Of a stretch of 64,000 nt of DNA, positions 1-64,000 are shown piece after piece. The DNA is from Noviherbaspirillum sp. L7-7A (GTDB lineage: Bacteria; Pseudomonadota; Gammaproteobacteria; Burkholderiales; Burkholderiaceae_D). The notes below the pieces were generated by a model. That model saw nothing but the letters and a program-made list of their open reading frames with translations. It did no database searches and was not told where the DNA came from. Each line of letters starts with the position of its first letter. Position 1 is the first letter of the stretch. The DNA is taken from assembly GCF_019052805.1 (NCBI RefSeq), contig NZ_JAHQRJ010000001.1, forward strand, positions 3,782,001-3,846,000, read 5' to 3'. The position numbers were made by a program, and so were the translations under genes.

Positions 1-10
1 CGGCGGGCAG

Positions 11-508
11 ATGCCAAGTTCGCTCAACGGCATCAAGTTCGACGACTGGCATGATGTTCCTACTTCCCACGAGGCCTGGAATAACGTTGAAGGCCAGTGC
101 TGTTTTGAAGAGCCGGCATTCTGCCCGCCGCAGGGCAAAATGCCGGCGGCTGGCGTTGTTGTGGAAGAAGCGGATGGTAGATTCTGGCTTGTGGCCCCTT
201 CCAACGGATTCGGAGGTTATCTGGCGACGTTCCCGAAGGGACGTATCGAAGGTAAGGTAAGCCGGCAGGCAAGCGCCATTCGTGAAGCTTATGAGGAAGC
301 AGGGCTGAAAGTCAGGATTACAGGATTTCTTGCTGATTCAGACCGTACGCAAAGCTACACGCGCTATTACCTTGCGCAACGTGTTGGTGGAAATCCTGCA
401 CTGATGGGATGGGAATCACAAGCAGTTCATCTTGTGCCGCGCTTAGCGCTTCGGTTTTTTTTGACACATACCAAAGATCAACCCTTGCTGAAGGCCATTA
501 TTGGCTGA
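11..508 (+). CDS. NUDIX hydrolase family protein
   Basis: A 165-residue protein of the Nudix fold, which hydrolyses nucleoside diphosphates linked to another moiety; the substrate cannot be read from sequence. The Nudix helix is visible at residues 91-99 as REAYEEAGL, preceded by FPKG at 74-77. The first glutamate of the canonical Nudix box falls on Val83 and the loop is one residue short of common relatives. Relatives that I recall share the opening MPSSLNGI and a non-Glu residue here, so the substitution may be a subfamily trait. The ATG at 11 is used, but the frame is open to the window edge, so a longer start is possible. No operon partner is visible; the next gene is about 390 bases away on the same strand. 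Confidence 0.75.
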   Translation: MPSSLNGIKFDDWHDVPTSHEAWNNVEGQCCFEEPAFCPPQGKMPAAGVVVEEADGRFWLVAPSNGFGGYLATFPKGRIEGKVSRQASAIREAYEEAGLKVRITGFLADSDRTQSYTRYYLAQRVGGNPALMGWESQAVHLVPRLALRFFLTHTKDQPLLKAIIG

Positions 509-900
509 GATAAGAACAATAAAAAAACCAGTGAAATAAGTTCTCGATGCCACAATGGGCGTTGGATCAGTTGTTGGAAAAACGGATTGTGGCCCGGAGC
601 AAATGTTAAAGGCAAATTAAATACACACTTTTACATTCATCATTTATTATTGGGTTATGAATGAATACTGTAGCACAGCGGCAGTAGCCCGGAATCCCAA
701 ATTTGTTTTAACTACAGTGTCGCCTATTTTTAATCATCCATAGATCAAAAAACCAATTACTGATTTATCTCATACTTTCGAAATGCCGCACTAGAGAGGT
801 GCAATCCGAATGCCTAGTCTGCAAGCTGAAATACCGGCAGGTTTAAGCTGACACTGCTTTGCCTATCTCATCAGCTGCTCAATTGGTCTTGGAGTTGCAA
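509..900. other. Intergenic region upstream of tyrosinase gene
   Basis: AT-rich non-coding stretch between the Nudix gene and the tyrosinase. It presumably carries the tyrosinase promoter. A GGAG ribosome-binding sequence lies at 891-894, six bases before the ATG at 901. I see no convincing sigma-54 or sigma-70 promoter and no RNA gene. Confidence 0.5.
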
Positions 901-2352
901 ATGTCCTCTCTGCATATTAACCGGCGTAATTTCGTCAAGAGTTTTACTTCAGCTGCAGCACTCATATCCTTTCCAAGCCTCGTGCTTGGTCAAACTACCC
1001 GCATTCGTCTTGAATGGCAGCAATTCAAGACCACAACGCAATATACGCAGTTTCTTGATGCTATAAAAAGAATGCGTGCCAGCACGGCAACGAGCAGTCC
1101 TTCCTCGTGGACTTATTGGGTCAATGCCCATGTCAATTACTGCCCTCATGGCACTTCTTACTTTCTGGCATGGCATCGTGGTTATCTGTATTACTTTGAG
1201 CAAGAACTGCGCAAGATGTATCCGACTTTGACGCTGCCGTACTGGGACTACTATAAATACTCCAGAATACCAGCCGAGTTCACCGACCCGGCCACGGGCA
1301 ATCCGCTTTATGTGTCGCGTACTGGCACCAATGTCTATAACGCGCTGACGCTGGCACCGTTTGCCTCCACCGTCGTGAACTTTCAGCGGGGTACTTCAAA
1401 CGCATTCGAGACGTCGATAGAATCCCAACCCCATAATCCAGTGCACAATTTGATCGGCGGGGAAATGGCAAACATGACTTCTCCAAGAGACCCGATTTTC
1501 TTTCTGCACCATTGTAATATTGACCGGCTGTGGTATGCCTGGGTGCGCTCTGGCGGCAAACGCGTTCCTTATACAAGTAATCCATATAACTCATCGACTA
1601 GCAATTCTTATTGGGCTGGGTCATTCAGATATGGATCGACCATGACAATAGAACGATACAAAACCTATACGCCTAGCTGGCTAGGCTACGATAACGCCAA
1701 CAATACCCGGCCAACTTCGTTGCCACTATCGGCCAAGGTGATCAGTCCGTTTAAGCTCACACAAGCACAAGTGCCGCAGTTTGTTACTCGACCGCCTGAC
1801 GGAAATTTTCCGGCGACTGCTGCAAGGGCAATATCTGCGACCAGTCGGTCTTTGGGTGGTGTCGCAAGCGTGGGTTTAAGCGAAGCTTCTGTCAGTGCGC
1901 GTTTGCCTTTAAATGGAACGAATGTGCAGGTTGTGCAGAATGCTGTAACAGCGGCACTCAGTGCGCCTGCTCAATTGGCTCCCGATACTGTGCGGTCGGT
2001 CAAGGTCGTATTAGAAAATCTGCAACTGCTCGGTGCCGGTGCCCAGGGCGGCTATTTCTACAAGGTCTATATCAACTTACCTGTTTCAGGAGATGCCACC
2101 GGAGGTGGTGAAAAGTATTTGCTTGGGACGATGGGGCCGTTTGAAATTGCTGGCGCTTCACATCATGGTTCAGCCACCTTGGAATTTCCGGCCACCGAAG
2201 TCTTGTCGAAATTCTCGTCAACCGAGCTACAAGAATTTACTGTCTCTTTCGAGCGCGTCAGCGGCGAAAATGCTCCGCGCGGCCAAGTACTGCGTGTAGG
2301 AGAGATTCGTATCGAAGTTTCTACTGATGCGCCTTGGAATGATAATCCTTGA
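901..2352 (+). CDS. Tat-exported tyrosinase / polyphenol oxidase (type 3 copper protein)
   Basis: A 483-residue type 3 copper oxidase that should oxidise phenols to o-quinones. The N-terminus has a twin-arginine signal (NRRNFVKSF, residues 7-15) followed by a hydrophobic stretch to about residue 30, so export of the folded protein is expected. Copper A ligands are His77, His83 and His92 (NAH, CPHG, AWHRGY). Copper B ligands are His178, His182 and His203 or His204 (HNPVH, then DPIFFLHHCNIDRLW). A roughly 130-residue C-terminal extension resembles the beta-rich shielding domain of polyphenol oxidases. I chose the ATG at 901 because it has GGAG upstream and places the RR motif at a normal position; a TTG at 859 would add 14 residues. 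It is followed by a broken P450 gene on the opposite strand. Substrate and physiological role are unknown. Confidence 0.88.
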   Translation: MSSLHINRRNFVKSFTSAAALISFPSLVLGQTTRIRLEWQQFKTTTQYTQFLDAIKRMRASTATSSPSSWTYWVNAHVNYCPHGTSYFLAWHRGYLYYFEQELRKMYPTLTLPYWDYYKYSRIPAEFTDPATGNPLYVSRTGTNVYNALTLAPFASTVVNFQRGTSNAFETSIESQPHNPVHNLIGGEMANMTSPRDPIFFLHHCNIDRLWYAWVRSGGKRVPYTSNPYNSSTSNSYWAGSFRYGSTMTIERYKTYTPSWLGYDNANNTRPTSLPLSAKVISPFKLTQAQVPQFVTRPPDGNFPATAARAISATSRSLGGVASVGLSEASVSARLPLNGTNVQVVQNAVTAALSAPAQLAPDTVRSVKVVLENLQLLGAGAQGGYFYKVYINLPVSGDATGGGEKYLLGTMGPFEIAGASHHGSATLEFPATEVLSKFSSTELQEFTVSFERVSGENAPRGQVLRVGEIRIEVSTDAPWNDNP

Positions 2353-2636
2353 TCTTGTGCACCTTGAACCTGGCTACCGCCTACCAGCGCTGTAGCCAGG
2401 TGCTTGCTTAGACCCGCGCCCTAATGTTTTCCACTACTGCGGGTAATTCTTGACCTGACCAAATAACATGATTACGCCTCACGCCAATCTTATCTAAGCG
2501 TCCTAGAAATTGATATGTACAAACACTGCTAAATGGTCACCGCTCCTCTACATGAGGTTTTGAATCAACAGTAAGGGCTGAGGGATGTTATCCATGGAGA
2601 TTGATCGCCAGCTCCCAGGACAGGGAAGCATTATCT

Positions 2637-3558
2637 TTACCGACGCCGAAGTTTCAGTTGTAACCCAACGGGCGCCATTGTGAATGTCAGTCGTTTTTGG
2701 ACCGATTTGCCGTCGGGTGTATCGAGGGCACTGATATCGAAGTTTTTTACTAATATGGTAATCACCATCTTCATTTCTTCAATAGCGAGAAAGCGGCCTG
2801 GACACAAACGCGGACCAGCGCCAAAAGGCATGCATGCCTTGCGATGTATGGACTCGGATACGCTGGTCATCCAGCGGTCCGGGCGAAATGCGCAAGGGTT
2901 CGCGAAATGCATTTCTTTCAATGCGCCCACACGCGTTAGCAACAAAATCATCGTGCCCTTCGGTATGGCGACGTCGGCGACAACTGTGTCGTGATTTGCC
3001 TCTACGCCGACGAGAGGTGCGGAAGGCCGGAGTCGCATCGATTCATTAATGCAGGCTTCGATAAAGTCCAGTTCGCCAAGTTGCTCATGGCGAGTGGACA
3101 CGGCATCTTTACCTATGATCCTGTCGACTTCCTCACGGATACGTAGCAACACGTCTGGAGACTGATGAGCGAGGTAGATAAACCAGGCAAGTGAGTGCGC
3201 CGTGGTATTTTCGCCGGCCAGAAGGAGCGTGACTATATTGCCGGCCAATTCGGAGTCCAAGAAAATAGATTCATTTTCATCGCGCGCCGCAATCATTGCT
3301 TCCAATAAATTGCTAGGCTGATCGAACAAGGCCGGACTGTTATTCATCCGGTCTCTTGCCAAGCGGATGAACTCTTGTACAGACTCGCTAACGATCCTGT
3401 TGTTTTCATCAAGCCTGTGATCCTCGGCCTGCTTAATCCAATGCCAGTACGGCAATGGGGCGAACAAACGCTTTTGAAGCATGCGAAAGATGTCACCAAG
3501 ATTGCCTTGGACGACAGGCCCTTCGGATTCGCTTGTATTAATATCCGTTCCGAATGGT
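2637..3558 (-). pseudogene. Cytochrome P450, 3' portion, truncated at its 5' end by an IS2-like element
   Basis: The reading frame encodes the C-terminal two thirds of a cytochrome P450. Visible motifs are the I-helix oxygen-binding stretch LLAGENTTAHS, the K-helix ESMRLRP (ExxR), and the heme-cysteine loop FGAGPRLCPG, with Cys as axial ligand. About 150-200 N-terminal residues are missing. Homologous sequence (PFGTDINTSE) continues upstream of the first ATG and stops where the right end of an IS2-like element begins near 3559. I found no 5' half beyond the other end of that element (after 6304), so the insertion was accompanied by loss of the 5' part. A second decayed copy of the same gene tail lies at 14579-14948. 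The fragment is unlikely to be functional. Confidence 0.85.
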
Positions 3559-4196
3559 CTCGCCCCTATATTCCCGTACTACCGGCGTTAGTTGCTCGAA
3601 GCCTGTTTTTCTCTAAACATGCGTGGCGGCAGGTACTTTAGCGCGCTATGCGGGTGCTTCGTATTGTAGTGCTCAAACCAGTCCACCAAATGTCGCATCA
3701 CAGTTCCGGCATCCGGGCGTAATGCCAGCCTGGCTTAGTCGCGCTTAATGGTTTTGACCAGACCCTCGGCCATCCCGTTGCTCTGTGGGCTTGAAACCGG
3801 CGTGGTCACCGGCTTGAGACCCAGTGCAAGCGCAAACAATCGGGTCTCGGCAGCGGTATAGCAACTGCCATTGTCGGTCAGCCATTCGATCTCCGATGGC
3901 GTCGTGTTGTTTGGACCAAATCGAGACTCGACCGCTTGCATCATCAAGTCGCCCACCAGCCCGGCGTCAATGCCTTTTGTCGTTGCCACCCAGCTCATGA
4001 CTTCCCGATCGCAGCAGTCCAGCGCAAAGGCTACCCGTACCCGTTCGCCATTGTCGCAAGCCACTTCAAAGCCATCCGAGCATCAGCGGGTATTGCTGCT
4101 GTCGACGGCTACCTTGCCATCGTGCCTGCGGGTAGAGACAGGTCGTTGACCATGACGGTAGAGCAGCAGGCCATGGTCCCGCATGACCCGATAGAC

Positions 4197-5613
4197 GTAT
4201 ATGGACTCCTCCTTTTTTGCAAACAATTCGTTTTGGGCGTTGAGGTACGACTGCTCACGTATATCCGGTCTCTGACTGCTCGCTCCTCTACGGAGCTGGA
4301 CCATGATGGGCTATTCGCGCGCTGATTCCCTATCATTTGTCCGGGCTTTGTAGCCTTTGTCTATTTCGGGTTCTTTCAGCGCCGGTTCGACCTATTTGCC
4401 ATCAACGATTTGCTTTGCAATCGTGGTAGTGATTCGCTGCGTTTCTTTCTTTAACGATGCTTCTTCTATCCACTTCTCATAACTCGTTTTCCCTCATACT
4501 GACACCGCTTCCGGTTGATAGTCGGTACCATTCCTGGTCATCGCCCACGCAATTCGAGCAGTTTTATTGGCCATCGCCACGGCGGCGACGTTATGGTGCC
4601 GCGTCGTGGCAATCCGTGTAATCCACTGGCTTAGCCGATCCGTCTTTGTTACGGCAGTGCGCATGACGGATCTACCTCCATGCACAAGCAGCATGCGCAG
4701 ATAGGCGTCACCGCGCTTGCTGATGCCCAGCAATCGCTCTTTTCCACCTGAGCTGTTTTGTGCTGGCGTCAACCCTAACGATGCCGCCATTTGCCGACCA
4801 TTTGCGAACTGGCTGGCATCGCCAACGGTAGCCACCAACGCCGTTGCGGTAATCGGCCCGACACCGCGCAAATGCTGCAATCTCCTTGCCACCGGGTCGC
4901 TTGCCGCCATCTGAGCAATCTCGCGGTCCAGTTCGCTGATTCTTTCATCAAGCTGCCGCAGGTCTGATTGCAAACCTGTGAGCAACCGGCGAAAGCGCTC
5001 GGTCAGACCGTTGTTCATGTCTTCCAGCCAGCAGGCGATTGCTTGCCGCAACTGAAGCAATTCTCGCGGCGCCACCAAGCCGTATTCGGCAACCAGGCCG
5101 CGGGTCTGATTAGCTTTGGCAACGCGCTGCGCGATCAGCTCGGAACGGATGCGGTGTACCGCCTGCATATCCTGTTGCTCGACCATTTTGACGGCGACAA
5201 AGCGCATGCTCGGCCGACTCATTGCCTCGCAGATCGCTTCAGCGTCATTGGCATCGTTCTTGTTGCTCTTGACGTAGGGTTTGACGAACTGGGGCGCAAT
5301 GAGTTTGACCTGAAAGCCATGCCGCTGCAGTTGTCTTGCCCAATGGTGGGCGCCGGCGCATGCTTCCATGCCGATCTCGCAACCTGGCTCGATCCGCTCA
5401 ACGACTTCTTTAATCCAGTCTGCCCGGTTCAGCTTCTTGCGCCAGACCGGCTTTTCGAAGCGATCCACACCATGCACCTGGAAGACATTTTTTGCCAAAT
5501 CGACGCCAATGCGGATAAGCTTCGTATCGGACTCCGTCTTCGACTGGTTGTGTGGAAACTCCAGTGTGACACTTTTGCGTGCTCCTTGCGGGGAGGAGGA
5601 GTCCATTCCATTG
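4197..5613 (-). mobile_element. IS1111-type element (IS110 family) nested inside IS2-like orfB
   Basis: A 1.4 kb element whose borders are inferred from the clean interruption of the host orfB frame. Short inverted repeats lie just inside both ends: TATGGACTCCTCC at about 4200 on the + strand and AATGGACTCCTCC at about 5607 on the - strand. Subterminal repeats of this kind are typical of the IS1111 subgroup. It contains one transposase gene and about 300 bases of non-coding sequence downstream of it. No target duplication is expected for this family. Confidence 0.78.
4494..5606 (-). CDS. IS110 family (IS1111 subgroup) transposase
   Basis: A 370-residue DEDD transposase that uses a bridge-RNA-type mechanism in this family. 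The N-terminal RuvC-like domain starts at RIGVDLAKNVFQVHG, with acidic residues in GVDLA, GMEACAGAHHWA and KNDANDAEAI. The C-terminal transposase_20 domain is seen as LRGVGPITATALVATVGD and ASLGLTPAQNSSGGKERLLGISKRGD, with the catalytic serine in NSSGG. The frame is intact. The start is uncertain: the ATG at 5606 lies within the inverted repeat, and no ATG or GTG lies closer to the RuvC-like domain. Confidence 0.88.
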   Translation of the reverse strand: MDSSSPQGARKSVTLEFPHNQSKTESDTKLIRIGVDLAKNVFQVHGVDRFEKPVWRKKLNRADWIKEVVERIEPGCEIGMEACAGAHHWARQLQRHGFQVKLIAPQFVKPYVKSNKNDANDAEAICEAMSRPSMRFVAVKMVEQQDMQAVHRIRSELIAQRVAKANQTRGLVAEYGLVAPRELLQLRQAIACWLEDMNNGLTERFRRLLTGLQSDLRQLDERISELDREIAQMAASDPVARRLQHLRGVGPITATALVATVGDASQFANGRQMAASLGLTPAQNSSGGKERLLGISKRGDAYLRMLLVHGGRSVMRTAVTKTDRLSQWITRIATTRHHNVAAVAMANKTARIAWAMTRNGTDYQPEAVSV

Positions 5614-5843
5614 TTTGTGGTTAGGAGACTGTCCAGTCGGCCTGGGATGCTGATGTCGCAATACACCCCAGACCCGTCGGTAGCCATAGGTGCCGAGGCC
5701 GTGAATGACGTGCCGAACGTCTTCCAGCAGTGACGTGTCATCCATCCGGCTGCGTGCCGTGCGGCGGTCAGTCCAGTCATCAGAACGCTTGCGTAGTGCC
5801 ACGAGATGACTGCGCGCCACGCCAAGGGTCGAACACACCAGTC

Positions 5844-6245
5844 TCATTGGTCGTCCCCGGGCAACAGCGGCGAGCGCGCAATCCACTTTTTTGCTTTGGC
5901 AAGGTCCACTGCTTCCTTGAGGATGTCATTCTCCAAAGTCTTGCGTCCCAATGCCGCTTCCAGTTGCTTGAAGCGCTTCATTGCATCCTGCAGTTCAGAT
6001 GCTGGCACGACGGGCTCATTAGCACCTACGGCAACCAACAATCCTTCTGTATAGACTTTGCGCCACTGGAATAGCTGGCTGGCGGTGATGCCCGCCTCCC
6101 AAGCTACCAGGGACACCGACATCCCCGGTTCCATGCTGCGCTCAATCAATTCGAGCTTCTGTTCCGGGGTCCAGCGTCTGCGCCGCTGGACCCCGGTAAT
6201 GACTTCCACTTGCTGATCTCTTCCCGAAGGCATAGGCATATCCAT
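5844..6245 (-). CDS. IS2-like transposase OrfA
   Basis: A 133-residue IS3-family OrfA. The helix-turn-helix region (RRRWTPEQKLELIERS followed by AWEAGITASQLFQW) covers residues 20-65, and a leucine-zipper-like helix (LQDAMKRFKQLEAALGRKTLEND) follows. Its 3' end overlaps the start of orfB. The overlap contains the slippery heptamer AAAAAAG on the - strand (5886-5892), the classic site of -1 programmed frameshifting that makes the OrfAB transposase in this group. Intact here, but without a working orfB it cannot mobilise the element. Confidence 0.82.
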   Translation of the reverse strand: MDMPMPSGRDQQVEVITGVQRRRRWTPEQKLELIERSMEPGMSVSLVAWEAGITASQLFQWRKVYTEGLLVAVGANEPVVPASELQDAMKRFKQLEAALGRKTLENDILKEAVDLAKAKKWIARSPLLPGDDQ

Positions 6246-6304
6246 AGCAGTATTCCTAGTCGTTAGTTTAAGGAATACCGACGGTCCGGGGAATCAGGGG
6301 AGTA

Positions 6305-6886
6305 CTTCAGTAGCGACAAGTCGTCACTTAGAGTGCGTAACAGTGCGCCACCCATGAAACACAGTTTCTATTGCATAACGCATGGTAGCAACACGATGCA
6401 CCAACATCATACAGTTACAGTTCGCCTAAAAAGTTAGAGACCCTATAAGCAACCCCATGCTTTTTAAAACAAGCCATCCAATCATCGTCTGCACTCTGCA
6501 CATGAGAGGACACGCGTCCGTATTAATTCTCAAGAGCGGCGGAAATTCCCCTGAGTGTAACAAAAAAATTTATTTTTTGTTTCAAATTTGAAATATTTAC
6601 AGATTTATAGTTATAATTTCATCCGGGAAACGACGGGGCGTAGCCGATGGAGTATGTTCCGACGACTAGCATGCATCTTTCTACATTCCGCCATGCTTCG
6701 ATTCATAGAACAAATCAAACTGACCTTTGAATCTGCATCAAAAATTGTGTTCAACAGTTTAACTGTCACATATTGATGAAGCACTGAGCAGATCGTACGA
6801 ACGCGGCCATTGCAATCACATATCCAAATCAGTTGCTTGCTCCTCTTTTCTGGTACTGCTACGTAATGAATCTCTAGAATGTCACT
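6305..6886. other. AT-rich intergenic region left of the UbiA cassette
   Basis: No gene recognised in about 580 bases. On the - strand it does not encode the missing N-terminal half of the P450 interrupted by the IS2-like element. It becomes very AT-rich from about 6550 and presumably holds the promoter for the following + strand genes, but I could not identify a specific box. Confidence 0.4.
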
Positions 6887-8338
6887 ATGAATAAAATTTC
6901 TTTGGCTGAAGTGGCACTGTCTATTCCTCTGGTAGTGGACTTGGATGGCACGCTAACTCCAACGGACACTTTAGTGGAATCCATTTTCTCGCTACTCAAA
7001 AAAAACCCCCTCAATATTTTTGTTGTACTCCTTTGGCTTTTCACTGGGCGCGCGGAGTTTAAACGTCGGGTTGCTTGCAGAACTAACTTTTCGATCAAAA
7101 CTATACCGTGGCGAGAAGATTTTCTAACCTGGTTGCGTGAACAGCATAATAATGGCCGAACATTGGTCCTCGCAACGGCGGCACATCGAACAATAGCGCA
7201 AGATGCTGCGCACCATCTGGGATTTTTTCATAAGGTAATTTCAACTGACAGTGGGAGCAATTTAAAAGGGACCGCAAAGCTTCAAGAAATCCAAAAGCAG
7301 ATCGGCTCGCGTTTTAGCTATGCGGGCGATAGCTCAGCAGATTTACCTATCTGGCGAGCAGCTGAAACCGCGGTTCTGGTCGGTGCGTCCCAGGCTATAA
7401 GCCGTGAAGTGCGTGAAAGCGGGAAAGTAGAGATCGAATTCCATAACCGAAAGGCTGGGGTAGTCATCTGGCTACGCGCGCTCCGAGTGCACCAGTGGTT
7501 GAAAAACCTACTCTTATTCATACCTATCCTCGCCTCTTTTGCCTTCGACGATGCTTTAAAAATCTCGGCTGCGCTAATTGCATTTGCCAGTTTCTCATTT
7601 GCTGCATCTGCCACTTATATCTTTAACGATCTGTGGGATTTAGAAAGCGACCGTAAACACCCAAGAAAGCGTTATCGGCCTTTTGCCAGCGCTCATGTAC
7701 CTATTTTTCAGGGCGTTATAGTTGCAGGTGGGCTCTTCTTGACCTCATTGGTCTTGGCCTGCTTTGTCTCTTATGCATTTGCTAGCATGGTAGTGGGATA
7801 TATCGTCCTAACTACGTTGTATAGCTGGACGTTGAAACATTATGTACTGATTGATGTGTTGATGTTAGCAGTCTTATACACGTTCCGCGTCCTAGCAGGC
7901 TCTATAGCAACTGAAATCCACATTACACAGTGGCTGCTCGCTTTCAGCATCTTTATGTTTTTTGGTCTTGCCCTTATTAAACGGTGTGCGGAGCTAAAGT
8001 CGCTCCAAATGGCGCAGAAGAAGAATACTGAGGGGAGGGACTATCAAGTGGAGGATTTGGCTGTGCTTTGGCCTCTTGGTATCGCGGCGAGTCTTTGCTC
8101 CGTAGTCGTGTTTGGGCTTTATATCGGTGCGCCACAAACCAAGTCGGCATATGCCAACGCGGATTTGCTTTGGCTCGTAGGCCTAGGTTTGCTTTACTGG
8201 AATGCACGTCTATGGATTAAAACAGCGCGGGGAGAAATGCATGACGATCCAATTGTGTTCGCTGCAAGGGATTTCGGTAGCCAGGCCACGCTGTTGATGA
8301 TGATCGGTTTAACCTTGCTCGCACGGCTTCTAGGATAA
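6887..8338 (+). CDS. HAD phosphatase-UbiA prenyltransferase fusion (decaprenyl-phosphate phosphoribosyltransferase-like)
   Basis: A 483-residue two-domain protein. Residues about 14-190 form a HAD hydrolase: VVDLDGTLT (Asp18, Asp20), ATAAH as the second motif and GDSSADLPIW (from Gly147) as the Mg-binding motif. Residues about 200-483 form a multi-pass UbiA-type domain. Its first acidic motif, NDLWDLESDRKHPRKRYRP from Asn247, is the pattern seen in enzymes that attach phosphoribose to a polyprenyl phosphate (DPPR synthase type), not in quinone prenyltransferases. By family logic the UbiA half makes polyprenyl-phosphoryl-5-phosphoribose and the HAD half could remove the 5-phosphate. The next gene starts 9 bases after the stop, implying co-transcription. 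The precise lipid and sugar are inferred. Confidence 0.82.
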   Translation: MNKISLAEVALSIPLVVDLDGTLTPTDTLVESIFSLLKKNPLNIFVVLLWLFTGRAEFKRRVACRTNFSIKTIPWREDFLTWLREQHNNGRTLVLATAAHRTIAQDAAHHLGFFHKVISTDSGSNLKGTAKLQEIQKQIGSRFSYAGDSSADLPIWRAAETAVLVGASQAISREVRESGKVEIEFHNRKAGVVIWLRALRVHQWLKNLLLFIPILASFAFDDALKISAALIAFASFSFAASATYIFNDLWDLESDRKHPRKRYRPFASAHVPIFQGVIVAGGLFLTSLVLACFVSYAFASMVVGYIVLTTLYSWTLKHYVLIDVLMLAVLYTFRVLAGSIATEIHITQWLLAFSIFMFFGLALIKRCAELKSLQMAQKKNTEGRDYQVEDLAVLWPLGIAASLCSVVVFGLYIGAPQTKSAYANADLLWLVGLGLLYWNARLWIKTARGEMHDDPIVFAARDFGSQATLLMMIGLTLLARLLG

Positions 8339-8347
8339 GAAAAGTTG

Positions 8348-8713
8348 ATGAATCCTCTGATCCTGGCTGTTATAAGCATTTGCTTTTCTGTGACTGCGCA
8401 ATTTTTACTCAAGGCTGGTATGGGCAGTAGCTCCGTAAAGACAGCTTCAGCAACTTTTTCCGGCATGTCGACGCTGCTTGCAATTTTTACACAACCTTAT
8501 GTCATAAGCGGGTTTGTGTTTTATGGCCTCGGTGCTGTGGTCTGGCTCTCCGTACTTTCCCGGTGGGATGTCAGCAAGGCGTATCCCTTTGTAGGTATAG
8601 GGTTTGCGATGACTGCATTGATAGGACTTTTTATAGGAGAGCAAGTCGGTCCCCTACGTGCCGGCGGCGTGATCTTGATTTGCGCAGGTGTATGGATGGT
8701 TGCGAAGTCATAG
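8348..8713 (+). CDS. Small multidrug-resistance-type (EamA/ArnE-like) membrane protein
   Basis: A 121-residue, four-helix membrane protein of the SMR/EamA type: helices near residues 3-22, 39-60, 66-85 and 95-115, with Gln18 and Lys22 in helix 1 (VTAQFLLKAG) and the typical PFVGIGFAMTALIGLFIGEQ in the second half. Short proteins of this shape include drug exporters and flippase subunits for lipid-linked sugars (ArnE/ArnF and the mycobacterial Rv3789 type). Its position 9 bases after the phosphoribosyltransferase-like gene and before a membrane protein favours a flippase or accessory role for a polyprenyl-phosphate sugar. The ATG at 8348 is used; a TTG directly before it is an alternative. Confidence 0.72.
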   Translation: MNPLILAVISICFSVTAQFLLKAGMGSSSVKTASATFSGMSTLLAIFTQPYVISGFVFYGLGAVVWLSVLSRWDVSKAYPFVGIGFAMTALIGLFIGEQVGPLRAGGVILICAGVWMVAKS

Positions 8714-8806
8714 AGAAGCATGCTTGATACAGTGCCGGTCCGTATGAAGGCGGTTTTCATAAGAAGCATGCCTTGAATCTTTCCTGAAAAATAAATTGAG
8801 AATCAA

Positions 8807-10174
8807 TTGAATACTGTTCTGGGATCCGATGTTGGTCTGACACTGCCAAAGCAATCGCGCTTTTACGACTTCGGTGTATTCATTGCGTCATTTTTATGGA
8901 TATACTACTTATCCAATATTCTTTCGCCACGTCAGTTTGGTATAAGCCTTGATAATTTTTGGTTTGATGCCGATGTGCCGCGCTATATATGCCAAGCTGT
9001 TGATCGCATTGCAAACGACCATTGGAGAAATAAAGTTCATCCCTTGTTTTCCCTGATGACCTACCCACTGCCTAATGCTCTGAAATTTTTCGGCATAGAG
9101 ATTATCCAAGCAATCCGTATCCAGCTTTCCCTAATTGTAGCCATTGGGGCCGTGTTTTTGTTCAATGCACTGCGCAATGCGAAAATATCCGAAATCAACG
9201 CTTTTCTTATAGTTGCTCTTGGATTGAGCGGGGCGGCGTCACTCGCTTGGTTCAGCATTCCAGAAAGCTATGCCTATTCATTTGCTGCATTTAGCATCGT
9301 ACTTTTTATAACGACACTACGCCAGAAAAAATCCGGAATTGCCATGCAATGGGTGATGACGATTGCCATCGCTTTTTCAGTCACTGTGACAAACATAGCA
9401 ATAGCAGGATGGGCAGCAGTACAATCGTGCGGCATCAAGCGTGCTTTAATTCTATCGGCTATGGCGATTGCGGTGGTGTCTGTTCTTGCTGTGACTCAAC
9501 GACTGTTGTTTCCATTTTCTGGAATTTTTTTCCTTCCTTCCGCCGTTCAGGGAGAGGCAAGCTTCTTTGTATCCATCTCTTTGGAACGGCTTCGCCAAGT
9601 GCTGGCGTTATTTTTCTTCGGCAGCCTGGTATTCCCTGAATTTCAACTTGTTAATATGCCTGGCAAGGAGGCTTTTTTAACTGTCCAACAGGCTGTTTGG
9701 AAGCGTGATTCATTGTTGGCAGTAACAGCGCTCTTCTTGTTGAGCACCTTTCTTCTGGCCGGCTTGGTGACCATTTTCACTACTATGCTATGTTCTATCA
9801 AAAAGCAAGGCCGCATGATGGGCACCTTACTGGCACAGTCACCTATTGATAGGGTCTCGTACACCGTTGTAGGGTCCGTAGTTTTCCTGGTCCTGCTTCA
9901 TTTGGTTTATGGATCTGAAACCTTTGTTTATTCCGGTAGTTTCCTCCCTTTTCTCCTGATGATTCTGGGACTCGGCGTTAGTAGGCTGGATAAGTACAGC
10001 AAGATACTTGGCACTGGGCTGCTATCTATATTGCTGGCTACAAACGCGGTGCATGGACTGACCCAGTGGCATTCGGCCGTTGCTGAAGTGCGTATTCACG
10101 CCGCGTCTGCGCCGAATGAAAAAGCCATGGCACGCAACACTTGCCCTTTCGTAAAGCGTCAGGAACTGTTCTAG
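8807..10174 (+). CDS. Multi-pass membrane protein, possible GT-C type pentosyltransferase
   Basis: A 455-residue polytopic membrane protein with about ten hydrophobic segments. It opens after a short cytoplasmic stretch with a first helix near residues 25-45 and an acidic loop, DNFWFDADVPRY (about 49-60). GT-C fold glycosyltransferases that use lipid-linked donors often carry an acidic motif in the first periplasmic loop, so a transferase acting on the product of the two upstream genes is plausible. I do not recognise a named family and see no conserved C-terminal domain. The start is TTG at 8807 with GAG six bases upstream; no better ATG precedes the first helix. Confidence 0.5.
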   Translation: MNTVLGSDVGLTLPKQSRFYDFGVFIASFLWIYYLSNILSPRQFGISLDNFWFDADVPRYICQAVDRIANDHWRNKVHPLFSLMTYPLPNALKFFGIEIIQAIRIQLSLIVAIGAVFLFNALRNAKISEINAFLIVALGLSGAASLAWFSIPESYAYSFAAFSIVLFITTLRQKKSGIAMQWVMTIAIAFSVTVTNIAIAGWAAVQSCGIKRALILSAMAIAVVSVLAVTQRLLFPFSGIFFLPSAVQGEASFFVSISLERLRQVLALFFFGSLVFPEFQLVNMPGKEAFLTVQQAVWKRDSLLAVTALFLLSTFLLAGLVTIFTTMLCSIKKQGRMMGTLLAQSPIDRVSYTVVGSVVFLVLLHLVYGSETFVYSGSFLPFLLMILGLGVSRLDKYSKILGTGLLSILLATNAVHGLTQWHSAVAEVRIHAASAPNEKAMARNTCPFVKRQELF

Positions 10175-10579
10175 CTCCTTTTATTTATAAAATTACTTTG
10201 TTTTAAAGGGCATTTTCTCAGGAGGCTTCATAGCGCGACATGGGCTTGTCGTTTAAATTTCAATTTGCTGTCATCAGGCTTTAGAGAGAGCCTATGTTTG
10301 CATCAGATTGAAATACGCTTTCGATTCAGCGCCATCTAAGCAGCATTCATAAGTAATCGTCATCTATTTTTCGGAAAAATTCAGGAACATATATAGAAAT
10401 GCTGGCTTGTCGAACAGATTGCAGCAATGACCGACACCGTCGGCAAACAGTCGCTTGAACAAAAAAGTGTGGTCTGAACGCATTTTTTCACGGTAACAGG
10501 GTTGAGAAATTAGGATTTCAGATTTTGGACAATAAAGCCTGAATCGATCGTGTACCGATTAATTGAAAAATCCTTGTGC
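10175..10579. other. Convergent intergenic region
   Basis: About 400 bases between the membrane protein and the acyltransferase, which converge. No gene, no clear GC-rich terminator and no repeat were recognised. Confidence 0.4.
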
Positions 10580-11692
10580 CTAATTATGCACAGCCAAATT
10601 TCTTAACTTTATTCTAGCTTTACTTATCCATGTTTCGCACCATGTCACGGGCTGACCCAAAAAAGCTTGAAAACAGGATTTCCAGAATATAGACGGCTTG
10701 ACTTCAGAGTAATGATGAACTGCGAATGCCAATAAAATCATTGTTAACATGGTAATGAAAATCATCAAAATTTTATTTTCTTCTGTGGCGAATTGGGACA
10801 TAATGACGTATCCAATTGATTGGTGAACAAGATATAACGGGTATGTAATCATTCCTACTTCTTTTGCGGCTGGCAAATTGAGTCCGTAAAATTTTCCAGA
10901 GCTAATGGCCCAGAAAAATAAGTAAAAGACGCATACAATTACTGCAATAATTTCGGGGGATAGAAGTTGCATCTCTTTTATTTGCGGGCTTTCGATGCAG
11001 GAAAAATTGATGGAATAGTACAGGCACGCAACTATTAGCACATTAAGTGGCCAGCTTTTCTTTTTCATTCTCACAGCAAATAAGGCGCCGGCACAAAAGT
11101 AACTGCAGTATCCGCTCAAGGCAGGGAAGGCGGTAAAATTTCCAATTGCGGCTGCCAGTATGACGATTCCCCATGCCAAGAAAAGTTTTTCAAGATTCCT
11201 GGAAAAACCAAGCAGCATAATGAAAAAGATGGCAGCATAAAATTTTAATTCAACACCAAGGGTCCAATAACTGGCGTCCAGGTGTTTTTGGCCGAAGGCA
11301 GGCGCTAGCATGGAGAAATTGGCTATGATTTGACGCAGGCTCACGGGACTTTCTGGATTGCCAAATATGAATAGAACTGAGCCGGTCAAGAGAACACAAC
11401 ATATATAAGCTGGGTACAACCGTAATGCACGCGCAATCAAGAATTGGGAAGCGGTTCGTCCGCTCGATGAGATAAAGATGACAAAACCGCTAATGATGAA
11501 AAAAAACTCCACCCCCAAGTAACCATACCTACCAATGTCTGTAATTTTCCCCATATAGGAAAACGATCCCACGGTTCCGTACTTGATGCCAATATAGGAA
11601 TAATGGAAAAGCATGACGGAAAGCGCAGCGGCAAACCGAGCGTAGTCCAAAACATCAATTCGATGATGATCGAATTTTTTCGAAGATTGCAT
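10580..11692 (-). CDS. Acyltransferase 3 family membrane protein (OafA/YrhL-like)
   Basis: A 370-residue integral membrane acyltransferase of the family that O-acetylates or succinylates surface polysaccharides and lipids. It opens with IDVLDYARFAAALSVMLFHYSYIG, where the His of LFHY is the conserved residue of helix 1, followed by YLGVEFFFIISGFVIF and the RALRLYPAY region, all typical of the family. About ten membrane segments are expected; no C-terminal SGNH domain is present. It lies in the polysaccharide region but is separated from the main glycosyltransferase block by about 3 kb, so its substrate is inferred to be a surface glycan only from context. Confidence 0.85.
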   Translation of the reverse strand: MQSSKKFDHHRIDVLDYARFAAALSVMLFHYSYIGIKYGTVGSFSYMGKITDIGRYGYLGVEFFFIISGFVIFISSSGRTASQFLIARALRLYPAYICCVLLTGSVLFIFGNPESPVSLRQIIANFSMLAPAFGQKHLDASYWTLGVELKFYAAIFFIMLLGFSRNLEKLFLAWGIVILAAAIGNFTAFPALSGYCSYFCAGALFAVRMKKKSWPLNVLIVACLYYSINFSCIESPQIKEMQLLSPEIIAVIVCVFYLFFWAISSGKFYGLNLPAAKEVGMITYPLYLVHQSIGYVIMSQFATEENKILMIFITMLTMILLAFAVHHYSEVKPSIFWKSCFQAFLGQPVTWCETWISKARIKLRNLAVHN

Positions 11693-12163
11693 ATTTTATT
11701 AAGAATGTAGTTAATTGAGTAATTGGGTCGGTGGAAACAATGATATCTAAGCTTTAAGTTTCCACAAAGAATATTTTTTGCCGAGATGTTGTTGGCGAGA
11801 TGTTGGCCCGCTAGCGCCAGTCGATGCCGCGCCATCCGGTTGGGATTCAAATAAAAGCTGAATGTCGCTGGCTTAAACATGCATTTGCTACGCACAGTTC
11901 CTCCAACCGAAACGTTAGGGTTTTGTCCCTTGTGCAGGCTGGCATAAGAAAGAGTCCGCTCGAGATGGCATCAGGCGCATGCATGGCCTCCCGGCATCCG
12001 GTTGGCGACTGGCAAGGTCAAGCATGTGTTGCGCTTGACGCAGTGAATACAACGTGGGGTGGTAAAGCGCCCCGCAAAACCGGCACGGCTGGGGCAACAT
12101 GGGCCTTGCAGCCGGCCAGCTTTTCCTGCCGCCATCGGATGGCCTCACTCTGCCGCGAAGCTC
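11693..12163. other. Intergenic region between acyltransferase and broken deacetylase
   Basis: Divergent region of about 470 bases. Base composition changes from AT-rich to GC-rich near 11810. Two copies of a short GC-rich word (CATCCGGTTGG) occur at about 11833 and 11995. No gene or clear promoter recognised. Confidence 0.35.
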
Positions 12164-12886
12164 ATGTACAAGCCTCCCTTCGCCGTATTTCCCAACATCG
12201 CCCCTTGCTGCTGCCTACCCGTCCTGCCCATAAGATCCCGCATCGCCGTGCTCGCACCCCATCGGGACGACTTCGACGCCATTGCCATCACGCTGCGGCA
12301 CCTGCATCGGAAGGGACATGAAATCCACTTGGCTGTCCTGACTTCCGGCGCGAACGGCATCGAGGACGGGTGGCGGGGCGCGCACGGGGCTTTGGAAAAG
12401 GGCGCGTTGCGCGAAGCGGAGCAACGGGCGACCTGCGCCTTTTTCGGCCTGTCCATGGACCGCTTGGTGTTCATGCGCCTGTGAGAAGGCGAGGACGAAC
12501 AGCATAACGAGCAGGCGGGATGGGAAGCGTTGCGGGCCTACCTGCATGCCAGGCGCCCGGGTTTCGTCTTTCTGCCGCATGGCGACGACACCAACCGCAC
12601 CCATCGTCGCACCTACGAAACCTTCCATGCCATCGCCATTGAAGACGGCTTGCGGGTTGATACCTATCTGAACCTCGATGCAAAGACCGTCTCTATACGG
12701 GCGGACCTATATATGTACGTCGGCGAAGAAGACGCCGCATGGAAAGCGCAGCTGCTGCGCTTTCACCGCTCGCAACAGGAACGCAACCTGAAGACCCGGG
12801 GACAAGGCTTCGACCAGCGGGTGCTGGCTGTGAATCGGCAGGCTGCCGTGGATGCCGGCGGCTTGATGCCCTGCGGAAGTGTTTGA
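12164..12886 (+). pseudogene. PIG-L family deacetylase with one in-frame stop
   Basis: A coherent 240-codon frame of the LmbE/PIG-L N-acetylglucosaminyl deacetylase family, broken only by a TGA at 12482-12484 after LVFMRL. The first metal motif is visible as APHRDDFDA (usual form PHPDDE) and the second as LPHGDDTNRTHRRTY (usual form HxxDxxxxH). Both halves are in the same frame, so a single point mutation inactivated the gene. Such enzymes deacetylate sugar residues during glycan synthesis, which suits the neighbouring polysaccharide genes. The first motif already departs from consensus. The start at ATG 12164 is a guess; the frame is open further upstream. Readthrough is not supported by anything visible. 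Confidence 0.75.
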
Positions 12887-13224
12887 GCTCCAGACCTGTG
12901 GCATGTAGGAGCCAAAGTCAGATCTGGTGTATGCCGGGTAGGGTACGAAGCGAGTCGGTTATAGAGCTACGCCGTTCGAGCGGCACTGAGCCTGCTGATG
13001 GCGCCATACCTCATTTTGGAACGTCTGATCTGCCCATGAGCAGCGCCCCATAATCGCTGCGATCCGCAAACACTTCCAAGTCAATAAGCTTCGGTTTGCG
13101 CGGCATTGTCCTGTTCGTCTTCCTTTATAACGCCGCAAGGCACGAAAGAGAAAGAAGCTCACCGCAGCCTGCTGCCGGTTCACTCAGCTTGCATATCAAA
13201 ATTTTTCTTTGAGATACAAGCTCA
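12887..13224. other. Intergenic region upstream of the first PEP-CTERM regulatory module
   Basis: About 340 bases with no recognised gene between the broken deacetylase and the enhancer-like dyad at 13225. No repeat or RNA gene seen. Confidence 0.4.
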
Positions 13225-13243
13225 CTGTCGAGTTTCTTTACAG
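13225..13243 (+). promoter_or_regulatory. Enhancer-like dyad (copy 1) upstream of PEP-CTERM gene
   Basis: The 19-bp sequence CTGTCGAGTTTCTTTACAG has CTGT and ACAG as inverted ends. Two near-identical copies precede the other PEP-CTERM genes (53246 and 54715). Its first base lies 81 bases before the first G of the -24 element at 13306. The position suits an upstream activator site for a sigma-54 enhancer-binding protein. Confidence 0.75.
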
Positions 13244-13304
13244 AAAAGAAACGACTTTTTTGAATTTACAGGTAAGTGGTTGATTTAAGGAACTAATTTA
13301 TTTC

Positions 13305-13320
13305 AGGCACAATTTCTGCT
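13305..13320 (+). promoter_or_regulatory. Sigma-54 (RpoN) -24/-12 promoter, PEP-CTERM gene 1
   Basis: AGGCACAATTTCTGCT matches the consensus TGGCAC-N5-TTGCW at GGCAC and TGC, with exactly 12 bases between the G of GG and the G of GC. It lies 37 bases before the start codon of the downstream PEP-CTERM gene. Confidence 0.8.
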
Positions 13321-13356
13321 AAGAACTATAAAGGCAACTTTACCAGGGAGAATAAT

Positions 13357-14115
13357 ATGAATATTGTTACCACCATCAAACGCAGCCTGTCGATGCTTGC
13401 TCTTGCTGCATCCTCATTCGCCGCGCCCGCACATGCGGAACTGTTTCTGGATTTCAATGTGGATCAGGACGGAACAGGCTTTATCGCTGACAAAATGGTA
13501 TTTGGCTATCAAGAGATCCTGACTATTGATAATGGGTCCACTTTTAAAACGTCAGCCGTTGCAGCTGGGCCTGTCTTCTTGGGTGAGGAAGCGACTGTTC
13601 CCGTTGGATTCGATTTGAAGGTGTACGCGATTTTCACTGCAAGCGGTCAAGTTGTTGAGAATGGCGGCAAGTTCGTTGGGACCTCCGGCAGCATTCAGCT
13701 TTTTTTGGACAAAGGTAACAGGTCTATGTTCACGCTGCCGGCAATTGGCGGTGCTCCCATCAATGTAGTGAATGGTGAAACCGACGTGCTGCTCGCTTCT
13801 ACCGATACTTTCAAGTTTGGCTCGGGCTCATTGCGCCCCGGAAGCATTACAGAGGCAAATGGTGACTTTACGCTGACTTTTAATGACTTGGTGTTGACTA
13901 CGGATGGTATTGCTTACTTTACCGCTCCCTCGCCGTTCTATAAGGAGCTCACCATTGATGGCAATTTCAGCAGCACTGAGCCAATCAACCTCAATGGCAC
14001 AAGCTCGATCATCAAAGGCGCAGCTAATGTGTTCTTCGTGCCAGAGCCAAGTGCAGTAGCGCTGCTCGGCATTGCTCTGCTCGGTCTTGGCCTGAGCCGC
14101 CGCCGTCGCGTTTAA
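13357..14115 (+). CDS. PEP-CTERM surface protein (flocculation-associated PepA-like)
   Basis: A 252-residue exported protein. It has an N-terminal Sec signal peptide (residues 1-27, ending AAPAHA), a beta-rich body without recognised catalytic residues, and a C-terminal sorting tail: VPEP near residue 228, a hydrophobic helix, and the basic end SRRRRV. PEP-CTERM tails are recognised by a membrane exosortase that processes the protein during export of matrix glycans. The body resembles flocculation-associated PEP-CTERM proteins. No exosortase lies in this window. A GGGAG ribosome site precedes the ATG. Expression is predicted to need sigma-54 and an activator bound at 13225-13243. A stem-loop terminator follows at 14143. 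Confidence 0.88.
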   Translation: MNIVTTIKRSLSMLALAASSFAAPAHAELFLDFNVDQDGTGFIADKMVFGYQEILTIDNGSTFKTSAVAAGPVFLGEEATVPVGFDLKVYAIFTASGQVVENGGKFVGTSGSIQLFLDKGNRSMFTLPAIGGAPINVVNGETDVLLASTDTFKFGSGSLRPGSITEANGDFTLTFNDLVLTTDGIAYFTAPSPFYKELTIDGNFSSTEPINLNGTSSIIKGAANVFFVPEPSAVALLGIALLGLGLSRRRRV

Positions 14116-14142
14116 TTCTCGGTGCAGGGTAGGTAATCAGGG

Positions 14143-14170
14143 TGGGCCAGCATGTTGCTGGCCCATTTGC
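14143..14170 (+). terminator. Stem-loop terminator after PEP-CTERM gene 1
   Basis: A ten-base perfect stem (TGGGCCAGCA / TGCTGGCCCA) with loop TGT, followed by TTTGCTTTT, 28 bases after the stop codon. Confidence 0.75.
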
Positions 14171-14218
14171 TTTTAGTATCCGCAAAGATATACGCAGTAC
14201 TTAAGCTTGGCACCGGGC

Positions 14219-14515
14219 TCAGTCCAGTACGTCTCCCAGCAACTGCAATGTCCGCATCGTGATGAGGTCGGCATCCCAACAGGACTCGGAAAGGAAGAAC
14301 TGCAATTGCTGTACAGGCGCGGTCTGCGCCTCGACGAGCTGCTCGGCACCGGCTAATGCCGTGAGCGTCTTGGGCCGGTCGCGCGGTGCCAGTAGACCAG
14401 CAAGATAAGTGCGAAAGTGATGACGTTGCGCCAGCGAATGGAACGAGGGATCGAAGTGTGTTGCGTAATCTTCGAGTGGACCGGATGCTGGCGGGCAAGG
14501 ACGGCGGGCAGTCAT
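14219..14515 (-). pseudogene. IS701-like transposase, N-terminal fragment
   Basis: A 98-residue frame beginning MTARRPCPPASGPLEDY and continuing LAGLLAPRDRPKTLTALAGAE. This resembles the N-terminus of IS701-type DDE transposases, which are normally about 400 residues. The C-terminal catalytic part is missing, so this is a remnant. It lies between the PEP-CTERM gene and a decayed P450 tail. Confidence 0.6.
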
Positions 14516-14578
14516 GGCAGCATACCTCCTGCCCCTAGCCTAGACCATCAGTCCACTACTTTCAACAAACTACTACTA

Positions 14579-14948
14579 GGCGTCCTGGAAATTGATATTC
14601 ACGAATACTGCTAAATGGGCCTCGCTTTTCGACATGAGGTTGTTAAGCAACTGTAAGTACGCAGTGATGTTATCTGCAGGGATTGAATGCCAGATCCCAG
14701 AACAGAGACGCCTTGGCTTTAGCGACTCCGAAGTTTAAGTTGCAAGCTAACGGGGCCATTGTCAGTGTCAGCCGCTCTTGGACTAATTTACCGTCAGTTT
14801 AATCGTGAGTGCGGAAATAAAAATTTAGAAACATAGTAATCATTACTTTAAATTCTTTGAGCACAAAGAGCCTGCCGGACACAAACGCTGGACAGCGCCA
14901 ATAGGCGTACACGGGTTGCATGGATTCAGCTGCGAATGCCATCCAGCC
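14579..14948 (-). pseudogene. Decayed second copy of the P450 gene tail and its downstream flank
   Basis: This stretch aligns base by base, with roughly three quarters identity by eye, to 2498-2895: the last ~85 codons of the cytochrome P450 and about 140 bases beyond its stop. Landmarks shared by both include GCGTCCT-GAAATTGATAT at the left end, GATGTTATC, GCCATTGT and GGACACAAACGC. The heme-binding loop is frameshifted here, so no P450 is encoded. Orientation is the same as the first copy. Homology ends where the glycosyltransferase gene stops at 14949. Confidence 0.75.
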
Positions 14949-16046
14949 TCAAAACGATTTATGCGAAAGTAGCTCCTCATACTGTCGCAATACATCCGAC
15001 CAAACAAATTCACTGCGGAAGCGCATCAAGCTCAAAGCTGACATTTCTTGCAGCTTTTTTGGGTTAGTTAATAAATTTTCAAGGCAGTAGGAAAACGATG
15101 CAGCGCCATTAAAATATATTGCGCCGTCTCCCGCTACCCATCGATTAAAGTGATTATCGTGCGCAACAATAGGGTTGCCAGCACCTAAAGCTTCTACAAG
15201 AGACGGGTTGGTTCCACCGACTTGATGCCCATGTACATATAAAATGCTAAAGAAACGAAGCGCTTGAACAATCTCTTTCTCAAAAATGGGCCCGACAAAA
15301 CGAACTTGCTTACTAGCAGCGGCTCTCACCCGGCGGTGATATGGATCAGACTCATAGTATGAACCTAATATGACCAATTCGCAGTCCCTATGTTTGCTTG
15401 AAAAGCCTGAAACAATTTCCAAAATTGAATTTTCTGGCTCCGCTCGTGCAATCACCGTTATAAATTTCTTCGGTATTAACCCGAATTTATATACATGGGT
15501 TAAAGATGCATTAGAGATCAAATTTGCACCGTAGGGAATCATAGTAATTTTTTCGGCAGATATACGCGATTCTAAGTGTTTTTTAATTTCTGGATGATCT
15601 GCAACCAAATGATTTCCAATCCAGCAGGCGGCCCTTTCATTCAGCCAAAGCCATATCCTTGCCCACAAACCCCACTTTGCGCGCGTCCATTCCAACCCAT
15701 CCATATTAATTACGTTGTAAATTCCTTTCAACCGTAATACGGAACAGAATATCGCAGTATTGTACCCAAGCGTAAGGCAAATATCATTGAATTGGCACGC
15801 GTGTTTTGTTGATTTCCAATCAAATAATATTGTACCTTTAGCTCCGGTTTGCCAAACAGGAATGTGAATACGTTCAACACCGTTCCAAATGTCGCCATAT
15901 ATTTTTTCGTCTCCTAGCTTTTGGCAGTACACAACTACACGCCAGCCACGTTTCACTAAAAAAATTGCTAACTGCTCAGCGAAGGTTTCGAATCCTCCAT
16001 GTGAAGCCGGAACGCCACGGGTACCTAAAATTCGCAGAATTTTCAA
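14949..16046 (-). CDS. Glycosyltransferase family 4 with DUF1972 N-terminal domain
   Basis: A 365-residue GT-B fold glycosyltransferase. The N-terminus (ILGTRGVPASHGGFETFAEQL) is the signature of the DUF1972 subgroup, many members of which transfer rhamnose or related sugars in O-antigen or exopolysaccharide assembly. The C-terminal nucleotide-sugar domain includes VIARAEPENSILEIVSGF and the acidic region GGTNPSLVEALGAGNPIVA, whose Glu is expected to contact the donor. It is the last gene of a - strand block with a GT2 enzyme, a Wzx flippase and an initiating transferase, so it probably adds a sugar to the same lipid-linked repeat unit. Donor and acceptor are not determined. Confidence 0.88.
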   Translation of the reverse strand: MKILRILGTRGVPASHGGFETFAEQLAIFLVKRGWRVVVYCQKLGDEKIYGDIWNGVERIHIPVWQTGAKGTILFDWKSTKHACQFNDICLTLGYNTAIFCSVLRLKGIYNVINMDGLEWTRAKWGLWARIWLWLNERAACWIGNHLVADHPEIKKHLESRISAEKITMIPYGANLISNASLTHVYKFGLIPKKFITVIARAEPENSILEIVSGFSSKHRDCELVILGSYYESDPYHRRVRAAASKQVRFVGPIFEKEIVQALRFFSILYVHGHQVGGTNPSLVEALGAGNPIVAHDNHFNRWVAGDGAIYFNGAASFSYCLENLLTNPKKLQEMSALSLMRFRSEFVWSDVLRQYEELLSHKSF

Positions 16047-16092
16047 AGTTTAACTTACCTAATAATAACTTGATTTAGTAATCAGAGATTCT

Positions 16093-17073
16093 CTATTCGT
16101 TCCGACCAAGTATATTTTCTACAAATCGCGGAAATATAGTTAATAGCGATATGCCACACAGATGAACCATACTTTCTTCCTTCGCAAAATGCCAACGCGA
16201 TGGTAGGCGCAATATACGATTTGTAAATGAGCTAGACCCGTCCGCTAAGAAACCGAAAAAGACATTTTCGGCTTTCTTCAGGTCTGATAGTTCTTTCGCT
16301 GTCCAAAAATCCTTTGTTCGATATCCCGCAATCCTTGCCTTACATTCGGCATACCAAATCATCCTTTTTTTCAACGGTGGAACACGCTTCAGTCCCGCTC
16401 GAATAGTCTTTGAATGCGCACCGATCACATTGGACCCGTGCTGACGATAGCTAGTCAGTGGTTCAGGAATCAGTACAATACCTCCACCCCAGGAACTAGC
16501 TGCTAAGACACTAAGCCACCAGTCATGAATAAAGCAGTCTGGCGGGAACGGTAAAGCTTTGGCTAACAACCGCCGAGTAAACATCGTTGCGCATCCAGTT
16601 GCGAAATTTGCATAAAGCAACTGACAAAATGGCTTTCCAGGCTTTACCTTTAGCTCTTGATAACGCCACATCGATGAGGAAAGCTCACTACCATCTGAAT
16701 GTATCAAGCGTAAGTCTGATACTACCAAGTCGCTTCTTGGTGCACTCTTTAAAGCCTTTACCTGCTTTTCTAGCTTGTCTACTGCAAAAATGTCGTCTTG
16801 ATCTGACAATGCGATAAATTCTCCAACGCTTAAGCTAAGCCCTTTTTCGAAAGTCTTTACTACCCCGAAGTTGCGAAAGTTGCGATGAATTTTTACGCGC
16901 TGATCCTTCGCGGCGTAGGCTTGAAGATGAAAAATTGTATTATCAGTCGATGCATCGTCAACTATTATCAGCTCGAAATTTTTATAAGTCTGTTGAAGAA
17001 TGCTCTCAATTTGCTGATCAATATATTTTGCGCCATTATAAGTCGCCATAACAACGCTAACTAGTTCGCTCAT
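16093..17073 (-). CDS. Glycosyltransferase family 2
   Basis: A 326-residue GT-A fold enzyme. Visible motifs are VSVVMATYNGAKYI at the N-terminus, VDDASTDNT (nucleotide binding), LSDQDDIF (the DxD-type metal site) and FIHDWWLSVLA near residue 185. This composition is typical of rhamnosyl- or other hexosyltransferases of O-antigen clusters. It lies 46 bases upstream of the DUF1972 enzyme in the same orientation, consistent with one operon. Confidence 0.88.
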   Translation of the reverse strand: MSELVSVVMATYNGAKYIDQQIESILQQTYKNFELIIVDDASTDNTIFHLQAYAAKDQRVKIHRNFRNFGVVKTFEKGLSLSVGEFIALSDQDDIFAVDKLEKQVKALKSAPRSDLVVSDLRLIHSDGSELSSSMWRYQELKVKPGKPFCQLLYANFATGCATMFTRRLLAKALPFPPDCFIHDWWLSVLAASSWGGGIVLIPEPLTSYRQHGSNVIGAHSKTIRAGLKRVPPLKKRMIWYAECKARIAGYRTKDFWTAKELSDLKKAENVFFGFLADGSSSFTNRILRLPSRWHFAKEESMVHLCGISLLTIFPRFVENILGRNE

Positions 17074-17317
17074 AATATTCTTAACTTTTAACGAATTGAA
17101 AACTTAATACGTTGGCAAAGGTAAAATTTCAATCATCTTACTAGCACATTTTTTTCAATACAAACGTATACCTGAGATCCCCTTCCTGGTCTTTGCTTGA
17201 ATGACAACAGACGTCCGAGCGAATTGTGTATTTAATGCTTCAAACACACACCCTGATGTCATAAAGGTGCTTTGATTTAAAACGACATCTTATCCTGTAG
17301 GGTGCCTATTAAATCAG

Positions 17318-18592
17318 CTAAATTTTTTGCTTAGCTGATTTAAATAAAACTTTAAAAATAGTGATCAACGCTATCCAGTATAGAAAGTAGGTCAAAGCAT
17401 ATGCTACAACAGCTCCTTCTGTCCCCATCTTTGAAGTAAAGAGGATGGTAAACGTCACAAGACTTAGGCCACAGAGTAATTCTGTAACAATATATAACCT
17501 ACTTAACGATCTGACTAGAATTATAAAAGAAAGAAACCAGCTCCCAATTTTCATGATATCACCTAGTAATTGCCAGAAAAATAACGGCTCTATTGGTGCA
17601 AAACTTTTAGTCAGTAAAATTGTAGTAATAAAATAGCGTAAAAGATAAATATTTAGAGCAAGTAGAATTGATGTTGGAACGAGGTATTTATAGCCGTTCA
17701 GGATTTCAAGTTTAAGCGCCTCTGATGTTCTTATTCGCGGCAATCGTGGCAGGTAATAGAAAGACATTGGGACCGTCAATATCATAAAATAAAGATCGCT
17801 TATGCGCGTAATGGCATGCCAGTAACCTGCTTCCTGCCATCCATAGTACTCGACAAGATGATTTCTTATAAAGAAGTTGGCACCATGCGCGACTAAAGCT
17901 GAAACACTGCCCATTGCTGCAAACTTTAAAAGTTTTAATGTCGATTTTTTGTCGAACTTGCCAAAGAAGTTTTGCATTTTGAACCAAACCGTTTTTCGAC
18001 AAACGACAAAGGCTAGCAAGAATATTAAAGCTTGTTGGCCTAATAGAGAAATTATTGCGCCTCTGAAGCCGAAAAATATGGTAAGTGTACTGGCTAGGGC
18101 AAGCCCGATTACGTTTCCCATTACGCTTATAGCTATGAATCTTGGTAGCTGCTTTAATCCGTTAAGAATAGAAAGAAGTAATCCGGTCCATGTGATGAAG
18201 ACCATTAATCCGCTCAAGCCAATTAATAAATCAGCATGGTTTTCGTTTTTTAAAACATAGGCAGATAGTTCTTGGCAAAAGAAAAAAATAAAAAGTGCAG
18301 TAGTTAGGGCGCATGCAGTTGAAATAAGAAATGCGGACCGCCAAATTTTTTTTTGACTTTCGCCACAATCTTCATACTCAGCAGTGTATCTAATTAGTCC
18401 AGTATTTAATCCACCACTCGCCAAGACCGATCCTACATTCAGGATGCTTTGGAACTGGCCCATCGCGGCATAACCGGAAGGGCCTAAATAAATAGCAGCA
18501 ATTTTGTTCAGTGCTAGGCCGGTGGATATTCGTATGAAGATTGCTACAAAGTTCGATGTACTCGACTGGATAAAACTCATTTTTCCTCGCAA
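17318..18592 (-). CDS. Wzx-type polysaccharide flippase (MOP/PST superfamily)
   Basis: A 424-residue polytopic protein with about twelve hydrophobic segments. The start (FIQSSTSNFVAIFIRISTGLALNKIAAIYLGPSGYAAMGQFQSI) is the usual Wzx opening, with the conserved LGPxGYA turn. It should move the undecaprenyl-linked repeat unit to the periplasmic face for polymerisation. The neighbouring initiating transferase and two glycosyltransferases support this. No Wzy polymerase lies directly beside it; the ligase/Wzy_C protein at 23.6 kb is the nearest candidate. About 240 bases separate it from the GT2 gene. The ATG at 18592 is used; MSFIQ four codons later is an alternative. Confidence 0.87.
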   Translation of the reverse strand: MRGKMSFIQSSTSNFVAIFIRISTGLALNKIAAIYLGPSGYAAMGQFQSILNVGSVLASGGLNTGLIRYTAEYEDCGESQKKIWRSAFLISTACALTTALFIFFFCQELSAYVLKNENHADLLIGLSGLMVFITWTGLLLSILNGLKQLPRFIAISVMGNVIGLALASTLTIFFGFRGAIISLLGQQALIFLLAFVVCRKTVWFKMQNFFGKFDKKSTLKLLKFAAMGSVSALVAHGANFFIRNHLVEYYGWQEAGYWHAITRISDLYFMILTVPMSFYYLPRLPRIRTSEALKLEILNGYKYLVPTSILLALNIYLLRYFITTILLTKSFAPIEPLFFWQLLGDIMKIGSWFLSFIILVRSLSRLYIVTELLCGLSLVTFTILFTSKMGTEGAVVAYALTYFLYWIALITIFKVLFKSAKQKI

Positions 18593-18657
18593 TCATGTTC
18601 ATTAACATGCGGGAACATTGCTTGTTATACTGTCCTGGTAACTTGGATGCAGCCATT

Positions 18658-20166
18658 TTAATAGGCAGTATTCTGGAACCACACCGTTATCGCGGTCATC
18701 AAAATTATTTTTAAGTCTAAGAGGATTGACCAATTTTCTATGTAATGGATGTCTGAGTCCACACGACGACGCATTTTATCCGGGCAGTTGATCTCACCGC
18801 GTAATCCGTTTACCTGCGCCCAGCCCGTTATGCCTGGTTTTACATTATGTCTTGCAAAATACTCACAAATAATTGATCCGTATTCCACGTTGTGCTCCAC
18901 CGCGTGAGGTCGTGGTCCAACAATAGACATGTGACCCATGAGCACGTTAATCAGTTGCGGCAGTTCATCAAGGCTGAAACGACGAAGAAACTTTCCTACA
19001 CGTGTAATACGCGGATCCTTTCGTGTTGCTTGTGATAATTCTGCGCTGGAACAAGCTTCCAAATTCATGGAACGGAATTTGTAAACCTCAAAAATCTGAT
19101 TGTTATATCCATGGCGGCGCTGTTTAAATATGACGGGTCCCCTGCTGTCAAGCTTAATAGCAGCTGCGATAAAAGCGAAGAAAGGCAGTGATAAGGAGAG
19201 CAAAAGAGCCGAAATTATGAGGTCTTCAATTCGCTTTATTAGCCCAATTTGCTCATTTATGCGGCCGTTTGCGACTGTCAACACAGGAATGCCTGCAATT
19301 CTTTCCATGTTGATGGTGGAAAATTTCCAGATTACGTTATTTGGAGCTAAATCTACTCGCGCCGGGACAGTACGAAGTTTTTTTATTAAATAATCGATTC
19401 TGTCCGAAGCAACCCAAGGTAGAGCAACTACCACCCGATCAACAGGGTTTTGTCTAATGTAGGTCAGAAGACTGTCTATGGTCCCAAGAAGTTGATCCTG
19501 AATTGACGATGGGATGCGCTGATACTCACGATCATCAAAAATGCCCAGTATGTTTATTCCTAAGTTTGGCTCTTTAATGACCTCATTTATAATTTTCTCC
19601 GTATGTTCATTAGCGCCTACAATCACCACCGATTCAGTTAAATGGTTTTTTTGTAATGCTGCGCGTGCCATACTTATAACGGCCACGCGATTTGCTAATA
19701 ACATCACAACTGTAAGAAGCATGCTCGTTAACAGCCAGATACGGGAGTATTCCCGCAATGTCCCGGAAAAAAATCCAAACATCAGAATAAAGAATAGAGC
19801 GCCAAAACCGCCAACAAAAAGCGTTCCTAACTGGGTACTTAATGAATAAATGGCTCGCGGCTTATATGCATTTGCCAAGTGAAGGGATACAGATGTAACT
19901 ATGGCGCTAAGATATATAAATAAATGTGCAGATTGTAGTATTGGAGAGGATATGCCAAAACGGAAAAGATAGCCAGCAAATCCAGCGACGAGGAGGGCGA
20001 CAACATCAGTTGTCCTTAAAACGTTCGAGAAAAATGATGGGCAATATTTTTTTGCTCGCGCTATCGATTGACGTTTTGAAAATATCGGTTCGTGTGAATG
20101 CACCGCCCTAGCGTTGCTAAGTGAAGTCAGTTTCAAAACAGATTCTGAAGGTAAAGATTCGCTCAT
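18658..20166 (-). CDS. Undecaprenyl-phosphate sugar phosphotransferase (WcaJ/PssY-like, polyisoprenylphosphate hexose-1-P transferase)
   Basis: A 502-residue initiating enzyme of exopolysaccharide synthesis that transfers a hexose-1-phosphate, usually glucose, to undecaprenyl phosphate. It has an N-terminal block of about four helices, a CoA-binding-like domain (VVIVGANEHTEKIINEV) and the C-terminal catalytic domain. The latter shows KLDSRGPVIFKQRRHG, YKFRSMN, TRVGKFLRRFSLDELPQLINVL and GPRPHAVEHN. These match the bacterial sugar transferase family. I prefer the ATG at 20166 because GGAGG lies upstream of it; the ATG at 20184 has no visible ribosome site. It heads the - strand polysaccharide block. 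Confidence 0.9.
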   Translation of the reverse strand: MSESLPSESVLKLTSLSNARAVHSHEPIFSKRQSIARAKKYCPSFFSNVLRTTDVVALLVAGFAGYLFRFGISSPILQSAHLFIYLSAIVTSVSLHLANAYKPRAIYSLSTQLGTLFVGGFGALFFILMFGFFSGTLREYSRIWLLTSMLLTVVMLLANRVAVISMARAALQKNHLTESVVIVGANEHTEKIINEVIKEPNLGINILGIFDDREYQRIPSSIQDQLLGTIDSLLTYIRQNPVDRVVVALPWVASDRIDYLIKKLRTVPARVDLAPNNVIWKFSTINMERIAGIPVLTVANGRINEQIGLIKRIEDLIISALLLSLSLPFFAFIAAAIKLDSRGPVIFKQRRHGYNNQIFEVYKFRSMNLEACSSAELSQATRKDPRITRVGKFLRRFSLDELPQLINVLMGHMSIVGPRPHAVEHNVEYGSIICEYFARHNVKPGITGWAQVNGLRGEINCPDKMRRRVDSDIHYIENWSILLDLKIILMTAITVWFQNTAY

Positions 20167-20620
20167 TATTATTATAGCCTCCATTCAATGACTATTCAGA
20201 GAGCGCCAACATTTTATTCATACCAGTCGATGAATGGGTAGCGCCAAGACGTCATCGGCTAAAAGCAATTTTTGTTTAAAGATTTATAAAATGTAAGTGG
20301 TTTCCTACGTGGCGCTTCATCAATTCTTACACGCTTTCATCCTAAGCCGTCTGCCATCGCGAGACAATCGACCGGATGTACTTTTTTCATGGGACAAATG
20401 GCACACGCCTAAGCGTTTTATGTAGTCGTTTTGTACTATTGTTCAAAATTAAAATCAGCCATGCTCAGCGACGAGAAATCCAGCGATTACAGACAACTAA
20501 TTGCATGGAAATCGCTTAAATAAAAATTCATTTCTATAGCTAAATGAATTTGCTTGAAGAATCTGTTAAGAAACGGCTTGCTAATAATAAGTAATAATGG
20601 CCCGTCGTCGCATTTGCTTT
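20167..20620. other. Upstream region of the polysaccharide block, interrupted by IS66
   Basis: Non-coding sequence between the initiating transferase and the left end of the IS66 element. It probably contains the promoter of the - strand polysaccharide genes. I see no JUMPstart/ops element in the right orientation and no coding frame. The last eight bases (TTTGCTTT, 20613-20620) are the target duplication of IS66. Confidence 0.45.
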
Positions 20621-20700
20621 GTAAGCACCTAGCTAACTTACCTTGTGACAGTCGGGGCATATAGGAATGATCGTGTCCACCTATGTTAAGTGGAAACCTC

Positions 20701-21057
20701 ATGACAGAAACGACCTCGACAGCGGTGCGTCGGCGCCGCCGTGGCGCAAGCTTGAAGGCGTAGATTCTTGCAGAATGCGAACGTCCAGGCGCATCGATTG
20801 CCGCCGTCGCCATGGCACATGGCGTCAATGCTAACTTGGTGCATAAGTGGCGTGCCCGGGCGGCCAAACGCCAGGACACCGCTATGACGGCGCCTGACTT
20901 GTCCTTAGTTCCCGTCGGCTTACAGGCTACCACCTTGACCTCTGAGGTTACGGAACTACGCATTAAATTGCGCCGCGGTCCGGTGACCGCCACGGTCAGC
21001 TGGCCGATGTCATCTGCTGACGAATGCGCAGCATGGCTGCGCGAGGTCCTGCGGTGA
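20701..21057 (+). pseudogene. tnpA: IS66 TnpA with nonsense codon
   Basis: The frame starts at ATG 20701 and has a TAG at 20761-20763 where Gln of KAQILAECERPG is expected. Downstream it continues as SIAAVAMAHGVNANLVHKWRA, the helix-turn-helix of IS66 TnpA, and ends at 21057. A restart at ATG 20812 would lack the N-terminus. Its stop overlaps the tnpB start (GTGA). Confidence 0.8.
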
Positions 21058-21389
21058 TCCGCATTAATGCGATCTGGCTGGCCGGCGAACCGCTGGATAT
21101 GCGGGCCGGCACGGACACTGTGCTGGCATGGGTCGTGAAGATGTTCGGCACCGCCCGCCCACACCATGCCTATCTGTTCGTCAATAAGAGCGGCACGCGA
21201 ATGAAGGTCCTGGTGTATGACGGCTTGGGGATCTGGCTGGCCGCCCGCCGCCTCAACCGTGGCCGCTTCGTCTGGACCGAGGGGGCGCCAATTGCCACCG
21301 TAGCGCTCAACGCCAAGCAGTTGCAGGCACTGGTCACGGCCCTGCCATGGAAGACGCTTGCCACTGACCAAGCCATTGCAGTGGTCTAA
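21054..21389 (+). CDS. tnpB: IS66 TnpB (accessory transposition protein)
   Basis: An intact 111-residue IS66 Orf2 starting at GTG 21054, overlapping the tnpA stop by four bases. The family core is visible as INAIWLAGEPLDMRAGTDT, HHAYLFVNKSGTRMKVLVYDGLGIWLAARRL and RGRFVW. Its biochemical role in IS66 transposition is not well defined. It is the only undamaged gene of the element. Confidence 0.9.
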   Translation: MIRINAIWLAGEPLDMRAGTDTVLAWVVKMFGTARPHHAYLFVNKSGTRMKVLVYDGLGIWLAARRLNRGRFVWTEGAPIATVALNAKQLQALVTALPWKTLATDQAIAVV

Positions 21390-21448
21390 CGCCCGTACGT
21401 ATACTGTTTCTGTTCCGATACGGCAGTTGTTCTGGCACACTGCCGCCC

Positions 21449-22680
21449 ATGACTTCTGCACCCGATCTGTCCACCCTTGATGCCGACCAATTGCGCTAGC
21501 TCGCCAGCCGGCTGATGGAGGAGATGTGTGGCAAGCAGGCACTGATCGAAAAGCTCACGCACGAGATGGCCATCCTCAAGCGGCTCAAGTTCGCCGCTTC
21601 CAGCGAAGCCTATAGCGGCGAGCAGCAGCGAATGCTGTTTAAGACCCTCGACACCGACATCGAAGCCATGACCGCCGAGATCGAGCAACTCGCGCCGACC
21701 AAACCGGCCGAGGACGATGGTAAGAAGCAGCCCAAGCGCAATCACTTGCCGTTCTACCGGCAAAGCGGCATCTTTGGCCGTGCCGGACTGGCCATCCCGA
21801 ACTCGACGCTGGCACAGTGGGTCGGCGTATGCGGTGTACAGCTACAGCCGCTGGTCGATGCACTCAGTCAGGAACTGCTGGCACAGCCCGTCTTGCATGC
21901 CGACGAGACACCAGTGGCGATGCTCAAGCCGGGCAATGGCAAGACGCATCGGGCCTACCTGTGGAGTTACTGCAGCACCAGCATGAGCGCCATGAAGGCA
22001 GTGGTGTTCGACTTCGCCGAATCGCGCGCTGGTCGCCATGCCGGCGACTTCCTTGGCGACTGGCGCGGCACGCTGGCTGTGATGACTATGTGGCGTACAA
22101 AGCGCTGTTCCGGCAAGGCATGATGGAAGCTGGCTGCATGGCGCACGCTCGCCGCAAGTTCCACGAGCTTTATGCGAACCACAAGAGCCAGATCGCCGAA
22201 GAAGCCCTGAAGCTGTTCGGGGTGCTGTACGACGTCGAACGCCAGGTGCAGGGGCCCGATATCAATGCCAGGCGAGCGACCAGACAGCAGTTCGGCAAGC
22301 CAGCGGCTGATACCTTGCATGCCTGGCTGCTGGCGCAACGACAGCGCGTACCGGACGGCAGTGCGGCAGCCAAGGCCATGGATTACATCCTGGGCCGTTG
22401 GGGTCCATTGACGCACTATCTGGACGATGATGCGGTACCGATCGATAACAACTGGGTAGAGAACCAGATCAGGCCAATGGCACTTGGCAAGAAGAATTGG
22501 CTGTTTGCCGGGAGTCAGAGGGCCGGGCAGCGTGCGGCTGCAGTGATGACTCTATTGCACTCGGCGCGCCTGAACGGCCATGACGTGCACGCTTACATGA
22601 AGGACGTCCTGGAGCGCTTGCCAACGCTACCGGCCAGCCGTATCAGCGACTTGCTCCCACATCGCTGGGCGCCTGCCTAG
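21449..22680 (+). pseudogene. tnpC: IS66 TnpC transposase with nonsense codon, internal deletion and frameshift
   Basis: The IS66 DDE transposase, normally about 510 residues, reading from ATG 21449. Three lesions are visible: TAG at 21497-21499 in the N-terminus; an in-frame loss of about 80 codons near 21735, where the zinc-finger segment between QPKR and HLPFYRQ should be; and a one-base loss near 22077 that shifts CDDYVAYKALFRQ into another frame. Catalytic regions remain as HADETPVAML, HARRKF and NWVENQIRPMALGKKNWLFAGS. Not functional. Confidence 0.88.
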
Positions 22681-23015
22681 TTCGCGTCTACCTTAGAAGG
22701 TTCCGTCAAGACGGGATGGCCGGGTGCTTACTTTGCTTTCCGACTGAAAAGTTTTAGGCCGTAAAATCTTTGAAGTAGTTGTTGTGCATCTTCGCGTAAG
22801 CAAATAGCAGTAGTCTTACGCGGCCAATTCAGTTCGCCGAGTCGTAAAGTGAAGAGAGGAGACGTAAAGTTGGGATACGCTTAGACATCCTAATTAGAGT
22901 GTCGATAGCAGGACTTAAAACAAAGGCAGTTTAATTTCTATCTGAAAATCGGTACCGCCGCACCAAGTGATGTAATTGTCAGAAGCGCAACCCAAGTTTT
23001 CGGTGGATACTATAT

Positions 23016-23336
23016 TCAAGGATTACCATTGCCATTTCCGTTGCCATTTTTTCCGTTGCCTATCCCATTATTGTTAGCATTTTGATTCGCATTGGGATTG
23101 GCGTTATCATTGCTATGATTACTGCTGTTGCCGTTGCCGCTACCAGGCCTGCAGGTTGAGCGAATGTCTGTTCCGGTAAGAAAAATTTGACTTACTCTTT
23201 CATTCAGGCCGCAAAGGCTTTCACCTGAAGCGGCGAGAGCGAGGGCAAATCCAACAGATAGTAAGGATATCAGAAGCGCATACTCGACGGCACCTGCTCC
23301 AAAGTCATTTTTCAAAATGCGCGGTAACGAAGACAT
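23016..23336 (-). CDS. Flp-type pilin-like protein with Asn/Gly-rich C-terminal tail
   Basis: A 106-residue protein. The N-terminus has a type IVb prepilin signature, NDFGAGAVEYALLISLLSVGFALAL: cleavage is expected after Gly13, with Glu18 at +5 and Tyr19 at +6 of the mature protein. After two cysteines (Cys42, Cys62) the last 40 residues are a low-complexity run of Asn, Gly, Ala and Ser ending in GNGNGNGNP. That tail is not part of ordinary Flp pilins. It is the last gene of the - strand Tad block, after the O-antigen-ligase-like gene, so it may be a minor or tip pseudopilin, or a glycosylated one. Function is inferred. Confidence 0.7.
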   Translation of the reverse strand: MSSLPRILKNDFGAGAVEYALLISLLSVGFALALAASGESLCGLNERVSQIFLTGTDIRSTCRPGSGNGNSSNHSNDNANPNANQNANNNGIGNGKNGNGNGNGNP

Positions 23337-23573
23337 TTTTTTAGTTGTTTTAAAAATAACTGTTTGATGATATCAAAAATAACATAAAACAATTGGCATA
23401 TTTTTTTGCAACGGGTAGGTTTTGAGTGGAGCTGTCGATATGCCATCCATTCTAGCTGCCACCAGGCATTATAGAAAAAATCAAAAAAAGGCGTAGCCGC
23501 TGACTCTATAGTTCTCCCAATTTGCTGCACTTGATGTCTGTTCGATTAGAGAAAATTTTTTCAGTTTTCTATT

Positions 23574-25157
23574 CTAAAAATAGCCTGCACTCCATAAACG
23601 CGGCCAAAGCATTTTAATACCATGCAGCATATTTCGCTGAATACTCAATTCCCTATGCTTCTGTAAGTCCGCTACCTCTGGCCATAACCCCTGCACCAGC
23701 ATGATAGACAAAGCAGTAAGTGAGAGCCCATAAAGACATTTTTCAAAGCGGGACCGTGGATATTGTGGAGTGTCGGAAGTCGGCCGTTGTAACTTTAGCC
23801 AACCCCATGCACAACCCCCATATAAGGCAATCCATAGCTGGCTGGCTGGCATGACAATCAATCCGGAAACCATACCATCCACTAGAATAGCAGTATAAGT
23901 TGCTATTAGAACGCTCAAGGTTGTGGACGACACTAAGTCATCTTGGGAAATATTCTTTTTTATATTTACTAATGTTTGCCACAGCCTTACCAACGTAAGG
24001 GATAGAAAAAGTGCGGCAGGAATGCCCCATTCAGAAGCAATTTGTAAAGGCCAATTATGTGGGTGGGAGGCGATGTGGAGATAGGCATCGTAATGCGCGT
24101 AGTGCAGTGGCCCAACACCAAGAAACGGGTGTGTGAGTATCATTTCCAACGCGGCACGCCATAATGCATATCGCCCTGTTGCGGGAGAAGCGATAGTTCG
24201 TTCGACTGTTTCAAATGGATTGCCAGCGGCCGGTATCCCCAGCATTTGTGGTACCAAAAAATAAAGAAGAAAATAAGCCAAAAGGCCGGCAAGGCAGCTA
24301 AAAACCATGGTGTGAATCCATAGTTTCGCATGTTTCCGGCAATGTAGATATGCGACTGCCATGCCAATAATGATGCCGGCAAATGCCCCGCGTCCCCCGG
24401 ATGCAAAAAGCAACATCCACCAAAAGATCAAGACGGCCGACCAAAATAAAAACTCATAGCGATGCCACGCGCCGTCTAAGCGGTTGCCATCACGGTGTTC
24501 TCCGGATACAAAAAGCAAGCTGCGCGTTGTTAATAAGCCTAGAAGAGGCAAGCTCACGGTCTGCACATAATTGAAGAATCGGGGACTATCGAAGCTAATG
24601 AAAACAAAGGTCGCTCCGTGCATTGGAATTCCTTGAACCAGCGCTAAGACGTGCGCTTCCAGTGCAAGCAATACGTACAGGGCGCAGCCGCCACCGCATA
24701 AACGTAATATCAGTTCTAGAAGAGATTCACCAAAAGTACTAATTTCGTTTGCAATTAGACATGCCAAAACGATCAATAGACCAAACGATGCTAATTCATA
24801 AAGTGCATGGCGAACGGACCAAGCCGTAAAGCTCGACAAAAGACCCAGCGCAAAGAAAATCACAAGACATGGAAACGCCATGTTACTTGCTGCGATCGTA
24901 TCAATTCTATCGATTATGATTCGCCACAGCAGAATGAAAGCTGCTATGACTAGGATAATTACTTGGCCTAACCGTTGATTATCGTGATGGTCAATGCCTT
25001 CTACTCCGGCACTGGACATAAACGAGAGCGCAACCGAGAGGGTCGTTGCTATGACCGCAAATCTGAACCTTTTGTTGGCGGCCAAGGTCGTGCCCCCGTT
25101 CTTTGTGCCGCATTGGGTTGGCTGCTTCGATCCTTGGCGTACCTGGGCAATATTCAT
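23574..25157 (-). CDS. O-antigen ligase / Wzy_C-domain polytopic membrane protein
   Basis: A 527-residue protein with about twelve membrane segments. The large periplasmic loop holds the Wzy_C core: RYALWRAALEMILTHPFLGVGPLHYAHYDAY, then HIASHPHNWPLQIASEWG, with the conserved His of PHNW. This family includes O-antigen ligases, Wzy polymerases and PglL/PilO-type oligosaccharyltransferases that glycosylate pilins. It sits between tadC and a pilin-like gene on the same strand, where tadD would normally be. A pilin-glycosylation role is therefore attractive, but a polymerase role for the nearby EPS cluster is equally possible. The ATG at 25157 follows a TTG; no strong ribosome site is visible. 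Confidence 0.78.
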   Translation of the reverse strand: MNIAQVRQGSKQPTQCGTKNGGTTLAANKRFRFAVIATTLSVALSFMSSAGVEGIDHHDNQRLGQVIILVIAAFILLWRIIIDRIDTIAASNMAFPCLVIFFALGLLSSFTAWSVRHALYELASFGLLIVLACLIANEISTFGESLLELILRLCGGGCALYVLLALEAHVLALVQGIPMHGATFVFISFDSPRFFNYVQTVSLPLLGLLTTRSLLFVSGEHRDGNRLDGAWHRYEFLFWSAVLIFWWMLLFASGGRGAFAGIIIGMAVAYLHCRKHAKLWIHTMVFSCLAGLLAYFLLYFLVPQMLGIPAAGNPFETVERTIASPATGRYALWRAALEMILTHPFLGVGPLHYAHYDAYLHIASHPHNWPLQIASEWGIPAALFLSLTLVRLWQTLVNIKKNISQDDLVSSTTLSVLIATYTAILVDGMVSGLIVMPASQLWIALYGGCAWGWLKLQRPTSDTPQYPRSRFEKCLYGLSLTALSIMLVQGLWPEVADLQKHRELSIQRNMLHGIKMLWPRLWSAGYF

Positions 25158-25403
25158 CAAGTAATATTTTGATAATAGGTCGGAAAGAGTCTACGCCGTG
25201 ATCGTTTGGGATAGCGAATTTTAACTTCGTTTATGCCCGGAAAGCCCATGGTGCCGCTTACCTTAAAGTGGAGTGAGGTGCGCGATTCCTCAAGAAAAGG
25301 TAAGTCATTTCATACAAAACAGGCATCGAACGAATTTAGCGCCGGCGCAGTTATGCCGCTGTTGATAATATGTGTCACGAAGGTTGAATTGTCTTGCTTT
25401 CGA

Positions 25404-26315
25404 TTAGCCCCCGCCACCGATCATGGGTAGAACGTTGCGGATGATATGAATAATCGCCGGACCAAGAATCACCATCACCACAGATGGAAATATAAAAACG
25501 ACCAATGGAAACAGCATTTTTGTCGGTATCTTTGCTGCTAACTCCTCTGCCCGGATTTGCCTTTTATGGCGTAAATCGTCTGAAAAAACTCTTAACGATT
25601 CACCGATGCTCGTACCGAACTTATCTGCCTGCGTCAACATAGTAGCAAACGTACTGATTTCTTCAACTCCTGTACGTGTTGCCAAGTTCCGTAATGCCTT
25701 CTCACGTGTTGACCCAGCACGGATTTCAAGATTAGTAAGATGAAGCTCTTCCGCCAGGGCGAGACTTTTAATCTTTATTTCCTCTGCTACCCGAGTCAAG
25801 CCGGAGTCTAGTCCTAACCCTGCTTCGACGCAGACCAGCATCAGGTCAGTCGCGTCTGGAAAATTTTCGAAGATTTCCCGTTGACGGTTCTTTAACTTTA
25901 TAGACAGATACAGATTTGGAAGGTAACAGCCAATAAGTGCAGCAAGAGCAATTTCAAATAAAAATGTCGTTTGATCCGTTTGGTTGTTTAATCTGGCAAA
26001 TAAATACATTAGAACAGCAAGGATCAATGGCAACAGAGTTTTTGCGCCAAAGAACACATAACCAGCGTCCGGGTGTCGTATACCAGCTTGGATGAATTTC
26101 ACGCGCAACGGTGAGGATTCCCAGTCACCGGTAGGTGTCGACAGTCGCGCAAACGGCCCGATAATCCCAATCACCGTAGTTGACCATACGCTTTTCTCAG
26201 CAGGCTCGGCAAATTCCTGAAGCCTTTGCCTAGTTCTATTAGGAGCAAGCCAAAGATACACGCCGACTAAGCCTAACGTGATCGAAAAGAAAACAAGCAG
26301 AGGGATAATGAGCAT
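25404..26315 (-). CDS. tadC: Tad pilus inner-membrane protein TadC
   Basis: A 303-residue GspF/TadC-type platform protein. It has an N-terminal helix, two central helices and a C-terminal pair, around the cytoplasmic T2SSF domain (FPDATDLMLVCVEAGLGLDSGLTRVAEE ... EISTFATMLTQADKFGTSIGESLRVFSDDLR). With TadB it forms the inner-membrane base on which the TadA ATPase acts. It starts 16 bases after the tadB stop, indicating translational linkage. Confidence 0.93.
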   Translation of the reverse strand: MLIIPLLVFFSITLGLVGVYLWLAPNRTRQRLQEFAEPAEKSVWSTTVIGIIGPFARLSTPTGDWESSPLRVKFIQAGIRHPDAGYVFFGAKTLLPLILAVLMYLFARLNNQTDQTTFLFEIALAALIGCYLPNLYLSIKLKNRQREIFENFPDATDLMLVCVEAGLGLDSGLTRVAEEIKIKSLALAEELHLTNLEIRAGSTREKALRNLATRTGVEEISTFATMLTQADKFGTSIGESLRVFSDDLRHKRQIRAEELAAKIPTKMLFPLVVFIFPSVVMVILGPAIIHIIRNVLPMIGGGG

Positions 26316-26331
26316 GTTATGTTTCCTTTTT

Positions 26332-27324
26332 TTACACGCGGATCTTTATAATTTTTATCAAAACCAAAATCCCAATTCCCATCAGCGACAGTAGGGCTTT
26401 AATGAAAGTTGCGCCAAGAGGATCGTTCCATAACGGCGCCATGAAGTCCGGATTCATTAAACTCATCAGGCCTGCCAATGCAAATGGCATGATGGCTAAT
26501 ATCCATGCTGACAATCTTCCTTCCGAAGAGAGCACCCTGACCCTGCCCAATAGTTTCAACCTTTCTCTAATGAGCCGGCTTAGATTGGAGAGCACTTCAG
26601 TCAGGTTGCCGCCGGATTCCCGCTGTATTAGCACCGCGACGATGAAATACCTCAGGTCTGTGATAGGCACACGATTACCAAGGTTCATCAATGCCTGCTG
26701 TAAGGACACGCCGAAGTTCACCTCTTCATGCACGATGCGAAACTCTCCCGCAATCGGCTCCGCCATTTCCTCACCTAGCATTTGGAGGCCAGATGAGAAT
26801 GCGTGGCCAGAGCGTAACGCCCTCACCAGAAGGTCCAGCGCATCAGGTAATTGGTTCTCGATTTTACGTAACCGCAGGGCGCGCTTTCGCTTGACGTAGA
26901 ACCAAGGCAGCGTGGCCGCTAGTATGCTGGTCATGCCCGCCCATAGCGCTGTTTGATGCACGAGAATATTTATTATCATGTAGCTGCAGAAGCCGACCGC
27001 AATGGATGACAAGAGCAGTTTTGAAACGGTCCATTTTAGGCCCGCTTGGTGAATAAGGCCTTGCAGATCATGAGATATTGGAAATTTTAGAAGCAAGCGT
27101 TCAATGCTAGGGACATCACTGAACTTCTGATCCTTGAGAAGCTTGTTGTCTCTTTCACTCCCAGAGGAAGCTGAGAGTGCATCCAGGCGCTGTTGTATCT
27201 TTCTGGCCTCCGGGCCTCTATAAGATTTCCACACCAGGTACAAGCCTTCAAGTGCCAGCAGGACCGCGATGAAGACCAATACTGAAAGAATGAGAAAAGC
27301 GTTGCTGCCATCGGGCTTGAGCAT
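26332..27324 (-). CDS. tadB: Tad pilus inner-membrane protein TadB
   Basis: A 330-residue paralogue of TadC. The T2SSF core is visible as QLPDALDLLVRALRSGHAFSSGLQMLGEEM and NLTEVLSNLSRLIRERLKL. I placed the start at ATG 27324 (MLKPDGSNAF) because GAGGAGAG lies just upstream and this leaves a short gap to the end of tadA at 27338; the longer open frame would overlap tadA. It works with TadC as the pilus assembly platform. Confidence 0.92.
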   Translation of the reverse strand: MLKPDGSNAFLILSVLVFIAVLLALEGLYLVWKSYRGPEARKIQQRLDALSASSGSERDNKLLKDQKFSDVPSIERLLLKFPISHDLQGLIHQAGLKWTVSKLLLSSIAVGFCSYMIINILVHQTALWAGMTSILAATLPWFYVKRKRALRLRKIENQLPDALDLLVRALRSGHAFSSGLQMLGEEMAEPIAGEFRIVHEEVNFGVSLQQALMNLGNRVPITDLRYFIVAVLIQRESGGNLTEVLSNLSRLIRERLKLLGRVRVLSSEGRLSAWILAIMPFALAGLMSLMNPDFMAPLWNDPLGATFIKALLSLMGIGILVLIKIIKIRV

Positions 27325-27337
27325 TTTTCTCTCCTCT

Positions 27338-28684
27338 TTACGAGTAACGTTTGCTGGGGTCAAACATCGAGTCGGGCAAAGTAACCCCAAATGCTTGCAG
27401 CCTGTCTGCAAACTTAGGCCTTACACCGGTTGCGTGAAAATAGCCGACGATGTTGCCATTGTTGTCTACTCCTGTTTGCCGGTAGGCAAAAATTTCTTGC
27501 ATTGTGATGACATCGCCTTCCATCCCAGTAATTTCCTGGATGCTGGTGATCTTGCGCTTGCCATCGATCAGGCGCAGTCCTTGAATGACGACAGTAATAG
27601 CGGACGCGATTTGCTGTCGCATTGCTTTGTTGGGCAAATTCAGGTTTGCCATGCCTATCATGTTTTCCAACCGCGACACCGCGTCACGCGGCGTATTCGC
27701 ATGGATAGTTGTTAGTGATCCCTCGTGTCCGGTATTCATCGCCTGCAGCATGTCAACCGCTTCCGCGCCGCGCACTTCGCCGATTACAATCCGGTCGGGC
27801 CGCATCCGCAGGGCATTGCGGACCAGCGCTCGTGCAGTAACCTCTCCTTTGCCTTCGATATTGGCTGGGCGGGTTTCCAACCTTACTACGTGAGGCTGCT
27901 GCATCTGCAGTTCAGCCGCGTCTTCGATAGTGACGACACGCTCTGACGCAGGGATATAGCCGGATAGGATATTAAGCAGCGTAGTTTTGCCAGCGCCAGT
28001 GCCACCGGAAATAATCATGTTTACTTTGGCGCGGGCTAAGCCTTCTAGTAAAACCCCCATTTCCGGCGTAAGTGATTTCAAGTCATGGATCAAGTTTTCC
28101 ATTCTCAGCGGGATATGCGCAAACCGTCGAATTGACATCATCGGTCCATCCAGAGCAATAGGAGGAATGACAGCATTTACACGCGAGCCATCCGGCAATC
28201 TGGCATCCACCATCGGGCTTGATTCGTCGATACGCCGTCCCACCAGCGAAACGATCTTGTCAAGAATCCGCAGCAAATGCTGATCGTCAGTAAAGCTGAC
28301 ATTTGTCAGCTCAAGCTTTCCTTTGCGCTCAACATAGATCTTGTTGTACGAATTAACTAGGATATCTGAGACGGTTGGATCCGCCATTAGGAGTTCTAAT
28401 GGGCCAAATCCGAGCATTTCATGCTGAATGTCGCGTATGAGCATACGTCGTTCGATATCATTAACCGCCGCTTGCTCTTCGAGTAACAAACGTTCAACCA
28501 TTGTGCCGATTTCCTGCCGCAACTTTTCCGGCGCCAAGCTTTCTAGGACAGTTAAGTCGAATTTGTCAAGCAATTTTAGATGAATATCCGCTTTGATTTG
28601 CTTATAAGATTCACTCGGTCCTTGGCTTTGCTCGTGGGCCACAGGCATAGATTGAACCGCGTTCAGTTTTTCCCGAAATGACAT
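27338..28684 (-). CDS. tadA: Tad pilus assembly ATPase TadA (CpaF)
   Basis: A 448-residue secretion ATPase that powers Flp pilus assembly and probably retraction. The Walker A motif GGTGAGKTT is at residues 227-235. The Asp box ([11 protein letters not shown]) and the Walker B/His-box region ([37 protein letters not shown]) follow in order, as in CpaF/TadA. Length is normal for the family. It lies between tadZ and tadB. Confidence 0.95.
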
Positions 28685-28733
28685 GCCAACACCCTTTATC
28701 CGCTGAATCGTTTTTTAATAAATAAATAGTCTG

Positions 28734-29885
28734 TCATGTGCGCCGGAAAAGACGCCCAAACACACTGCGGCTTTCTTCCTGTTTCGGGCTTAAGGACAAT
28801 GCGAGTTCCGCCAGCTGCCTTGACACCATATTCGACCGCGCAAGTTGCAGAATAGGATTGCCGTGGTTGATAGACATACTTACTTCTTTGAAGGAGTTTG
28901 GCATCGTGTGCAGGACGTAAGGGCCGAGTGTGCGCCGCATATCGTCCAAGCCAATCTCTCCCTTTTTTTCAAAGCGATTGGCGATTAACTCGATTTTTTC
29001 AGCCGGATAACCGAGCGCATTAAACACCTTGAGCAATTTACGGGCGTTTCTGAGGTGCGGCAAACCAGCTTGTAGAACCGGAAAGATGCGTTCTGCACGG
29101 TCTAGTGCCTTGATGGAGACAGGATCGATAATTCGAGGCACGTCAACCAACACATAATCGTATTGAGTCACTGCCAGCTTCAGGATAGCCTCAACATGCT
29201 CGGGTTTGATTTCCATTGCCGTCGCCGGGTCTTCAGGGGCTGCTAGAATGCTTAAATTGGGAGCTGCTTTGACTGCGCTTGCTGCCAAGAAGGAAGCATC
29301 TAGGCGACTGATGTCATGAGCAAGGTCTGCGATAGTCACTGCTGGCGCACGGTCATGCACAAACGAGAGTGCGTCGCCGAATTGAAGGTTTAAATCAACT
29401 AGCAATACTGTCTTCGACTCTGCCAGTTGATAGCCAAAATTTGAGGCCAGGAAAGTTGCGCCGCTACCGCCTTTGCAAGGCATGAACGCCAATATCTTTC
29501 CTGATGTGTTGTTTCGTACTTTCGCTCGCTTTGAAAATATGCGGTTTACTGCCCCTTCCAATGCTTCTGCGCTTGCCGGTGAGGGAAGCACTTCGCGCAC
29601 TCCGGCTCGCATTGAGCTAATCAAAAATTCGGGGGTGTTGATAGCGCAAAGGAGGACTACTGCAATGCTTGGATGCTGCGTGGTCAGATGCTCTATCTGA
29701 TCCAGTTCCGCTGGGTCACAGCACATGCCTTCTACAATCATCAGGTCAGGCATCTCCTGTTCGGCAACAGTTCGCATTTTCGTCTTGCCGCCTTCAACCG
29801 TTACGACCGTATGAGACATAGCCTCCAACACCGTGCGGAGTTGTTGCAAATGGTCTTTGTTCGGTGAGATAGCTGCGATTTTCAT
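28734..29885 (-). CDS. tadZ: Tad pilus localisation protein TadZ (CpaE-like)
   Basis: A 383-residue protein with an N-terminal receiver-like domain (IAAISPNKDHLQQLRTVL ... DLMIVEGM) and a C-terminal ParA/MinD-type ATPase domain. The deviant Walker A reads KGGSGATFLASNFG, and LLVDLNLQFGDALSF and VLVDVPRII follow. TadZ proteins position the Tad machine at the cell pole. I set the start at ATG 29885 (MKIAAI) because the upstream open frame begins with a TTG in a poor context. It follows the tadE gene after 17 bases. Confidence 0.9.
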   Translation of the reverse strand: MKIAAISPNKDHLQQLRTVLEAMSHTVVTVEGGKTKMRTVAEQEMPDLMIVEGMCCDPAELDQIEHLTTQHPSIAVVLLCAINTPEFLISSMRAGVREVLPSPASAEALEGAVNRIFSKRAKVRNNTSGKILAFMPCKGGSGATFLASNFGYQLAESKTVLLVDLNLQFGDALSFVHDRAPAVTIADLAHDISRLDASFLAASAVKAAPNLSILAAPEDPATAMEIKPEHVEAILKLAVTQYDYVLVDVPRIIDPVSIKALDRAERIFPVLQAGLPHLRNARKLLKVFNALGYPAEKIELIANRFEKKGEIGLDDMRRTLGPYVLHTMPNSFKEVSMSINHGNPILQLARSNMVSRQLAELALSLSPKQEESRSVFGRLFRRT

Positions 29886-29902
29886 ATTCAATTTTCTGGA
29901 AG

Positions 29903-30346
29903 TTAAGAGCAAACCGCGGCGCTGTTGGGATCTTGGCCCATGACTTCTCTAGGAAGATAGGTTGAGAAAGCTGGCATCGGCATGGCCGCACGTAGACTGA
30001 ATCCAATAGGGGAAATCCACTGATAGTCCAAGTTTTGAATTTGAACCTTAACTCCTGCACAGTTCGTAGAGTTACAGGTTGTGCTAATGGCACCTGCCCC
30101 GTCGTACCAGTCGATTTTGACGTTAGCTGCAGTTAATTGAGGCAAATAATTCTTCATGTTTTTCAGTGCGATCTCTGATCCCCTGTCGCATACAACGGAT
30201 GCCCTCGCTCCCCAGCGTGTCGCCTCGTTTGCTGCATTCCAAGTCCAGAGCATGCGTGCGAAATCAATAATGCCGAGGAAAACGGTCAGGAACGTCATAA
30301 GGACCAGCGCAAATTCAACTATAGTGGCACCGACCTGATTTTTCAT
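29903..30346 (-). CDS. tadF: TadE-like pseudopilin (second of two)
   Basis: A 147-residue minor pilin with a short leader and prepilin cleavage site: MKNQVG/ATIVEFALVLMTF, with Glu11 at +5 after Gly6. The C-terminal domain contains four cysteines (VVCDRG, TTCNSTNCAG and the terminal VCS) that could form disulfides. Its ATG overlaps the stop of the upstream tadE-like gene by four bases. TadE/TadF are processed by TadV and are needed for pilus biogenesis. The symbol tadF is by position rather than proof. Confidence 0.85.
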   Translation of the reverse strand: MKNQVGATIVEFALVLMTFLTVFLGIIDFARMLWTWNAANEATRWGARASVVCDRGSEIALKNMKNYLPQLTAANVKIDWYDGAGAISTTCNSTNCAGVKVQIQNLDYQWISPIGFSLRAAMPMPAFSTYLPREVMGQDPNSAAVCS

Positions 30347-30795
30347 GATGGACTCCGCATCGTTGCGCTTATATCTGAAAAATTTACATTGCCAAAATTG
30401 ACCCCAAAAACACTACTTAGTAGTGGGACGAATTTGTAGCACGGCGGTGCCGAGTTGCCACAGCCCGCAATTTTGATCGTGACGGTATTAATGACCGGAC
30501 TTGTGCCGGCCGTCTGCCATGTAGGATCTTTTACTTGATTTGTACTCAAACCGAAAGCCAATGGGGAGCCAGTATTGGAAAGGCTGCCATAAACAACTAG
30601 GTTTTTTGCTTTGTCAGTATTGATTCCAGGATATTGGACTGAGAGATACCGCACAGCATCTCTTACTGATTTGGTCAAGGTGTTGTATTGGTAAAGGGCG
30701 CGGCCAAGCTCTGTGGTAATTAATGTCAGCACCAATAGCAATGGTAAAACCAATGCAAACTCTATCAACGCGACACCGTCTTGCTTCTTTCTCAT
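30343..30795 (-). CDS. tadE: TadE-like pseudopilin (first of two)
   Basis: A 150-residue minor pilin: MRKKQDG/VALIEFALVLPLLLVL, with Glu12 at +5 of the mature protein. A soluble domain follows with a Cys pair, IKIAGCGNSAPPCYKF. The ATG at 30795 is chosen because it gives a normal six-residue leader; the open frame extends upstream into tadG. It overlaps the next gene by four bases, suggesting coupled translation. Confidence 0.85.
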   Translation of the reverse strand: MRKKQDGVALIEFALVLPLLLVLTLITTELGRALYQYNTLTKSVRDAVRYLSVQYPGINTDKAKNLVVYGSLSNTGSPLAFGLSTNQVKDPTWQTAGTSPVINTVTIKIAGCGNSAPPCYKFVPLLSSVFGVNFGNVNFSDISATMRSPS

Positions 30796-30806
30796 GAGTG
30801 CCCCTT

Positions 30807-32054
30807 TTACTGAACAAGCGTAGGTACCAGTGACCCGCCTGTGCCGCCTGCGAGACCTGAAGTGCTGCATGGGCTATTCAGGGCCGATGCATTACCTATA
30901 TATTCCAAATAGACTGTGACATTCGGTCCGTCAATTGGATGCAGCAGCAGAATACAGGCAAAGGCAATGATTTTTCCGCTGCTGACTACGGGGGCCAAGG
31001 CCAAACGTCTATTTTGCCCATGGGTTGCAAGGGAATTTGTTCCCGCTGCATAAGTGCCCATTTCGCTGTCCCTATAACTTCCTTTCATATTCAATCCGGT
31101 AAGAGAATCACCTTCGTTCACACTGTCAACTGTGTCGCCATAAGATCGGTTGGATGCCCGTTTCGCCAGAAAATCGGACGAGGCATTTGCCTTGGTTGGC
31201 CAGTTATTAAGGTAATAGGAGTAACCTGTTAAGTCTGGCGGCGCGTTGTTGATATTCGGGTTGCCACTACCATTTTTGTAAAGTCCAAAACGGGTATTCC
31301 ACGCCGTCCTTGCACCGACTTTTGCGCCTGGAGTTGACACATCATTGACTCGCAAGTCGCATACGCCGCTCCCTAGTAATTGGGATACGGTATCCGAAGC
31401 GCTTGAACTGCCGTTGAGGTTAGCCCAGCCAAAATGGCCAGCGGCTGTATCAGAAGTGCCGCTCGAGTTTTCGTCATAAAGGGAAGGGATCCACTCGCCG
31501 GGTGCAAAGCCGAAATTCGTGCCTGTTCCCTTGGGATTAATTTGTACCGGAATAGCACAGCTACTTTGGGCTGATGCGCGAGTAGCTACTGCGTGGGCAA
31601 ACACGTTTCGATTGTTTCCATAGCTGTTATCTCCGGTGAATAACCCCATGAACTGTAATAACCAAGGAGTGATGCCGGATTTTGTATGGCTGCATTTTGC
31701 GTATTTCACGGTGCTTGCCGGAAGAGTACGGCTGTATGTTCCTGTCAGGGTTTCGCTAAACGAAATATCATTATCAACAATTGCTGCTGGACTACCTTGA
31801 AAACCAACTTTGTTAAGATTTCCCGCAGTGGATGCCGCTTTCGTCGCACGCTCTAGCGAATCGCTGGCACCATCTAGTTCTTGTGCGGCTGCAAGAGCGC
31901 AACTATCCATTGCTGTTTGCAGCTCGGTTTTAATAATAAATAGCCGTCCAAAGTCTAAGGAAATCCCCATAAAACCGAGCAAGAATAACAAGCTGAGAGC
32001 AACTGTGATGAGGATTGTTCCGTCTTGGCGACCCTGTTCAGTTATTTTCTTCAT
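30807..32054 (-). CDS. tadG: TadG-like pilus protein
   Basis: A 415-residue protein with an N-terminal TadG/TadE_N segment (QDGTILITVALSLLFLLGFMGISLDFGRLF) followed by a long periplasmic region rich in Ser, Asn and Gly. This anchor-plus-large-domain architecture matches TadG. A canonical von Willebrand A domain with a MIDAS motif is not obvious, so the C-terminal part may be lineage-specific. The start at ATG 32054 has AAAGAG upstream and fits the expected N-terminus. It lies between the flp genes and tadE. Confidence 0.8.
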   Translation of the reverse strand: MKKITEQGRQDGTILITVALSLLFLLGFMGISLDFGRLFIIKTELQTAMDSCALAAAQELDGASDSLERATKAASTAGNLNKVGFQGSPAAIVDNDISFSETLTGTYSRTLPASTVKYAKCSHTKSGITPWLLQFMGLFTGDNSYGNNRNVFAHAVATRASAQSSCAIPVQINPKGTGTNFGFAPGEWIPSLYDENSSGTSDTAAGHFGWANLNGSSSASDTVSQLLGSGVCDLRVNDVSTPGAKVGARTAWNTRFGLYKNGSGNPNINNAPPDLTGYSYYLNNWPTKANASSDFLAKRASNRSYGDTVDSVNEGDSLTGLNMKGSYRDSEMGTYAAGTNSLATHGQNRRLALAPVVSSGKIIAFACILLLHPIDGPNVTVYLEYIGNASALNSPCSTSGLAGGTGGSLVPTLVQ

Positions 32055-32215
32055 GGAAATACTCTTTAATGAATTTTTGCCTGTACAAAAGTCAAAAATC
32101 ATTTACTACTTTGATTTTCAATTCTTGATACTTGTAAATCTTGAAAGAGCAGCGTTGCTAGATTTCGTTTCATCACGGGCCTATTTTTAAAAATGCCCGT
32201 GATGAAGAAATTAAG

Positions 32216-32422
32216 TTACGAGGTGCACGAGCTGCCGGTGGTGAGGCAGGTACCGACTTTAGTAATAAATGCGCCAAATTGTCCGTTGAGTCCCCTAAGG
32301 CCGATTACCAGCGCAATGGATACAACTGCAATGATCAGGGCGTATTCGATAACTTGGGCACCTTCTTCTTCTTTGAAGAAAGATTTCGAATACTCTTTAA
32401 TGGAATCTAAAGTAATGTTCAT
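32216..32422 (-). CDS. flp: Flp major pilin, copy 1
   Basis: A 68-residue Flp prepilin. Cleavage by TadV is expected after Gly21 (KEEEG/AQVIEYALI), leaving a mature pilin with Glu at +5 and Tyr at +6, the Flp signature. A hydrophobic helix and a C-terminal pair of cysteines (GTCLTTGSSCTS) follow. The amino-acid sequence is identical to copy 3 (32688-32894), and the DNA differs at only a few synonymous positions, including an identical ribosome-binding region. Copy 2 lies between them and is more divergent. Confidence 0.93.
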   Translation of the reverse strand: MNITLDSIKEYSKSFFKEEEGAQVIEYALIIAVVSIALVIGLRGLNGQFGAFITKVGTCLTTGSSCTS

Positions 32423-32448
32423 TGATTTCCTTTCGGTTTTGAAAAATA

Positions 32449-32655
32449 CTAAGAGGTGCAAGAACTTCCTGTGGTCAGGCACGTTCCGACTTTAGTAATA
32501 AATGTGTCGAAATTTCCGTTGAGTCCTCTAAGCCCTATTACTAATGCAATGGATACGACTGCAATAATCAATGCATATTCAATAACTTGGGCGCCTTCTT
32601 CCTCTCTGAAAAAGCACTTTGAATAGGTTTTTATAGAAGTCAAAGTATTATTCAT
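32449..32655 (-). CDS. flp: Flp major pilin, copy 2 (divergent middle copy)
   Basis: A 68-residue Flp prepilin: REEEG/AQVIEYALI with the same core helix and C-terminal GTCLTTGSSCTS as its neighbours. The leader and some mature positions differ (MNNTLTSIKTYSKCFF; NGNFDTFITK instead of NGQFGAFITK), including an extra Cys in the leader. Its promoter-proximal and ribosome-binding regions differ too. It may be an alternative subunit. Confidence 0.92.
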   Translation of the reverse strand: MNNTLTSIKTYSKCFFREEEGAQVIEYALIIAVVSIALVIGLRGLNGNFDTFITKVGTCLTTGSSCTS

Positions 32656-32687
32656 TGCAAACCTTTCAGCCAGGGATGACTAAGCTA

Positions 32688-32894
32688 TTAGGAAGTGCAC
32701 GAACTGCCGGTGGTGAGGCAGGTACCGACTTTAGTAATAAATGCGCCGAACTGTCCGTTGAGTCCCCTAAGGCCGATTACCAGCGCAATGGATACAACTG
32801 CAATGATCAGGGCGTATTCGATAACTTGGGCACCTTCTTCTTCTTTGAAGAAAGATTTCGAATACTCTTTAATGGAATCTAAAGTAATGTTCAT
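32688..32894 (-). CDS. flp: Flp major pilin, copy 3
   Basis: A 68-residue Flp prepilin with the same protein sequence as copy 1. It is the first of the three flp genes in transcription order. The ribosome-binding sequence GAAAGGAAATCA before the ATG is shared with copy 1, so the repeated unit includes regulatory sequence. High expression is expected for the major pilin, but I did not find a clear separate promoter in the 90 bases upstream. Confidence 0.93.
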   Translation of the reverse strand: MNITLDSIKEYSKSFFKEEEGAQVIEYALIIAVVSIALVIGLRGLNGQFGAFITKVGTCLTTGSSCTS

Positions 32895-32984
32895 TGATTT
32901 CCTTTCTATTCAGGTTGAAATGTTAATCTAATGTTGCTTTCTAACAAAGTGCTCTTCTAAATTGCACTCTTTTTATTATTTTTA

Positions 32985-33257
32985 TCATCTTCCACTTCCG
33001 ATAGCCCCACCGATATTGATGACGTTTACCGCCGGTGGAGGAGAAGTAAACGTTCCTTGGTACAAACTCATTGCTTCCTTCGCTGCCTTGCCGTCCAGAC
33101 CAGCTACGTCATCAGATCTTTTTCCTGCATTGGGATTAATGATCATTTTTAACTTTGCTTGCCGCACTGCATCGCCGAAGTGAGCGTCATAGTTTGGTGT
33201 GACAGTTGCGCATCCGGCCAACATACTTGCGACAAGTGCGATTCCAAGCTTGAACAT
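32985..33257 (-). CDS. Small Tad-locus lipoprotein
   Basis: A 90-residue lipoprotein: signal peptide with lipobox ASMLAGC (Cys16), then a short domain (YDAHFGDAVRQAKLKMIINPNAG ... DGKAAKEAMSLYQGTF) and a Pro/Gly-rich end. Small lipoproteins with this pattern recur between rcpA and flp in Burkholderiales Tad loci. It may be a pilotin or outer-membrane accessory for the RcpA secretin, in the place of CpaD/RcpB; this role is inferred from position. Confidence 0.8.
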   Translation of the reverse strand: MFKLGIALVASMLAGCATVTPNYDAHFGDAVRQAKLKMIINPNAGKRSDDVAGLDGKAAKEAMSLYQGTFTSPPPAVNVINIGGAIGSGR

Positions 33258-33268
33258 GGCTTTCCCTC

Positions 33269-34813
33269 TTATTGGTTGTGATTGACGGGGGTGAGCTGAG
33301 CCGGTATGGCGCTTTCCAAGCTACCGTTGAGGTACACCTCGCCACGTGTAGGTATGACATGGTTGTCAGTCGGCAGGCGCGGAGACTCAGACAGGGGCTT
33401 TACCAAGCGCGGCGTGACAACGAATAGCAACTCACTTTGATCGTTTTGGAATTCCGAGCTTCGCGCTAAGGCACCCACTACCGGAATTTCACCCAGGCCG
33501 GGAAAGCGTTTGATTGTTTCGGTGACGTTGTTTTTTATCAGGCCAGCGATCACGAAACTTTGGCCGTCGTTGAGCTGCACCGTAGTATCAGCACGCCGGA
33601 CGGTGAGGGATGGCAAGACCGATGTAACACCGCTTACGGTGGTAAAAGGCGACCCTGTTTGTGAGAGGTCCGACACCTCGGACACCATTTTCAGATTCAC
33701 CCGGTCGCCGTTAAGCACAGTGGGCGTAAATTTCACGCCAATACCAAACTCTTTTTCCTGCAACGTAATCGTTGGCGTGCCGAGATTATTGCTTTGCGCT
33801 ACAGGAATGAAAATTTTGCCGCCAGAGAGAAAGCTTGCCTGCTGGCCGCTGATAGCCATAATGTTTGGCTCGGCAAGAACGCGAACTAGGCCGTCATCTT
33901 TCTGGCCGTCGAGAGTCACAGCAGTCCTGCCTATCTTCAGGGCTTCCAGGACGGCGCCTCCCCCGGAGAGAAAGCTCGACAGAAGCGAATAGGAATTCGC
34001 GCCGCCGTTACTGCTGCGACTGACGCCTAAGGAAGAGCCGACCCGGTCAAGCAGCGTCTTGCTTACCTCGGCTATTTTTACCTCCAGCATAACCTGTTGA
34101 GGTGCACCGACGCGGAGCAGGTTAACCACCTTCCTGCCGTCGCCATAGGAAGTCGTCAGGCTCATTACCTGGTCAAGCTTGACCGAATCAGTAATCGTTC
34201 CACTTAGTACAATGGCATTTTCAGCACCCCGCACCTGGATGCCCGTTTCTTCGGGCATGAGTTCCATCAGTTTCGCACGGATGGCATTCGGATCGATGGT
34301 GACAATGATGTCCTTGATATGGCACTGTCCGTTGGCGCTCTGCAGGATGACATTCATTGCACCGGCCTTGCGTCCGAGTACAAATAATTCCGTCGGGCTT
34401 AGCAGTGTAATGTCGACATCAGATACGCCGTCTGTTGCGCTTCCTGCCGAACCGGCGGCCGGCGTGGGGGCTAGTCCCATCGCTGTCGCTTGCGGTGATA
34501 CAGGCGCTTGGGGCGAAATTTGCGGAACGGGCTGGGCAGAACGCCCTACCCGACTGGAGCCTTGGCCGCCGACCATCATGCGAATAACCGGGGCTTCCAA
34601 CCTGACGACTGTCGACTTGCCCAATGTGACATTGGTAGCCTGATCAACAACGACGGACGTACATGGCTTGAGGCGGGAGTTCATGGCCGTGTTCGGGCCA
34701 ACGTCGGTGTTTTGGGTTGTTGCGGAACTGGCCGATGCGCCTGTTGCTGCGCCGGCATGAGCCCCGAATGTCATTACAACTGTGATGGCGATATTGGTAT
34801 ATTTGGTTCGCAC
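33269..34813 (-). CDS. rcpA: Tad outer-membrane secretin RcpA (CpaC)
   Basis: A 514-residue secretin that forms the outer-membrane channel for the Flp pilus. It has a signal peptide (residues 1-22), an N-terminal pilus-associated domain (LLSPTELFVLGRKAGAMNVIL), a BON-like region (GIQVRGAENAIVLSGTITDSVKLDQVMSL) and the C-terminal secretin domain (VRVLAEPNIMAISGQQASFLSGGKIFIPVAQ ... VRRADTTVQLNDGQSFVIAGLIKN ... LFVVTPRLVKPL). Domain order and length match CpaC/RcpA. It follows rcpC after 25 bases. Confidence 0.93.
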   Translation of the reverse strand: MRTKYTNIAITVVMTFGAHAGAATGASASSATTQNTDVGPNTAMNSRLKPCTSVVVDQATNVTLGKSTVVRLEAPVIRMMVGGQGSSRVGRSAQPVPQISPQAPVSPQATAMGLAPTPAAGSAGSATDGVSDVDITLLSPTELFVLGRKAGAMNVILQSANGQCHIKDIIVTIDPNAIRAKLMELMPEETGIQVRGAENAIVLSGTITDSVKLDQVMSLTTSYGDGRKVVNLLRVGAPQQVMLEVKIAEVSKTLLDRVGSSLGVSRSSNGGANSYSLLSSFLSGGGAVLEALKIGRTAVTLDGQKDDGLVRVLAEPNIMAISGQQASFLSGGKIFIPVAQSNNLGTPTITLQEKEFGIGVKFTPTVLNGDRVNLKMVSEVSDLSQTGSPFTTVSGVTSVLPSLTVRRADTTVQLNDGQSFVIAGLIKNNVTETIKRFPGLGEIPVVGALARSSEFQNDQSELLFVVTPRLVKPLSESPRLPTDNHVIPTRGEVYLNGSLESAIPAQLTPVNHNQ

Positions 34814-34838
34814 GTTTGCTGCTCCCTTTTTCTTGTTT

Positions 34839-35684
34839 TCAGAAACAGTTGTATACCGCGGCGTTGTTCTGAATTATTTCCACGCAGTTGGTCAATGCAC
34901 TTGTCGACTTGGGACGTGGCGGCTTGGGACTCACGACTGGCTTGATGCTGGCGGGGATCTTTACGGGAGCCGGTGCTTCATCGTTAAATAGCTGTTGTTT
35001 TGTAATTCCAGCAGTGGACACGGTTTTGGTGTCGACCTGGTTGCGCAATACAAGGGACAGCGTCCCGATGCTGCGCGCCAAGTCCAGCTTTTCAGAGTCT
35101 TCCAGCGATAACTCGAGCGTCACTGCGCTAACCACCTTCGGTTTGGTATCGTCACGGCTTGCCTCTTGAGCGACAGCCAGTACAAGCACATGCTCAAGCA
35201 CTGTCTTGCTGATTTTCTGGTCGTCTCCACCATTGCCATCTTTGGAGCGCTGGGCATTGACCATCACGTCGACATAGTTTCCTGGCAGCGCAAAGCCGGC
35301 TACACCTACAACGTCATTAACGCGTACTGTCATGGCGCGTTTGCCTTCCGCAATTACTGCAGACAACCCGCCTTGTGTGCCAACAGGTGCCAGCTTTCCT
35401 TCTAGTAGTGCTTCGCCGCGAACCACGCCAACCTTAACGACCCGGTCTTCGAGAGCCTTAAGGTCCTGTATCGCCCCGCTGGGCAAGGAACCGCTGGGCC
35501 AGTCAACCGTAGAAAGCATCTGGGCGGTAAGCTTGCTGCCTGGTCCTACGTCGACAGCAGCGACGACCACTTTGTTTGACGCGATATTTGCCCGTTGGGA
35601 AGTCCAGGCGGCCGCATAGAATGCTGCTGCCAGCCCGATTGCCGCGGCGAGGAGCAACAGTGCTAATGCCTTGATGTTTTTCAT
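34839..35684 (-). CDS. rcpC: Tad pilus protein RcpC (CpaB) with SAF domain
   Basis: A 281-residue periplasmic protein anchored by an N-terminal helix (residues 5-26). The SAF domain (VVVAAVDVGPGSKLTAQMLSTVDWPSGSLP) is followed by the RcpC/CpaB region (AMTVRVNDVVGVAGFALPGNYVDVMVN). A Pro/Lys-rich linker precedes the C-terminus. In other systems RcpC is an outer-membrane-complex partner of RcpA. Operon position between tadV and rcpA is standard. Confidence 0.92.
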   Translation of the reverse strand: MKNIKALALLLLAAAIGLAAAFYAAAWTSQRANIASNKVVVAAVDVGPGSKLTAQMLSTVDWPSGSLPSGAIQDLKALEDRVVKVGVVRGEALLEGKLAPVGTQGGLSAVIAEGKRAMTVRVNDVVGVAGFALPGNYVDVMVNAQRSKDGNGGDDQKISKTVLEHVLVLAVAQEASRDDTKPKVVSAVTLELSLEDSEKLDLARSIGTLSLVLRNQVDTKTVSTAGITKQQLFNDEAPAPVKIPASIKPVVSPKPPRPKSTSALTNCVEIIQNNAAVYNCF

Positions 35685-35719
35685 AAAAGTCTCCGCTTGG
35701 TCCGCTTGCTGTTCGTTGA

Positions 35720-36304
35720 TTACAGGTAGCCAAAGTGCCGTGCCAATACAAAGCCCGAGGTGCCGATAGCGATGCTCACGCCATAAGGCAGCCTGCCTAC
35801 CGACTGAGCAGCATGGACGCGAATGTCGGGGCGCATACCGCCGGCGATCGACATGGCGGCAAGGCGGGCAATGTCACGGATGTTGGCGAGCATCTTGCCA
35901 AGCACCCGATGTGTGGCAGCGAATCCTATTGAAGCGACGCCACCTACGATGAAGGTGCATAACACAGCGTAAAAAGTCGCTTCCAGACCCAGGAGGCTGC
36001 CTGCCATTGCCATCAGCTTTACATCGCCGGCACCCATCACCCTCAACATATACATGGGCAACATCACCGCAAATCCGAAACCAAGCCCAGTCAGTGACCA
36101 TAGAACTCCATGGCTCGTCGTACCTGGATTCAGCAGGCTATACCCCAGCCCAAACACCATGCCTGAAAACGTAAGCCAATTAGGAATGCGGAAAGTCCGG
36201 TAATCAATAACAGCAGCGATTGTCAGCAACAACAGCAAGACCATGCTTCGCGTGTCTGTCGCCAGCATTCCCAGTAGTTCGAGAAATGATTTAAATTCCT
36301 GCAT
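35720..36304 (-). CDS. tadV: Prepilin peptidase TadV (CpaA, A24 family)
   Basis: A 194-residue membrane aspartic protease that cleaves the Flp leader. Catalytic aspartates are Asp34 in VIDYRTFRIPN and Asp94 in GAGDVKLM. Six hydrophobic segments are visible. It lacks the N-methyltransferase domain of larger PilD enzymes, as usual for TadV. It lies 62 bases downstream of a tiny pseudopilin gene. Confidence 0.92.
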   Translation of the reverse strand: MQEFKSFLELLGMLATDTRSMVLLLLLTIAAVIDYRTFRIPNWLTFSGMVFGLGYSLLNPGTTSHGVLWSLTGLGFGFAVMLPMYMLRVMGAGDVKLMAMAGSLLGLEATFYAVLCTFIVGGVASIGFAATHRVLGKMLANIRDIARLAAMSIAGGMRPDIRVHAAQSVGRLPYGVSIAIGTSGFVLARHFGYL

Positions 36305-36366
36305 GCTGTCTACCTAGTCTCAGGTCCCGTAATACTTCAACTTAATGAAGTCGTTCATAGTCCGAT

Positions 36367-36510
36367 TCAGAGCTTTCCGAAGGCAAGTATCGCGATGCCA
36401 CCCACCACAGCAACAAGCGAGGCCACGAGAGCACATTCAATAAACGACATGCCGTCTTCCTCGAGGAAGAACTGTTTCAGGCTGTAAACTTCAGACGTCG
36501 TCGATTGCAT
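36367..36510 (-). CDS. 47-residue Flp-like pseudopilin (first gene of the Tad operon)
   Basis: A small gene, starting ATG 36510 with GGAGAGA nine bases upstream. The 47-residue product has the type IVb prepilin pattern: FFLEEDG/MSFIECALVASLVAVVGGIAIL, with cleavage after Gly20, Glu25 at +5 and Cys26 where Flp has Tyr. It is shorter than the major Flp and ends directly after the hydrophobic helix (AFGKL). It is the promoter-proximal gene of the Tad cluster, 62 bases before tadV, and may be a minor or initiating subunit. Its similarity to Flp is clear by motif, but its function is inferred. Confidence 0.75.
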   Translation of the reverse strand: MQSTTSEVYSLKQFFLEEDGMSFIECALVASLVAVVGGIAILAFGKL

Positions 36511-36827
36511 TTGTCTCTCCCTTGGCACTTTGTCCCGGGGTGCTTAAACAACTTCGTTCCGCCGGCTGATGTGCAAACTATACGGATGGGAAAGTAAGAC
36601 GACTTCTTACAAAACGACCAATCCTTGTAGGACTCCGCAACCTTTATTTGTGTATAAACGGGGGAGATTTGTACTAGGGCTGAGAGGAGAGGAATCCTGT
36701 TTCCTGGTGAGAAGAGAGCAAGAAAGCCTTGCAGGGTGCAGGCGCTCGACGCTTATTCAGGAAATGCGGGGGAGCGCGGAGTGCGCTCAGAGGCGAATAA
36801 ATTTGAAATAGAACTAAGCGCAAGAGC
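36511..36827 (-). promoter_or_regulatory. Probable promoter region of the Tad operon
   Basis: About 315 bases between the response-regulator stop and the first pilus gene. It contains the perfect inverted repeat GTAAGA-CGACT-TCTTAC at 36594-36610, about 85 bases upstream of the first ATG. A site of this size suits a dimeric NarL/LuxR-type regulator such as the one encoded next door. The core promoter boxes are not clear. Confidence 0.5.
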
Positions 36828-37529
36828 TCATGCGCTCTTTTTACTCGGATCGGAAACCTGCTCCACCCCTAGCCCATGCTTCACCGCATACACATACAGC
36901 TCCAGCCGGTTCGCCACCTGCAGCTTCTGATAAATGGATGTCAAATGATTCCTCAGAGTGTACTCCGAGATGAACAGCCGTTCCGCAATGACCTTGTTCA
37001 GCGCGCCATTGCCTTCCACCACCGCCTGGATTACCTTGCGTTCCTTGCTGGTTAGGCTGGCGCGCCGGTGCGCATCCGGGTCAGGTTTGGGGGCGACAAC
37101 GGGATTCATGAAATTGCCAAGCACCCGCCCCAATGAAACATTGTCCAGCCACAATTCGCCGCAGTGAACCTTTTCAATTGCTTTGAGTACATCAGCGGTC
37201 GCTGCCTTCTTGTGCAGAATGCCGCGCGCGCCGCGCTTGATGGCCAAGTCCAGGATTTCCTGGTCGCTGCTGCCGGTCAGCAGCAGCACCTTGGAGACAC
37301 CATTAGCCAGCAGGCCGGGGAGAATGTCGACCGAACAACTGCCACCGAGGTCGACGTCCAACAGGATCAGGTCCGGCGCCAAGCGCTGAGCTGAGCTCAG
37401 TGCGTCTTCGCTGTTGCGCGCGGTGCCTATCACCTCCATGCGAGGCGCTTCGCCGCGTATCAGCTGTTCCAGCCCCCACAACATGGTTTGGTGGTCGTCG
37501 ACCAGCATAATTTTTATTGTTTCCTGCAT
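36828..37529 (-). CDS. NarL/LuxR-type response regulator
   Basis: A 233-residue response regulator. The receiver domain has the acidic pair Asp11-Asp12, the phospho-acceptor Asp58 (LLDVD) and Lys107-Lys108 (LHKKA). The C-terminal LuxR helix-turn-helix (LTSKERKVIQAVVEGNGALNKVIAERLFISEYTLRNHLTSIYQKL) is typical of NarL-type regulators. It is encoded 43 bases downstream of a histidine kinase and directly upstream of the Tad operon on the same strand, so it probably controls pilus genes. The inverted repeat at 36594-36610 is a candidate site. Confidence 0.9.
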   Translation of the reverse strand: MQETIKIMLVDDHQTMLWGLEQLIRGEAPRMEVIGTARNSEDALSSAQRLAPDLILLDVDLGGSCSVDILPGLLANGVSKVLLLTGSSDQEILDLAIKRGARGILHKKAATADVLKAIEKVHCGELWLDNVSLGRVLGNFMNPVVAPKPDPDAHRRASLTSKERKVIQAVVEGNGALNKVIAERLFISEYTLRNHLTSIYQKLQVANRLELYVYAVKHGLGVEQVSDPSKKSA

Positions 37530-37572
37530 GCGTTCTATTCCTGTTCGATTCTATTGTTGTGCCACACCAGCA

Positions 37573-39240
37573 TCACACTGGTATCTCGATATGCACCGCG
37601 GTACGGCCGCCATTTGCGGTAAGCACCCTAGCGCGTCCGCCAAGCGCGGCAGCACGGTGGGAAATTGACCGCGGCGTGAAGTCAGCCGGATGCGTTTCAT
37701 CGCCCTCGTTCTCTATACGGATTTTGAGCCAGCCTTCTGCGCAGCTCACCCAGATTGCGCCTCGGCGGGCGCTGGTATGCTTGCGGATGTTGGCAAGGCC
37801 CTCGCTCACGACGTGGTAAACCTCCGCCGCTAGCCGGTCGCTGATGGCGATCTCGTCATCAACGCTGACGGTTATATCGATGCCATAGAACTTGCGCACC
37901 TGCTCAGCCTGTCGGTGCAGGCTTGCCAGGAATACAGACTCACCTAAGACGACAGTATCGCTGAAGCCGCCGGCATAGCGGCGCAAATCCTGAATCACCT
38001 GGGCAGCCATGTCGCTGATCTTTTGCAGGTCTTCTGCCAGCGGATTGTCCGGTTTTGCCTTACGGCTCATCGCATGCAAGGCAATCTTCAGGCCGATGTA
38101 CGGCTGTATGACTGCATCATGCAGGTCATACGCTATTTTCTTGCGCTCCTGAGACGCAGCCTCGGAGGCAATGCGGTCCAGCAGTTCAATGTTCTCAATC
38201 ACAGGAAAGGCTTGCGCAGCGATATGACCCAGAAATAATGCGTCAGCCTTTCTAAAATCACGCTTCCCGGACAGCGCATAAATGCGGCCTTCACCGTGTC
38301 GCAGCGGAACTGGCGCAGCGATGAAAGTCCTGCTGTTTAGCATTTCGGCAACGCTGTGCCCTTCGTCGCCGGCGCCTTTAATCCACTGGTTGCTGGCGCT
38401 GTCATACACACGCCAGTCGGCCAGGAAGGCGGCTCTGGGCGAGGTAGGGGAGCAATACACCACAGCCTGGTCGCGCGCAAAATTCAGCAGCGGGGCCATG
38501 GCCTGCGCATCCACCTGCTGTGCGCGCGTTATTTCGGCGGGTGTATCGCCCTTGACGGCGCGGTACTGGCATTCGACCTTGTCCTCAGTGCGCACCACCA
38601 GCACGCAACTGTCGGCGCTAAAGAATTCCAAGGTCTTGCGCATGACCGACGTCACAGTATGGTCCACGCCGAAACGCGGGTTGGACAACCGGCTAACATC
38701 GCGCAGCAGCGCGAGCCTCCGTCGCGATGTCAGCTCAGACTGGCCCCAGCGGGAAATCATGTAGCCCAGCGCCAGCAGGAAGGTGGCGCGCAGCAGCAGG
38801 ATGGAAGGCACATCGACGGTTTTCTCAAGGCCGCATGCCGCAAAGAAGAGCAGGGTAGACGCCACGGTCACCCGCGCGCCTTCCTCAAAGCCCCAGCGGA
38901 ACGATGCAGTCAGGATGGCAAAGAAGAAGAACAGAAAAAACAGGCTTTGGCTACCGCCGGTGGAGACAACCATCATGGTGTACCAGCAGGCGTCCAGCCA
39001 ATGGATCAGCTTGCTGCGTGCAATTGGCTTGTGCAGCAGGGAAAGCACGAACAGCGCAGTGGTGTGCAGCGTGTAGCCAATGAATACGGCCCAGTCCAAG
39101 TGGTCCGGTTCGGGTGCCGACTCGGTAAAAATGGTAAGCAGGGCGGAGACTGCGAGCAGCAACCTGATATGGGTCACCATGGACCCATCCGAAAAGTCCA
39201 GCCCTAATCGGCCATTACTGTCGTTCTTGTTCTTGAACAT
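37573..39240 (-). CDS. Membrane sensor histidine kinase (HisKA_3, NarX/DegS-like) with GAF domain
   Basis: A 555-residue sensor kinase. About five or six helices in residues 25-165 form a membrane sensor with no large periplasmic domain. A GAF-like region follows (about 195-355). The dimerisation/phosphotransfer helix is ERKKIAYDLHDAVIQPYIGLKIAL, with His374 as phospho-acceptor. The HATPase domain shows EVYHVVSEGLANIRKHTSA and the end GGRTAVHIEIP. It pairs with the adjacent NarL-type regulator. The stimulus is unknown. Confidence 0.9.
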   Translation of the reverse strand: MFKNKNDSNGRLGLDFSDGSMVTHIRLLLAVSALLTIFTESAPEPDHLDWAVFIGYTLHTTALFVLSLLHKPIARSKLIHWLDACWYTMMVVSTGGSQSLFFLFFFFAILTASFRWGFEEGARVTVASTLLFFAACGLEKTVDVPSILLLRATFLLALGYMISRWGQSELTSRRRLALLRDVSRLSNPRFGVDHTVTSVMRKTLEFFSADSCVLVVRTEDKVECQYRAVKGDTPAEITRAQQVDAQAMAPLLNFARDQAVVYCSPTSPRAAFLADWRVYDSASNQWIKGAGDEGHSVAEMLNSRTFIAAPVPLRHGEGRIYALSGKRDFRKADALFLGHIAAQAFPVIENIELLDRIASEAASQERKKIAYDLHDAVIQPYIGLKIALHAMSRKAKPDNPLAEDLQKISDMAAQVIQDLRRYAGGFSDTVVLGESVFLASLHRQAEQVRKFYGIDITVSVDDEIAISDRLAAEVYHVVSEGLANIRKHTSARRGAIWVSCAEGWLKIRIENEGDETHPADFTPRSISHRAAALGGRARVLTANGGRTAVHIEIPV

Positions 39241-40140
39241 GCTTGGGTTACACAGCTATGGCATTGCAAACAGGTCAGCGGATTGCGCCACTCCATGCAA
39301 CAAGTGAGCGTCAGAGCGCTAACAGATTTAACAAACCTTTATTCAAATTGGGATTACTGCTAGTAGCCTGCGACGATCTTACCACTGGAAAATTAGCGCG
39401 GATAGCAAACGTTCTAAAAATTATATTTCTTCACAGATTGTTGAAATATTGAAACTTCCTTTGTCAACAAGAATGTGTTCCTTTCGCCTAAGAAAACAGA
39501 GGTTTGTTTCATACATGACTTGCTTTTAAATAAGAAAATGCCGCGATTTGCTGGCGTTGAATTGAAGCATAAGTCCAACACACATCAAGAAACTGCAGCT
39601 AGCGGCGACCTCAAACTTGGATGATTCAACGCTTTAATTTGACGCCGGGCTTAAAACACTAAGAACGTTAAATCTGGACGCTCGACGGATTTAATTTTTT
39701 AAGGGAAGTCTCACTGCGCACTGAATAGGCTGCCGCAGCTGAGCACCTGCCGGAAACTGAAAGCCTTCCCCGTTGGGGCAGCACCGATGTCGTCAAGAAA
39801 TCAACTTCCTTAAATATCTCAAGATTACCTTTAATTCTGTCTGTCGCCTTTCTGAAAGAAGGCACGAAAAACTAGAATTTAGCAAAAAACAGTACAAATC
39901 AACTAGTTGCGCGGAGATAAAAGAGGCATTTCATCCTATTAATAGGGGGACATAACAAGATTGTGTGGACATGGGTTGCTCTTTATTATCGTCGAAGCTT
40001 GTAGGAATGTGTGAACTGGCATGTAAGGGTTTGTCCTACCCGGAAAACAGATTGGAACGCAAGTTCGAAGCATTAACAAAACTGCCTGGCTGATGGCCGA
40101 GCTAAACGACACGAACATATTAAATATCAAAGAGATAACA
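39241..40140. other. Long AT-rich non-coding region between Tad regulators and the RTX adhesin
   Basis: About 900 bases without a convincing gene, between divergent units. It must hold the promoters of the histidine kinase (left) and the adhesin (right). Noted elements: an AT-rich stem TTAAATC...GATTTAA followed by TTTTTT at 39668-39700, which could be a terminator, and the perfect 12-bp palindrome CCTATTAATAGG at 39935-39946, about 195 bases before the adhesin start. A GAG lies nine bases before the ATG at 40141. Confidence 0.45.
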
Positions 40141-43100
40141 ATGGCCGACACTACATCAACTCCAGGAATCAACGTTTCGTTTTCCAATACCCCGCAAGCA
40201 ACGGCTGACCAGTTCACGTTTATTGAAGACCAAAAAGTCATCTTTACCCTGGATGTGATGGCGAACGACCTTGGCGGAAACGCAAAGACGCTCTACTCGC
40301 TCGATAACGGCGATCTGCAAGGTGACTTGCTCACCAAAGACACGGTCATCGGCGCGCTTAGCACGGAAAGGAGCGCCGGCGGTGCAACGATATGGATAGA
40401 GGATGGGAAGGTTGCGTATGACACTACGCTAATCCAGGACAAGATCCAGGCACTCGGGGCAGGAGCGGTTTTTAACGACAGCTTCACTTACGCTATCCGC
40501 TTGGGCAACGGCACTTTGAGCTGGGCAACTGCGAAAATAACTATCACTGGTACTAATGATGGTCCGGTTGCAGTGGCGGATACGGCGGCCGGTACCGAGA
40601 ACCAAACCCTGACCATCGATGTGCTGGCCAACGATACCGACAAGGACAACGGTCATGTGTTCACCTTGATGTCTGGTGTAGCTCCGCAAAACAAGGGCGT
40701 AGCTACCGTAGTGAACAACCAACTGGTATTTAACCCCGGTACGGACTTTGACCACCTCAAGGCAGGCGCCACTGAGACGGTGACCGTCAGCTACCTAATG
40801 AAGGACGACCAAGGCGCTGAATCGACCAGCACGGTAAGGATCACGATTACCGGCACCAATGATGCTCCGGTTGCTGTGGCAGACATTGCTTCTGGCACGG
40901 AAAACCAAAAACTGAGCATTGATGTGCTGGCCAATGATACCGACAAGGACGACGGCCATGTATTCACCTTGGTATCGGTGACTGCACCGCAGGGCAAGGG
41001 CGCGGCTACTATCGTGAACAACCAGCTGGTCTTTACGCCAGGCAGTGATTTCGACCACCTTAAGGCAGGCGCTACCGAGACGGTCACCATCAGCTACGTT
41101 ATGAAGGACGACCAGAATGCCGAGTCGTCCAGCACGGTGACGGTGACGATTACGGGCACCAATGACGGTCCGGTCGCTGTGGCCGATACGGCAGCCGGTA
41201 CGGAAAACGCTACGCTGAGCATTGATGTGCTGGCCAACGATACTGATGCCGATGACAACCACAGCTTTACGCTGCTGTCAGGCAGCGCTCCGACCGGCAA
41301 AGGTACGGTTGCTGTCGCAGACGGCAAGCTGGTGTTCAACCCGGGTACGGCATTCGACCACCTGGCCGCTGGTGCGACTGAAGTGGTCACGCTGAACTAC
41401 ACCATGAAGGACGACCAGAACGCCGAGTCGTCCAGCACGGTGACGGTGACGATTACGGGCACCAATGACGGCCCGGTCGCTGTGGCCGATACGGCAGCCG
41501 GTACGGAAAACGCTACGCTGAGCATTGATGTGCTGGCCAATGATACCGATGCCGATGACGGCCACGTGTTCACGCTGGTGTCGGGCGCTGCGCCGACCGG
41601 CAAAGGTACGGTTGCTGTCGCAGACGGCAAGCTGGTGTTCAACCCGGGTACGGCATTCGACCACCTGGCCGCTGGTGCGACTGAAGTGGTCACGCTGAAC
41701 TACACCATGAAGGACGACCAGAACGCCGAGTCGTCCAGCACGGTGACGGTGACGATTACGGGTACCAACGATGGTCCGGTCGCTGTGGCCGATACGGCAG
41801 CCGGTACGGAAAACCAGACGCTGGCCATCGATGTGCTGGCCAACGACACGGATGCCGACGACGGCCATGCCTTCACTCTGGTGTCGGGCACAGCACCGAC
41901 CGGCAAGGGTAGCGCCAGCGTCGTCGACGGCAAGCTGGTGTTCAACCCGGGCACGGCATTCGACCACCTGGCCGCTGGTGCGACTGAAGTGGTCACGCTG
42001 AACTACACCATGAAGGACGACCAGAACGCCGAGTCGTCCAGCACGGTGACGGTGACGATTACGGGCACCAATGACGGCCCGGTCGCTGTGGCCGATACGG
42101 CAGCCGGTACGGAAAACGCTACGCTGAGCATTGATGTGCTGGCCAACGACACGGATGCCGACGACGGCCACGTGTTCACGCTGGTGTCGGGCGCTGCGCC
42201 GACCGGCAAAGGTACGGTTGCTGTCGCAGACGGCAAGCTGGTGTTCAACCCGGGTACGGCATTCGACCACCTGGCCGCTGGTGCGACTGAAGTGGTCACG
42301 CTGAACTACACCATGAAGGACGACCAGAACGCCGAGTCGTCCAGCACGGTGACGGTGACGATTACGGGCACCAATGACGGCCCGGTCGCTGTGGCCGATA
42401 CGGCAGCCGGTACGGAAAACGCTACGCTGAGCATTGATGTGCTGGCCAACGATACTGATGCCGATGACAACCACAGCTTTACGCTGCTGTCAGGCAGCGC
42501 TCCGACCGGCAAGGGTAGCGCCAGCGTCGTCGACGGCAAGCTGGTGTTCAACCCGGGCACGGCATTCGACCACCTGGCCGCTGGTGCGACTGAAGTGGTC
42601 ACGCTGAACTACACCATGAAGGATGACCAGAACGCCGAGTCGTCCAGCACGGTGACGGTGACGATTACGGGCACCAATGACGGCCCGGTCGCTGTGGCCG
42701 ATACGGCAGCCGGTACGGAAAACCAGACGCTGGCCATCGATGTGCTGGCCAACGACACGGATGCCGATGACGGCCATGCCTTCACTCTGGTGTCGGGCAC
42801 AGCACCGACCGGCAAGGGTAGCGCCAGCGTCGTCGACGGCAAGCTGGTGTTCAACCCGGGCACGGCATTCGACCACCTGGCCGCTGGTGCGACTGAAGTG
42901 GTCACGCTGAACTACACCATGAAGGACGACCAGAACGCCGAGTCGTCCAGCACGGTGACGGTCACGATTACGGGTACCAACGATGGTCCGGTCGCTGTGG
43001 CCGATACGGCAGCCGGTACGGAAAACCAGACGCTGGCCATCGATGTGCTGGCCAACGACACGGATGCCGATGACGGCCACGTGTTCACTCTGGTGTCGGG

Positions 43101-44607
43101 CACAGCACCGACCGGCAAGGGTAGCGCCAGCGTCGTCGACGGCAAGCTGGTGTTCAACCCGGGCACGGCATTCGACCACCTGGCCGCTGGTGCGACTGAA
43201 GTGGTCACGCTGAACTACACCATGAAGGATGACCAGAACGCCGAGTCGTCCAGCACAGTGAAGATTACGATTAGTGGCACCAACGATGCGCCAACTGTTG
43301 TTGCTAGCGCCACAACTGCGACCGGCTCTATCGTGGAACTGGCGGCGCAGACAGGTTCAACAGTTTCGGACAACGTAGGAGGAAGAATTGGCTTCGCGGA
43401 CTTGGATCTGATTGATAGTCACTCGGTGAACCAAGCAGTTCCAGTGTTTGTTTGGTCCGGCGGAACGCTCAGCGCTGGCCAGATTGCAGCGCTAACAAGC
43501 GCAAGCACGCTTTCACTAAGTATGTCGGATAGTACTAATTCGGGCACGGGAGCGGTCGACTGGCACTATAGTGCACAAGACAAAGCGTTTGACTTCTTAA
43601 GCGCTGGCCAAACATTGTCTATCACGTATGGCATAAATATTGACGATGGACATACCAGCGTAGTCAATCAAAATGTATTGGTGACGGTCACCGGCACTGA
43701 TGAGCCAGTCAATAACAGTGCTCCTACCGACATAATCTTTACCGCCGCAGCACCGCCGAGTGGCAATACATTACCGGGGGCCAGCCAGACCATCGCGTCG
43801 TTATCCACAGTCGATCCTGATGCCGGTGACACATTCAGCTATGCGTTTGATATCAATGGAGCAGGAACATTAGCTACCACCGTTTCGAACAATGGTACTC
43901 AGTTCAATTTAAATGGGTCAACGCTCATAAGTGATGGTCTGCGTGCTAGCACGACTTACACACTCCAAATACGTTCAACCGATGCTCATGGGTTGTCAAT
44001 ACAAGAAACATTGAACATTATCACTGGCTCTACTAGTGGGAGTGGTGACGTCTTGCCCTCTGCATCAGGGGCAAATGATCCCATAGCGGCAGGAGATGAC
44101 ATTCTTTATGGGCTCGCCGGTGGCAATGGCAGCAATATTGACATCCTTTATGGCGGCGGGGGTAATGACACTTTATATGGTCAAGATGGGCAGGACCGGC
44201 TAGAAGGAGGTGCCGGCAACGATTTGTTAATCGGTGGAGACGGCAGCGACACCTTCGTCTTCAATACCACGCTTAATGCTTCCTCCAATGTCGATCATAT
44301 TAGCGATTTTGAGTCAAACGCGATTGATAGCATCTTTTTGTCGAGATCGGTATTTACTAATCTGTCTACTACGAGTGGAACGCTTAATGCTAGCGAATAC
44401 GCGGCAGTAACTAATGGAACAGGAGCTACCAGCACGTTTGCGGCCGGCGTCCATATAATATACGACAGCCAGACAGGCAATTTGTTTTACGATGCCGATG
44501 GAGGCAACACGACAAGCGGCCGTACCCTTTTCGCCGTACTGGATAATCATCCTGTAGCCGGGTCTGCGAGCACCGCGTTTAACAACGGCGATATTCAGGT
44601 CGGTTAG
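40141..44607 (+). CDS. Giant RTX adhesin with nine tandem VCBS-type repeats
   Basis: A 1488-residue secreted adhesin. After a unique N-terminal region (residues 1-136) come nine tandem 101-residue repeats (137-1045) of the VCBS/cadherin-like type. Each contains TGTNDxPVAVAD, IDVLANDTD, LVFNPGTAFDHLAAGATE and KDDQNAESSSTV; the NDTD and DxxN acidic positions probably bind calcium. A divergent repeat and a cadherin-like domain follow. Near residue 1320 lies a short RTX block (GGGGNDTLYGQDGQDRLEGG) and then a type I secretion-like C-terminus. The next two genes encode the matching type I ABC transporter and adaptor. No Sec signal is present. The start at 40141 has the better ribosome site; an ATG at 40093 would add 16 residues. 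Likely role: surface attachment or biofilm. Confidence 0.88.
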   Translation: MADTTSTPGINVSFSNTPQATADQFTFIEDQKVIFTLDVMANDLGGNAKTLYSLDNGDLQGDLLTKDTVIGALSTERSAGGATIWIEDGKVAYDTTLIQDKIQALGAGAVFNDSFTYAIRLGNGTLSWATAKITITGTNDGPVAVADTAAGTENQTLTIDVLANDTDKDNGHVFTLMSGVAPQNKGVATVVNNQLVFNPGTDFDHLKAGATETVTVSYLMKDDQGAESTSTVRITITGTNDAPVAVADIASGTENQKLSIDVLANDTDKDDGHVFTLVSVTAPQGKGAATIVNNQLVFTPGSDFDHLKAGATETVTISYVMKDDQNAESSSTVTVTITGTNDGPVAVADTAAGTENATLSIDVLANDTDADDNHSFTLLSGSAPTGKGTVAVADGKLVFNPGTAFDHLAAGATEVVTLNYTMKDDQNAESSSTVTVTITGTNDGPVAVADTAAGTENATLSIDVLANDTDADDGHVFTLVSGAAPTGKGTVAVADGKLVFNPGTAFDHLAAGATEVVTLNYTMKDDQNAESSSTVTVTITGTNDGPVAVADTAAGTENQTLAIDVLANDTDADDGHAFTLVSGTAPTGKGSASVVDGKLVFNPGTAFDHLAAGATEVVTLNYTMKDDQNAESSSTVTVTITGTNDGPVAVADTAAGTENATLSIDVLANDTDADDGHVFTLVSGAAPTGKGTVAVADGKLVFNPGTAFDHLAAGATEVVTLNYTMKDDQNAESSSTVTVTITGTNDGPVAVADTAAGTENATLSIDVLANDTDADDNHSFTLLSGSAPTGKGSASVVDGKLVFNPGTAFDHLAAGATEVVTLNYTMKDDQNAESSSTVTVTITGTNDGPVAVADTAAGTENQTLAIDVLANDTDADDGHAFTLVSGTAPTGKGSASVVDGKLVFNPGTAFDHLAAGATEVVTLNYTMKDDQNAESSSTVTVTITGTNDGPVAVADTAAGTENQTLAIDVLANDTDADDGHVFTLVSGTAPTGKGSASVVDGKLVFNPGTAFDHLAAGATEVVTLNYTMKDDQNAESSSTVKITISGTNDAPTVVASATTATGSIVELAAQTGSTVSDNVGGRIGFADLDLIDSHSVNQAVPVFVWSGGTLSAGQIAALTSASTLSLSMSDSTNSGTGAVDWHYSAQDKAFDFLSAGQTLSITYGINIDDGHTSVVNQNVLVTVTGTDEPVNNSAPTDIIFTAAAPPSGNTLPGASQTIASLSTVDPDAGDTFSYAFDINGAGTLATTVSNNGTQFNLNGSTLISDGLRASTTYTLQIRSTDAHGLSIQETLNIITGSTSGSGDVLPSASGANDPIAAGDDILYGLAGGNGSNIDILYGGGGNDTLYGQDGQDRLEGGAGNDLLIGGDGSDTFVFNTTLNASSNVDHISDFESNAIDSIFLSRSVFTNLSTTSGTLNASEYAAVTNGTGATSTFAAGVHIIYDSQTGNLFYDADGGNTTSGRTLFAVLDNHPVAGSASTAFNNGDIQVG
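40549..43275 (+). repeat. Nine tandem copies of a 303-bp coding repeat
   Basis: Repeat boundaries at 40549, 40852, 41155, 41458, 41761, 42064, 42367, 42670 and 42973 are exactly 303 bp apart. Copies 1 and 2 are more diverged; copies 3-9 are almost identical, with a few alternating variant blocks (ENATLSID or ENQTLAID; DDNHSFTLLSGSAP or DDGHVFTLVSG; TVAVADGKL or SASVVDGKL). Copy 7 joins the first half of copy 3 to the second half of copies 5, 8 and 9, evidence of recombination between repeats. Confidence 0.95.
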
Positions 44608-44616
44608 TAACTACAT

Positions 44617-44646
44617 TGCCACCTACCCTGGAAAGGTGGGTGGCAA
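44617..44646 (+). promoter_or_regulatory. Intercistronic stem-loop between adhesin and ABC transporter genes
   Basis: TTGCCACCTACC and GGTGGGTGGCAA can pair over 12 bases (one T-G wobble) around the loop CTGGAAA, nine bases after the adhesin stop. There is no T-run afterwards, so it looks more like an mRNA-stabilising or attenuating hairpin than a full terminator. A GTG that would open the transporter frame (44636) lies inside the stem. Confidence 0.65.
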
Positions 44647-44668
44647 AATTACTAGAACGTCACTTATC

Positions 44669-46366
44669 ATGAAATCTCTCCTGAAGCTCGTTAAGCGCCC
44701 GCTCGCGTTCATCGCCTGCTTTTCTTTTTTCACCAACCTGCTGTTGCTGGCCCCGGCGCTATTCATGCTGCAGGTCTTTGACCGTGTGCTAACCAGCCAG
44801 AGCCAAGAAACCTTGCTGGTGCTGTTGCTTGGCATGGCGATTGCGCTTAGCCTGTCACTGCTGCTCGACTACCTGCGTAGCCGCTTGCAGGGTGTGGCTG
44901 GCAACATGGTGGCCGAGCAACTCTCGCCAATAGTGGCGCGTGTGATGCTTGCCCGTTCGGCCAACAATGCCGGGCAGGGAAGTGCCGAAGGCTTGCGCGA
45001 TGTCGCTGCGCTGCGCAACTTGCTGTCTGCACAAGGGCTACTGGCTATCTTCGATACACCATGGGCAGTGGTCTATGTCGCGGTAATCTGGCTCGCCCAT
45101 CCAGTGCTAGGCATGGCTGCTCTAGCTGCCTGCGTGCTGATGCTTGCCCTGGCCATACTCAATGACAGAATCACTCGCAAGAACATCGAGGCGCTGCAGC
45201 AGGAAGCAGCAAAGTCTACTCGCTACCTTGAAGCTTCAATGCAAAATGCTGAAGTGGTGCAGTCGCTCGGCATGGGCGGCGCGCTGATTTCGAATTGGCG
45301 CCAGCTTAATGCGAAAGTCACGGCATTGCAGCGACCCACCGCCCAGAAGTCAGTGGCCATGGCCGCCGCCACCCGGGCCACCCGGCAGATGGTGCAGGTG
45401 CTGATGCAGGCACTGGGCGCTTATCTTGTCATTACAGGCGAAGGCACTGCAGGCATCCTGGTAGCGACAACTATTCTGTTGGGCAAGGCCCTGTCGCCAG
45501 TCGAGCAAATCGTTGGCAGCTGGCGTGTACTGGCCGAAGGTCGGCTGGCGTATGCCCGCACCAGTGCTCTGCTCGCCACGGTCGGCAGCCAGCCGGAACG
45601 GATGAAGTTGCCGGCGCCGACCGGCAGGCTGCAGGCCAGCGGCCTGGTCTTCCGGCCGCCAAGGAGCGAGCGCATGATCCTGGCGGGCGTGTCGTTGAGC
45701 CTGGAGCCGGGCGAGGCAATGGCCATCGTAGGCTCCAGCGGCGCCGGCAAGTCGACTCTAGTGCGCCTCCTGACCGGACTCTGGCAGCCGAACGCCGGTG
45801 TGGTGCGTCTCGATGGCGTCGACCTGGCGCAGTGGGACCGGGAAGAGCTGGGCCCATGGTTGGGATACGTGCCGCAGGACGTCGAGCTGTTTGCCGGCAC
45901 GGTCGCGGAAAATATTGCACGGCTGGGAACGGTGGACGCGGAAGCAGTGGTGCGCGCAGCGCAGCGTGCCGGCATCCACGACATGGTGCTGGCTTTGCCT
46001 AATGGATACGACACCGTGATTGGCAGCACTGGCGTGATGCTGTCGCCAGGCCAACGCCAGCGCATCGCCTTGGCGCGCGCGCTGTATGGCGACCCCAAGC
46101 TGCTGGTGCTGGACGAGCCCAATTCCAACCTCGACGGCGCCGGCGAGCTGGCGCTGGGCGAAGCGCTGAAGGCGTTGAAGGGCGAGGTCACGGTGGTCGT
46201 GGTGACTCACCGCAGCACTCTGGTGCAGCACATGGACAAGATGCTGGTACTGGAAGCCGGCCGCGCCCAGCACTACGGCACCGTGGCCGAAGTGCTGCAG
46301 GCAATGCGGCAGCCGGCCGGTGCGCAGGTCGTGGCGATGCCGCGCGCTGCGCAAGGGGCTGCGTAG
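44669..46366 (+). CDS. Type I secretion ABC transporter (PrtD/HlyB-like permease-ATPase)
   Basis: A 565-residue fused permease and ATPase that exports the RTX adhesin with the adjacent adaptor. The N-terminal half has the transmembrane domain starting RPLAFIACFSFFTNLLLLAPALFMLQVFDRVL, typical of the PrtD group, which lacks the C39-like peptidase domain. The ATPase has Walker A GSSGAGKST, signature LSPGQRQRIALARAL and Walker B LLVLDEPNSNLD, followed by the His switch VVVTH. I prefer the ATG at 44669 because the alternative GTG at 44636 is buried in a hairpin. No TolC gene is nearby; the outer-membrane channel must be encoded elsewhere. Confidence 0.92.
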   Translation: MKSLLKLVKRPLAFIACFSFFTNLLLLAPALFMLQVFDRVLTSQSQETLLVLLLGMAIALSLSLLLDYLRSRLQGVAGNMVAEQLSPIVARVMLARSANNAGQGSAEGLRDVAALRNLLSAQGLLAIFDTPWAVVYVAVIWLAHPVLGMAALAACVLMLALAILNDRITRKNIEALQQEAAKSTRYLEASMQNAEVVQSLGMGGALISNWRQLNAKVTALQRPTAQKSVAMAAATRATRQMVQVLMQALGAYLVITGEGTAGILVATTILLGKALSPVEQIVGSWRVLAEGRLAYARTSALLATVGSQPERMKLPAPTGRLQASGLVFRPPRSERMILAGVSLSLEPGEAMAIVGSSGAGKSTLVRLLTGLWQPNAGVVRLDGVDLAQWDREELGPWLGYVPQDVELFAGTVAENIARLGTVDAEAVVRAAQRAGIHDMVLALPNGYDTVIGSTGVMLSPGQRQRIALARALYGDPKLLVLDEPNSNLDGAGELALGEALKALKGEVTVVVVTHRSTLVQHMDKMLVLEAGRAQHYGTVAEVLQAMRQPAGAQVVAMPRAAQGAA

Positions 46367-46415
46367 GCGGCGCCAGCGGATCAACCAGACAAAGTGAAAT
46401 AACGAAGAGAGCAGC

Positions 46416-47753
46416 ATGACAATTTCTATGCGGGCCGATGCGGCCAATGACCATTTAATTCCCCATATCGACGAGGCGCGCAGCTTGGCGCGCTGGGGCG
46501 GTGTGGTCGTACTGGGAGGCCTGTTGCCGGTGCTGGCCTGGATGGCGCTGGCGCCGCTTTCGTCGGCGGTGGTCGCGCCGGCGTATGTCAAGGTCGATCT
46601 GAACCGGCGCCCGGTGCAGCATGCCGAGGGCGGCATCGTGCGCGAGGTGCTGGTGCGCGACGGCCAGCGGGTGCAAAAGGGCGAGCCGCTGCTGGTGCTG
46701 GGCGACGTCGCGGTGGACGCCGACCGGAACCGCTTGGACTACCGGGTGCTGGCCGAGCGCGCCAGCCTGGCGCGGCTGGATGCGGAACAGTCCATGGCAA
46801 AAACCGTGGATTTTCCAGCTGAGGTGTTGGCAGGGGCAAAAACTGATGCACGGCTGCAGGCACAGGTGGCAAAAGAGCAGTCACTGTTTCAGACCCGGCG
46901 TCAGGCCTTGACTGGGCAAGCGGCGCTGCTGCGGTCGCAGCGTGAGAAAATTGCTGAAGAGACAATCTTTCTGCAAGCCCAGATCAAGCAGGCGATGGAA
47001 TCGATGGCATTCCAAAAAAACGATTTGGAGAACAATCGCAAGCTGTTGAAGGATGGATATATCGCGCCCACGCGCATCGCGCAGCTGGAAGGCATAGTGG
47101 CCGATTACGGCGTGAAGCTTGAAGAGCGGCGTTCGGAACTGGCACGCGCTGGACAGCGCATGATCGATACCGATTTGAAAATCCGCTCGCTGGAAAGCGA
47201 ATACCGTCAGCAGGCCAGCGACCAGCTTAAGGTCACTGCCGCACGGGTTTCCGAAATAGAGCAGGAGCAGCGCAAGTCCATCGACGCATCGGCGCGTCAG
47301 GTGATCGTCGCACCCGCGGATGGTGAAGTAATGGATCTGAAATATGCAACACCGGGTGTAGTCATTCCGCCGCGCGAAACGATTGCAGACATCGTGCCGG
47401 ACGACACCCGTCTGCTGACCGAAGCGCGGATCCGCACAGAGGATATCAACCGGGTCCACAAGGGCCAGGAAGCGGATATCCGCTTTACCGCCTTCAAGGC
47501 GCGCACCACACAATTGGTGCATGGCAAGCTGGTCTATGTCTCAGCCGACCGCCTCGTTGATCGGGCCACTAATGTGCCTTACTACACAGCGCTGGTCGAA
47601 GCGGACCCGGCATCGCTGGCATCCGCGGGGGATCTGAAGCTGCTAGCCGGCATGCCGGCCGAAGTGTATGTCAAGGGAGAGGAGCGCACGCCGCTCCAGT
47701 ACCTGGCCGAGCCGGTGACGCAAGTGCTGCGACGCGCCGCGCGGGAACGCTGA
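46416..47753 (+). CDS. Type I secretion membrane-fusion protein (HlyD/PrtE family)
   Basis: A 445-residue periplasmic adaptor. It has one N-terminal membrane helix (about residues 27-48), the biotinyl-lipoyl-like half motif VQHAEGGIVREVLVRDGQRVQKGEPLLVL, a long coiled-coil region (about 110-285) and the second half, ARQVIVAPADGEVMDLKYATPGVVIPP. It ends with the beta-barrel part LLAGMPAEVYVKGEERTPLQYLAEPV. It lies 49 bases after the ABC transporter and completes the inner-membrane part of the secretion machine. Confidence 0.92.
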   Translation: MTISMRADAANDHLIPHIDEARSLARWGGVVVLGGLLPVLAWMALAPLSSAVVAPAYVKVDLNRRPVQHAEGGIVREVLVRDGQRVQKGEPLLVLGDVAVDADRNRLDYRVLAERASLARLDAEQSMAKTVDFPAEVLAGAKTDARLQAQVAKEQSLFQTRRQALTGQAALLRSQREKIAEETIFLQAQIKQAMESMAFQKNDLENNRKLLKDGYIAPTRIAQLEGIVADYGVKLEERRSELARAGQRMIDTDLKIRSLESEYRQQASDQLKVTAARVSEIEQEQRKSIDASARQVIVAPADGEVMDLKYATPGVVIPPRETIADIVPDDTRLLTEARIRTEDINRVHKGQEADIRFTAFKARTTQLVHGKLVYVSADRLVDRATNVPYYTALVEADPASLASAGDLKLLAGMPAEVYVKGEERTPLQYLAEPVTQVLRRAARER

Positions 47754-47798
47754 GCCGTCGAAAGCCAAGGCGTCGCGGAGAACGGTCTCCTAACGCCG

Positions 47799-47987
47799 TT
47801 AGGACGTGACCTCTTCCGCTAGGACGGGTTCTAAACGACAGAAATTTCCCTTGGTAGCGCTATACCACGCGGCGAATAGATCGCGTTCAAGCGCTAACCT
47901 GCGCATTTCCTCTCTCTGAACCTGCACCAGTTCCTCAAGCTTAGCCAGCCGGTTAAGTAGGGTATCTGTGCGTTTGTCTATTTCCAT
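47799..47987 (-). CDS. Small predicted coiled-coil protein
   Basis: A possible 62-residue acidic/basic helical protein: MEIDKRTDTLLNRLAKLEELVQVQREEMRRLALERDLF has a clear heptad pattern, followed by AAWYSATKGNF. I do not recognise the family. The frame is open further upstream, but the helical region begins at ATG 47987. Support is limited to the regular composition; no strong ribosome site is seen. It lies convergent to the secretion adaptor. Confidence 0.4.
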   Translation of the reverse strand: MEIDKRTDTLLNRLAKLEELVQVQREEMRRLALERDLFAAWYSATKGNFCRLEPVLAEEVTS

Positions 47988-48278
47988 GCTGTGTTTCGAT
48001 TTATTGTCCCGCGGGCGGGCAGTATATTGGGCGCGCCTCGGAGCGGCGCAGTCAACGCGATGGACGCTTGCGAAAATCGACACTGTGATGGTTGACGCGT
48101 TCAGGTCAACAGGGCATCGATGTCGATGATCCGGCGACACAAGCTTCAGAAATTCCCCTTATTTCATCACCAGGCAGGGGTAGTAGATTTAAGTATTGCC
48201 CACTAATGCCGTAAAAAAGCATTGGGCCACGGCGTTCAGGCCGCGACGATAACAATAGAGAACCTGCAAAGATACTCC

Positions 48279-49400
48279 ATGCCAGCCGCTACACAGGCTT
48301 TCAAAGAGCATTACAAACGCTACCTCAGATACGTCCTGCCAGACACGGAACACGCTCCGCCGGAACAGGCGATGGTAGTCACGACTCTAGTTAATGTGTC
48401 CTTGCTGGCAGCATTACTGGTGCCGGCTTTCGTTGTTGAATATGCCCTGGTACAGATGTGGCGTCTCGTAGTGCCGCTTTCCGTCGCTGGGGTAATCATG
48501 GTGGTGACACCGTTGATCTACCGCTGCAGCCAGTCAATGTCTTTGGCGCGTGAACTGTTTATCGCCTCGCTGTTTAGCTTCAAATTGTGGGAATGCGTGG
48601 TATTTGGCGACGTGGTATCTCCTGGCGCGGTATGGTTCGTTACCATGCCGCTGCTTGCGATCATGCTGGGGAGCGTCCGCTCTGCGGTCGCCTGGCTCGT
48701 GATTACGAACATGGCGATGATTTTGACGCACCTGTTGCTCGGCAACAGCGTGGTGTTTCCTATTGCGTCGACGGAAAACCCACACTTCCTGTATATCTTC
48801 AGCCATATCGGCGCTTCCTTCTCCATTGCTATTTTTTTGCTCATTGTCGAAAGTGCGCGTCGCCGCGCATTCCACCGCCTGAAGATTGCAAACGAGATCA
48901 TCAGCAACCTGGCGATTCGTGATGCGCTAACCGGCGTCTACAATCGCCGCCATATCGTCAGTGAAATCAACCGTGCCGAAGATGCCGCAGACAGCTTTTC
49001 TGTCTGCCTGCTGGACCTGGACCACTTCAAGCGCATCAATGACAACCATGGCCACGCGGTGGGCGACCTAGTACTGCAGAGGGTAGCCGGGGCCGTTCAG
49101 GACGAAATCCGCCAGAGCGACTGCTTCGGGCGTTACGGTGGCGAAGAGTTTCTGTTGTTACTGAAGGATGCACACCTGGCAGGCAGCAAGCAGCTTCTGG
49201 AACGGATACGCGAGCGCATAGAAGCGCTGGAAATCGAGGAGATGGAAAACTGCTCCCGCATCACGATATCGGGCGGTGTTGCGCAATACCGGCCGGGAGA
49301 ATCCAGTAGCGAGACAATCAATCGCGCCGACCAGGCGCTGTATGCCGCCAAGGCGGCCGGGCGCAATCGCATCATCTTCGAAAGCGCCAATCAGCTGTAG
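48279..49400 (+). CDS. Membrane diguanylate cyclase (GGDEF)
   Basis: A 373-residue c-di-GMP synthase. Residues about 30-210 contain six hydrophobic helices of a membrane sensor, followed by the GGDEF domain starting at IRDALTGVYNRRHI. The active-site motif is GGEEF (287-291), with LDLDHFKRINDNHGHAVGD upstream. The product-inhibition site RxxD is present as Arg278-Asp281, five residues before GGEEF. An active, feedback-regulated enzyme is predicted. It lies upstream of a PgaC-like polysaccharide synthase, a type of enzyme often activated by c-di-GMP. The start at ATG 48279 is a choice; the open frame extends to 48222. Confidence 0.92.
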   Translation: MPAATQAFKEHYKRYLRYVLPDTEHAPPEQAMVVTTLVNVSLLAALLVPAFVVEYALVQMWRLVVPLSVAGVIMVVTPLIYRCSQSMSLARELFIASLFSFKLWECVVFGDVVSPGAVWFVTMPLLAIMLGSVRSAVAWLVITNMAMILTHLLLGNSVVFPIASTENPHFLYIFSHIGASFSIAIFLLIVESARRRAFHRLKIANEIISNLAIRDALTGVYNRRHIVSEINRAEDAADSFSVCLLDLDHFKRINDNHGHAVGDLVLQRVAGAVQDEIRQSDCFGRYGGEEFLLLLKDAHLAGSKQLLERIRERIEALEIEEMENCSRITISGGVAQYRPGESSSETINRADQALYAAKAAGRNRIIFESANQL

Positions 49401-49760
49401 ATGAGCAGTGGTAAAAGTGGCAAGACACATATCGAAGTAAAGACGTTATCACGTCGTCATGTCATCACCGTACCGGCAGGCAGATTGCGATGCGCTGTCT
49501 GGAAGTACGTCGCTCCTTTTTCCTCCTTCAAAACCCTTCTACCACCGGGTAGCAGCGGTGCAGTCCATGCTCGTCCCTTCCTTTTCAATCTATCAATACC
49601 TTGCCACGACTGTTGCGAGATGACATGTCCTTTGCTGGATTTGCGTTGCTTTAGAGAAAATACTGGTTTAGTTCCTTGTGGAAATATGATACAAGGAAAC
49701 AAAACTGAGGTGCGCTGGTCTCTATGCGCCCTATCAGGTTGGAATTGGAGCGTAACAGTT
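49401..49760. other. Intergenic region before the polysaccharide synthase
   Basis: The frame of the downstream gene is open through this stretch, but the encoded peptide is irregular and the good ribosome site (GGAG at 49747-49750) lies before ATG 49761. I treat it as a leader or promoter region. No strong promoter or riboswitch was recognised. Confidence 0.45.
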
Positions 49761-51242
49761 ATGAAAACTGCGGTCGAAAAAAATCTCAAAGAAACGCAAC
49801 TGCCCCCTTTGTCCTACAAGGCAGAGGCGCTGGACCTGCTCGCGCCGCAAGACCAGACACAACCGACTGCGCACCCTCTGCAGCTAGACACGCAACCGCT
49901 CGAAAGGCCGGCGGCGCCAGCCGCATCCGAGCGGAAATTCTATTTGTCAGTTCGGACCAAGTTCGCCATCACCGTGGTCTTCTCCTTGCTGTGGGCGGCG
50001 CTGTCGGTCTATCTCTCGCAGCCATGGACTCGTGATCTGGCCGCCTATATCGGCTACCCGCTGGCCTACACCATCATCGCCGGCATCGCCATCATTCCCG
50101 GCTTTATGAATGCCTTCATGGTGGCCGCCCTGATGCTGGACCGGCGGCCGCCGCGCGCACCGCTGCAAGCGCTCTATCCGCCGCTGTCGATCCTGATCGC
50201 GGCCTACAAGGAAGAGGAAAGCATCCTGGGCACACTGGAAAGCGTTGCCAAGCAGGGCTATCCCGGCAGGCTGCAGGTCATCGTGATCAATGACGGCTCG
50301 CCGGATCGGACCGCCGAGCTGGTGCGCGGCGCGCAGGCTGACTATCCCTGGCTGGAACTGGTCGACCTGGAAAAGAACGCCGGCAAGGCCAATGCGCTGA
50401 ACCAGGGCCTGAAGCAGGCCAGGCATTCGCTGGTGCTCACCGTCGATGGCGATTCCTATCTGTACAAGGATGCGCTGAAGAACATTGTCGAGCGCTACAT
50501 CAACGATCCGGCCAATACGGCCGCGGTGGCCGGCTGCATCCTGGTGCGCAACTCACGTTTGAACTGGCTGGCCAAGGCGCAGGAATGGGACTACTTCCAT
50601 GGCATTGCCTGCATCAAGCGCATCCAGTCGCTGTTCCAGGGCACTCTGGTGGCGCAGGGTGCGTTCTCGCTCTACCGCAAGGCGGTGCTGGAGGAGGCCG
50701 GTGGCTGGCCCGAATGCGTCGGCGAGGATATCGTGCTGACCTGGGCCATCCTGAAGAAAGGCTACCGCGTCGGCTTTTGCGAGGATGCCTGCGCCTTCAC
50801 CAATGTGCCCACCACGCTGTCGCAGTTCATCCGGCAAAGACAGCGCTGGTCGCGCGGCATGATCGAAGCCTTCAAGCAGCATCCGCAAATCCTCGTGACG
50901 CCACGGCTGTCGACCTTCTTCGTCTACTGGAATGTGCTGTTCCCGCTGCTCGACCTGATCTTCACCATCGTTTTCCTGCCCGGCTTGGTGGCCGCGCTGC
51001 TGGGCTATTATTTCATCGCCGGGCCGATGACGCTGGTGCTGCTGCCGCTGGCGGGGCTGATCAATATCCTGATGTTCTCCATCGGCCGCAAGATGTTCGA
51101 CGCCAATGGACTGATCGTCCGGCGTAACATTGCAGGCTTTTTGATTTACACGCTCGCCTACAGCGTATTCCTGCAACCTGCCTGCCTTCTGGGCTACCTT
51201 TCCGAAATGCTTGAATTGAAAAAGAGTTGGGGCACGAAATAA
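49761..51242 (+). CDS. Processive GT2 polysaccharide synthase (PgaC/HmsR-like)
   Basis: A 493-residue membrane glycosyltransferase that should polymerise an activated sugar while extruding the chain. It has two N-terminal helices (about 60-115), then the GT-A domain: LSILIAAYKEEESI, Asp178 in INDGS, DGD (Asp229, Asp231), GED (Asp323) and the processivity motif QRQRW (359-363). Three C-terminal helices follow. This D, D, D, QxxRW layout is that of poly-N-acetylglucosamine synthases and related enzymes; the exact sugar is not decided. No PgaB deacetylase, PgaD or PilZ domain is adjacent. Its stop overlaps the ATG of the next gene (TAATG), so the two are translationally coupled. Confidence 0.88.
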   Translation: MKTAVEKNLKETQLPPLSYKAEALDLLAPQDQTQPTAHPLQLDTQPLERPAAPAASERKFYLSVRTKFAITVVFSLLWAALSVYLSQPWTRDLAAYIGYPLAYTIIAGIAIIPGFMNAFMVAALMLDRRPPRAPLQALYPPLSILIAAYKEEESILGTLESVAKQGYPGRLQVIVINDGSPDRTAELVRGAQADYPWLELVDLEKNAGKANALNQGLKQARHSLVLTVDGDSYLYKDALKNIVERYINDPANTAAVAGCILVRNSRLNWLAKAQEWDYFHGIACIKRIQSLFQGTLVAQGAFSLYRKAVLEEAGGWPECVGEDIVLTWAILKKGYRVGFCEDACAFTNVPTTLSQFIRQRQRWSRGMIEAFKQHPQILVTPRLSTFFVYWNVLFPLLDLIFTIVFLPGLVAALLGYYFIAGPMTLVLLPLAGLINILMFSIGRKMFDANGLIVRRNIAGFLIYTLAYSVFLQPACLLGYLSEMLELKKSWGTK

Positions 51243-52198
51243 TGGGTACGACAATGTGCCGTCGCAGTTTTTCCGTTTTGTTCATGAGCCTGGGCATGCA
51301 TGCGGCTGGCGCCCTGGCAACCGATGCCGAGCCGTCCACGCCCACCATGGCGGCCGGACCGACGTTTTTTGCGTCCAATGACAATGAACATTTCAACACC
51401 CGCAGGACGGGCGTCGATTTCTTCCCGTCGCTGCAGGCGCAGGATGCGGCCACTGGCGTGCGTTACCGCCATCATGACTTCAGCCAGGACGGCTGGTCCA
51501 GGAGCGGGGAGCAGCTGGCGCTGGCGGCCAGGGGGCCGCTGACAGCCGGCGTGCGCAGCTGGCAGCTGGAAGCGGGCGCGATGTCGCAGGGCGGCCATAC
51601 GCTGCTGACGGCCGATGGCAGCTACCTGCTGCCGATTGCGAAGGGCACGTCGGCAGAGTTCTTCATCAACCGCGACTTTGTCGAAACCAGGACCGCGCTC
51701 GACCGGGGCATCCATTTCACCTTCGTCGGCGGCAGCCTGGAGCATCAGCCGCATCCCAAGGTCACCCTGATCGGCACCCTGGGTTACCAGGACTTCAGCG
51801 ACGACAACCACCGCAGGCATGCGCGCTTCAGGGCGGTGTTCCAGCCCGACCTCGACCTCGGCCTGACCTTCCAGTACCGCTTCCGCCATTACGACAGCAC
51901 GCCCAATGAAAGCCGGCGCGGCTATTTCAATCCCGAGCGCTACCAGGAAAACATGCTGCTGGCCGGATGGCGCTACCGTTCCAGCGGCTGGGTCGGCAGC
52001 GTTCTGGCCGGCGCCGGCACGCAAAGCATTGCCGAGACGCCGAGCGGGCCATCGCGCCTGCTGGAGTTTGGCCTCAGCAGCCCGCTGGCCGGGCAGCAGC
52101 GGCTGGACCTTAGGGCAGGGTATCTGCGCACGGCCTCGTTTGGCGGGCCGGATTACCAGTACCGGTACATTCAGGCGAACTGGGTGATCCGGTTCTGA
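51242..52198 (+). CDS. Outer-membrane beta-barrel candidate coupled to the polysaccharide synthase
   Basis: A 318-residue exported protein that I cannot assign to a named family. It has a signal peptide (residues 1-27, ending GALATDA), then many alternating polar/aromatic strands (GVRYRHHDFS, LTFQYRFRHYDS, MLLAGWRYRSSGW), and ends in an aromatic residue (WVIRF), the usual signal for outer-membrane barrel insertion. Overlap with the synthase stop suggests that it forms the export channel for that glycan, in the place of the PgaA porin, although it lacks a TPR domain. A terminator follows at 52245. Confidence 0.65.
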   Translation: MGTTMCRRSFSVLFMSLGMHAAGALATDAEPSTPTMAAGPTFFASNDNEHFNTRRTGVDFFPSLQAQDAATGVRYRHHDFSQDGWSRSGEQLALAARGPLTAGVRSWQLEAGAMSQGGHTLLTADGSYLLPIAKGTSAEFFINRDFVETRTALDRGIHFTFVGGSLEHQPHPKVTLIGTLGYQDFSDDNHRRHARFRAVFQPDLDLGLTFQYRFRHYDSTPNESRRGYFNPERYQENMLLAGWRYRSSGWVGSVLAGAGTQSIAETPSGPSRLLEFGLSSPLAGQQRLDLRAGYLRTASFGGPDYQYRYIQANWVIRF

Positions 52199-52244
52199 GC
52201 GAAGCGGTATGCATATCTAGATAACGATGCGTTTTAAAGACAAG

Positions 52245-52272
52245 AAAGCCCACTAAGCTCAGCGGGCTTTTT
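52245..52272 (+). terminator. Rho-independent terminator after the synthase-barrel operon
   Basis: Stem AAAGCCC / GGGCTTT with an inner CT/AG pair, followed by TTT, about 47 bases after the barrel stop. Confidence 0.75.
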
Positions 52273-52404
52273 GTAGTGGGTGCAGCCTATTCAGGCTGCG
52301 CTGAAAAACCGTTTTGGCCGAGTCTGCATGCGGGTGAGGCCGTGGCATTTGCAAGGTACGGTTGGTGTCATATTCATTCCCCTGCAAATTTTGATGAGGC
52401 CGAA

Positions 52405-52695
52405 ATGGACCCGAGTCATCATTCCGGAAAGGCCGCATCGGCACAACGACAAGATTTCTACTTCCGGGACCACCTCAATCTGAACCATCCGCTCATCGTG
52501 CTAGCGAAGCTAATCGACTGAAATGCCATCGACCAGGTCGTCTATGAGGCCATGGTGCCATGGTGCCCCAAGCATCGTGGCCCGCCCTTGCGGCCGCGCC
52601 TGGTCGCAGGTCTGCTCTACTTGCAACACACCTTCGATCTAGCCGATGAAGAAGTCGTGTGGGGCTGGGTAGAGAATCCGTCTGAGCGCGCCGGG
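52405..52695 (+). pseudogene. IS5-like transposase, N-terminal fragment with a stop codon
   Basis: A frame from ATG 52405 reads DFYFRDHLNLNHPLIVLAKLID, stop (TGA 52519-52521, where Trp is expected), then NAIDQVVYEAMVP and PRLVAGLLYLQHTFDLADEEVVWGWVENP. This is the N-terminal domain of IS5-type DDE transposases. The frame ends abruptly near 52695, where unrelated sequence begins. A further piece of such a transposase lies at 53040-53215. Confidence 0.72.
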
Positions 52696-52699
52696 AAAC

Positions 52700-53035
52700 C
52701 GGCAAGGTGCAGGTAGTTAAAGTCCACTGCGATGAAGGTTTAGCGAACCACATCGGCCCCGAGCCGTGCGTGGTTGCCCGTGAGCGCGGCTACTAAGCGT
52801 CGGTAGGAGTGCATATAGGCCAGCCATGGAGCCACGAAATGGTTTATTTCCAGGATGCCGACGTACTTCAGTATGCGGAAGTCAATACGTACGGGCGTGC
52901 TATCGCCATTGTCTGACGGTCCGGCGTGGTCGAAGGCCCTGGCATGGCTTGGTGAACTGCTGGGCGCACCCGCCGCATCCTGTAGCAACGGCCCAAAGAC
53001 AAGAACAAGCTGTCTGCGTTGCATGCACCAGAAGT
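52700..53035 (+). other. Unassigned insert inside the IS5-like remnant; possible group II intron-associated fragment
   Basis: This stretch separates two IS5-like transposase pieces. In one + frame it reads VKVHCDEGLANHIGPEPC, resembling short multicopy reading frames that I associate with the neighbourhood of group II intron reverse transcriptases; stops follow. No reverse-transcriptase domain is present. The assignment is from memory of a motif and is weak. Confidence 0.3.
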
Positions 53036-53039
53036 CGGG

Positions 53040-53215
53040 TGCATTAGCAAGGCAAGGCGCGCGTGCGCTACGAGTTTGGCGTCAAGGGGTTGATCGTGGC
53101 GACGTTGAAGGAGGGCCTGGTGGTCGGGGCGCGCTCCATGCCGGGCAATCCCTACGATGGCTACACGCCGCACGAAGCGCTGGAGCAGCTTCGAGGCTCG
53201 CAACAATGGTTAGCG
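53040..53215 (+). pseudogene. IS5-like transposase, internal/C-terminal fragment
   Basis: The frame reads VRYEFGVKGLIVATLKEGLVVGARSMPGNPYDGYTPHEALEQL, a conserved block of IS5-type transposases that contains one catalytic-domain segment. The central part with the first catalytic Asp and the end are missing. A short piece reading GLHLLVDSTGIKM at 54181-54228 may be yet another fragment of such a transposase. Confidence 0.7.
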
Positions 53216-53245
53216 ATAGGGAGGGACACAACAAGCCCCTCAATT

Positions 53246-53264
53246 CTGTCGAAAATTCTTACAG
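53246..53264 (+). promoter_or_regulatory. Enhancer-like dyad (copy 2) upstream of PEP-CTERM gene
   Basis: CTGTCGAAAATTCTTACAG, with perfect CTGT/ACAG ends, starts 80 bases before the first G of the -24 element at 53326. It shares CTGTCGA and TTACA with the copies at 13225 and 54715. Confidence 0.78.
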
Positions 53265-53324
53265 AAAACATTTTTAATAAGAAATATTTGTTTTAAGTAA
53301 CTGTTTATGAAGAGAATTATTTAC

Positions 53325-53340
53325 TGGAACAAACATTGCT
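53325..53340 (+). promoter_or_regulatory. Sigma-54 (RpoN) -24/-12 promoter, PEP-CTERM gene 2
   Basis: TGGAACAAACATTGCT matches TGGCAC-N5-TTGCW with one mismatch and correct GG-to-GC spacing. It lies 52 bases before the start codon. Confidence 0.85.
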
Positions 53341-53391
53341 TACAGAATGCATTGATCAGATAAACAATCACCACCTTACAGGGAAACGAAA

Positions 53392-54075
53392 ATGAACATC
53401 TCGAAAATCAAAAATGTCTTGGCTACCGGCGGTTTCGTTCTCGCGTCGCTGGCAGGAAGCACTGCAGCAAACGCCAGTGTAATTTACGAGTTTTCTAACG
53501 CAGGTCTGTATGGCACTACCAGTGCAAACGCGACCGGAATTTTTGCAACGGCAGAGTTCACTGATGTTGTAAACGGCGTGCAGTTAGTAATGAAGGTGCT
53601 CAGCAGTCTTAGTCCTAGCCAGTATGTAAATGACTGGGCCTTCAACCTGAACACCACAGGTAATACGTCAATCAGCACCGTTACTTCAAAAGGAGGCGTC
53701 AGCGCGCCGACAGTTACGAAGACGCTCGATAACGACAGCTTTGGAAACGCGAGCAACAGCGGCTTATTCGATCTCGTTTTCAATTTTGCCGCTTCCGGCT
53801 CTAACAAGGATCTCAGCCAGAATGGGTCGTCAACCTATTTGATCACAGGCACGAATCTTAGCTCGGACGACTTCCTCATTGCGAACAGCAAGAATATTTA
53901 TGCGTCCATTCAAGTCGAAGGAGGCAATACGAACAATACCTATATCCGACAGGTCAATTCGGGTGGCGTCGCGAGCGCCGCCGTGCCTGAGCCGACCATG
54001 GTGGCACTGATGGGTCTCGGTCTGCTGGGCTTCGCTGCAGCACGCCGTAAGTCAGCAAAAACCAAGAACGCATAA
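53392..54075 (+). CDS. PEP-CTERM surface protein 2
   Basis: A 227-residue exported protein of unknown specific function. It has a Sec signal peptide (residues 1-28, ending TAANA), a Ser/Thr/Asn-rich beta-type body and a C-terminal sorting tail: VPEP near residue 198, hydrophobic helix, then ARRKSAKTKNA. It should be processed by an exosortase encoded outside this window. A ribosome site (AGGGAAACGAAA) precedes the ATG. A sigma-54 promoter and the shared dyad lie upstream and a strong terminator directly downstream, so it is a self-contained transcription unit. Confidence 0.87.
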   Translation: MNISKIKNVLATGGFVLASLAGSTAANASVIYEFSNAGLYGTTSANATGIFATAEFTDVVNGVQLVMKVLSSLSPSQYVNDWAFNLNTTGNTSISTVTSKGGVSAPTVTKTLDNDSFGNASNSGLFDLVFNFAASGSNKDLSQNGSSTYLITGTNLSSDDFLIANSKNIYASIQVEGGNTNNTYIRQVNSGGVASAAVPEPTMVALMGLGLLGFAAARRKSAKTKNA

Positions 54076-54095
54076 AAGCCCTACCTGCATGTTTG

Positions 54096-54122
54096 AAGCC
54101 CGTCACGAGCGGGCTTTTTTTC
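54096..54122 (+). terminator. Rho-independent terminator after PEP-CTERM gene 2
   Basis: Stem AAGCCCG / CGGGCTT followed by a run of T, 20 bases after the stop. Confidence 0.88.
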
Positions 54123-54269
54123 GTTTGTTAGTCCAAACTTGTTTATTAGCGCAGGTTGCTATTGAAGTCGCACCAACCATGACCGGTCTTCACTTGCTGG
54201 TCGACAGCACCGGCATCAAGATGCCATAACTAGGCCGGTAGGAAGCCAAGCTCTGTCTTTACCTTATTT

Positions 54270-54700
54270 ATGCAACAAAGCCTATCGAAACTGAATCGCA
54301 TTTGCCGTGATGCACAAGATGGCGGCGCCACTATCAAGGCGCTGGCTGCACGAAAGATCGAGGTGATCGTGCTACAGCCTGGGGAAACTCGACCTGATAT
54401 CGAGTGCGAGCAAACTGATGTTGGAGATGCTGGCGGCGGTTACCGAGATGGAGTGGGATCTGCTGGTGGCGCGAACACAGTCTAGCCTGGCCATGGCGAA
54501 GACAGCGAGTAGGGCACTCGGGCGTCCATCGAAGACTAGCACTGAGCAACGCACGGTGATTACCGCAGATCACGCGGCTAGCGTGCGTGTAAGTGAGCTG
54601 GCGCGTCGGTTTGCCGTTTCTCGGGCCAACGTCTTCAGCATCGTAAAGCCGCTGAATGAAGATGCAGTCGATAATCACCTTTCACAATTGATGAAACCGC
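54270..54700 (+). pseudogene. Serine recombinase (resolvase/invertase) remnant with frameshift
   Basis: Two frames cover the end of a resolvase. The first (from 54270) reads RICRDAQDGGATIKALAARKIEVIVLQPGE, part of the catalytic domain. After a shift near 54400 the second reads MLEMLAAVTEMEWDLLVARTQSSLAMAKTASRALGRPSK and SVRVSELARRFAVSRANV, the long helix and the C-terminal helix-turn-helix. The N-terminal part with the active-site Ser is absent. Its end abuts the enhancer-like dyad of the next PEP-CTERM gene. Confidence 0.75.
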
Positions 54701-54714
54701 ACTACAAAAAAATT

Positions 54715-54733
54715 CTGTCGAGAAACTTTACAC
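54715..54733 (+). promoter_or_regulatory. Enhancer-like dyad (copy 3) upstream of PEP-CTERM gene
   Basis: CTGTCGAGAAACTTTACAC lies 81 bases before the first G of the -24 element at 54796, the same spacing as copy 1. The last base breaks the perfect dyad. AATTCTGTCGA is identical to copy 2 over eleven bases. Confidence 0.77.
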
Positions 54734-54794
54734 CATCAGGTTCTAACAATACTTGATTCTCAGTAAGTGTTTGAAAAGAAACGAAAAAAGTTTC

Positions 54795-54810
54795 TGGCAT
54801 GCAAAATGCT
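54795..54810 (+). promoter_or_regulatory. Sigma-54 (RpoN) -24/-12 promoter, PEP-CTERM gene 3
   Basis: TGGCATGCAAAATGCT matches the consensus at TGGCA and TGCT with the exact GG-to-GC spacing. It lies 35 bases before the chosen start codon. Confidence 0.85.
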
Positions 54811-54844
54811 AATCTGTGGACAAGATCACTCACCGGAGCCAAGC

Positions 54845-55519
54845 ATGAATGCATTCAAATTTGTCCGTCCCATGGCACTTGCTGCCGCCCTTCTCTGCAG
54901 CGCCACAGCGGCGAATGCGTCGTTGGTCTACACCCTGATGGATTACTCCAACAGCGTTAAGCAGCAAAACGTTTCTCTGGGCACCGTAACATTGACGGGG
55001 TCTACGAACGAAGTCGATGTCACTGTTTCGGTGAACCCTAACTATTTTGTAGAGACGGGCTCGCATTCCTTGTTTGCGTTTAATTTGGCTTCCTTGGATA
55101 GCGGCTATACATTCACTGATATTTCACCGCTTGTGCCTAATGGCGGCACCAACAATACCCCTGCTCCACTGTTTACCGTAAACAAACAAAATGTTACCCA
55201 GCCAGGATTCGGTAACTTTACGTACGCTGCCGATTGTGTGCTGTGCGGCAATGGCTCGAGCAATGCGCAATACACCACGATTTCCTTTACAGTGCACGGG
55301 AACGGCATTACCGAAAGCAGCTTCCTGGCAAATGCCAACGGTTACCTTTTCGCGACTGACATCTATGACACCACAACGAGGCTGACTGGTTTGATCGGTT
55401 CGAAAGGCACGGAAGGCGGCGGAGATGGCGCGGGCAATGTGCCTGAACCAGGAACAGTCGCGCTGCTTGGCTTGGGCCTGTTTGGTTTTGCAGTAGCACG
55501 CCGCAAGTCTGTAAAGTAA
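54845..55519 (+). CDS. PEP-CTERM surface protein 3
   Basis: A 224-residue exported protein without a recognised body domain. It has a signal peptide (residues 1-25, ending TAANA), a beta-rich body with one close Cys pair (AADCVLCGNG), and the sorting tail VPEPGTVALLGLGLFGFAVARRKSVK. The ATG at 54845 is chosen because the signal peptide starts there, GGAG precedes it, and the sigma-54 promoter at 54795 would lie inside any longer frame. A terminator follows at 55538. Its tail and signal resemble those of PEP-CTERM gene 2, but the bodies differ. Confidence 0.87.
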   Translation: MNAFKFVRPMALAAALLCSATAANASLVYTLMDYSNSVKQQNVSLGTVTLTGSTNEVDVTVSVNPNYFVETGSHSLFAFNLASLDSGYTFTDISPLVPNGGTNNTPAPLFTVNKQNVTQPGFGNFTYAADCVLCGNGSSNAQYTTISFTVHGNGITESSFLANANGYLFATDIYDTTTRLTGLIGSKGTEGGGDGAGNVPEPGTVALLGLGLFGFAVARRKSVK

Positions 55520-55537
55520 TCTGGCAAGAGGAATGAG

Positions 55538-55565
55538 AAAAGCCCGCCAAGTGCGGGCTTTTTTA
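55538..55565 (+). terminator. Rho-independent terminator after PEP-CTERM gene 3
   Basis: Stem AAAGCCCGC / GCGGGCTTT followed by T-run, about 20 bases after the stop. Confidence 0.88.
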
Positions 55566-55754
55566 CGTCTCAGCAAAAGCAAACTGTTAACAAACGAACG
55601 TTTATAAGCTGGTAACAATGCGTCATCATCTGCGCGTTGGTTACATGCGTATCAATTGCGCGTGGAAGAGCAGCGCCAACAAATCCCAAGCACGCTGTAA
55701 ACAGCATTCCCAAGTCAGTACAATGTCGGCTCCCCAACCGGCACGCCTGCTTCC

Positions 55755-56480
55755 ATGGCCCGACTCCCCCGACTGGTAATCCCCCAGCAAACCCACTACC
55801 TCAGCCAGCAGGGTCACGACCGCCAGCCGGTGTTCCGTGACAGCGACGACTACATCGCCTATCTCGCCTGGCTGCGCGAGGCCAGCTGGAAGTTTGGCGT
55901 TGCCCTCCATGCCTACGTGCTGCTGCCCGAGAGCATCGACCTGCTGATCACGCCATCAGACGAGGAGGGACCGGGCAAGATGATGCAATGGATAGGCCGC
56001 TACTACGTGCCGTACTTCAATCGCAAGTACAAGCGCAGCGGCACCCTGTGGGGCAGCCGTTACCAGGCCACCGTGGTCGAGGCGCAGGGCTGGTTCCTGG
56101 AATGCTGCCGCTATATGGAAATGCGCCCGGTTCTGGAAAGCGCAGCGGCGGAGCCGGTGGATTACCGCTGGTCCAGCTATGCCCATCATGCCGGCATACA
56201 GACAGACCCAATGCTGACCGACCATCCTCAGTACTGGCAGCTGGGCAATACCCCCTTCGAACGCGAGGCCGCTTACCGGCAGAAAATGGAGCGCGGCATG
56301 TCCCGCACGGAGATTGACCATATCGGCGCCGCAGTACGCGGCGGCTGGCCGCTGGGCTCTAAGGAATTCAAGCAGGAACTCGAAAAGCGCACACAGCGTC
56401 GGATGTCGCCCGGCCGCAGAGGCAGGCCTCCAGCAGAGATGTCGTTGCAATCTAGAAAGACAAACAAGCCCGACACCTGA
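55755..56480 (+). CDS. RAYT-like protein (Y1_Tnp family) lacking the HUH motif
   Basis: A 241-residue relative of REP-associated tyrosine transposases, which nick single-stranded DNA with a Tyr and two metal-binding His (HUH). The family frame is clear: MARLPRLVIPQQTHYLSQQGHDRQPVF, LHAYVLLPESIDLLITPSDEEGPGKMMQWIGRYYVPYFNRKYKRSGTLWGSRYQATVV, and WSSYAHHAG. At the HUH position (normally NHVHLL) it has Ser60-Ile61-Asp62, so metal binding and nicking should be lost. Candidate Tyr residues (GRYYVPYFN) remain. The frame is intact and GC-rich like the adjacent gltB, arguing against recent decay. It may be a DNA- or RNA-binding protein of changed function. The C-terminal tail is basic. Confidence 0.82.
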   Translation: MARLPRLVIPQQTHYLSQQGHDRQPVFRDSDDYIAYLAWLREASWKFGVALHAYVLLPESIDLLITPSDEEGPGKMMQWIGRYYVPYFNRKYKRSGTLWGSRYQATVVEAQGWFLECCRYMEMRPVLESAAAEPVDYRWSSYAHHAGIQTDPMLTDHPQYWQLGNTPFEREAAYRQKMERGMSRTEIDHIGAAVRGGWPLGSKEFKQELEKRTQRRMSPGRRGRPPAEMSLQSRKTNKPDT

Positions 56481-56632
56481 CCGTTTGCACTGCCTTGACT
56501 CTGTCCCCAATTAAAATGACCCGGCATAAGGCATATTTTTAATTGCACTCTGACCCTAATTTTTCTCATTGAACTATCTGATTCTTTGCACTATTCTGCA
56601 CGGTCAATTCTTATCAGCAGTGGAGAAACCCC

Positions 56633-61321
<4,689 letters not shown>

Positions 61322-61377
61322 CGATCAACAATCCCGCGCGGCACGACGCCGCGCGGTTGACGAGGTGAGTAAAACAA

Positions 61378-62841
61378 ATGGGTAAAGTAACCGGCTTTCT
61401 GGAATTCCAGCGTATGCAAGAAGCGGCCGAACCATCGACCGCGCGCATCAAGCACTACAAGGAATTCACTGTCCGCCTATCGGACGACCAGGCCAAGGTG
61501 CAGGGCGCGCGCTGCATGGACTGCGGCATCCCCTTCTGCAACAGCAGCTGCCCGGTCAACAACATCATTCCCGACTGGAATGACATGGTCTACCGCGGCA
61601 CCTACCGCGAGGCGCTGGACAACCTGCATTCGACCAACAACTTCCCGGAGTTCACTGGCCGCATCTGCCCGGCGCCCTGCGAGGCCGGCTGCACGCTGAA
61701 CATCAACAACGACCCGGTGGGCATCAAGTCGATCGAGCATTTCATCATCGACAAGGGCTGGGAAAACGGCTGGGTGGTGCCGCTGCCGGCCGAGAACAAG
61801 ACCGGCAAGAAGGTCGCCGTCGTCGGTTCCGGCCCGGCCGGCATGGCCGCGGCCCAGCAGCTGGCCCGCGTCGGCCACGATGTGACGGTGTTCGAGAAGA
61901 ATGACCGGGTCGGCGGCCTGCTGCGCTACGGCATTCCGGATTTCAAGATGGAGAAGTCCCATATCGACCGCCGCGTCGAGCAGATGAAGGCCGAAGGCGT
62001 GACCTTCCGCACCGGCGTGCTGGTGGGCAAGGACTTCCCGGCCAATGTCACCAACTGGGCCAAGGAAACCATCTCGCCGGAACAGTTGAAGGAAGAGTTC
62101 GACGCGGTGGTCATCGCCGGCGGCGCAGAGCAGCCGCGCGACCTGCCGGTGCCCGGCCGCGAACTGGCCGGCGTGCATTTCGCGATGGACTTCCTGCCGC
62201 TGCAGAACAAGGTCAATGCCGGCGACAAGCTGAAAGACCAGATCAAGGCCACCGGCAAGCATGTGGTCGTGATCGGCGGCGGCGACACCGGTTCCGACTG
62301 CGTCGGCACCTCCAACCGCCATGGCGCGGCGTCGGTCGTGCAGTTCGAACTGCTGCCGCAACCGCCCGAGCAGGAAAACAAGCCGCTGGTATGGCCGTAC
62401 TGGCCGACCAAGCTGCGCACCTCTTCCTCGCATGAGGAAGGCTGCGAGCGCGACTGGGCCGTGGCCACCAAGCGCCTGGAAGGCAAGAACGGCAAGGTCG
62501 AGAAGCTGATCGCCGCCCGCGTCGAATGGAAGGACGGCCGCATGCAGGAAGTGCCGGATTCGGAATTCGAACTGAAGGCCGACCTGGTGCTGCTGGCCAT
62601 GGGCTTCGTCTCGCCGGTGCAGCAGGTGCTGGATGCCTTTGGCGTCGACCGGGATGCCCGCGGCAATGCCCGCGCCAGCACCGAGGGCGATACCTGCTAC
62701 AAGACTTCGGTCGACAAGGTCTTCGCCGCCGGCGACGTGCGTCGCGGCCAGTCGCTGGTGGTCTGGGCGATCCGCGAAGGCCGGCAGTGTGCCCGCGCCG
62801 TGGACGAGTTCCTGATGGGCGCATCCGTACTGCCGCGCTGA
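61378..62841 (+). CDS. gltD: Glutamate synthase (NADPH) small subunit
   Basis: A 487-residue beta subunit that passes electrons from NADPH to GltB. The N-terminal cysteine cluster is Cys46, Cys49, Cys54 and Cys58 ([13 protein letters not shown]), with a second set in CPAPCEAGC. The FAD-binding motif is [17 protein letters not shown] and the NADPH-binding motif [14 protein letters not shown] third conserved stretch near the end is [23 protein letters not shown]. Length is normal for the family. Confidence 0.98.
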
Positions 62842-62861
62842 TACGGCCGCCGGGATGTCAG

Positions 62862-62889
62862 AAAAGCCTGCGCAAGCAGGCTTTTTTTC
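62862..62889 (+). terminator. Rho-independent terminator after gltBD
   Basis: Stem AAAAGCCTGC / GCAGGCTTTT followed by TTT, about 20 bases after the gltD stop. Confidence 0.88.
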
Positions 62890-63240
62890 CTTTCCGAAAC
62901 AGTTTGCTGGACGGTAAAAGCAGCTTGGCCGCAGGAAAGGTTATAATCCGCCGGATTTGCTGTCGAGTCAGTGGATTGTTGCAATCAGAAAATTTGTCAT
63001 TTTCAAGGACTTTGTTCCAGAAAGCGTCACTACCTTCGCTTGTCTGAAGTTGCCTGGCGCAGGGACACACCAGGCATGTGATGCCTTACTGGCATGCATG
63101 AAATACGGTTAAGTTTACTTTTTGCAACAACATGTGTTCCCTTTGGTAAGCAACATTCTGCTCGCCAGCGTTACCTGGCGCTCCAAGCCGGAGCGGCTTT
63201 CTGCTCTACAATCACGTATTTTTAAATTCCGCCACGACCC
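62890..63240. other. Intergenic region upstream of mlaF
   Basis: About 350 bases without a recognised gene between the gltBD terminator and the start of the ABC transporter gene. It should contain the mla operon promoter; no specific boxes were identified. Confidence 0.45.
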
Positions 63241-64000
63241 GTGCCCAACCTCGTAGAAATCCGCGACCTGCATTTTGCCTATGGAGACCGACCCATCCTG
63301 TCCGGGCTGGAAATGGATTTCCCGCGCGGCAGGGTGATTGCGGTGATGGGCGGCTCCGGATCGGGTAAAACCACCATCCTGCGCCTGATCGGCGGGCAAA
63401 TTGCTCCCACCCGTGGCGGCGTCATGCTGGACGGCAGGGCGGTCGATACCCGCAACCAGGCAGCGCTCTACCAGATGCGCCGGCGCATCGGCATGCTGTT
63501 CCAGCATGGCGCCCTGTTCACCGACCTCACCGTGTTCGACAACGTGGCTTTCCCGCTGCGCGAGAATGCCGACCTGCCCGACGAACTGCTGCGCGACCTG
63601 GTGCTGATGAAGCTGCATGCGGTCGGCCTGCGCAATGCGGCCATGCTGAAACCCGCCGAGATTTCCGGCGGCATGGCGCGCCGGGTAGCCCTGGCGCGGG
63701 CGGTGGCGCTGGACCCGCAGCTCATCATGTACGACGAGCCTTTCGCCGGGCTCGACCCGATCTCGATGGGCGTGACCGCCAACCTGATCCGCCGCCTGAA
63801 CGATGCACTGGGCTCGACCTCCATCCTGGTCTCGCACGATGTGCACGAATCGTTTTCGATTGCCGACTATGTCTATTTCCTGTCGCAGGGGAAAATCGTC
63901 GCCCATGGCACGCCGCAGCAGATGCTGCAATCGAGCGACCCGTATGTGAAGCAGTTCGTCCATGCCGAGGCCGACGGCCCGGTGCCTTTCCATTACCCCG
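63241..64000 (+). CDS. mlaF: Phospholipid ABC transporter ATP-binding protein MlaF (partial, runs off the window)
   Basis: A + strand frame from GTG 63241, open to the window end (253 codons), so nearly complete for a protein of about 270 residues. It starts MPNLVEIRDLHFAYGDRPIL. Walker A is GGSGSGKTT, the Q-loop FQHGALFTDLTVFDNVAFPLRE, the signature ISGGMARRVALARA, Walker B LIMYDEPFAGLDP and the switch LVSHD. The F-Q-H-G-A-L-F-T-D-L string and the unusual ISGGM signature mark the MlaF/Ttg2A group, which drives phospholipid traffic between the membranes. mlaE and mlaD would be expected just beyond the window. The antisense long open frame here is a shadow. Confidence 0.92.
   Translation, partial: MPNLVEIRDLHFAYGDRPILSGLEMDFPRGRVIAVMGGSGSGKTTILRLIGGQIAPTRGGVMLDGRAVDTRNQAALYQMRRRIGMLFQHGALFTDLTVFDNVAFPLRENADLPDELLRDLVLMKLHAVGLRNAAMLKPAEISGGMARRVALARAVALDPQLIMYDEPFAGLDPISMGVTANLIRRLNDALGSTSILVSHDVHESFSIADYVYFLSQGKIVAHGTPQQMLQSSDPYVKQFVHAEADGPVPFHYP

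Follow-up and report, generated by a model that had tools for sequence, protein, structure and literature searches.

Three PEP-CTERM genes of Noviherbaspirillum sp. L7-7A as very probable members of the known PrsK/PrsR-RpoN regulon, and the helical phasing of its enhancer sites

Results

PEP-CTERM Genes, Enhancer Sites and Promoters in the Window

In the window, the whole 64,000-nt stretch of Noviherbaspirillum sp. L7-7A DNA that was analysed, three PEP-CTERM genes are each preceded by a predicted PrsR-type enhancer site, an IHF-like block and a predicted sigma-54 promoter. In order, the features are:

13226..13242, + strand: PrsR-type enhancer site of 17 bp (motif 1 of Haft et al.), copy 1, predicted; exact match to TGTCGRN5YTTACA
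13273..13285, + strand: IHF-like block YAANNNNTTGATW, 0 mismatches, at -33 from the GG
13305..13320, + strand: sigma-54 -24/-12 promoter AGGCACAATTTCTGCT, GG at 13306, predicted from sequence
13357..14115, + strand: PEP-CTERM gene, PepA equivalog (NF033554, 140.7 bits, cut-off 80)
53247..53263, + strand: PrsR-type enhancer site of 17 bp, copy 2, predicted
53294..53306, + strand: IHF-like block, weak, 2 mismatches, at -32
53325..53340, + strand: sigma-54 promoter TGGAACAAACATTGCT, GG at 53326, predicted
53392..54075, + strand: PEP-CTERM gene (TIGR02595, 24.1 bits, cut-off 16)
54716..54732, + strand: PrsR-type enhancer site of 17 bp, copy 3, predicted
54764..54776, + strand: IHF-like block, 1 mismatch, at -32
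54795..54810, + strand: sigma-54 promoter TGGCATGCAAAATGCT, GG at 54796, predicted
54845..55519, + strand: PEP-CTERM gene (TIGR02595, 29.8 bits, cut-off 16)

The sequence-only reading of this DNA had reported a 19-bp motif before each of the three genes. Exact 19-mers do occur there on the plus strand (at 13225, 53246 and 54715), and the distance from their C to the first G of the promoter's GG is 81, 80 and 81 bp, as claimed. Measured from the T that opens the 17-mer, the distance is 79-80 bp, and 62, 61 and 62 nt separate the end of the motif from the 16-nt promoter box. The sigma-54 promoter consensus is TGGCAYN5TTGCW, and the GG-N10-GC spacing that had been called exact is so in all three promoters. 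The 17-mers end in TTTACA in copies 1 and 3, and in CTTACA, one letter off, in copy 2. Among the three genes, only the one at 13357 passes the model of the floc protein PepA (NF033554); those at 53392 and 54845 score 37.7 and 30.8, below its cut-off of 80. The debris of a deacetylase, an IS5-like element and a resolvase, which had been read into the surrounding DNA, found no confirmation: a Pfam scan of four ORFs near the loci returned one sub-threshold MarR match and nothing else.

The base composition of the window predicts 0.0018 exact 19-mers, and the probability that a promoter-like site (two mismatches at most) falls by chance in the 78-83 slot of one motif site is 0.002. Together with the genome control (below), these figures rule out chance as the origin of the motifs and promoters in the window.

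The Motif and the Regulon in the Source Genome

Throughout the genome, perfect copies of the 18-mer CTGTCGAN5YTTACA are confined to the three places in the window, while the perfect 17-mer TGTCGRN5YTTACA occurs 15 times, against 0 in the backwards-read control. When one mismatch is allowed, the excess is small (51 versus 35 in the control). The conserved core extends over 17 bp rather than 19 bp: across 127 promoters, the outer bases are unconserved (C in 28% at position -1; G in 17% at position +17), and a 19-bp core is thereby ruled out. Within it, the supposed dyad resolves into two half sites, TGTCGR and TGTAAR, the symmetry of which is imperfect.

In the genome scan that the earlier reading had proposed, 11 of the 15 PEP-CTERM matches have a motif (0-2 mismatches) with the GG 79-81 bp away. 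The four that lack it are one broken gene and three low-scoring matches. Six further promoters of the same type lie beyond the PEP-CTERM genes, so that the regulon is wider than the three genes first proposed. The promoter blocks are found on all three replicons. The genome encodes one PrsR (756 bits, cut-off 502.6) adjoined by PrsK (680.9 bits, cut-off 300), an exosortase, and an ihfA above cut-off.

Co-distribution of the Motif with PrsR

Amongst 200 genomes of the order, the 48 that are PrsR-positive contain 445 perfect sites versus 34 in the control; in 146 PrsR-negative genomes, six drafts aside, the counts are 105 versus 97. Pooled, the PrsR-negative genomes are thus at background motif counts, except for these six drafts. 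Two or more sites occur in 46 of the 48 PrsR-positive but in 31 of the 152 PrsR-negative genomes; the remaining two PrsR-positive genomes have one site or none.

Of 214 sites in 22 PrsR-positive genomes, 128 have a promoter 30-200 bp on; four of the six motif-rich drafts together show one at 13 of their 31 sites, and among the 24 sites sampled from another 24 PrsR-negative genomes there is none. The complement-only control gave 7/269 in the first set, a non-random sample of sites taken from among the matches listed, and 1/112 in new data. By the same search criteria, 174 of the 381 perfect sites lack a promoter at 30-200 bp. Some promoterless perfect sites are distal copies in tandem arrays or lie in PrsR-negative genomes.

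Helical Phasing and Polarity of the Enhancer Site

The fixed spacing claimed earlier holds within the window (80/81 bp), but for the family it is better described in whole helical turns. In 198 natural promoters, drawn from 56 genomes or loci, the distances from motif to promoter peak at about 70, 81, 92, 102.5, 114 and 124 bp, and none of the 198 falls at 61-67, 74-77, 84-89, 96-98 or 106-111 bp. The activator site is located almost only at whole helix turns from its promoter. The period is 11.08 bp (genome bootstrap 10.82-11.36), with 0.2% of bootstraps below 10.55. In a held-out test on 25 genomes, with period and phase preset, the mean cosine was 0.73 (p 7e-15), and the phasing persisted when the main peak was left out (n 26, p 5e-7). 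Fitted freely, the period was 11.25 bp in the first set, 10.70 bp in the held-out genomes and 11.08 bp in the combined data.

Moreover, the site is polar. The motif is oriented toward its promoter, and promoters on its reverse side were found in 6 of 123 cases only, at 36, 40, 43, 91, 187 and 188 bp. Phasing amongst tandem copies of the motif was considered and rejected: 31 pairs gave an R of 0.12 for a period of 11.1 bp, and among periods of 9-13 bp the highest R, 0.40, fell at the edge of the range (9.0 bp).

An IHF-like Block near Position -33

The IHF consensus is WATCAANNNNTTR. A block that equals its complement, letter by letter, is situated some 33 bp upstream of the -24 GG (at -34..-32, two mismatches at most) in a large minority of promoters, 51 of 127 in the first set and 23 of 61 in new data, versus 4 of 127 for the consensus read backwards in the same slot and 4 in the control of the new data. 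In the source genome, 11 of 17 promoters carry it. Its orientation is fixed, and so is its position at -33/-32, in either data set as well as in the source genome. It is not general in the family, since it occurs in 51/127 and 23/61 promoters only; 76 of 127 and 38 of 61 lack it at -34..-32. A second position, shifted one turn outwards in longer loops, was rejected: 11 of 26 loops of 97-129 bp in the first set had a block at -44/-43, but 0 of 15 in the new data.

Discussion

Alternative Explanations

The promoter search itself, or a periodic A/T content, might have produced the periodicity spuriously, as a weak period of about 11 bp is described as general in bacterial DNA in the available text of one study (PMC4132750). 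The near-empty complement-only controls, the lack of phase between tandem motif copies, and entire intervals of 3-7 bp devoid of any distance make this highly improbable. Just as improbable is a recent duplication of promoter DNA, in place of selection, behind the conserved blocks in the window. All three genes there are PEP-CTERM genes, two of them adjacent, and their flanks were compared visually. Against duplication, the blocks occur on three replicons and, across 56 genomes or loci, in 198 promoters, 159 of which stay when similar loops are removed, with the period essentially the same (11.12 bp).

Whether the protein at the site is PrsR, and whether the one at the third block is IHF, calls for different degrees of confidence. 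In some genomes, if not in all, the motif might be bound by an enhancer-binding protein other than PrsR, with PrsR merely co-occurring. The six motif-rich genomes without PrsR above cut-off do hold lower-scoring NtrC-family relatives, and in the four of them that were sampled the promoters (13/31 sites) keep the same spacings. A search of 13 PrsR-negative genomes that are rich in the motif or bear it gave no PrsR above cut-off, and one fragment at a contig end. On the other hand, PrsR presence separates motif-rich from background genomes, and the six exceptions are drafts of 60 to 370 contigs each; in only one of them (G082) does a contig break off within a PrsR-like gene. A Desulfovibrio regulator is also described, in the part of that work available, as binding predicted PEP-CTERM targets in DAP-chip. 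We regard another activator as very unlikely, and PrsR as the protein that would bind the site. Less unlikely, though still doubtful, is that the third block reflects intrinsic A-tract curvature, an HU-preferred stretch or an upstream polymerase contact instead of IHF. The spacer is A+T-rich (64% versus 53% upstream), over half of the promoters have no match at -34..-32, and altering one letter of the consensus still leaves matches in 31 of 127 and 12 of 61 promoters. The failure of the -44/-43 position to replicate raised our estimate for this alternative slightly. Against it stand the letter-by-letter correspondence with the complement of the IHF consensus, its fixed orientation and position, and the frequent location of IHF between enhancer and sigma-54 promoter, as stated in the text available of a published account (PMC7962754).

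Proposed Mechanism

The three genes are very probably members of the known PrsK/PrsR-RpoN PEP-CTERM regulon; PrsR and IHF binding, looping and expression we infer from sequence. Phosphorylated PrsR would bind the 17-bp site TGTCGR-N5-YTTACA, IHF would bend the DNA between this site and the promoter at many promoters, and PrsR would contact the sigma-54 polymerase across the short loop and open the promoter by ATP hydrolysis. The predicted targets are PepA-type PEP-CTERM surface proteins and some polysaccharide-modifying enzymes. As the loop would be short and stiff, selection would confine the PrsR site to one helical face, and distances would change in whole turns of about 11 bp.

We lean, by a small measure, toward reading the PrsR regulon in betaproteobacteria and relatives as a natural, genome-recorded helical ruler, in which a rigid loop evolves in steps of about 11.1 bp and not 10.5 bp. 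Were every evolutionary change in loop length a whole number of helical repeats in vivo, sequence alone would reveal the twist of supercoiled DNA in the wild. Such a loop would join a polar PrsR site to a sigma-54 promoter and would often include a bending site some 33 bp ahead of the latter.

Comparison with Known Systems

The sequence-only reading knew of no definition of the site. In the text available of Haft et al. 2006, it is already described as motif 1/motif 2, with PrsR as the predicted binder and activator: a 17-nt motif ending in TTTACA, a spacer of about 63 nt (mean 62.8 nt, S.D. and range also given) and a sigma-54 site before proteobacterial PEP-CTERM genes (PMC1569441). Thus, a sigma-54 promoter with a PrsR-type enhancer site before PEP-CTERM genes stands as an observation (11/15, co-distributed with PrsR) and falls as a novelty; the cis-site was defined and its activator predicted in 2006, and the loci in the window are very probably further members. 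They share with the Haft system the 17-nt motif, the spacer (62, 61 and 62 nt), the sigma-54 site and the long regions upstream of the PEP-CTERM genes. The elements of it that are found here are the motif, a sigma-54 site about 63 nt on, a PEP-CTERM gene, PrsR next to PrsK, and an exosortase.

Whole-turn phasing, motif polarity and the IHF-like block near -33 are what is added here; they are absent from the available text of that paper, in which "IHF" has 0 occurrences (PMC1569441), and we found no earlier report of phasing or IHF at PEP-CTERM promoters in the open-licence literature searched. With the phasing and the IHF-like block, a prediction made twenty years ago, and tested only in part in the cited literature as far as its available text goes, gains the precision of a promoter grammar. 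In it, a 17-mer of set orientation is followed, whole turns of about 11 bp away, by the -24/-12 promoter, and a bend site often lies between the two, near -33. In an exosortase-bearing genome, the grammar also predicts OpgC-like and acyltransferase-3 enzymes and a Cache/PAS protein as regulon members beside the PEP-CTERM genes, and the promoters form a large natural data set on the evolution of short enhancer loops.

The pepA gene of Aquincola tertiaricarbonis is RpoN1-dependent; its -24/-12 promoter (TGGCAC/CTGCTT) has been mapped, and a "previously predicted enhancer" lies upstream of the gene, according to the available text of a 2023 paper (PMC9850573). Gene 13357, the PepA equivalog (NCBIfam), has the same layout, whereas that experiment concerns another species and the available text reports no PrsR binding (PMC9850573). 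In Vibrio, natural sigma-54 loops at the LuxO-regulated qrr enhancers cluster about 11 bp apart over some 80-120 bp; unlike here, the activator is LuxO, the 61 qrr enhancers belong to one genus, and the available text notes no IHF-like block (PMC4740811). Lac repressor loops in vivo were fitted with repeats of 11.08, 10.95 and 11.60 bp per turn, in the text available (PMC1762422); although these are repression loops in E. coli and ours are natural enhancers, the helical repeat is close to the 11.08 bp found here.

The predicted enhancer element and its promoters

As the sequence-only reading had claimed, each of the three PEP-CTERM genes in the window is preceded by an exact copy of one 19-mer and by a sigma-54-type promoter:

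13225: motif copy 1, CTGTCGA-N5-YTTACAS; promoter GG-N10-GC, first G at 13306; gene at 13357 (PepA equivalog, 140.7 bits against a cut-off of 80)
53246: motif copy 2, CTGTCGA-N5-YTTACAS; promoter GG-N10-GC, first G at 53326; gene at 53392 (PEP-CTERM protein, not PepA)
54715: motif copy 3, CTGTCGA-N5-YTTACAS; promoter GG-N10-GC, first G at 54796; gene at 54845 (PEP-CTERM protein, not PepA)

Base composition predicts 0.0018 exact 19-mers in the window by chance. The conserved core is 17 bp long rather than 19 (TGTCGR-N5-YTTACA), as the immediately flanking bases are of low information content in 127 aligned promoters; its dyad is imperfect, with the half site TGTCGR facing TGTAAR on the other strand.

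The interpretation as a sigma-54 enhancer of PrsR type was right in kind, but the site, thought to be undefined, was published in 2006. In the accessible text of Haft et al. 2006 (PMC1569441), 99 of 167 proteobacterial PEP-CTERM genes are preceded by a 17-nt motif ending in TTTACA, a spacer (62.8 nt, S.D. 10.6, range 32-92) and a sigma-54 motif, and the response regulator PrsR is proposed as the binder because PrsR, PrsK and PrsT have the motif's phylogenetic profile. The spacers in the window, measured to a 16-nt promoter box, are 62, 61 and 62 nt. For Aquincola pepA, the accessible part of PMC9850573 describes RpoN1 dependence with a mapped start, and mentions a "previously predicted enhancer".

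Elsewhere in the window (40093-47750), a protein of 1504 aa that combines cadherin-like/Big_9 repeats with an RTX repeat looks like a type I secreted adhesin, with genes for an ABC exporter and for an HlyD protein after it. Positions 27338-34810 (minus strand), with a T2SSE-type ATPase and a secretin bearing a pilus N-terminal domain, resemble a Tad/Flp pilus or secretion cluster.

The predicted regulon in Noviherbaspirillum sp. L7-7A

The genome (G000; 5.22 Mb, contigs C1 to C3) encodes one PrsR over the cut-off, with PrsK beside it, as well as an exosortase and ihfA. The expectation that motif and promoter recur before PEP-CTERM genes held for 11 of the 15 PEP-CTERM hits (TIGR02595), where the promoter GG lies 79-81 bp from the T of a motif with 0-2 mismatches; it did not for four that lack the motif, a broken gene (L038) and three low-scoring hits (L047, L048, L049). 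L038 (G000:C3:252144-252212, minus strand) is interrupted by in-frame stops, and the motif was not found within 1.5 kb upstream of it. Beyond these 11, six promoters of the same build precede:

G000:C1:833813 (-): an acyltransferase-3 protein
G000:C1:1771298 (-): an OpgC-like protein
G000:C2:332869: L063, a PEP-CTERM protein of VPLPG type, found by Pfam PF07589 but not by TIGR02595
a Cache/PAS protein (Cache match below the Pfam cut-off)
a small ORF about 4.5 kb from prsR
one further ORF

The promoter grammar can detect PEP-CTERM proteins that escape the sorting-signal model, L063 being an example. The OpgC-like and acyltransferase-3 proteins are candidate exopolysaccharide-modifying members of the regulon.

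Perfect 17-mers number 15 in the genome, against none for the motif read backwards, and 11 of them have a promoter 30-200 bp downstream; with at most one mismatch, the counts are 51 and 35. One perfect motif (L052, G000:C1:1425385-1425401, minus strand) is inverted relative to the forward one-mismatch copy of a PEP-CTERM gene and lies 133 bp upstream of that copy; on its own side, no promoter stands at about the expected distance.

Co-distribution with PrsR

Among 200 genomes of the same order, the 48 with PrsR over the cut-off hold 445 perfect sites (control, 34) and the 152 without hold 175 (control, 98), the latter falling to 105 against 97 when six motif-rich drafts (G005, G082, G084, G100, G137, G169) are set aside. 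At least two sites occur in 46/48 PrsR-positive and 31/152 PrsR-negative genomes (Fisher p 5e-22); the remaining two of the 48 carry 0 or 1. In G082, a contig end falls inside a PrsR-like gene. G169 and G131, of one genus, carry 14 and 5 perfect sites, and PrsR over the cut-off was found in neither draft; a second activator or assembly gaps are possible explanations.

Promoters were sought 30-200 bp downstream of a first set of sites (part of the perfect sites among the matches listed), allowing at most two mismatches to the sigma-54 consensus TGGCAYN5TTGCW, with GG and GC fixed. They were found at 141 of 269 distinct sites (complement-only control, 7/269), and on the motif's far side at 6 of the 123 sites with enough flank. 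By genome class, the yield was 128/214 (PrsR-positive), 13/31 (motif-rich PrsR-negative) and 0/24 (other PrsR-negative).

Helical phasing

The motif-promoter distances of the first set were clustered. Period (11.1) and phase (80.7) were fixed from that set, and 25 further PrsR-positive genomes were then scored; these have some genera in common with the first set, and one promoterless site of one of them was already in it. A promoter was present at 57 of the 88 new sites, and the 55 distances of 40-165 bp were phased as predicted (mean cosine 0.73, p 7e-15), also after removal of the main peak (n=26, p 5e-7). A further nine distances, from named prsR loci, were likewise phased (p 6e-4). Combined (n=198), the cluster means are 69.9, 80.8, 91.7, 102.5, 114.3 and 124.0, with a few distances outside this range and empty bins at 61-67, 74-77, 84-89, 96-98 and 106-111. 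The combined distances fit a period of 11.08 bp (10.82-11.36 by genome bootstrap), and the 159 left after removal of similar loops fit one of 11.12. Free fits gave 11.25 for the first set alone and 10.70 for the held-out genomes alone, and the period is therefore taken as about 11. No phasing was found between tandem motif copies (31 pairs), which counts against a background periodicity.

An IHF-like block

In the promoter-aligned profile, YAANNNNTTGATW, the complement of the IHF consensus, occupies -33 to -21 relative to the first G, followed promoter-ward by A/T-rich DNA. With at most two mismatches at -34 to -32, it occurs in 51/127 promoters, whereas the consensus read backwards matches 4 and one with a single letter changed matches 31 (new data: 23/61, 4 and 12); with at most one mismatch, in 27/127, against 1 and 6 (new data: 8/61, 0 and 4). 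In loops of 55-96 bp, it stands at -34 to -32 in 49/101 (first set) and 21/46 (new set). In loops of 97-129 bp, a block at -44/-43 was seen in 11/26 of the first set and 0/15 of the new one, so the data do not support a block that shifts as loops lengthen. In L7-7A itself, 11 of 17 promoters carry it at -33 to -31 with at most one mismatch and 14 with at most two; of the window's copies, the first matches exactly, the third with one mismatch and the second with two.

Proposed mechanism and comparison with known loops

Our best reading is that PEP-CTERM promoters are regulated by PrsR through looping to sigma-54. PrsK would activate PrsR, which, on the oriented 17-mer, would make contact with the sigma-54 polymerase across a loop about seven turns long, probably bent by IHF at many promoters; other loop lengths would be retained only when differing by whole turns.

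What is new here beyond the element of 2006 is the quantitative architecture, of which the phasing was replicated, and the IHF-like block at one position only. No report of phasing in this regulon was found in searches of one open-licence literature library. Phasing of natural sigma-54 enhancers is not new in kind, since loop lengths about 11 bp apart are described for 61 Vibrio qrr enhancers (accessible text of PMC4740811). For lac loops in vivo, the fitted helical repeats are 11.08, 10.95 and 11.60 bp per turn (accessible text of PMC1762422), and the period of about 11 bp at PEP-CTERM promoters agrees with such loop mechanics.
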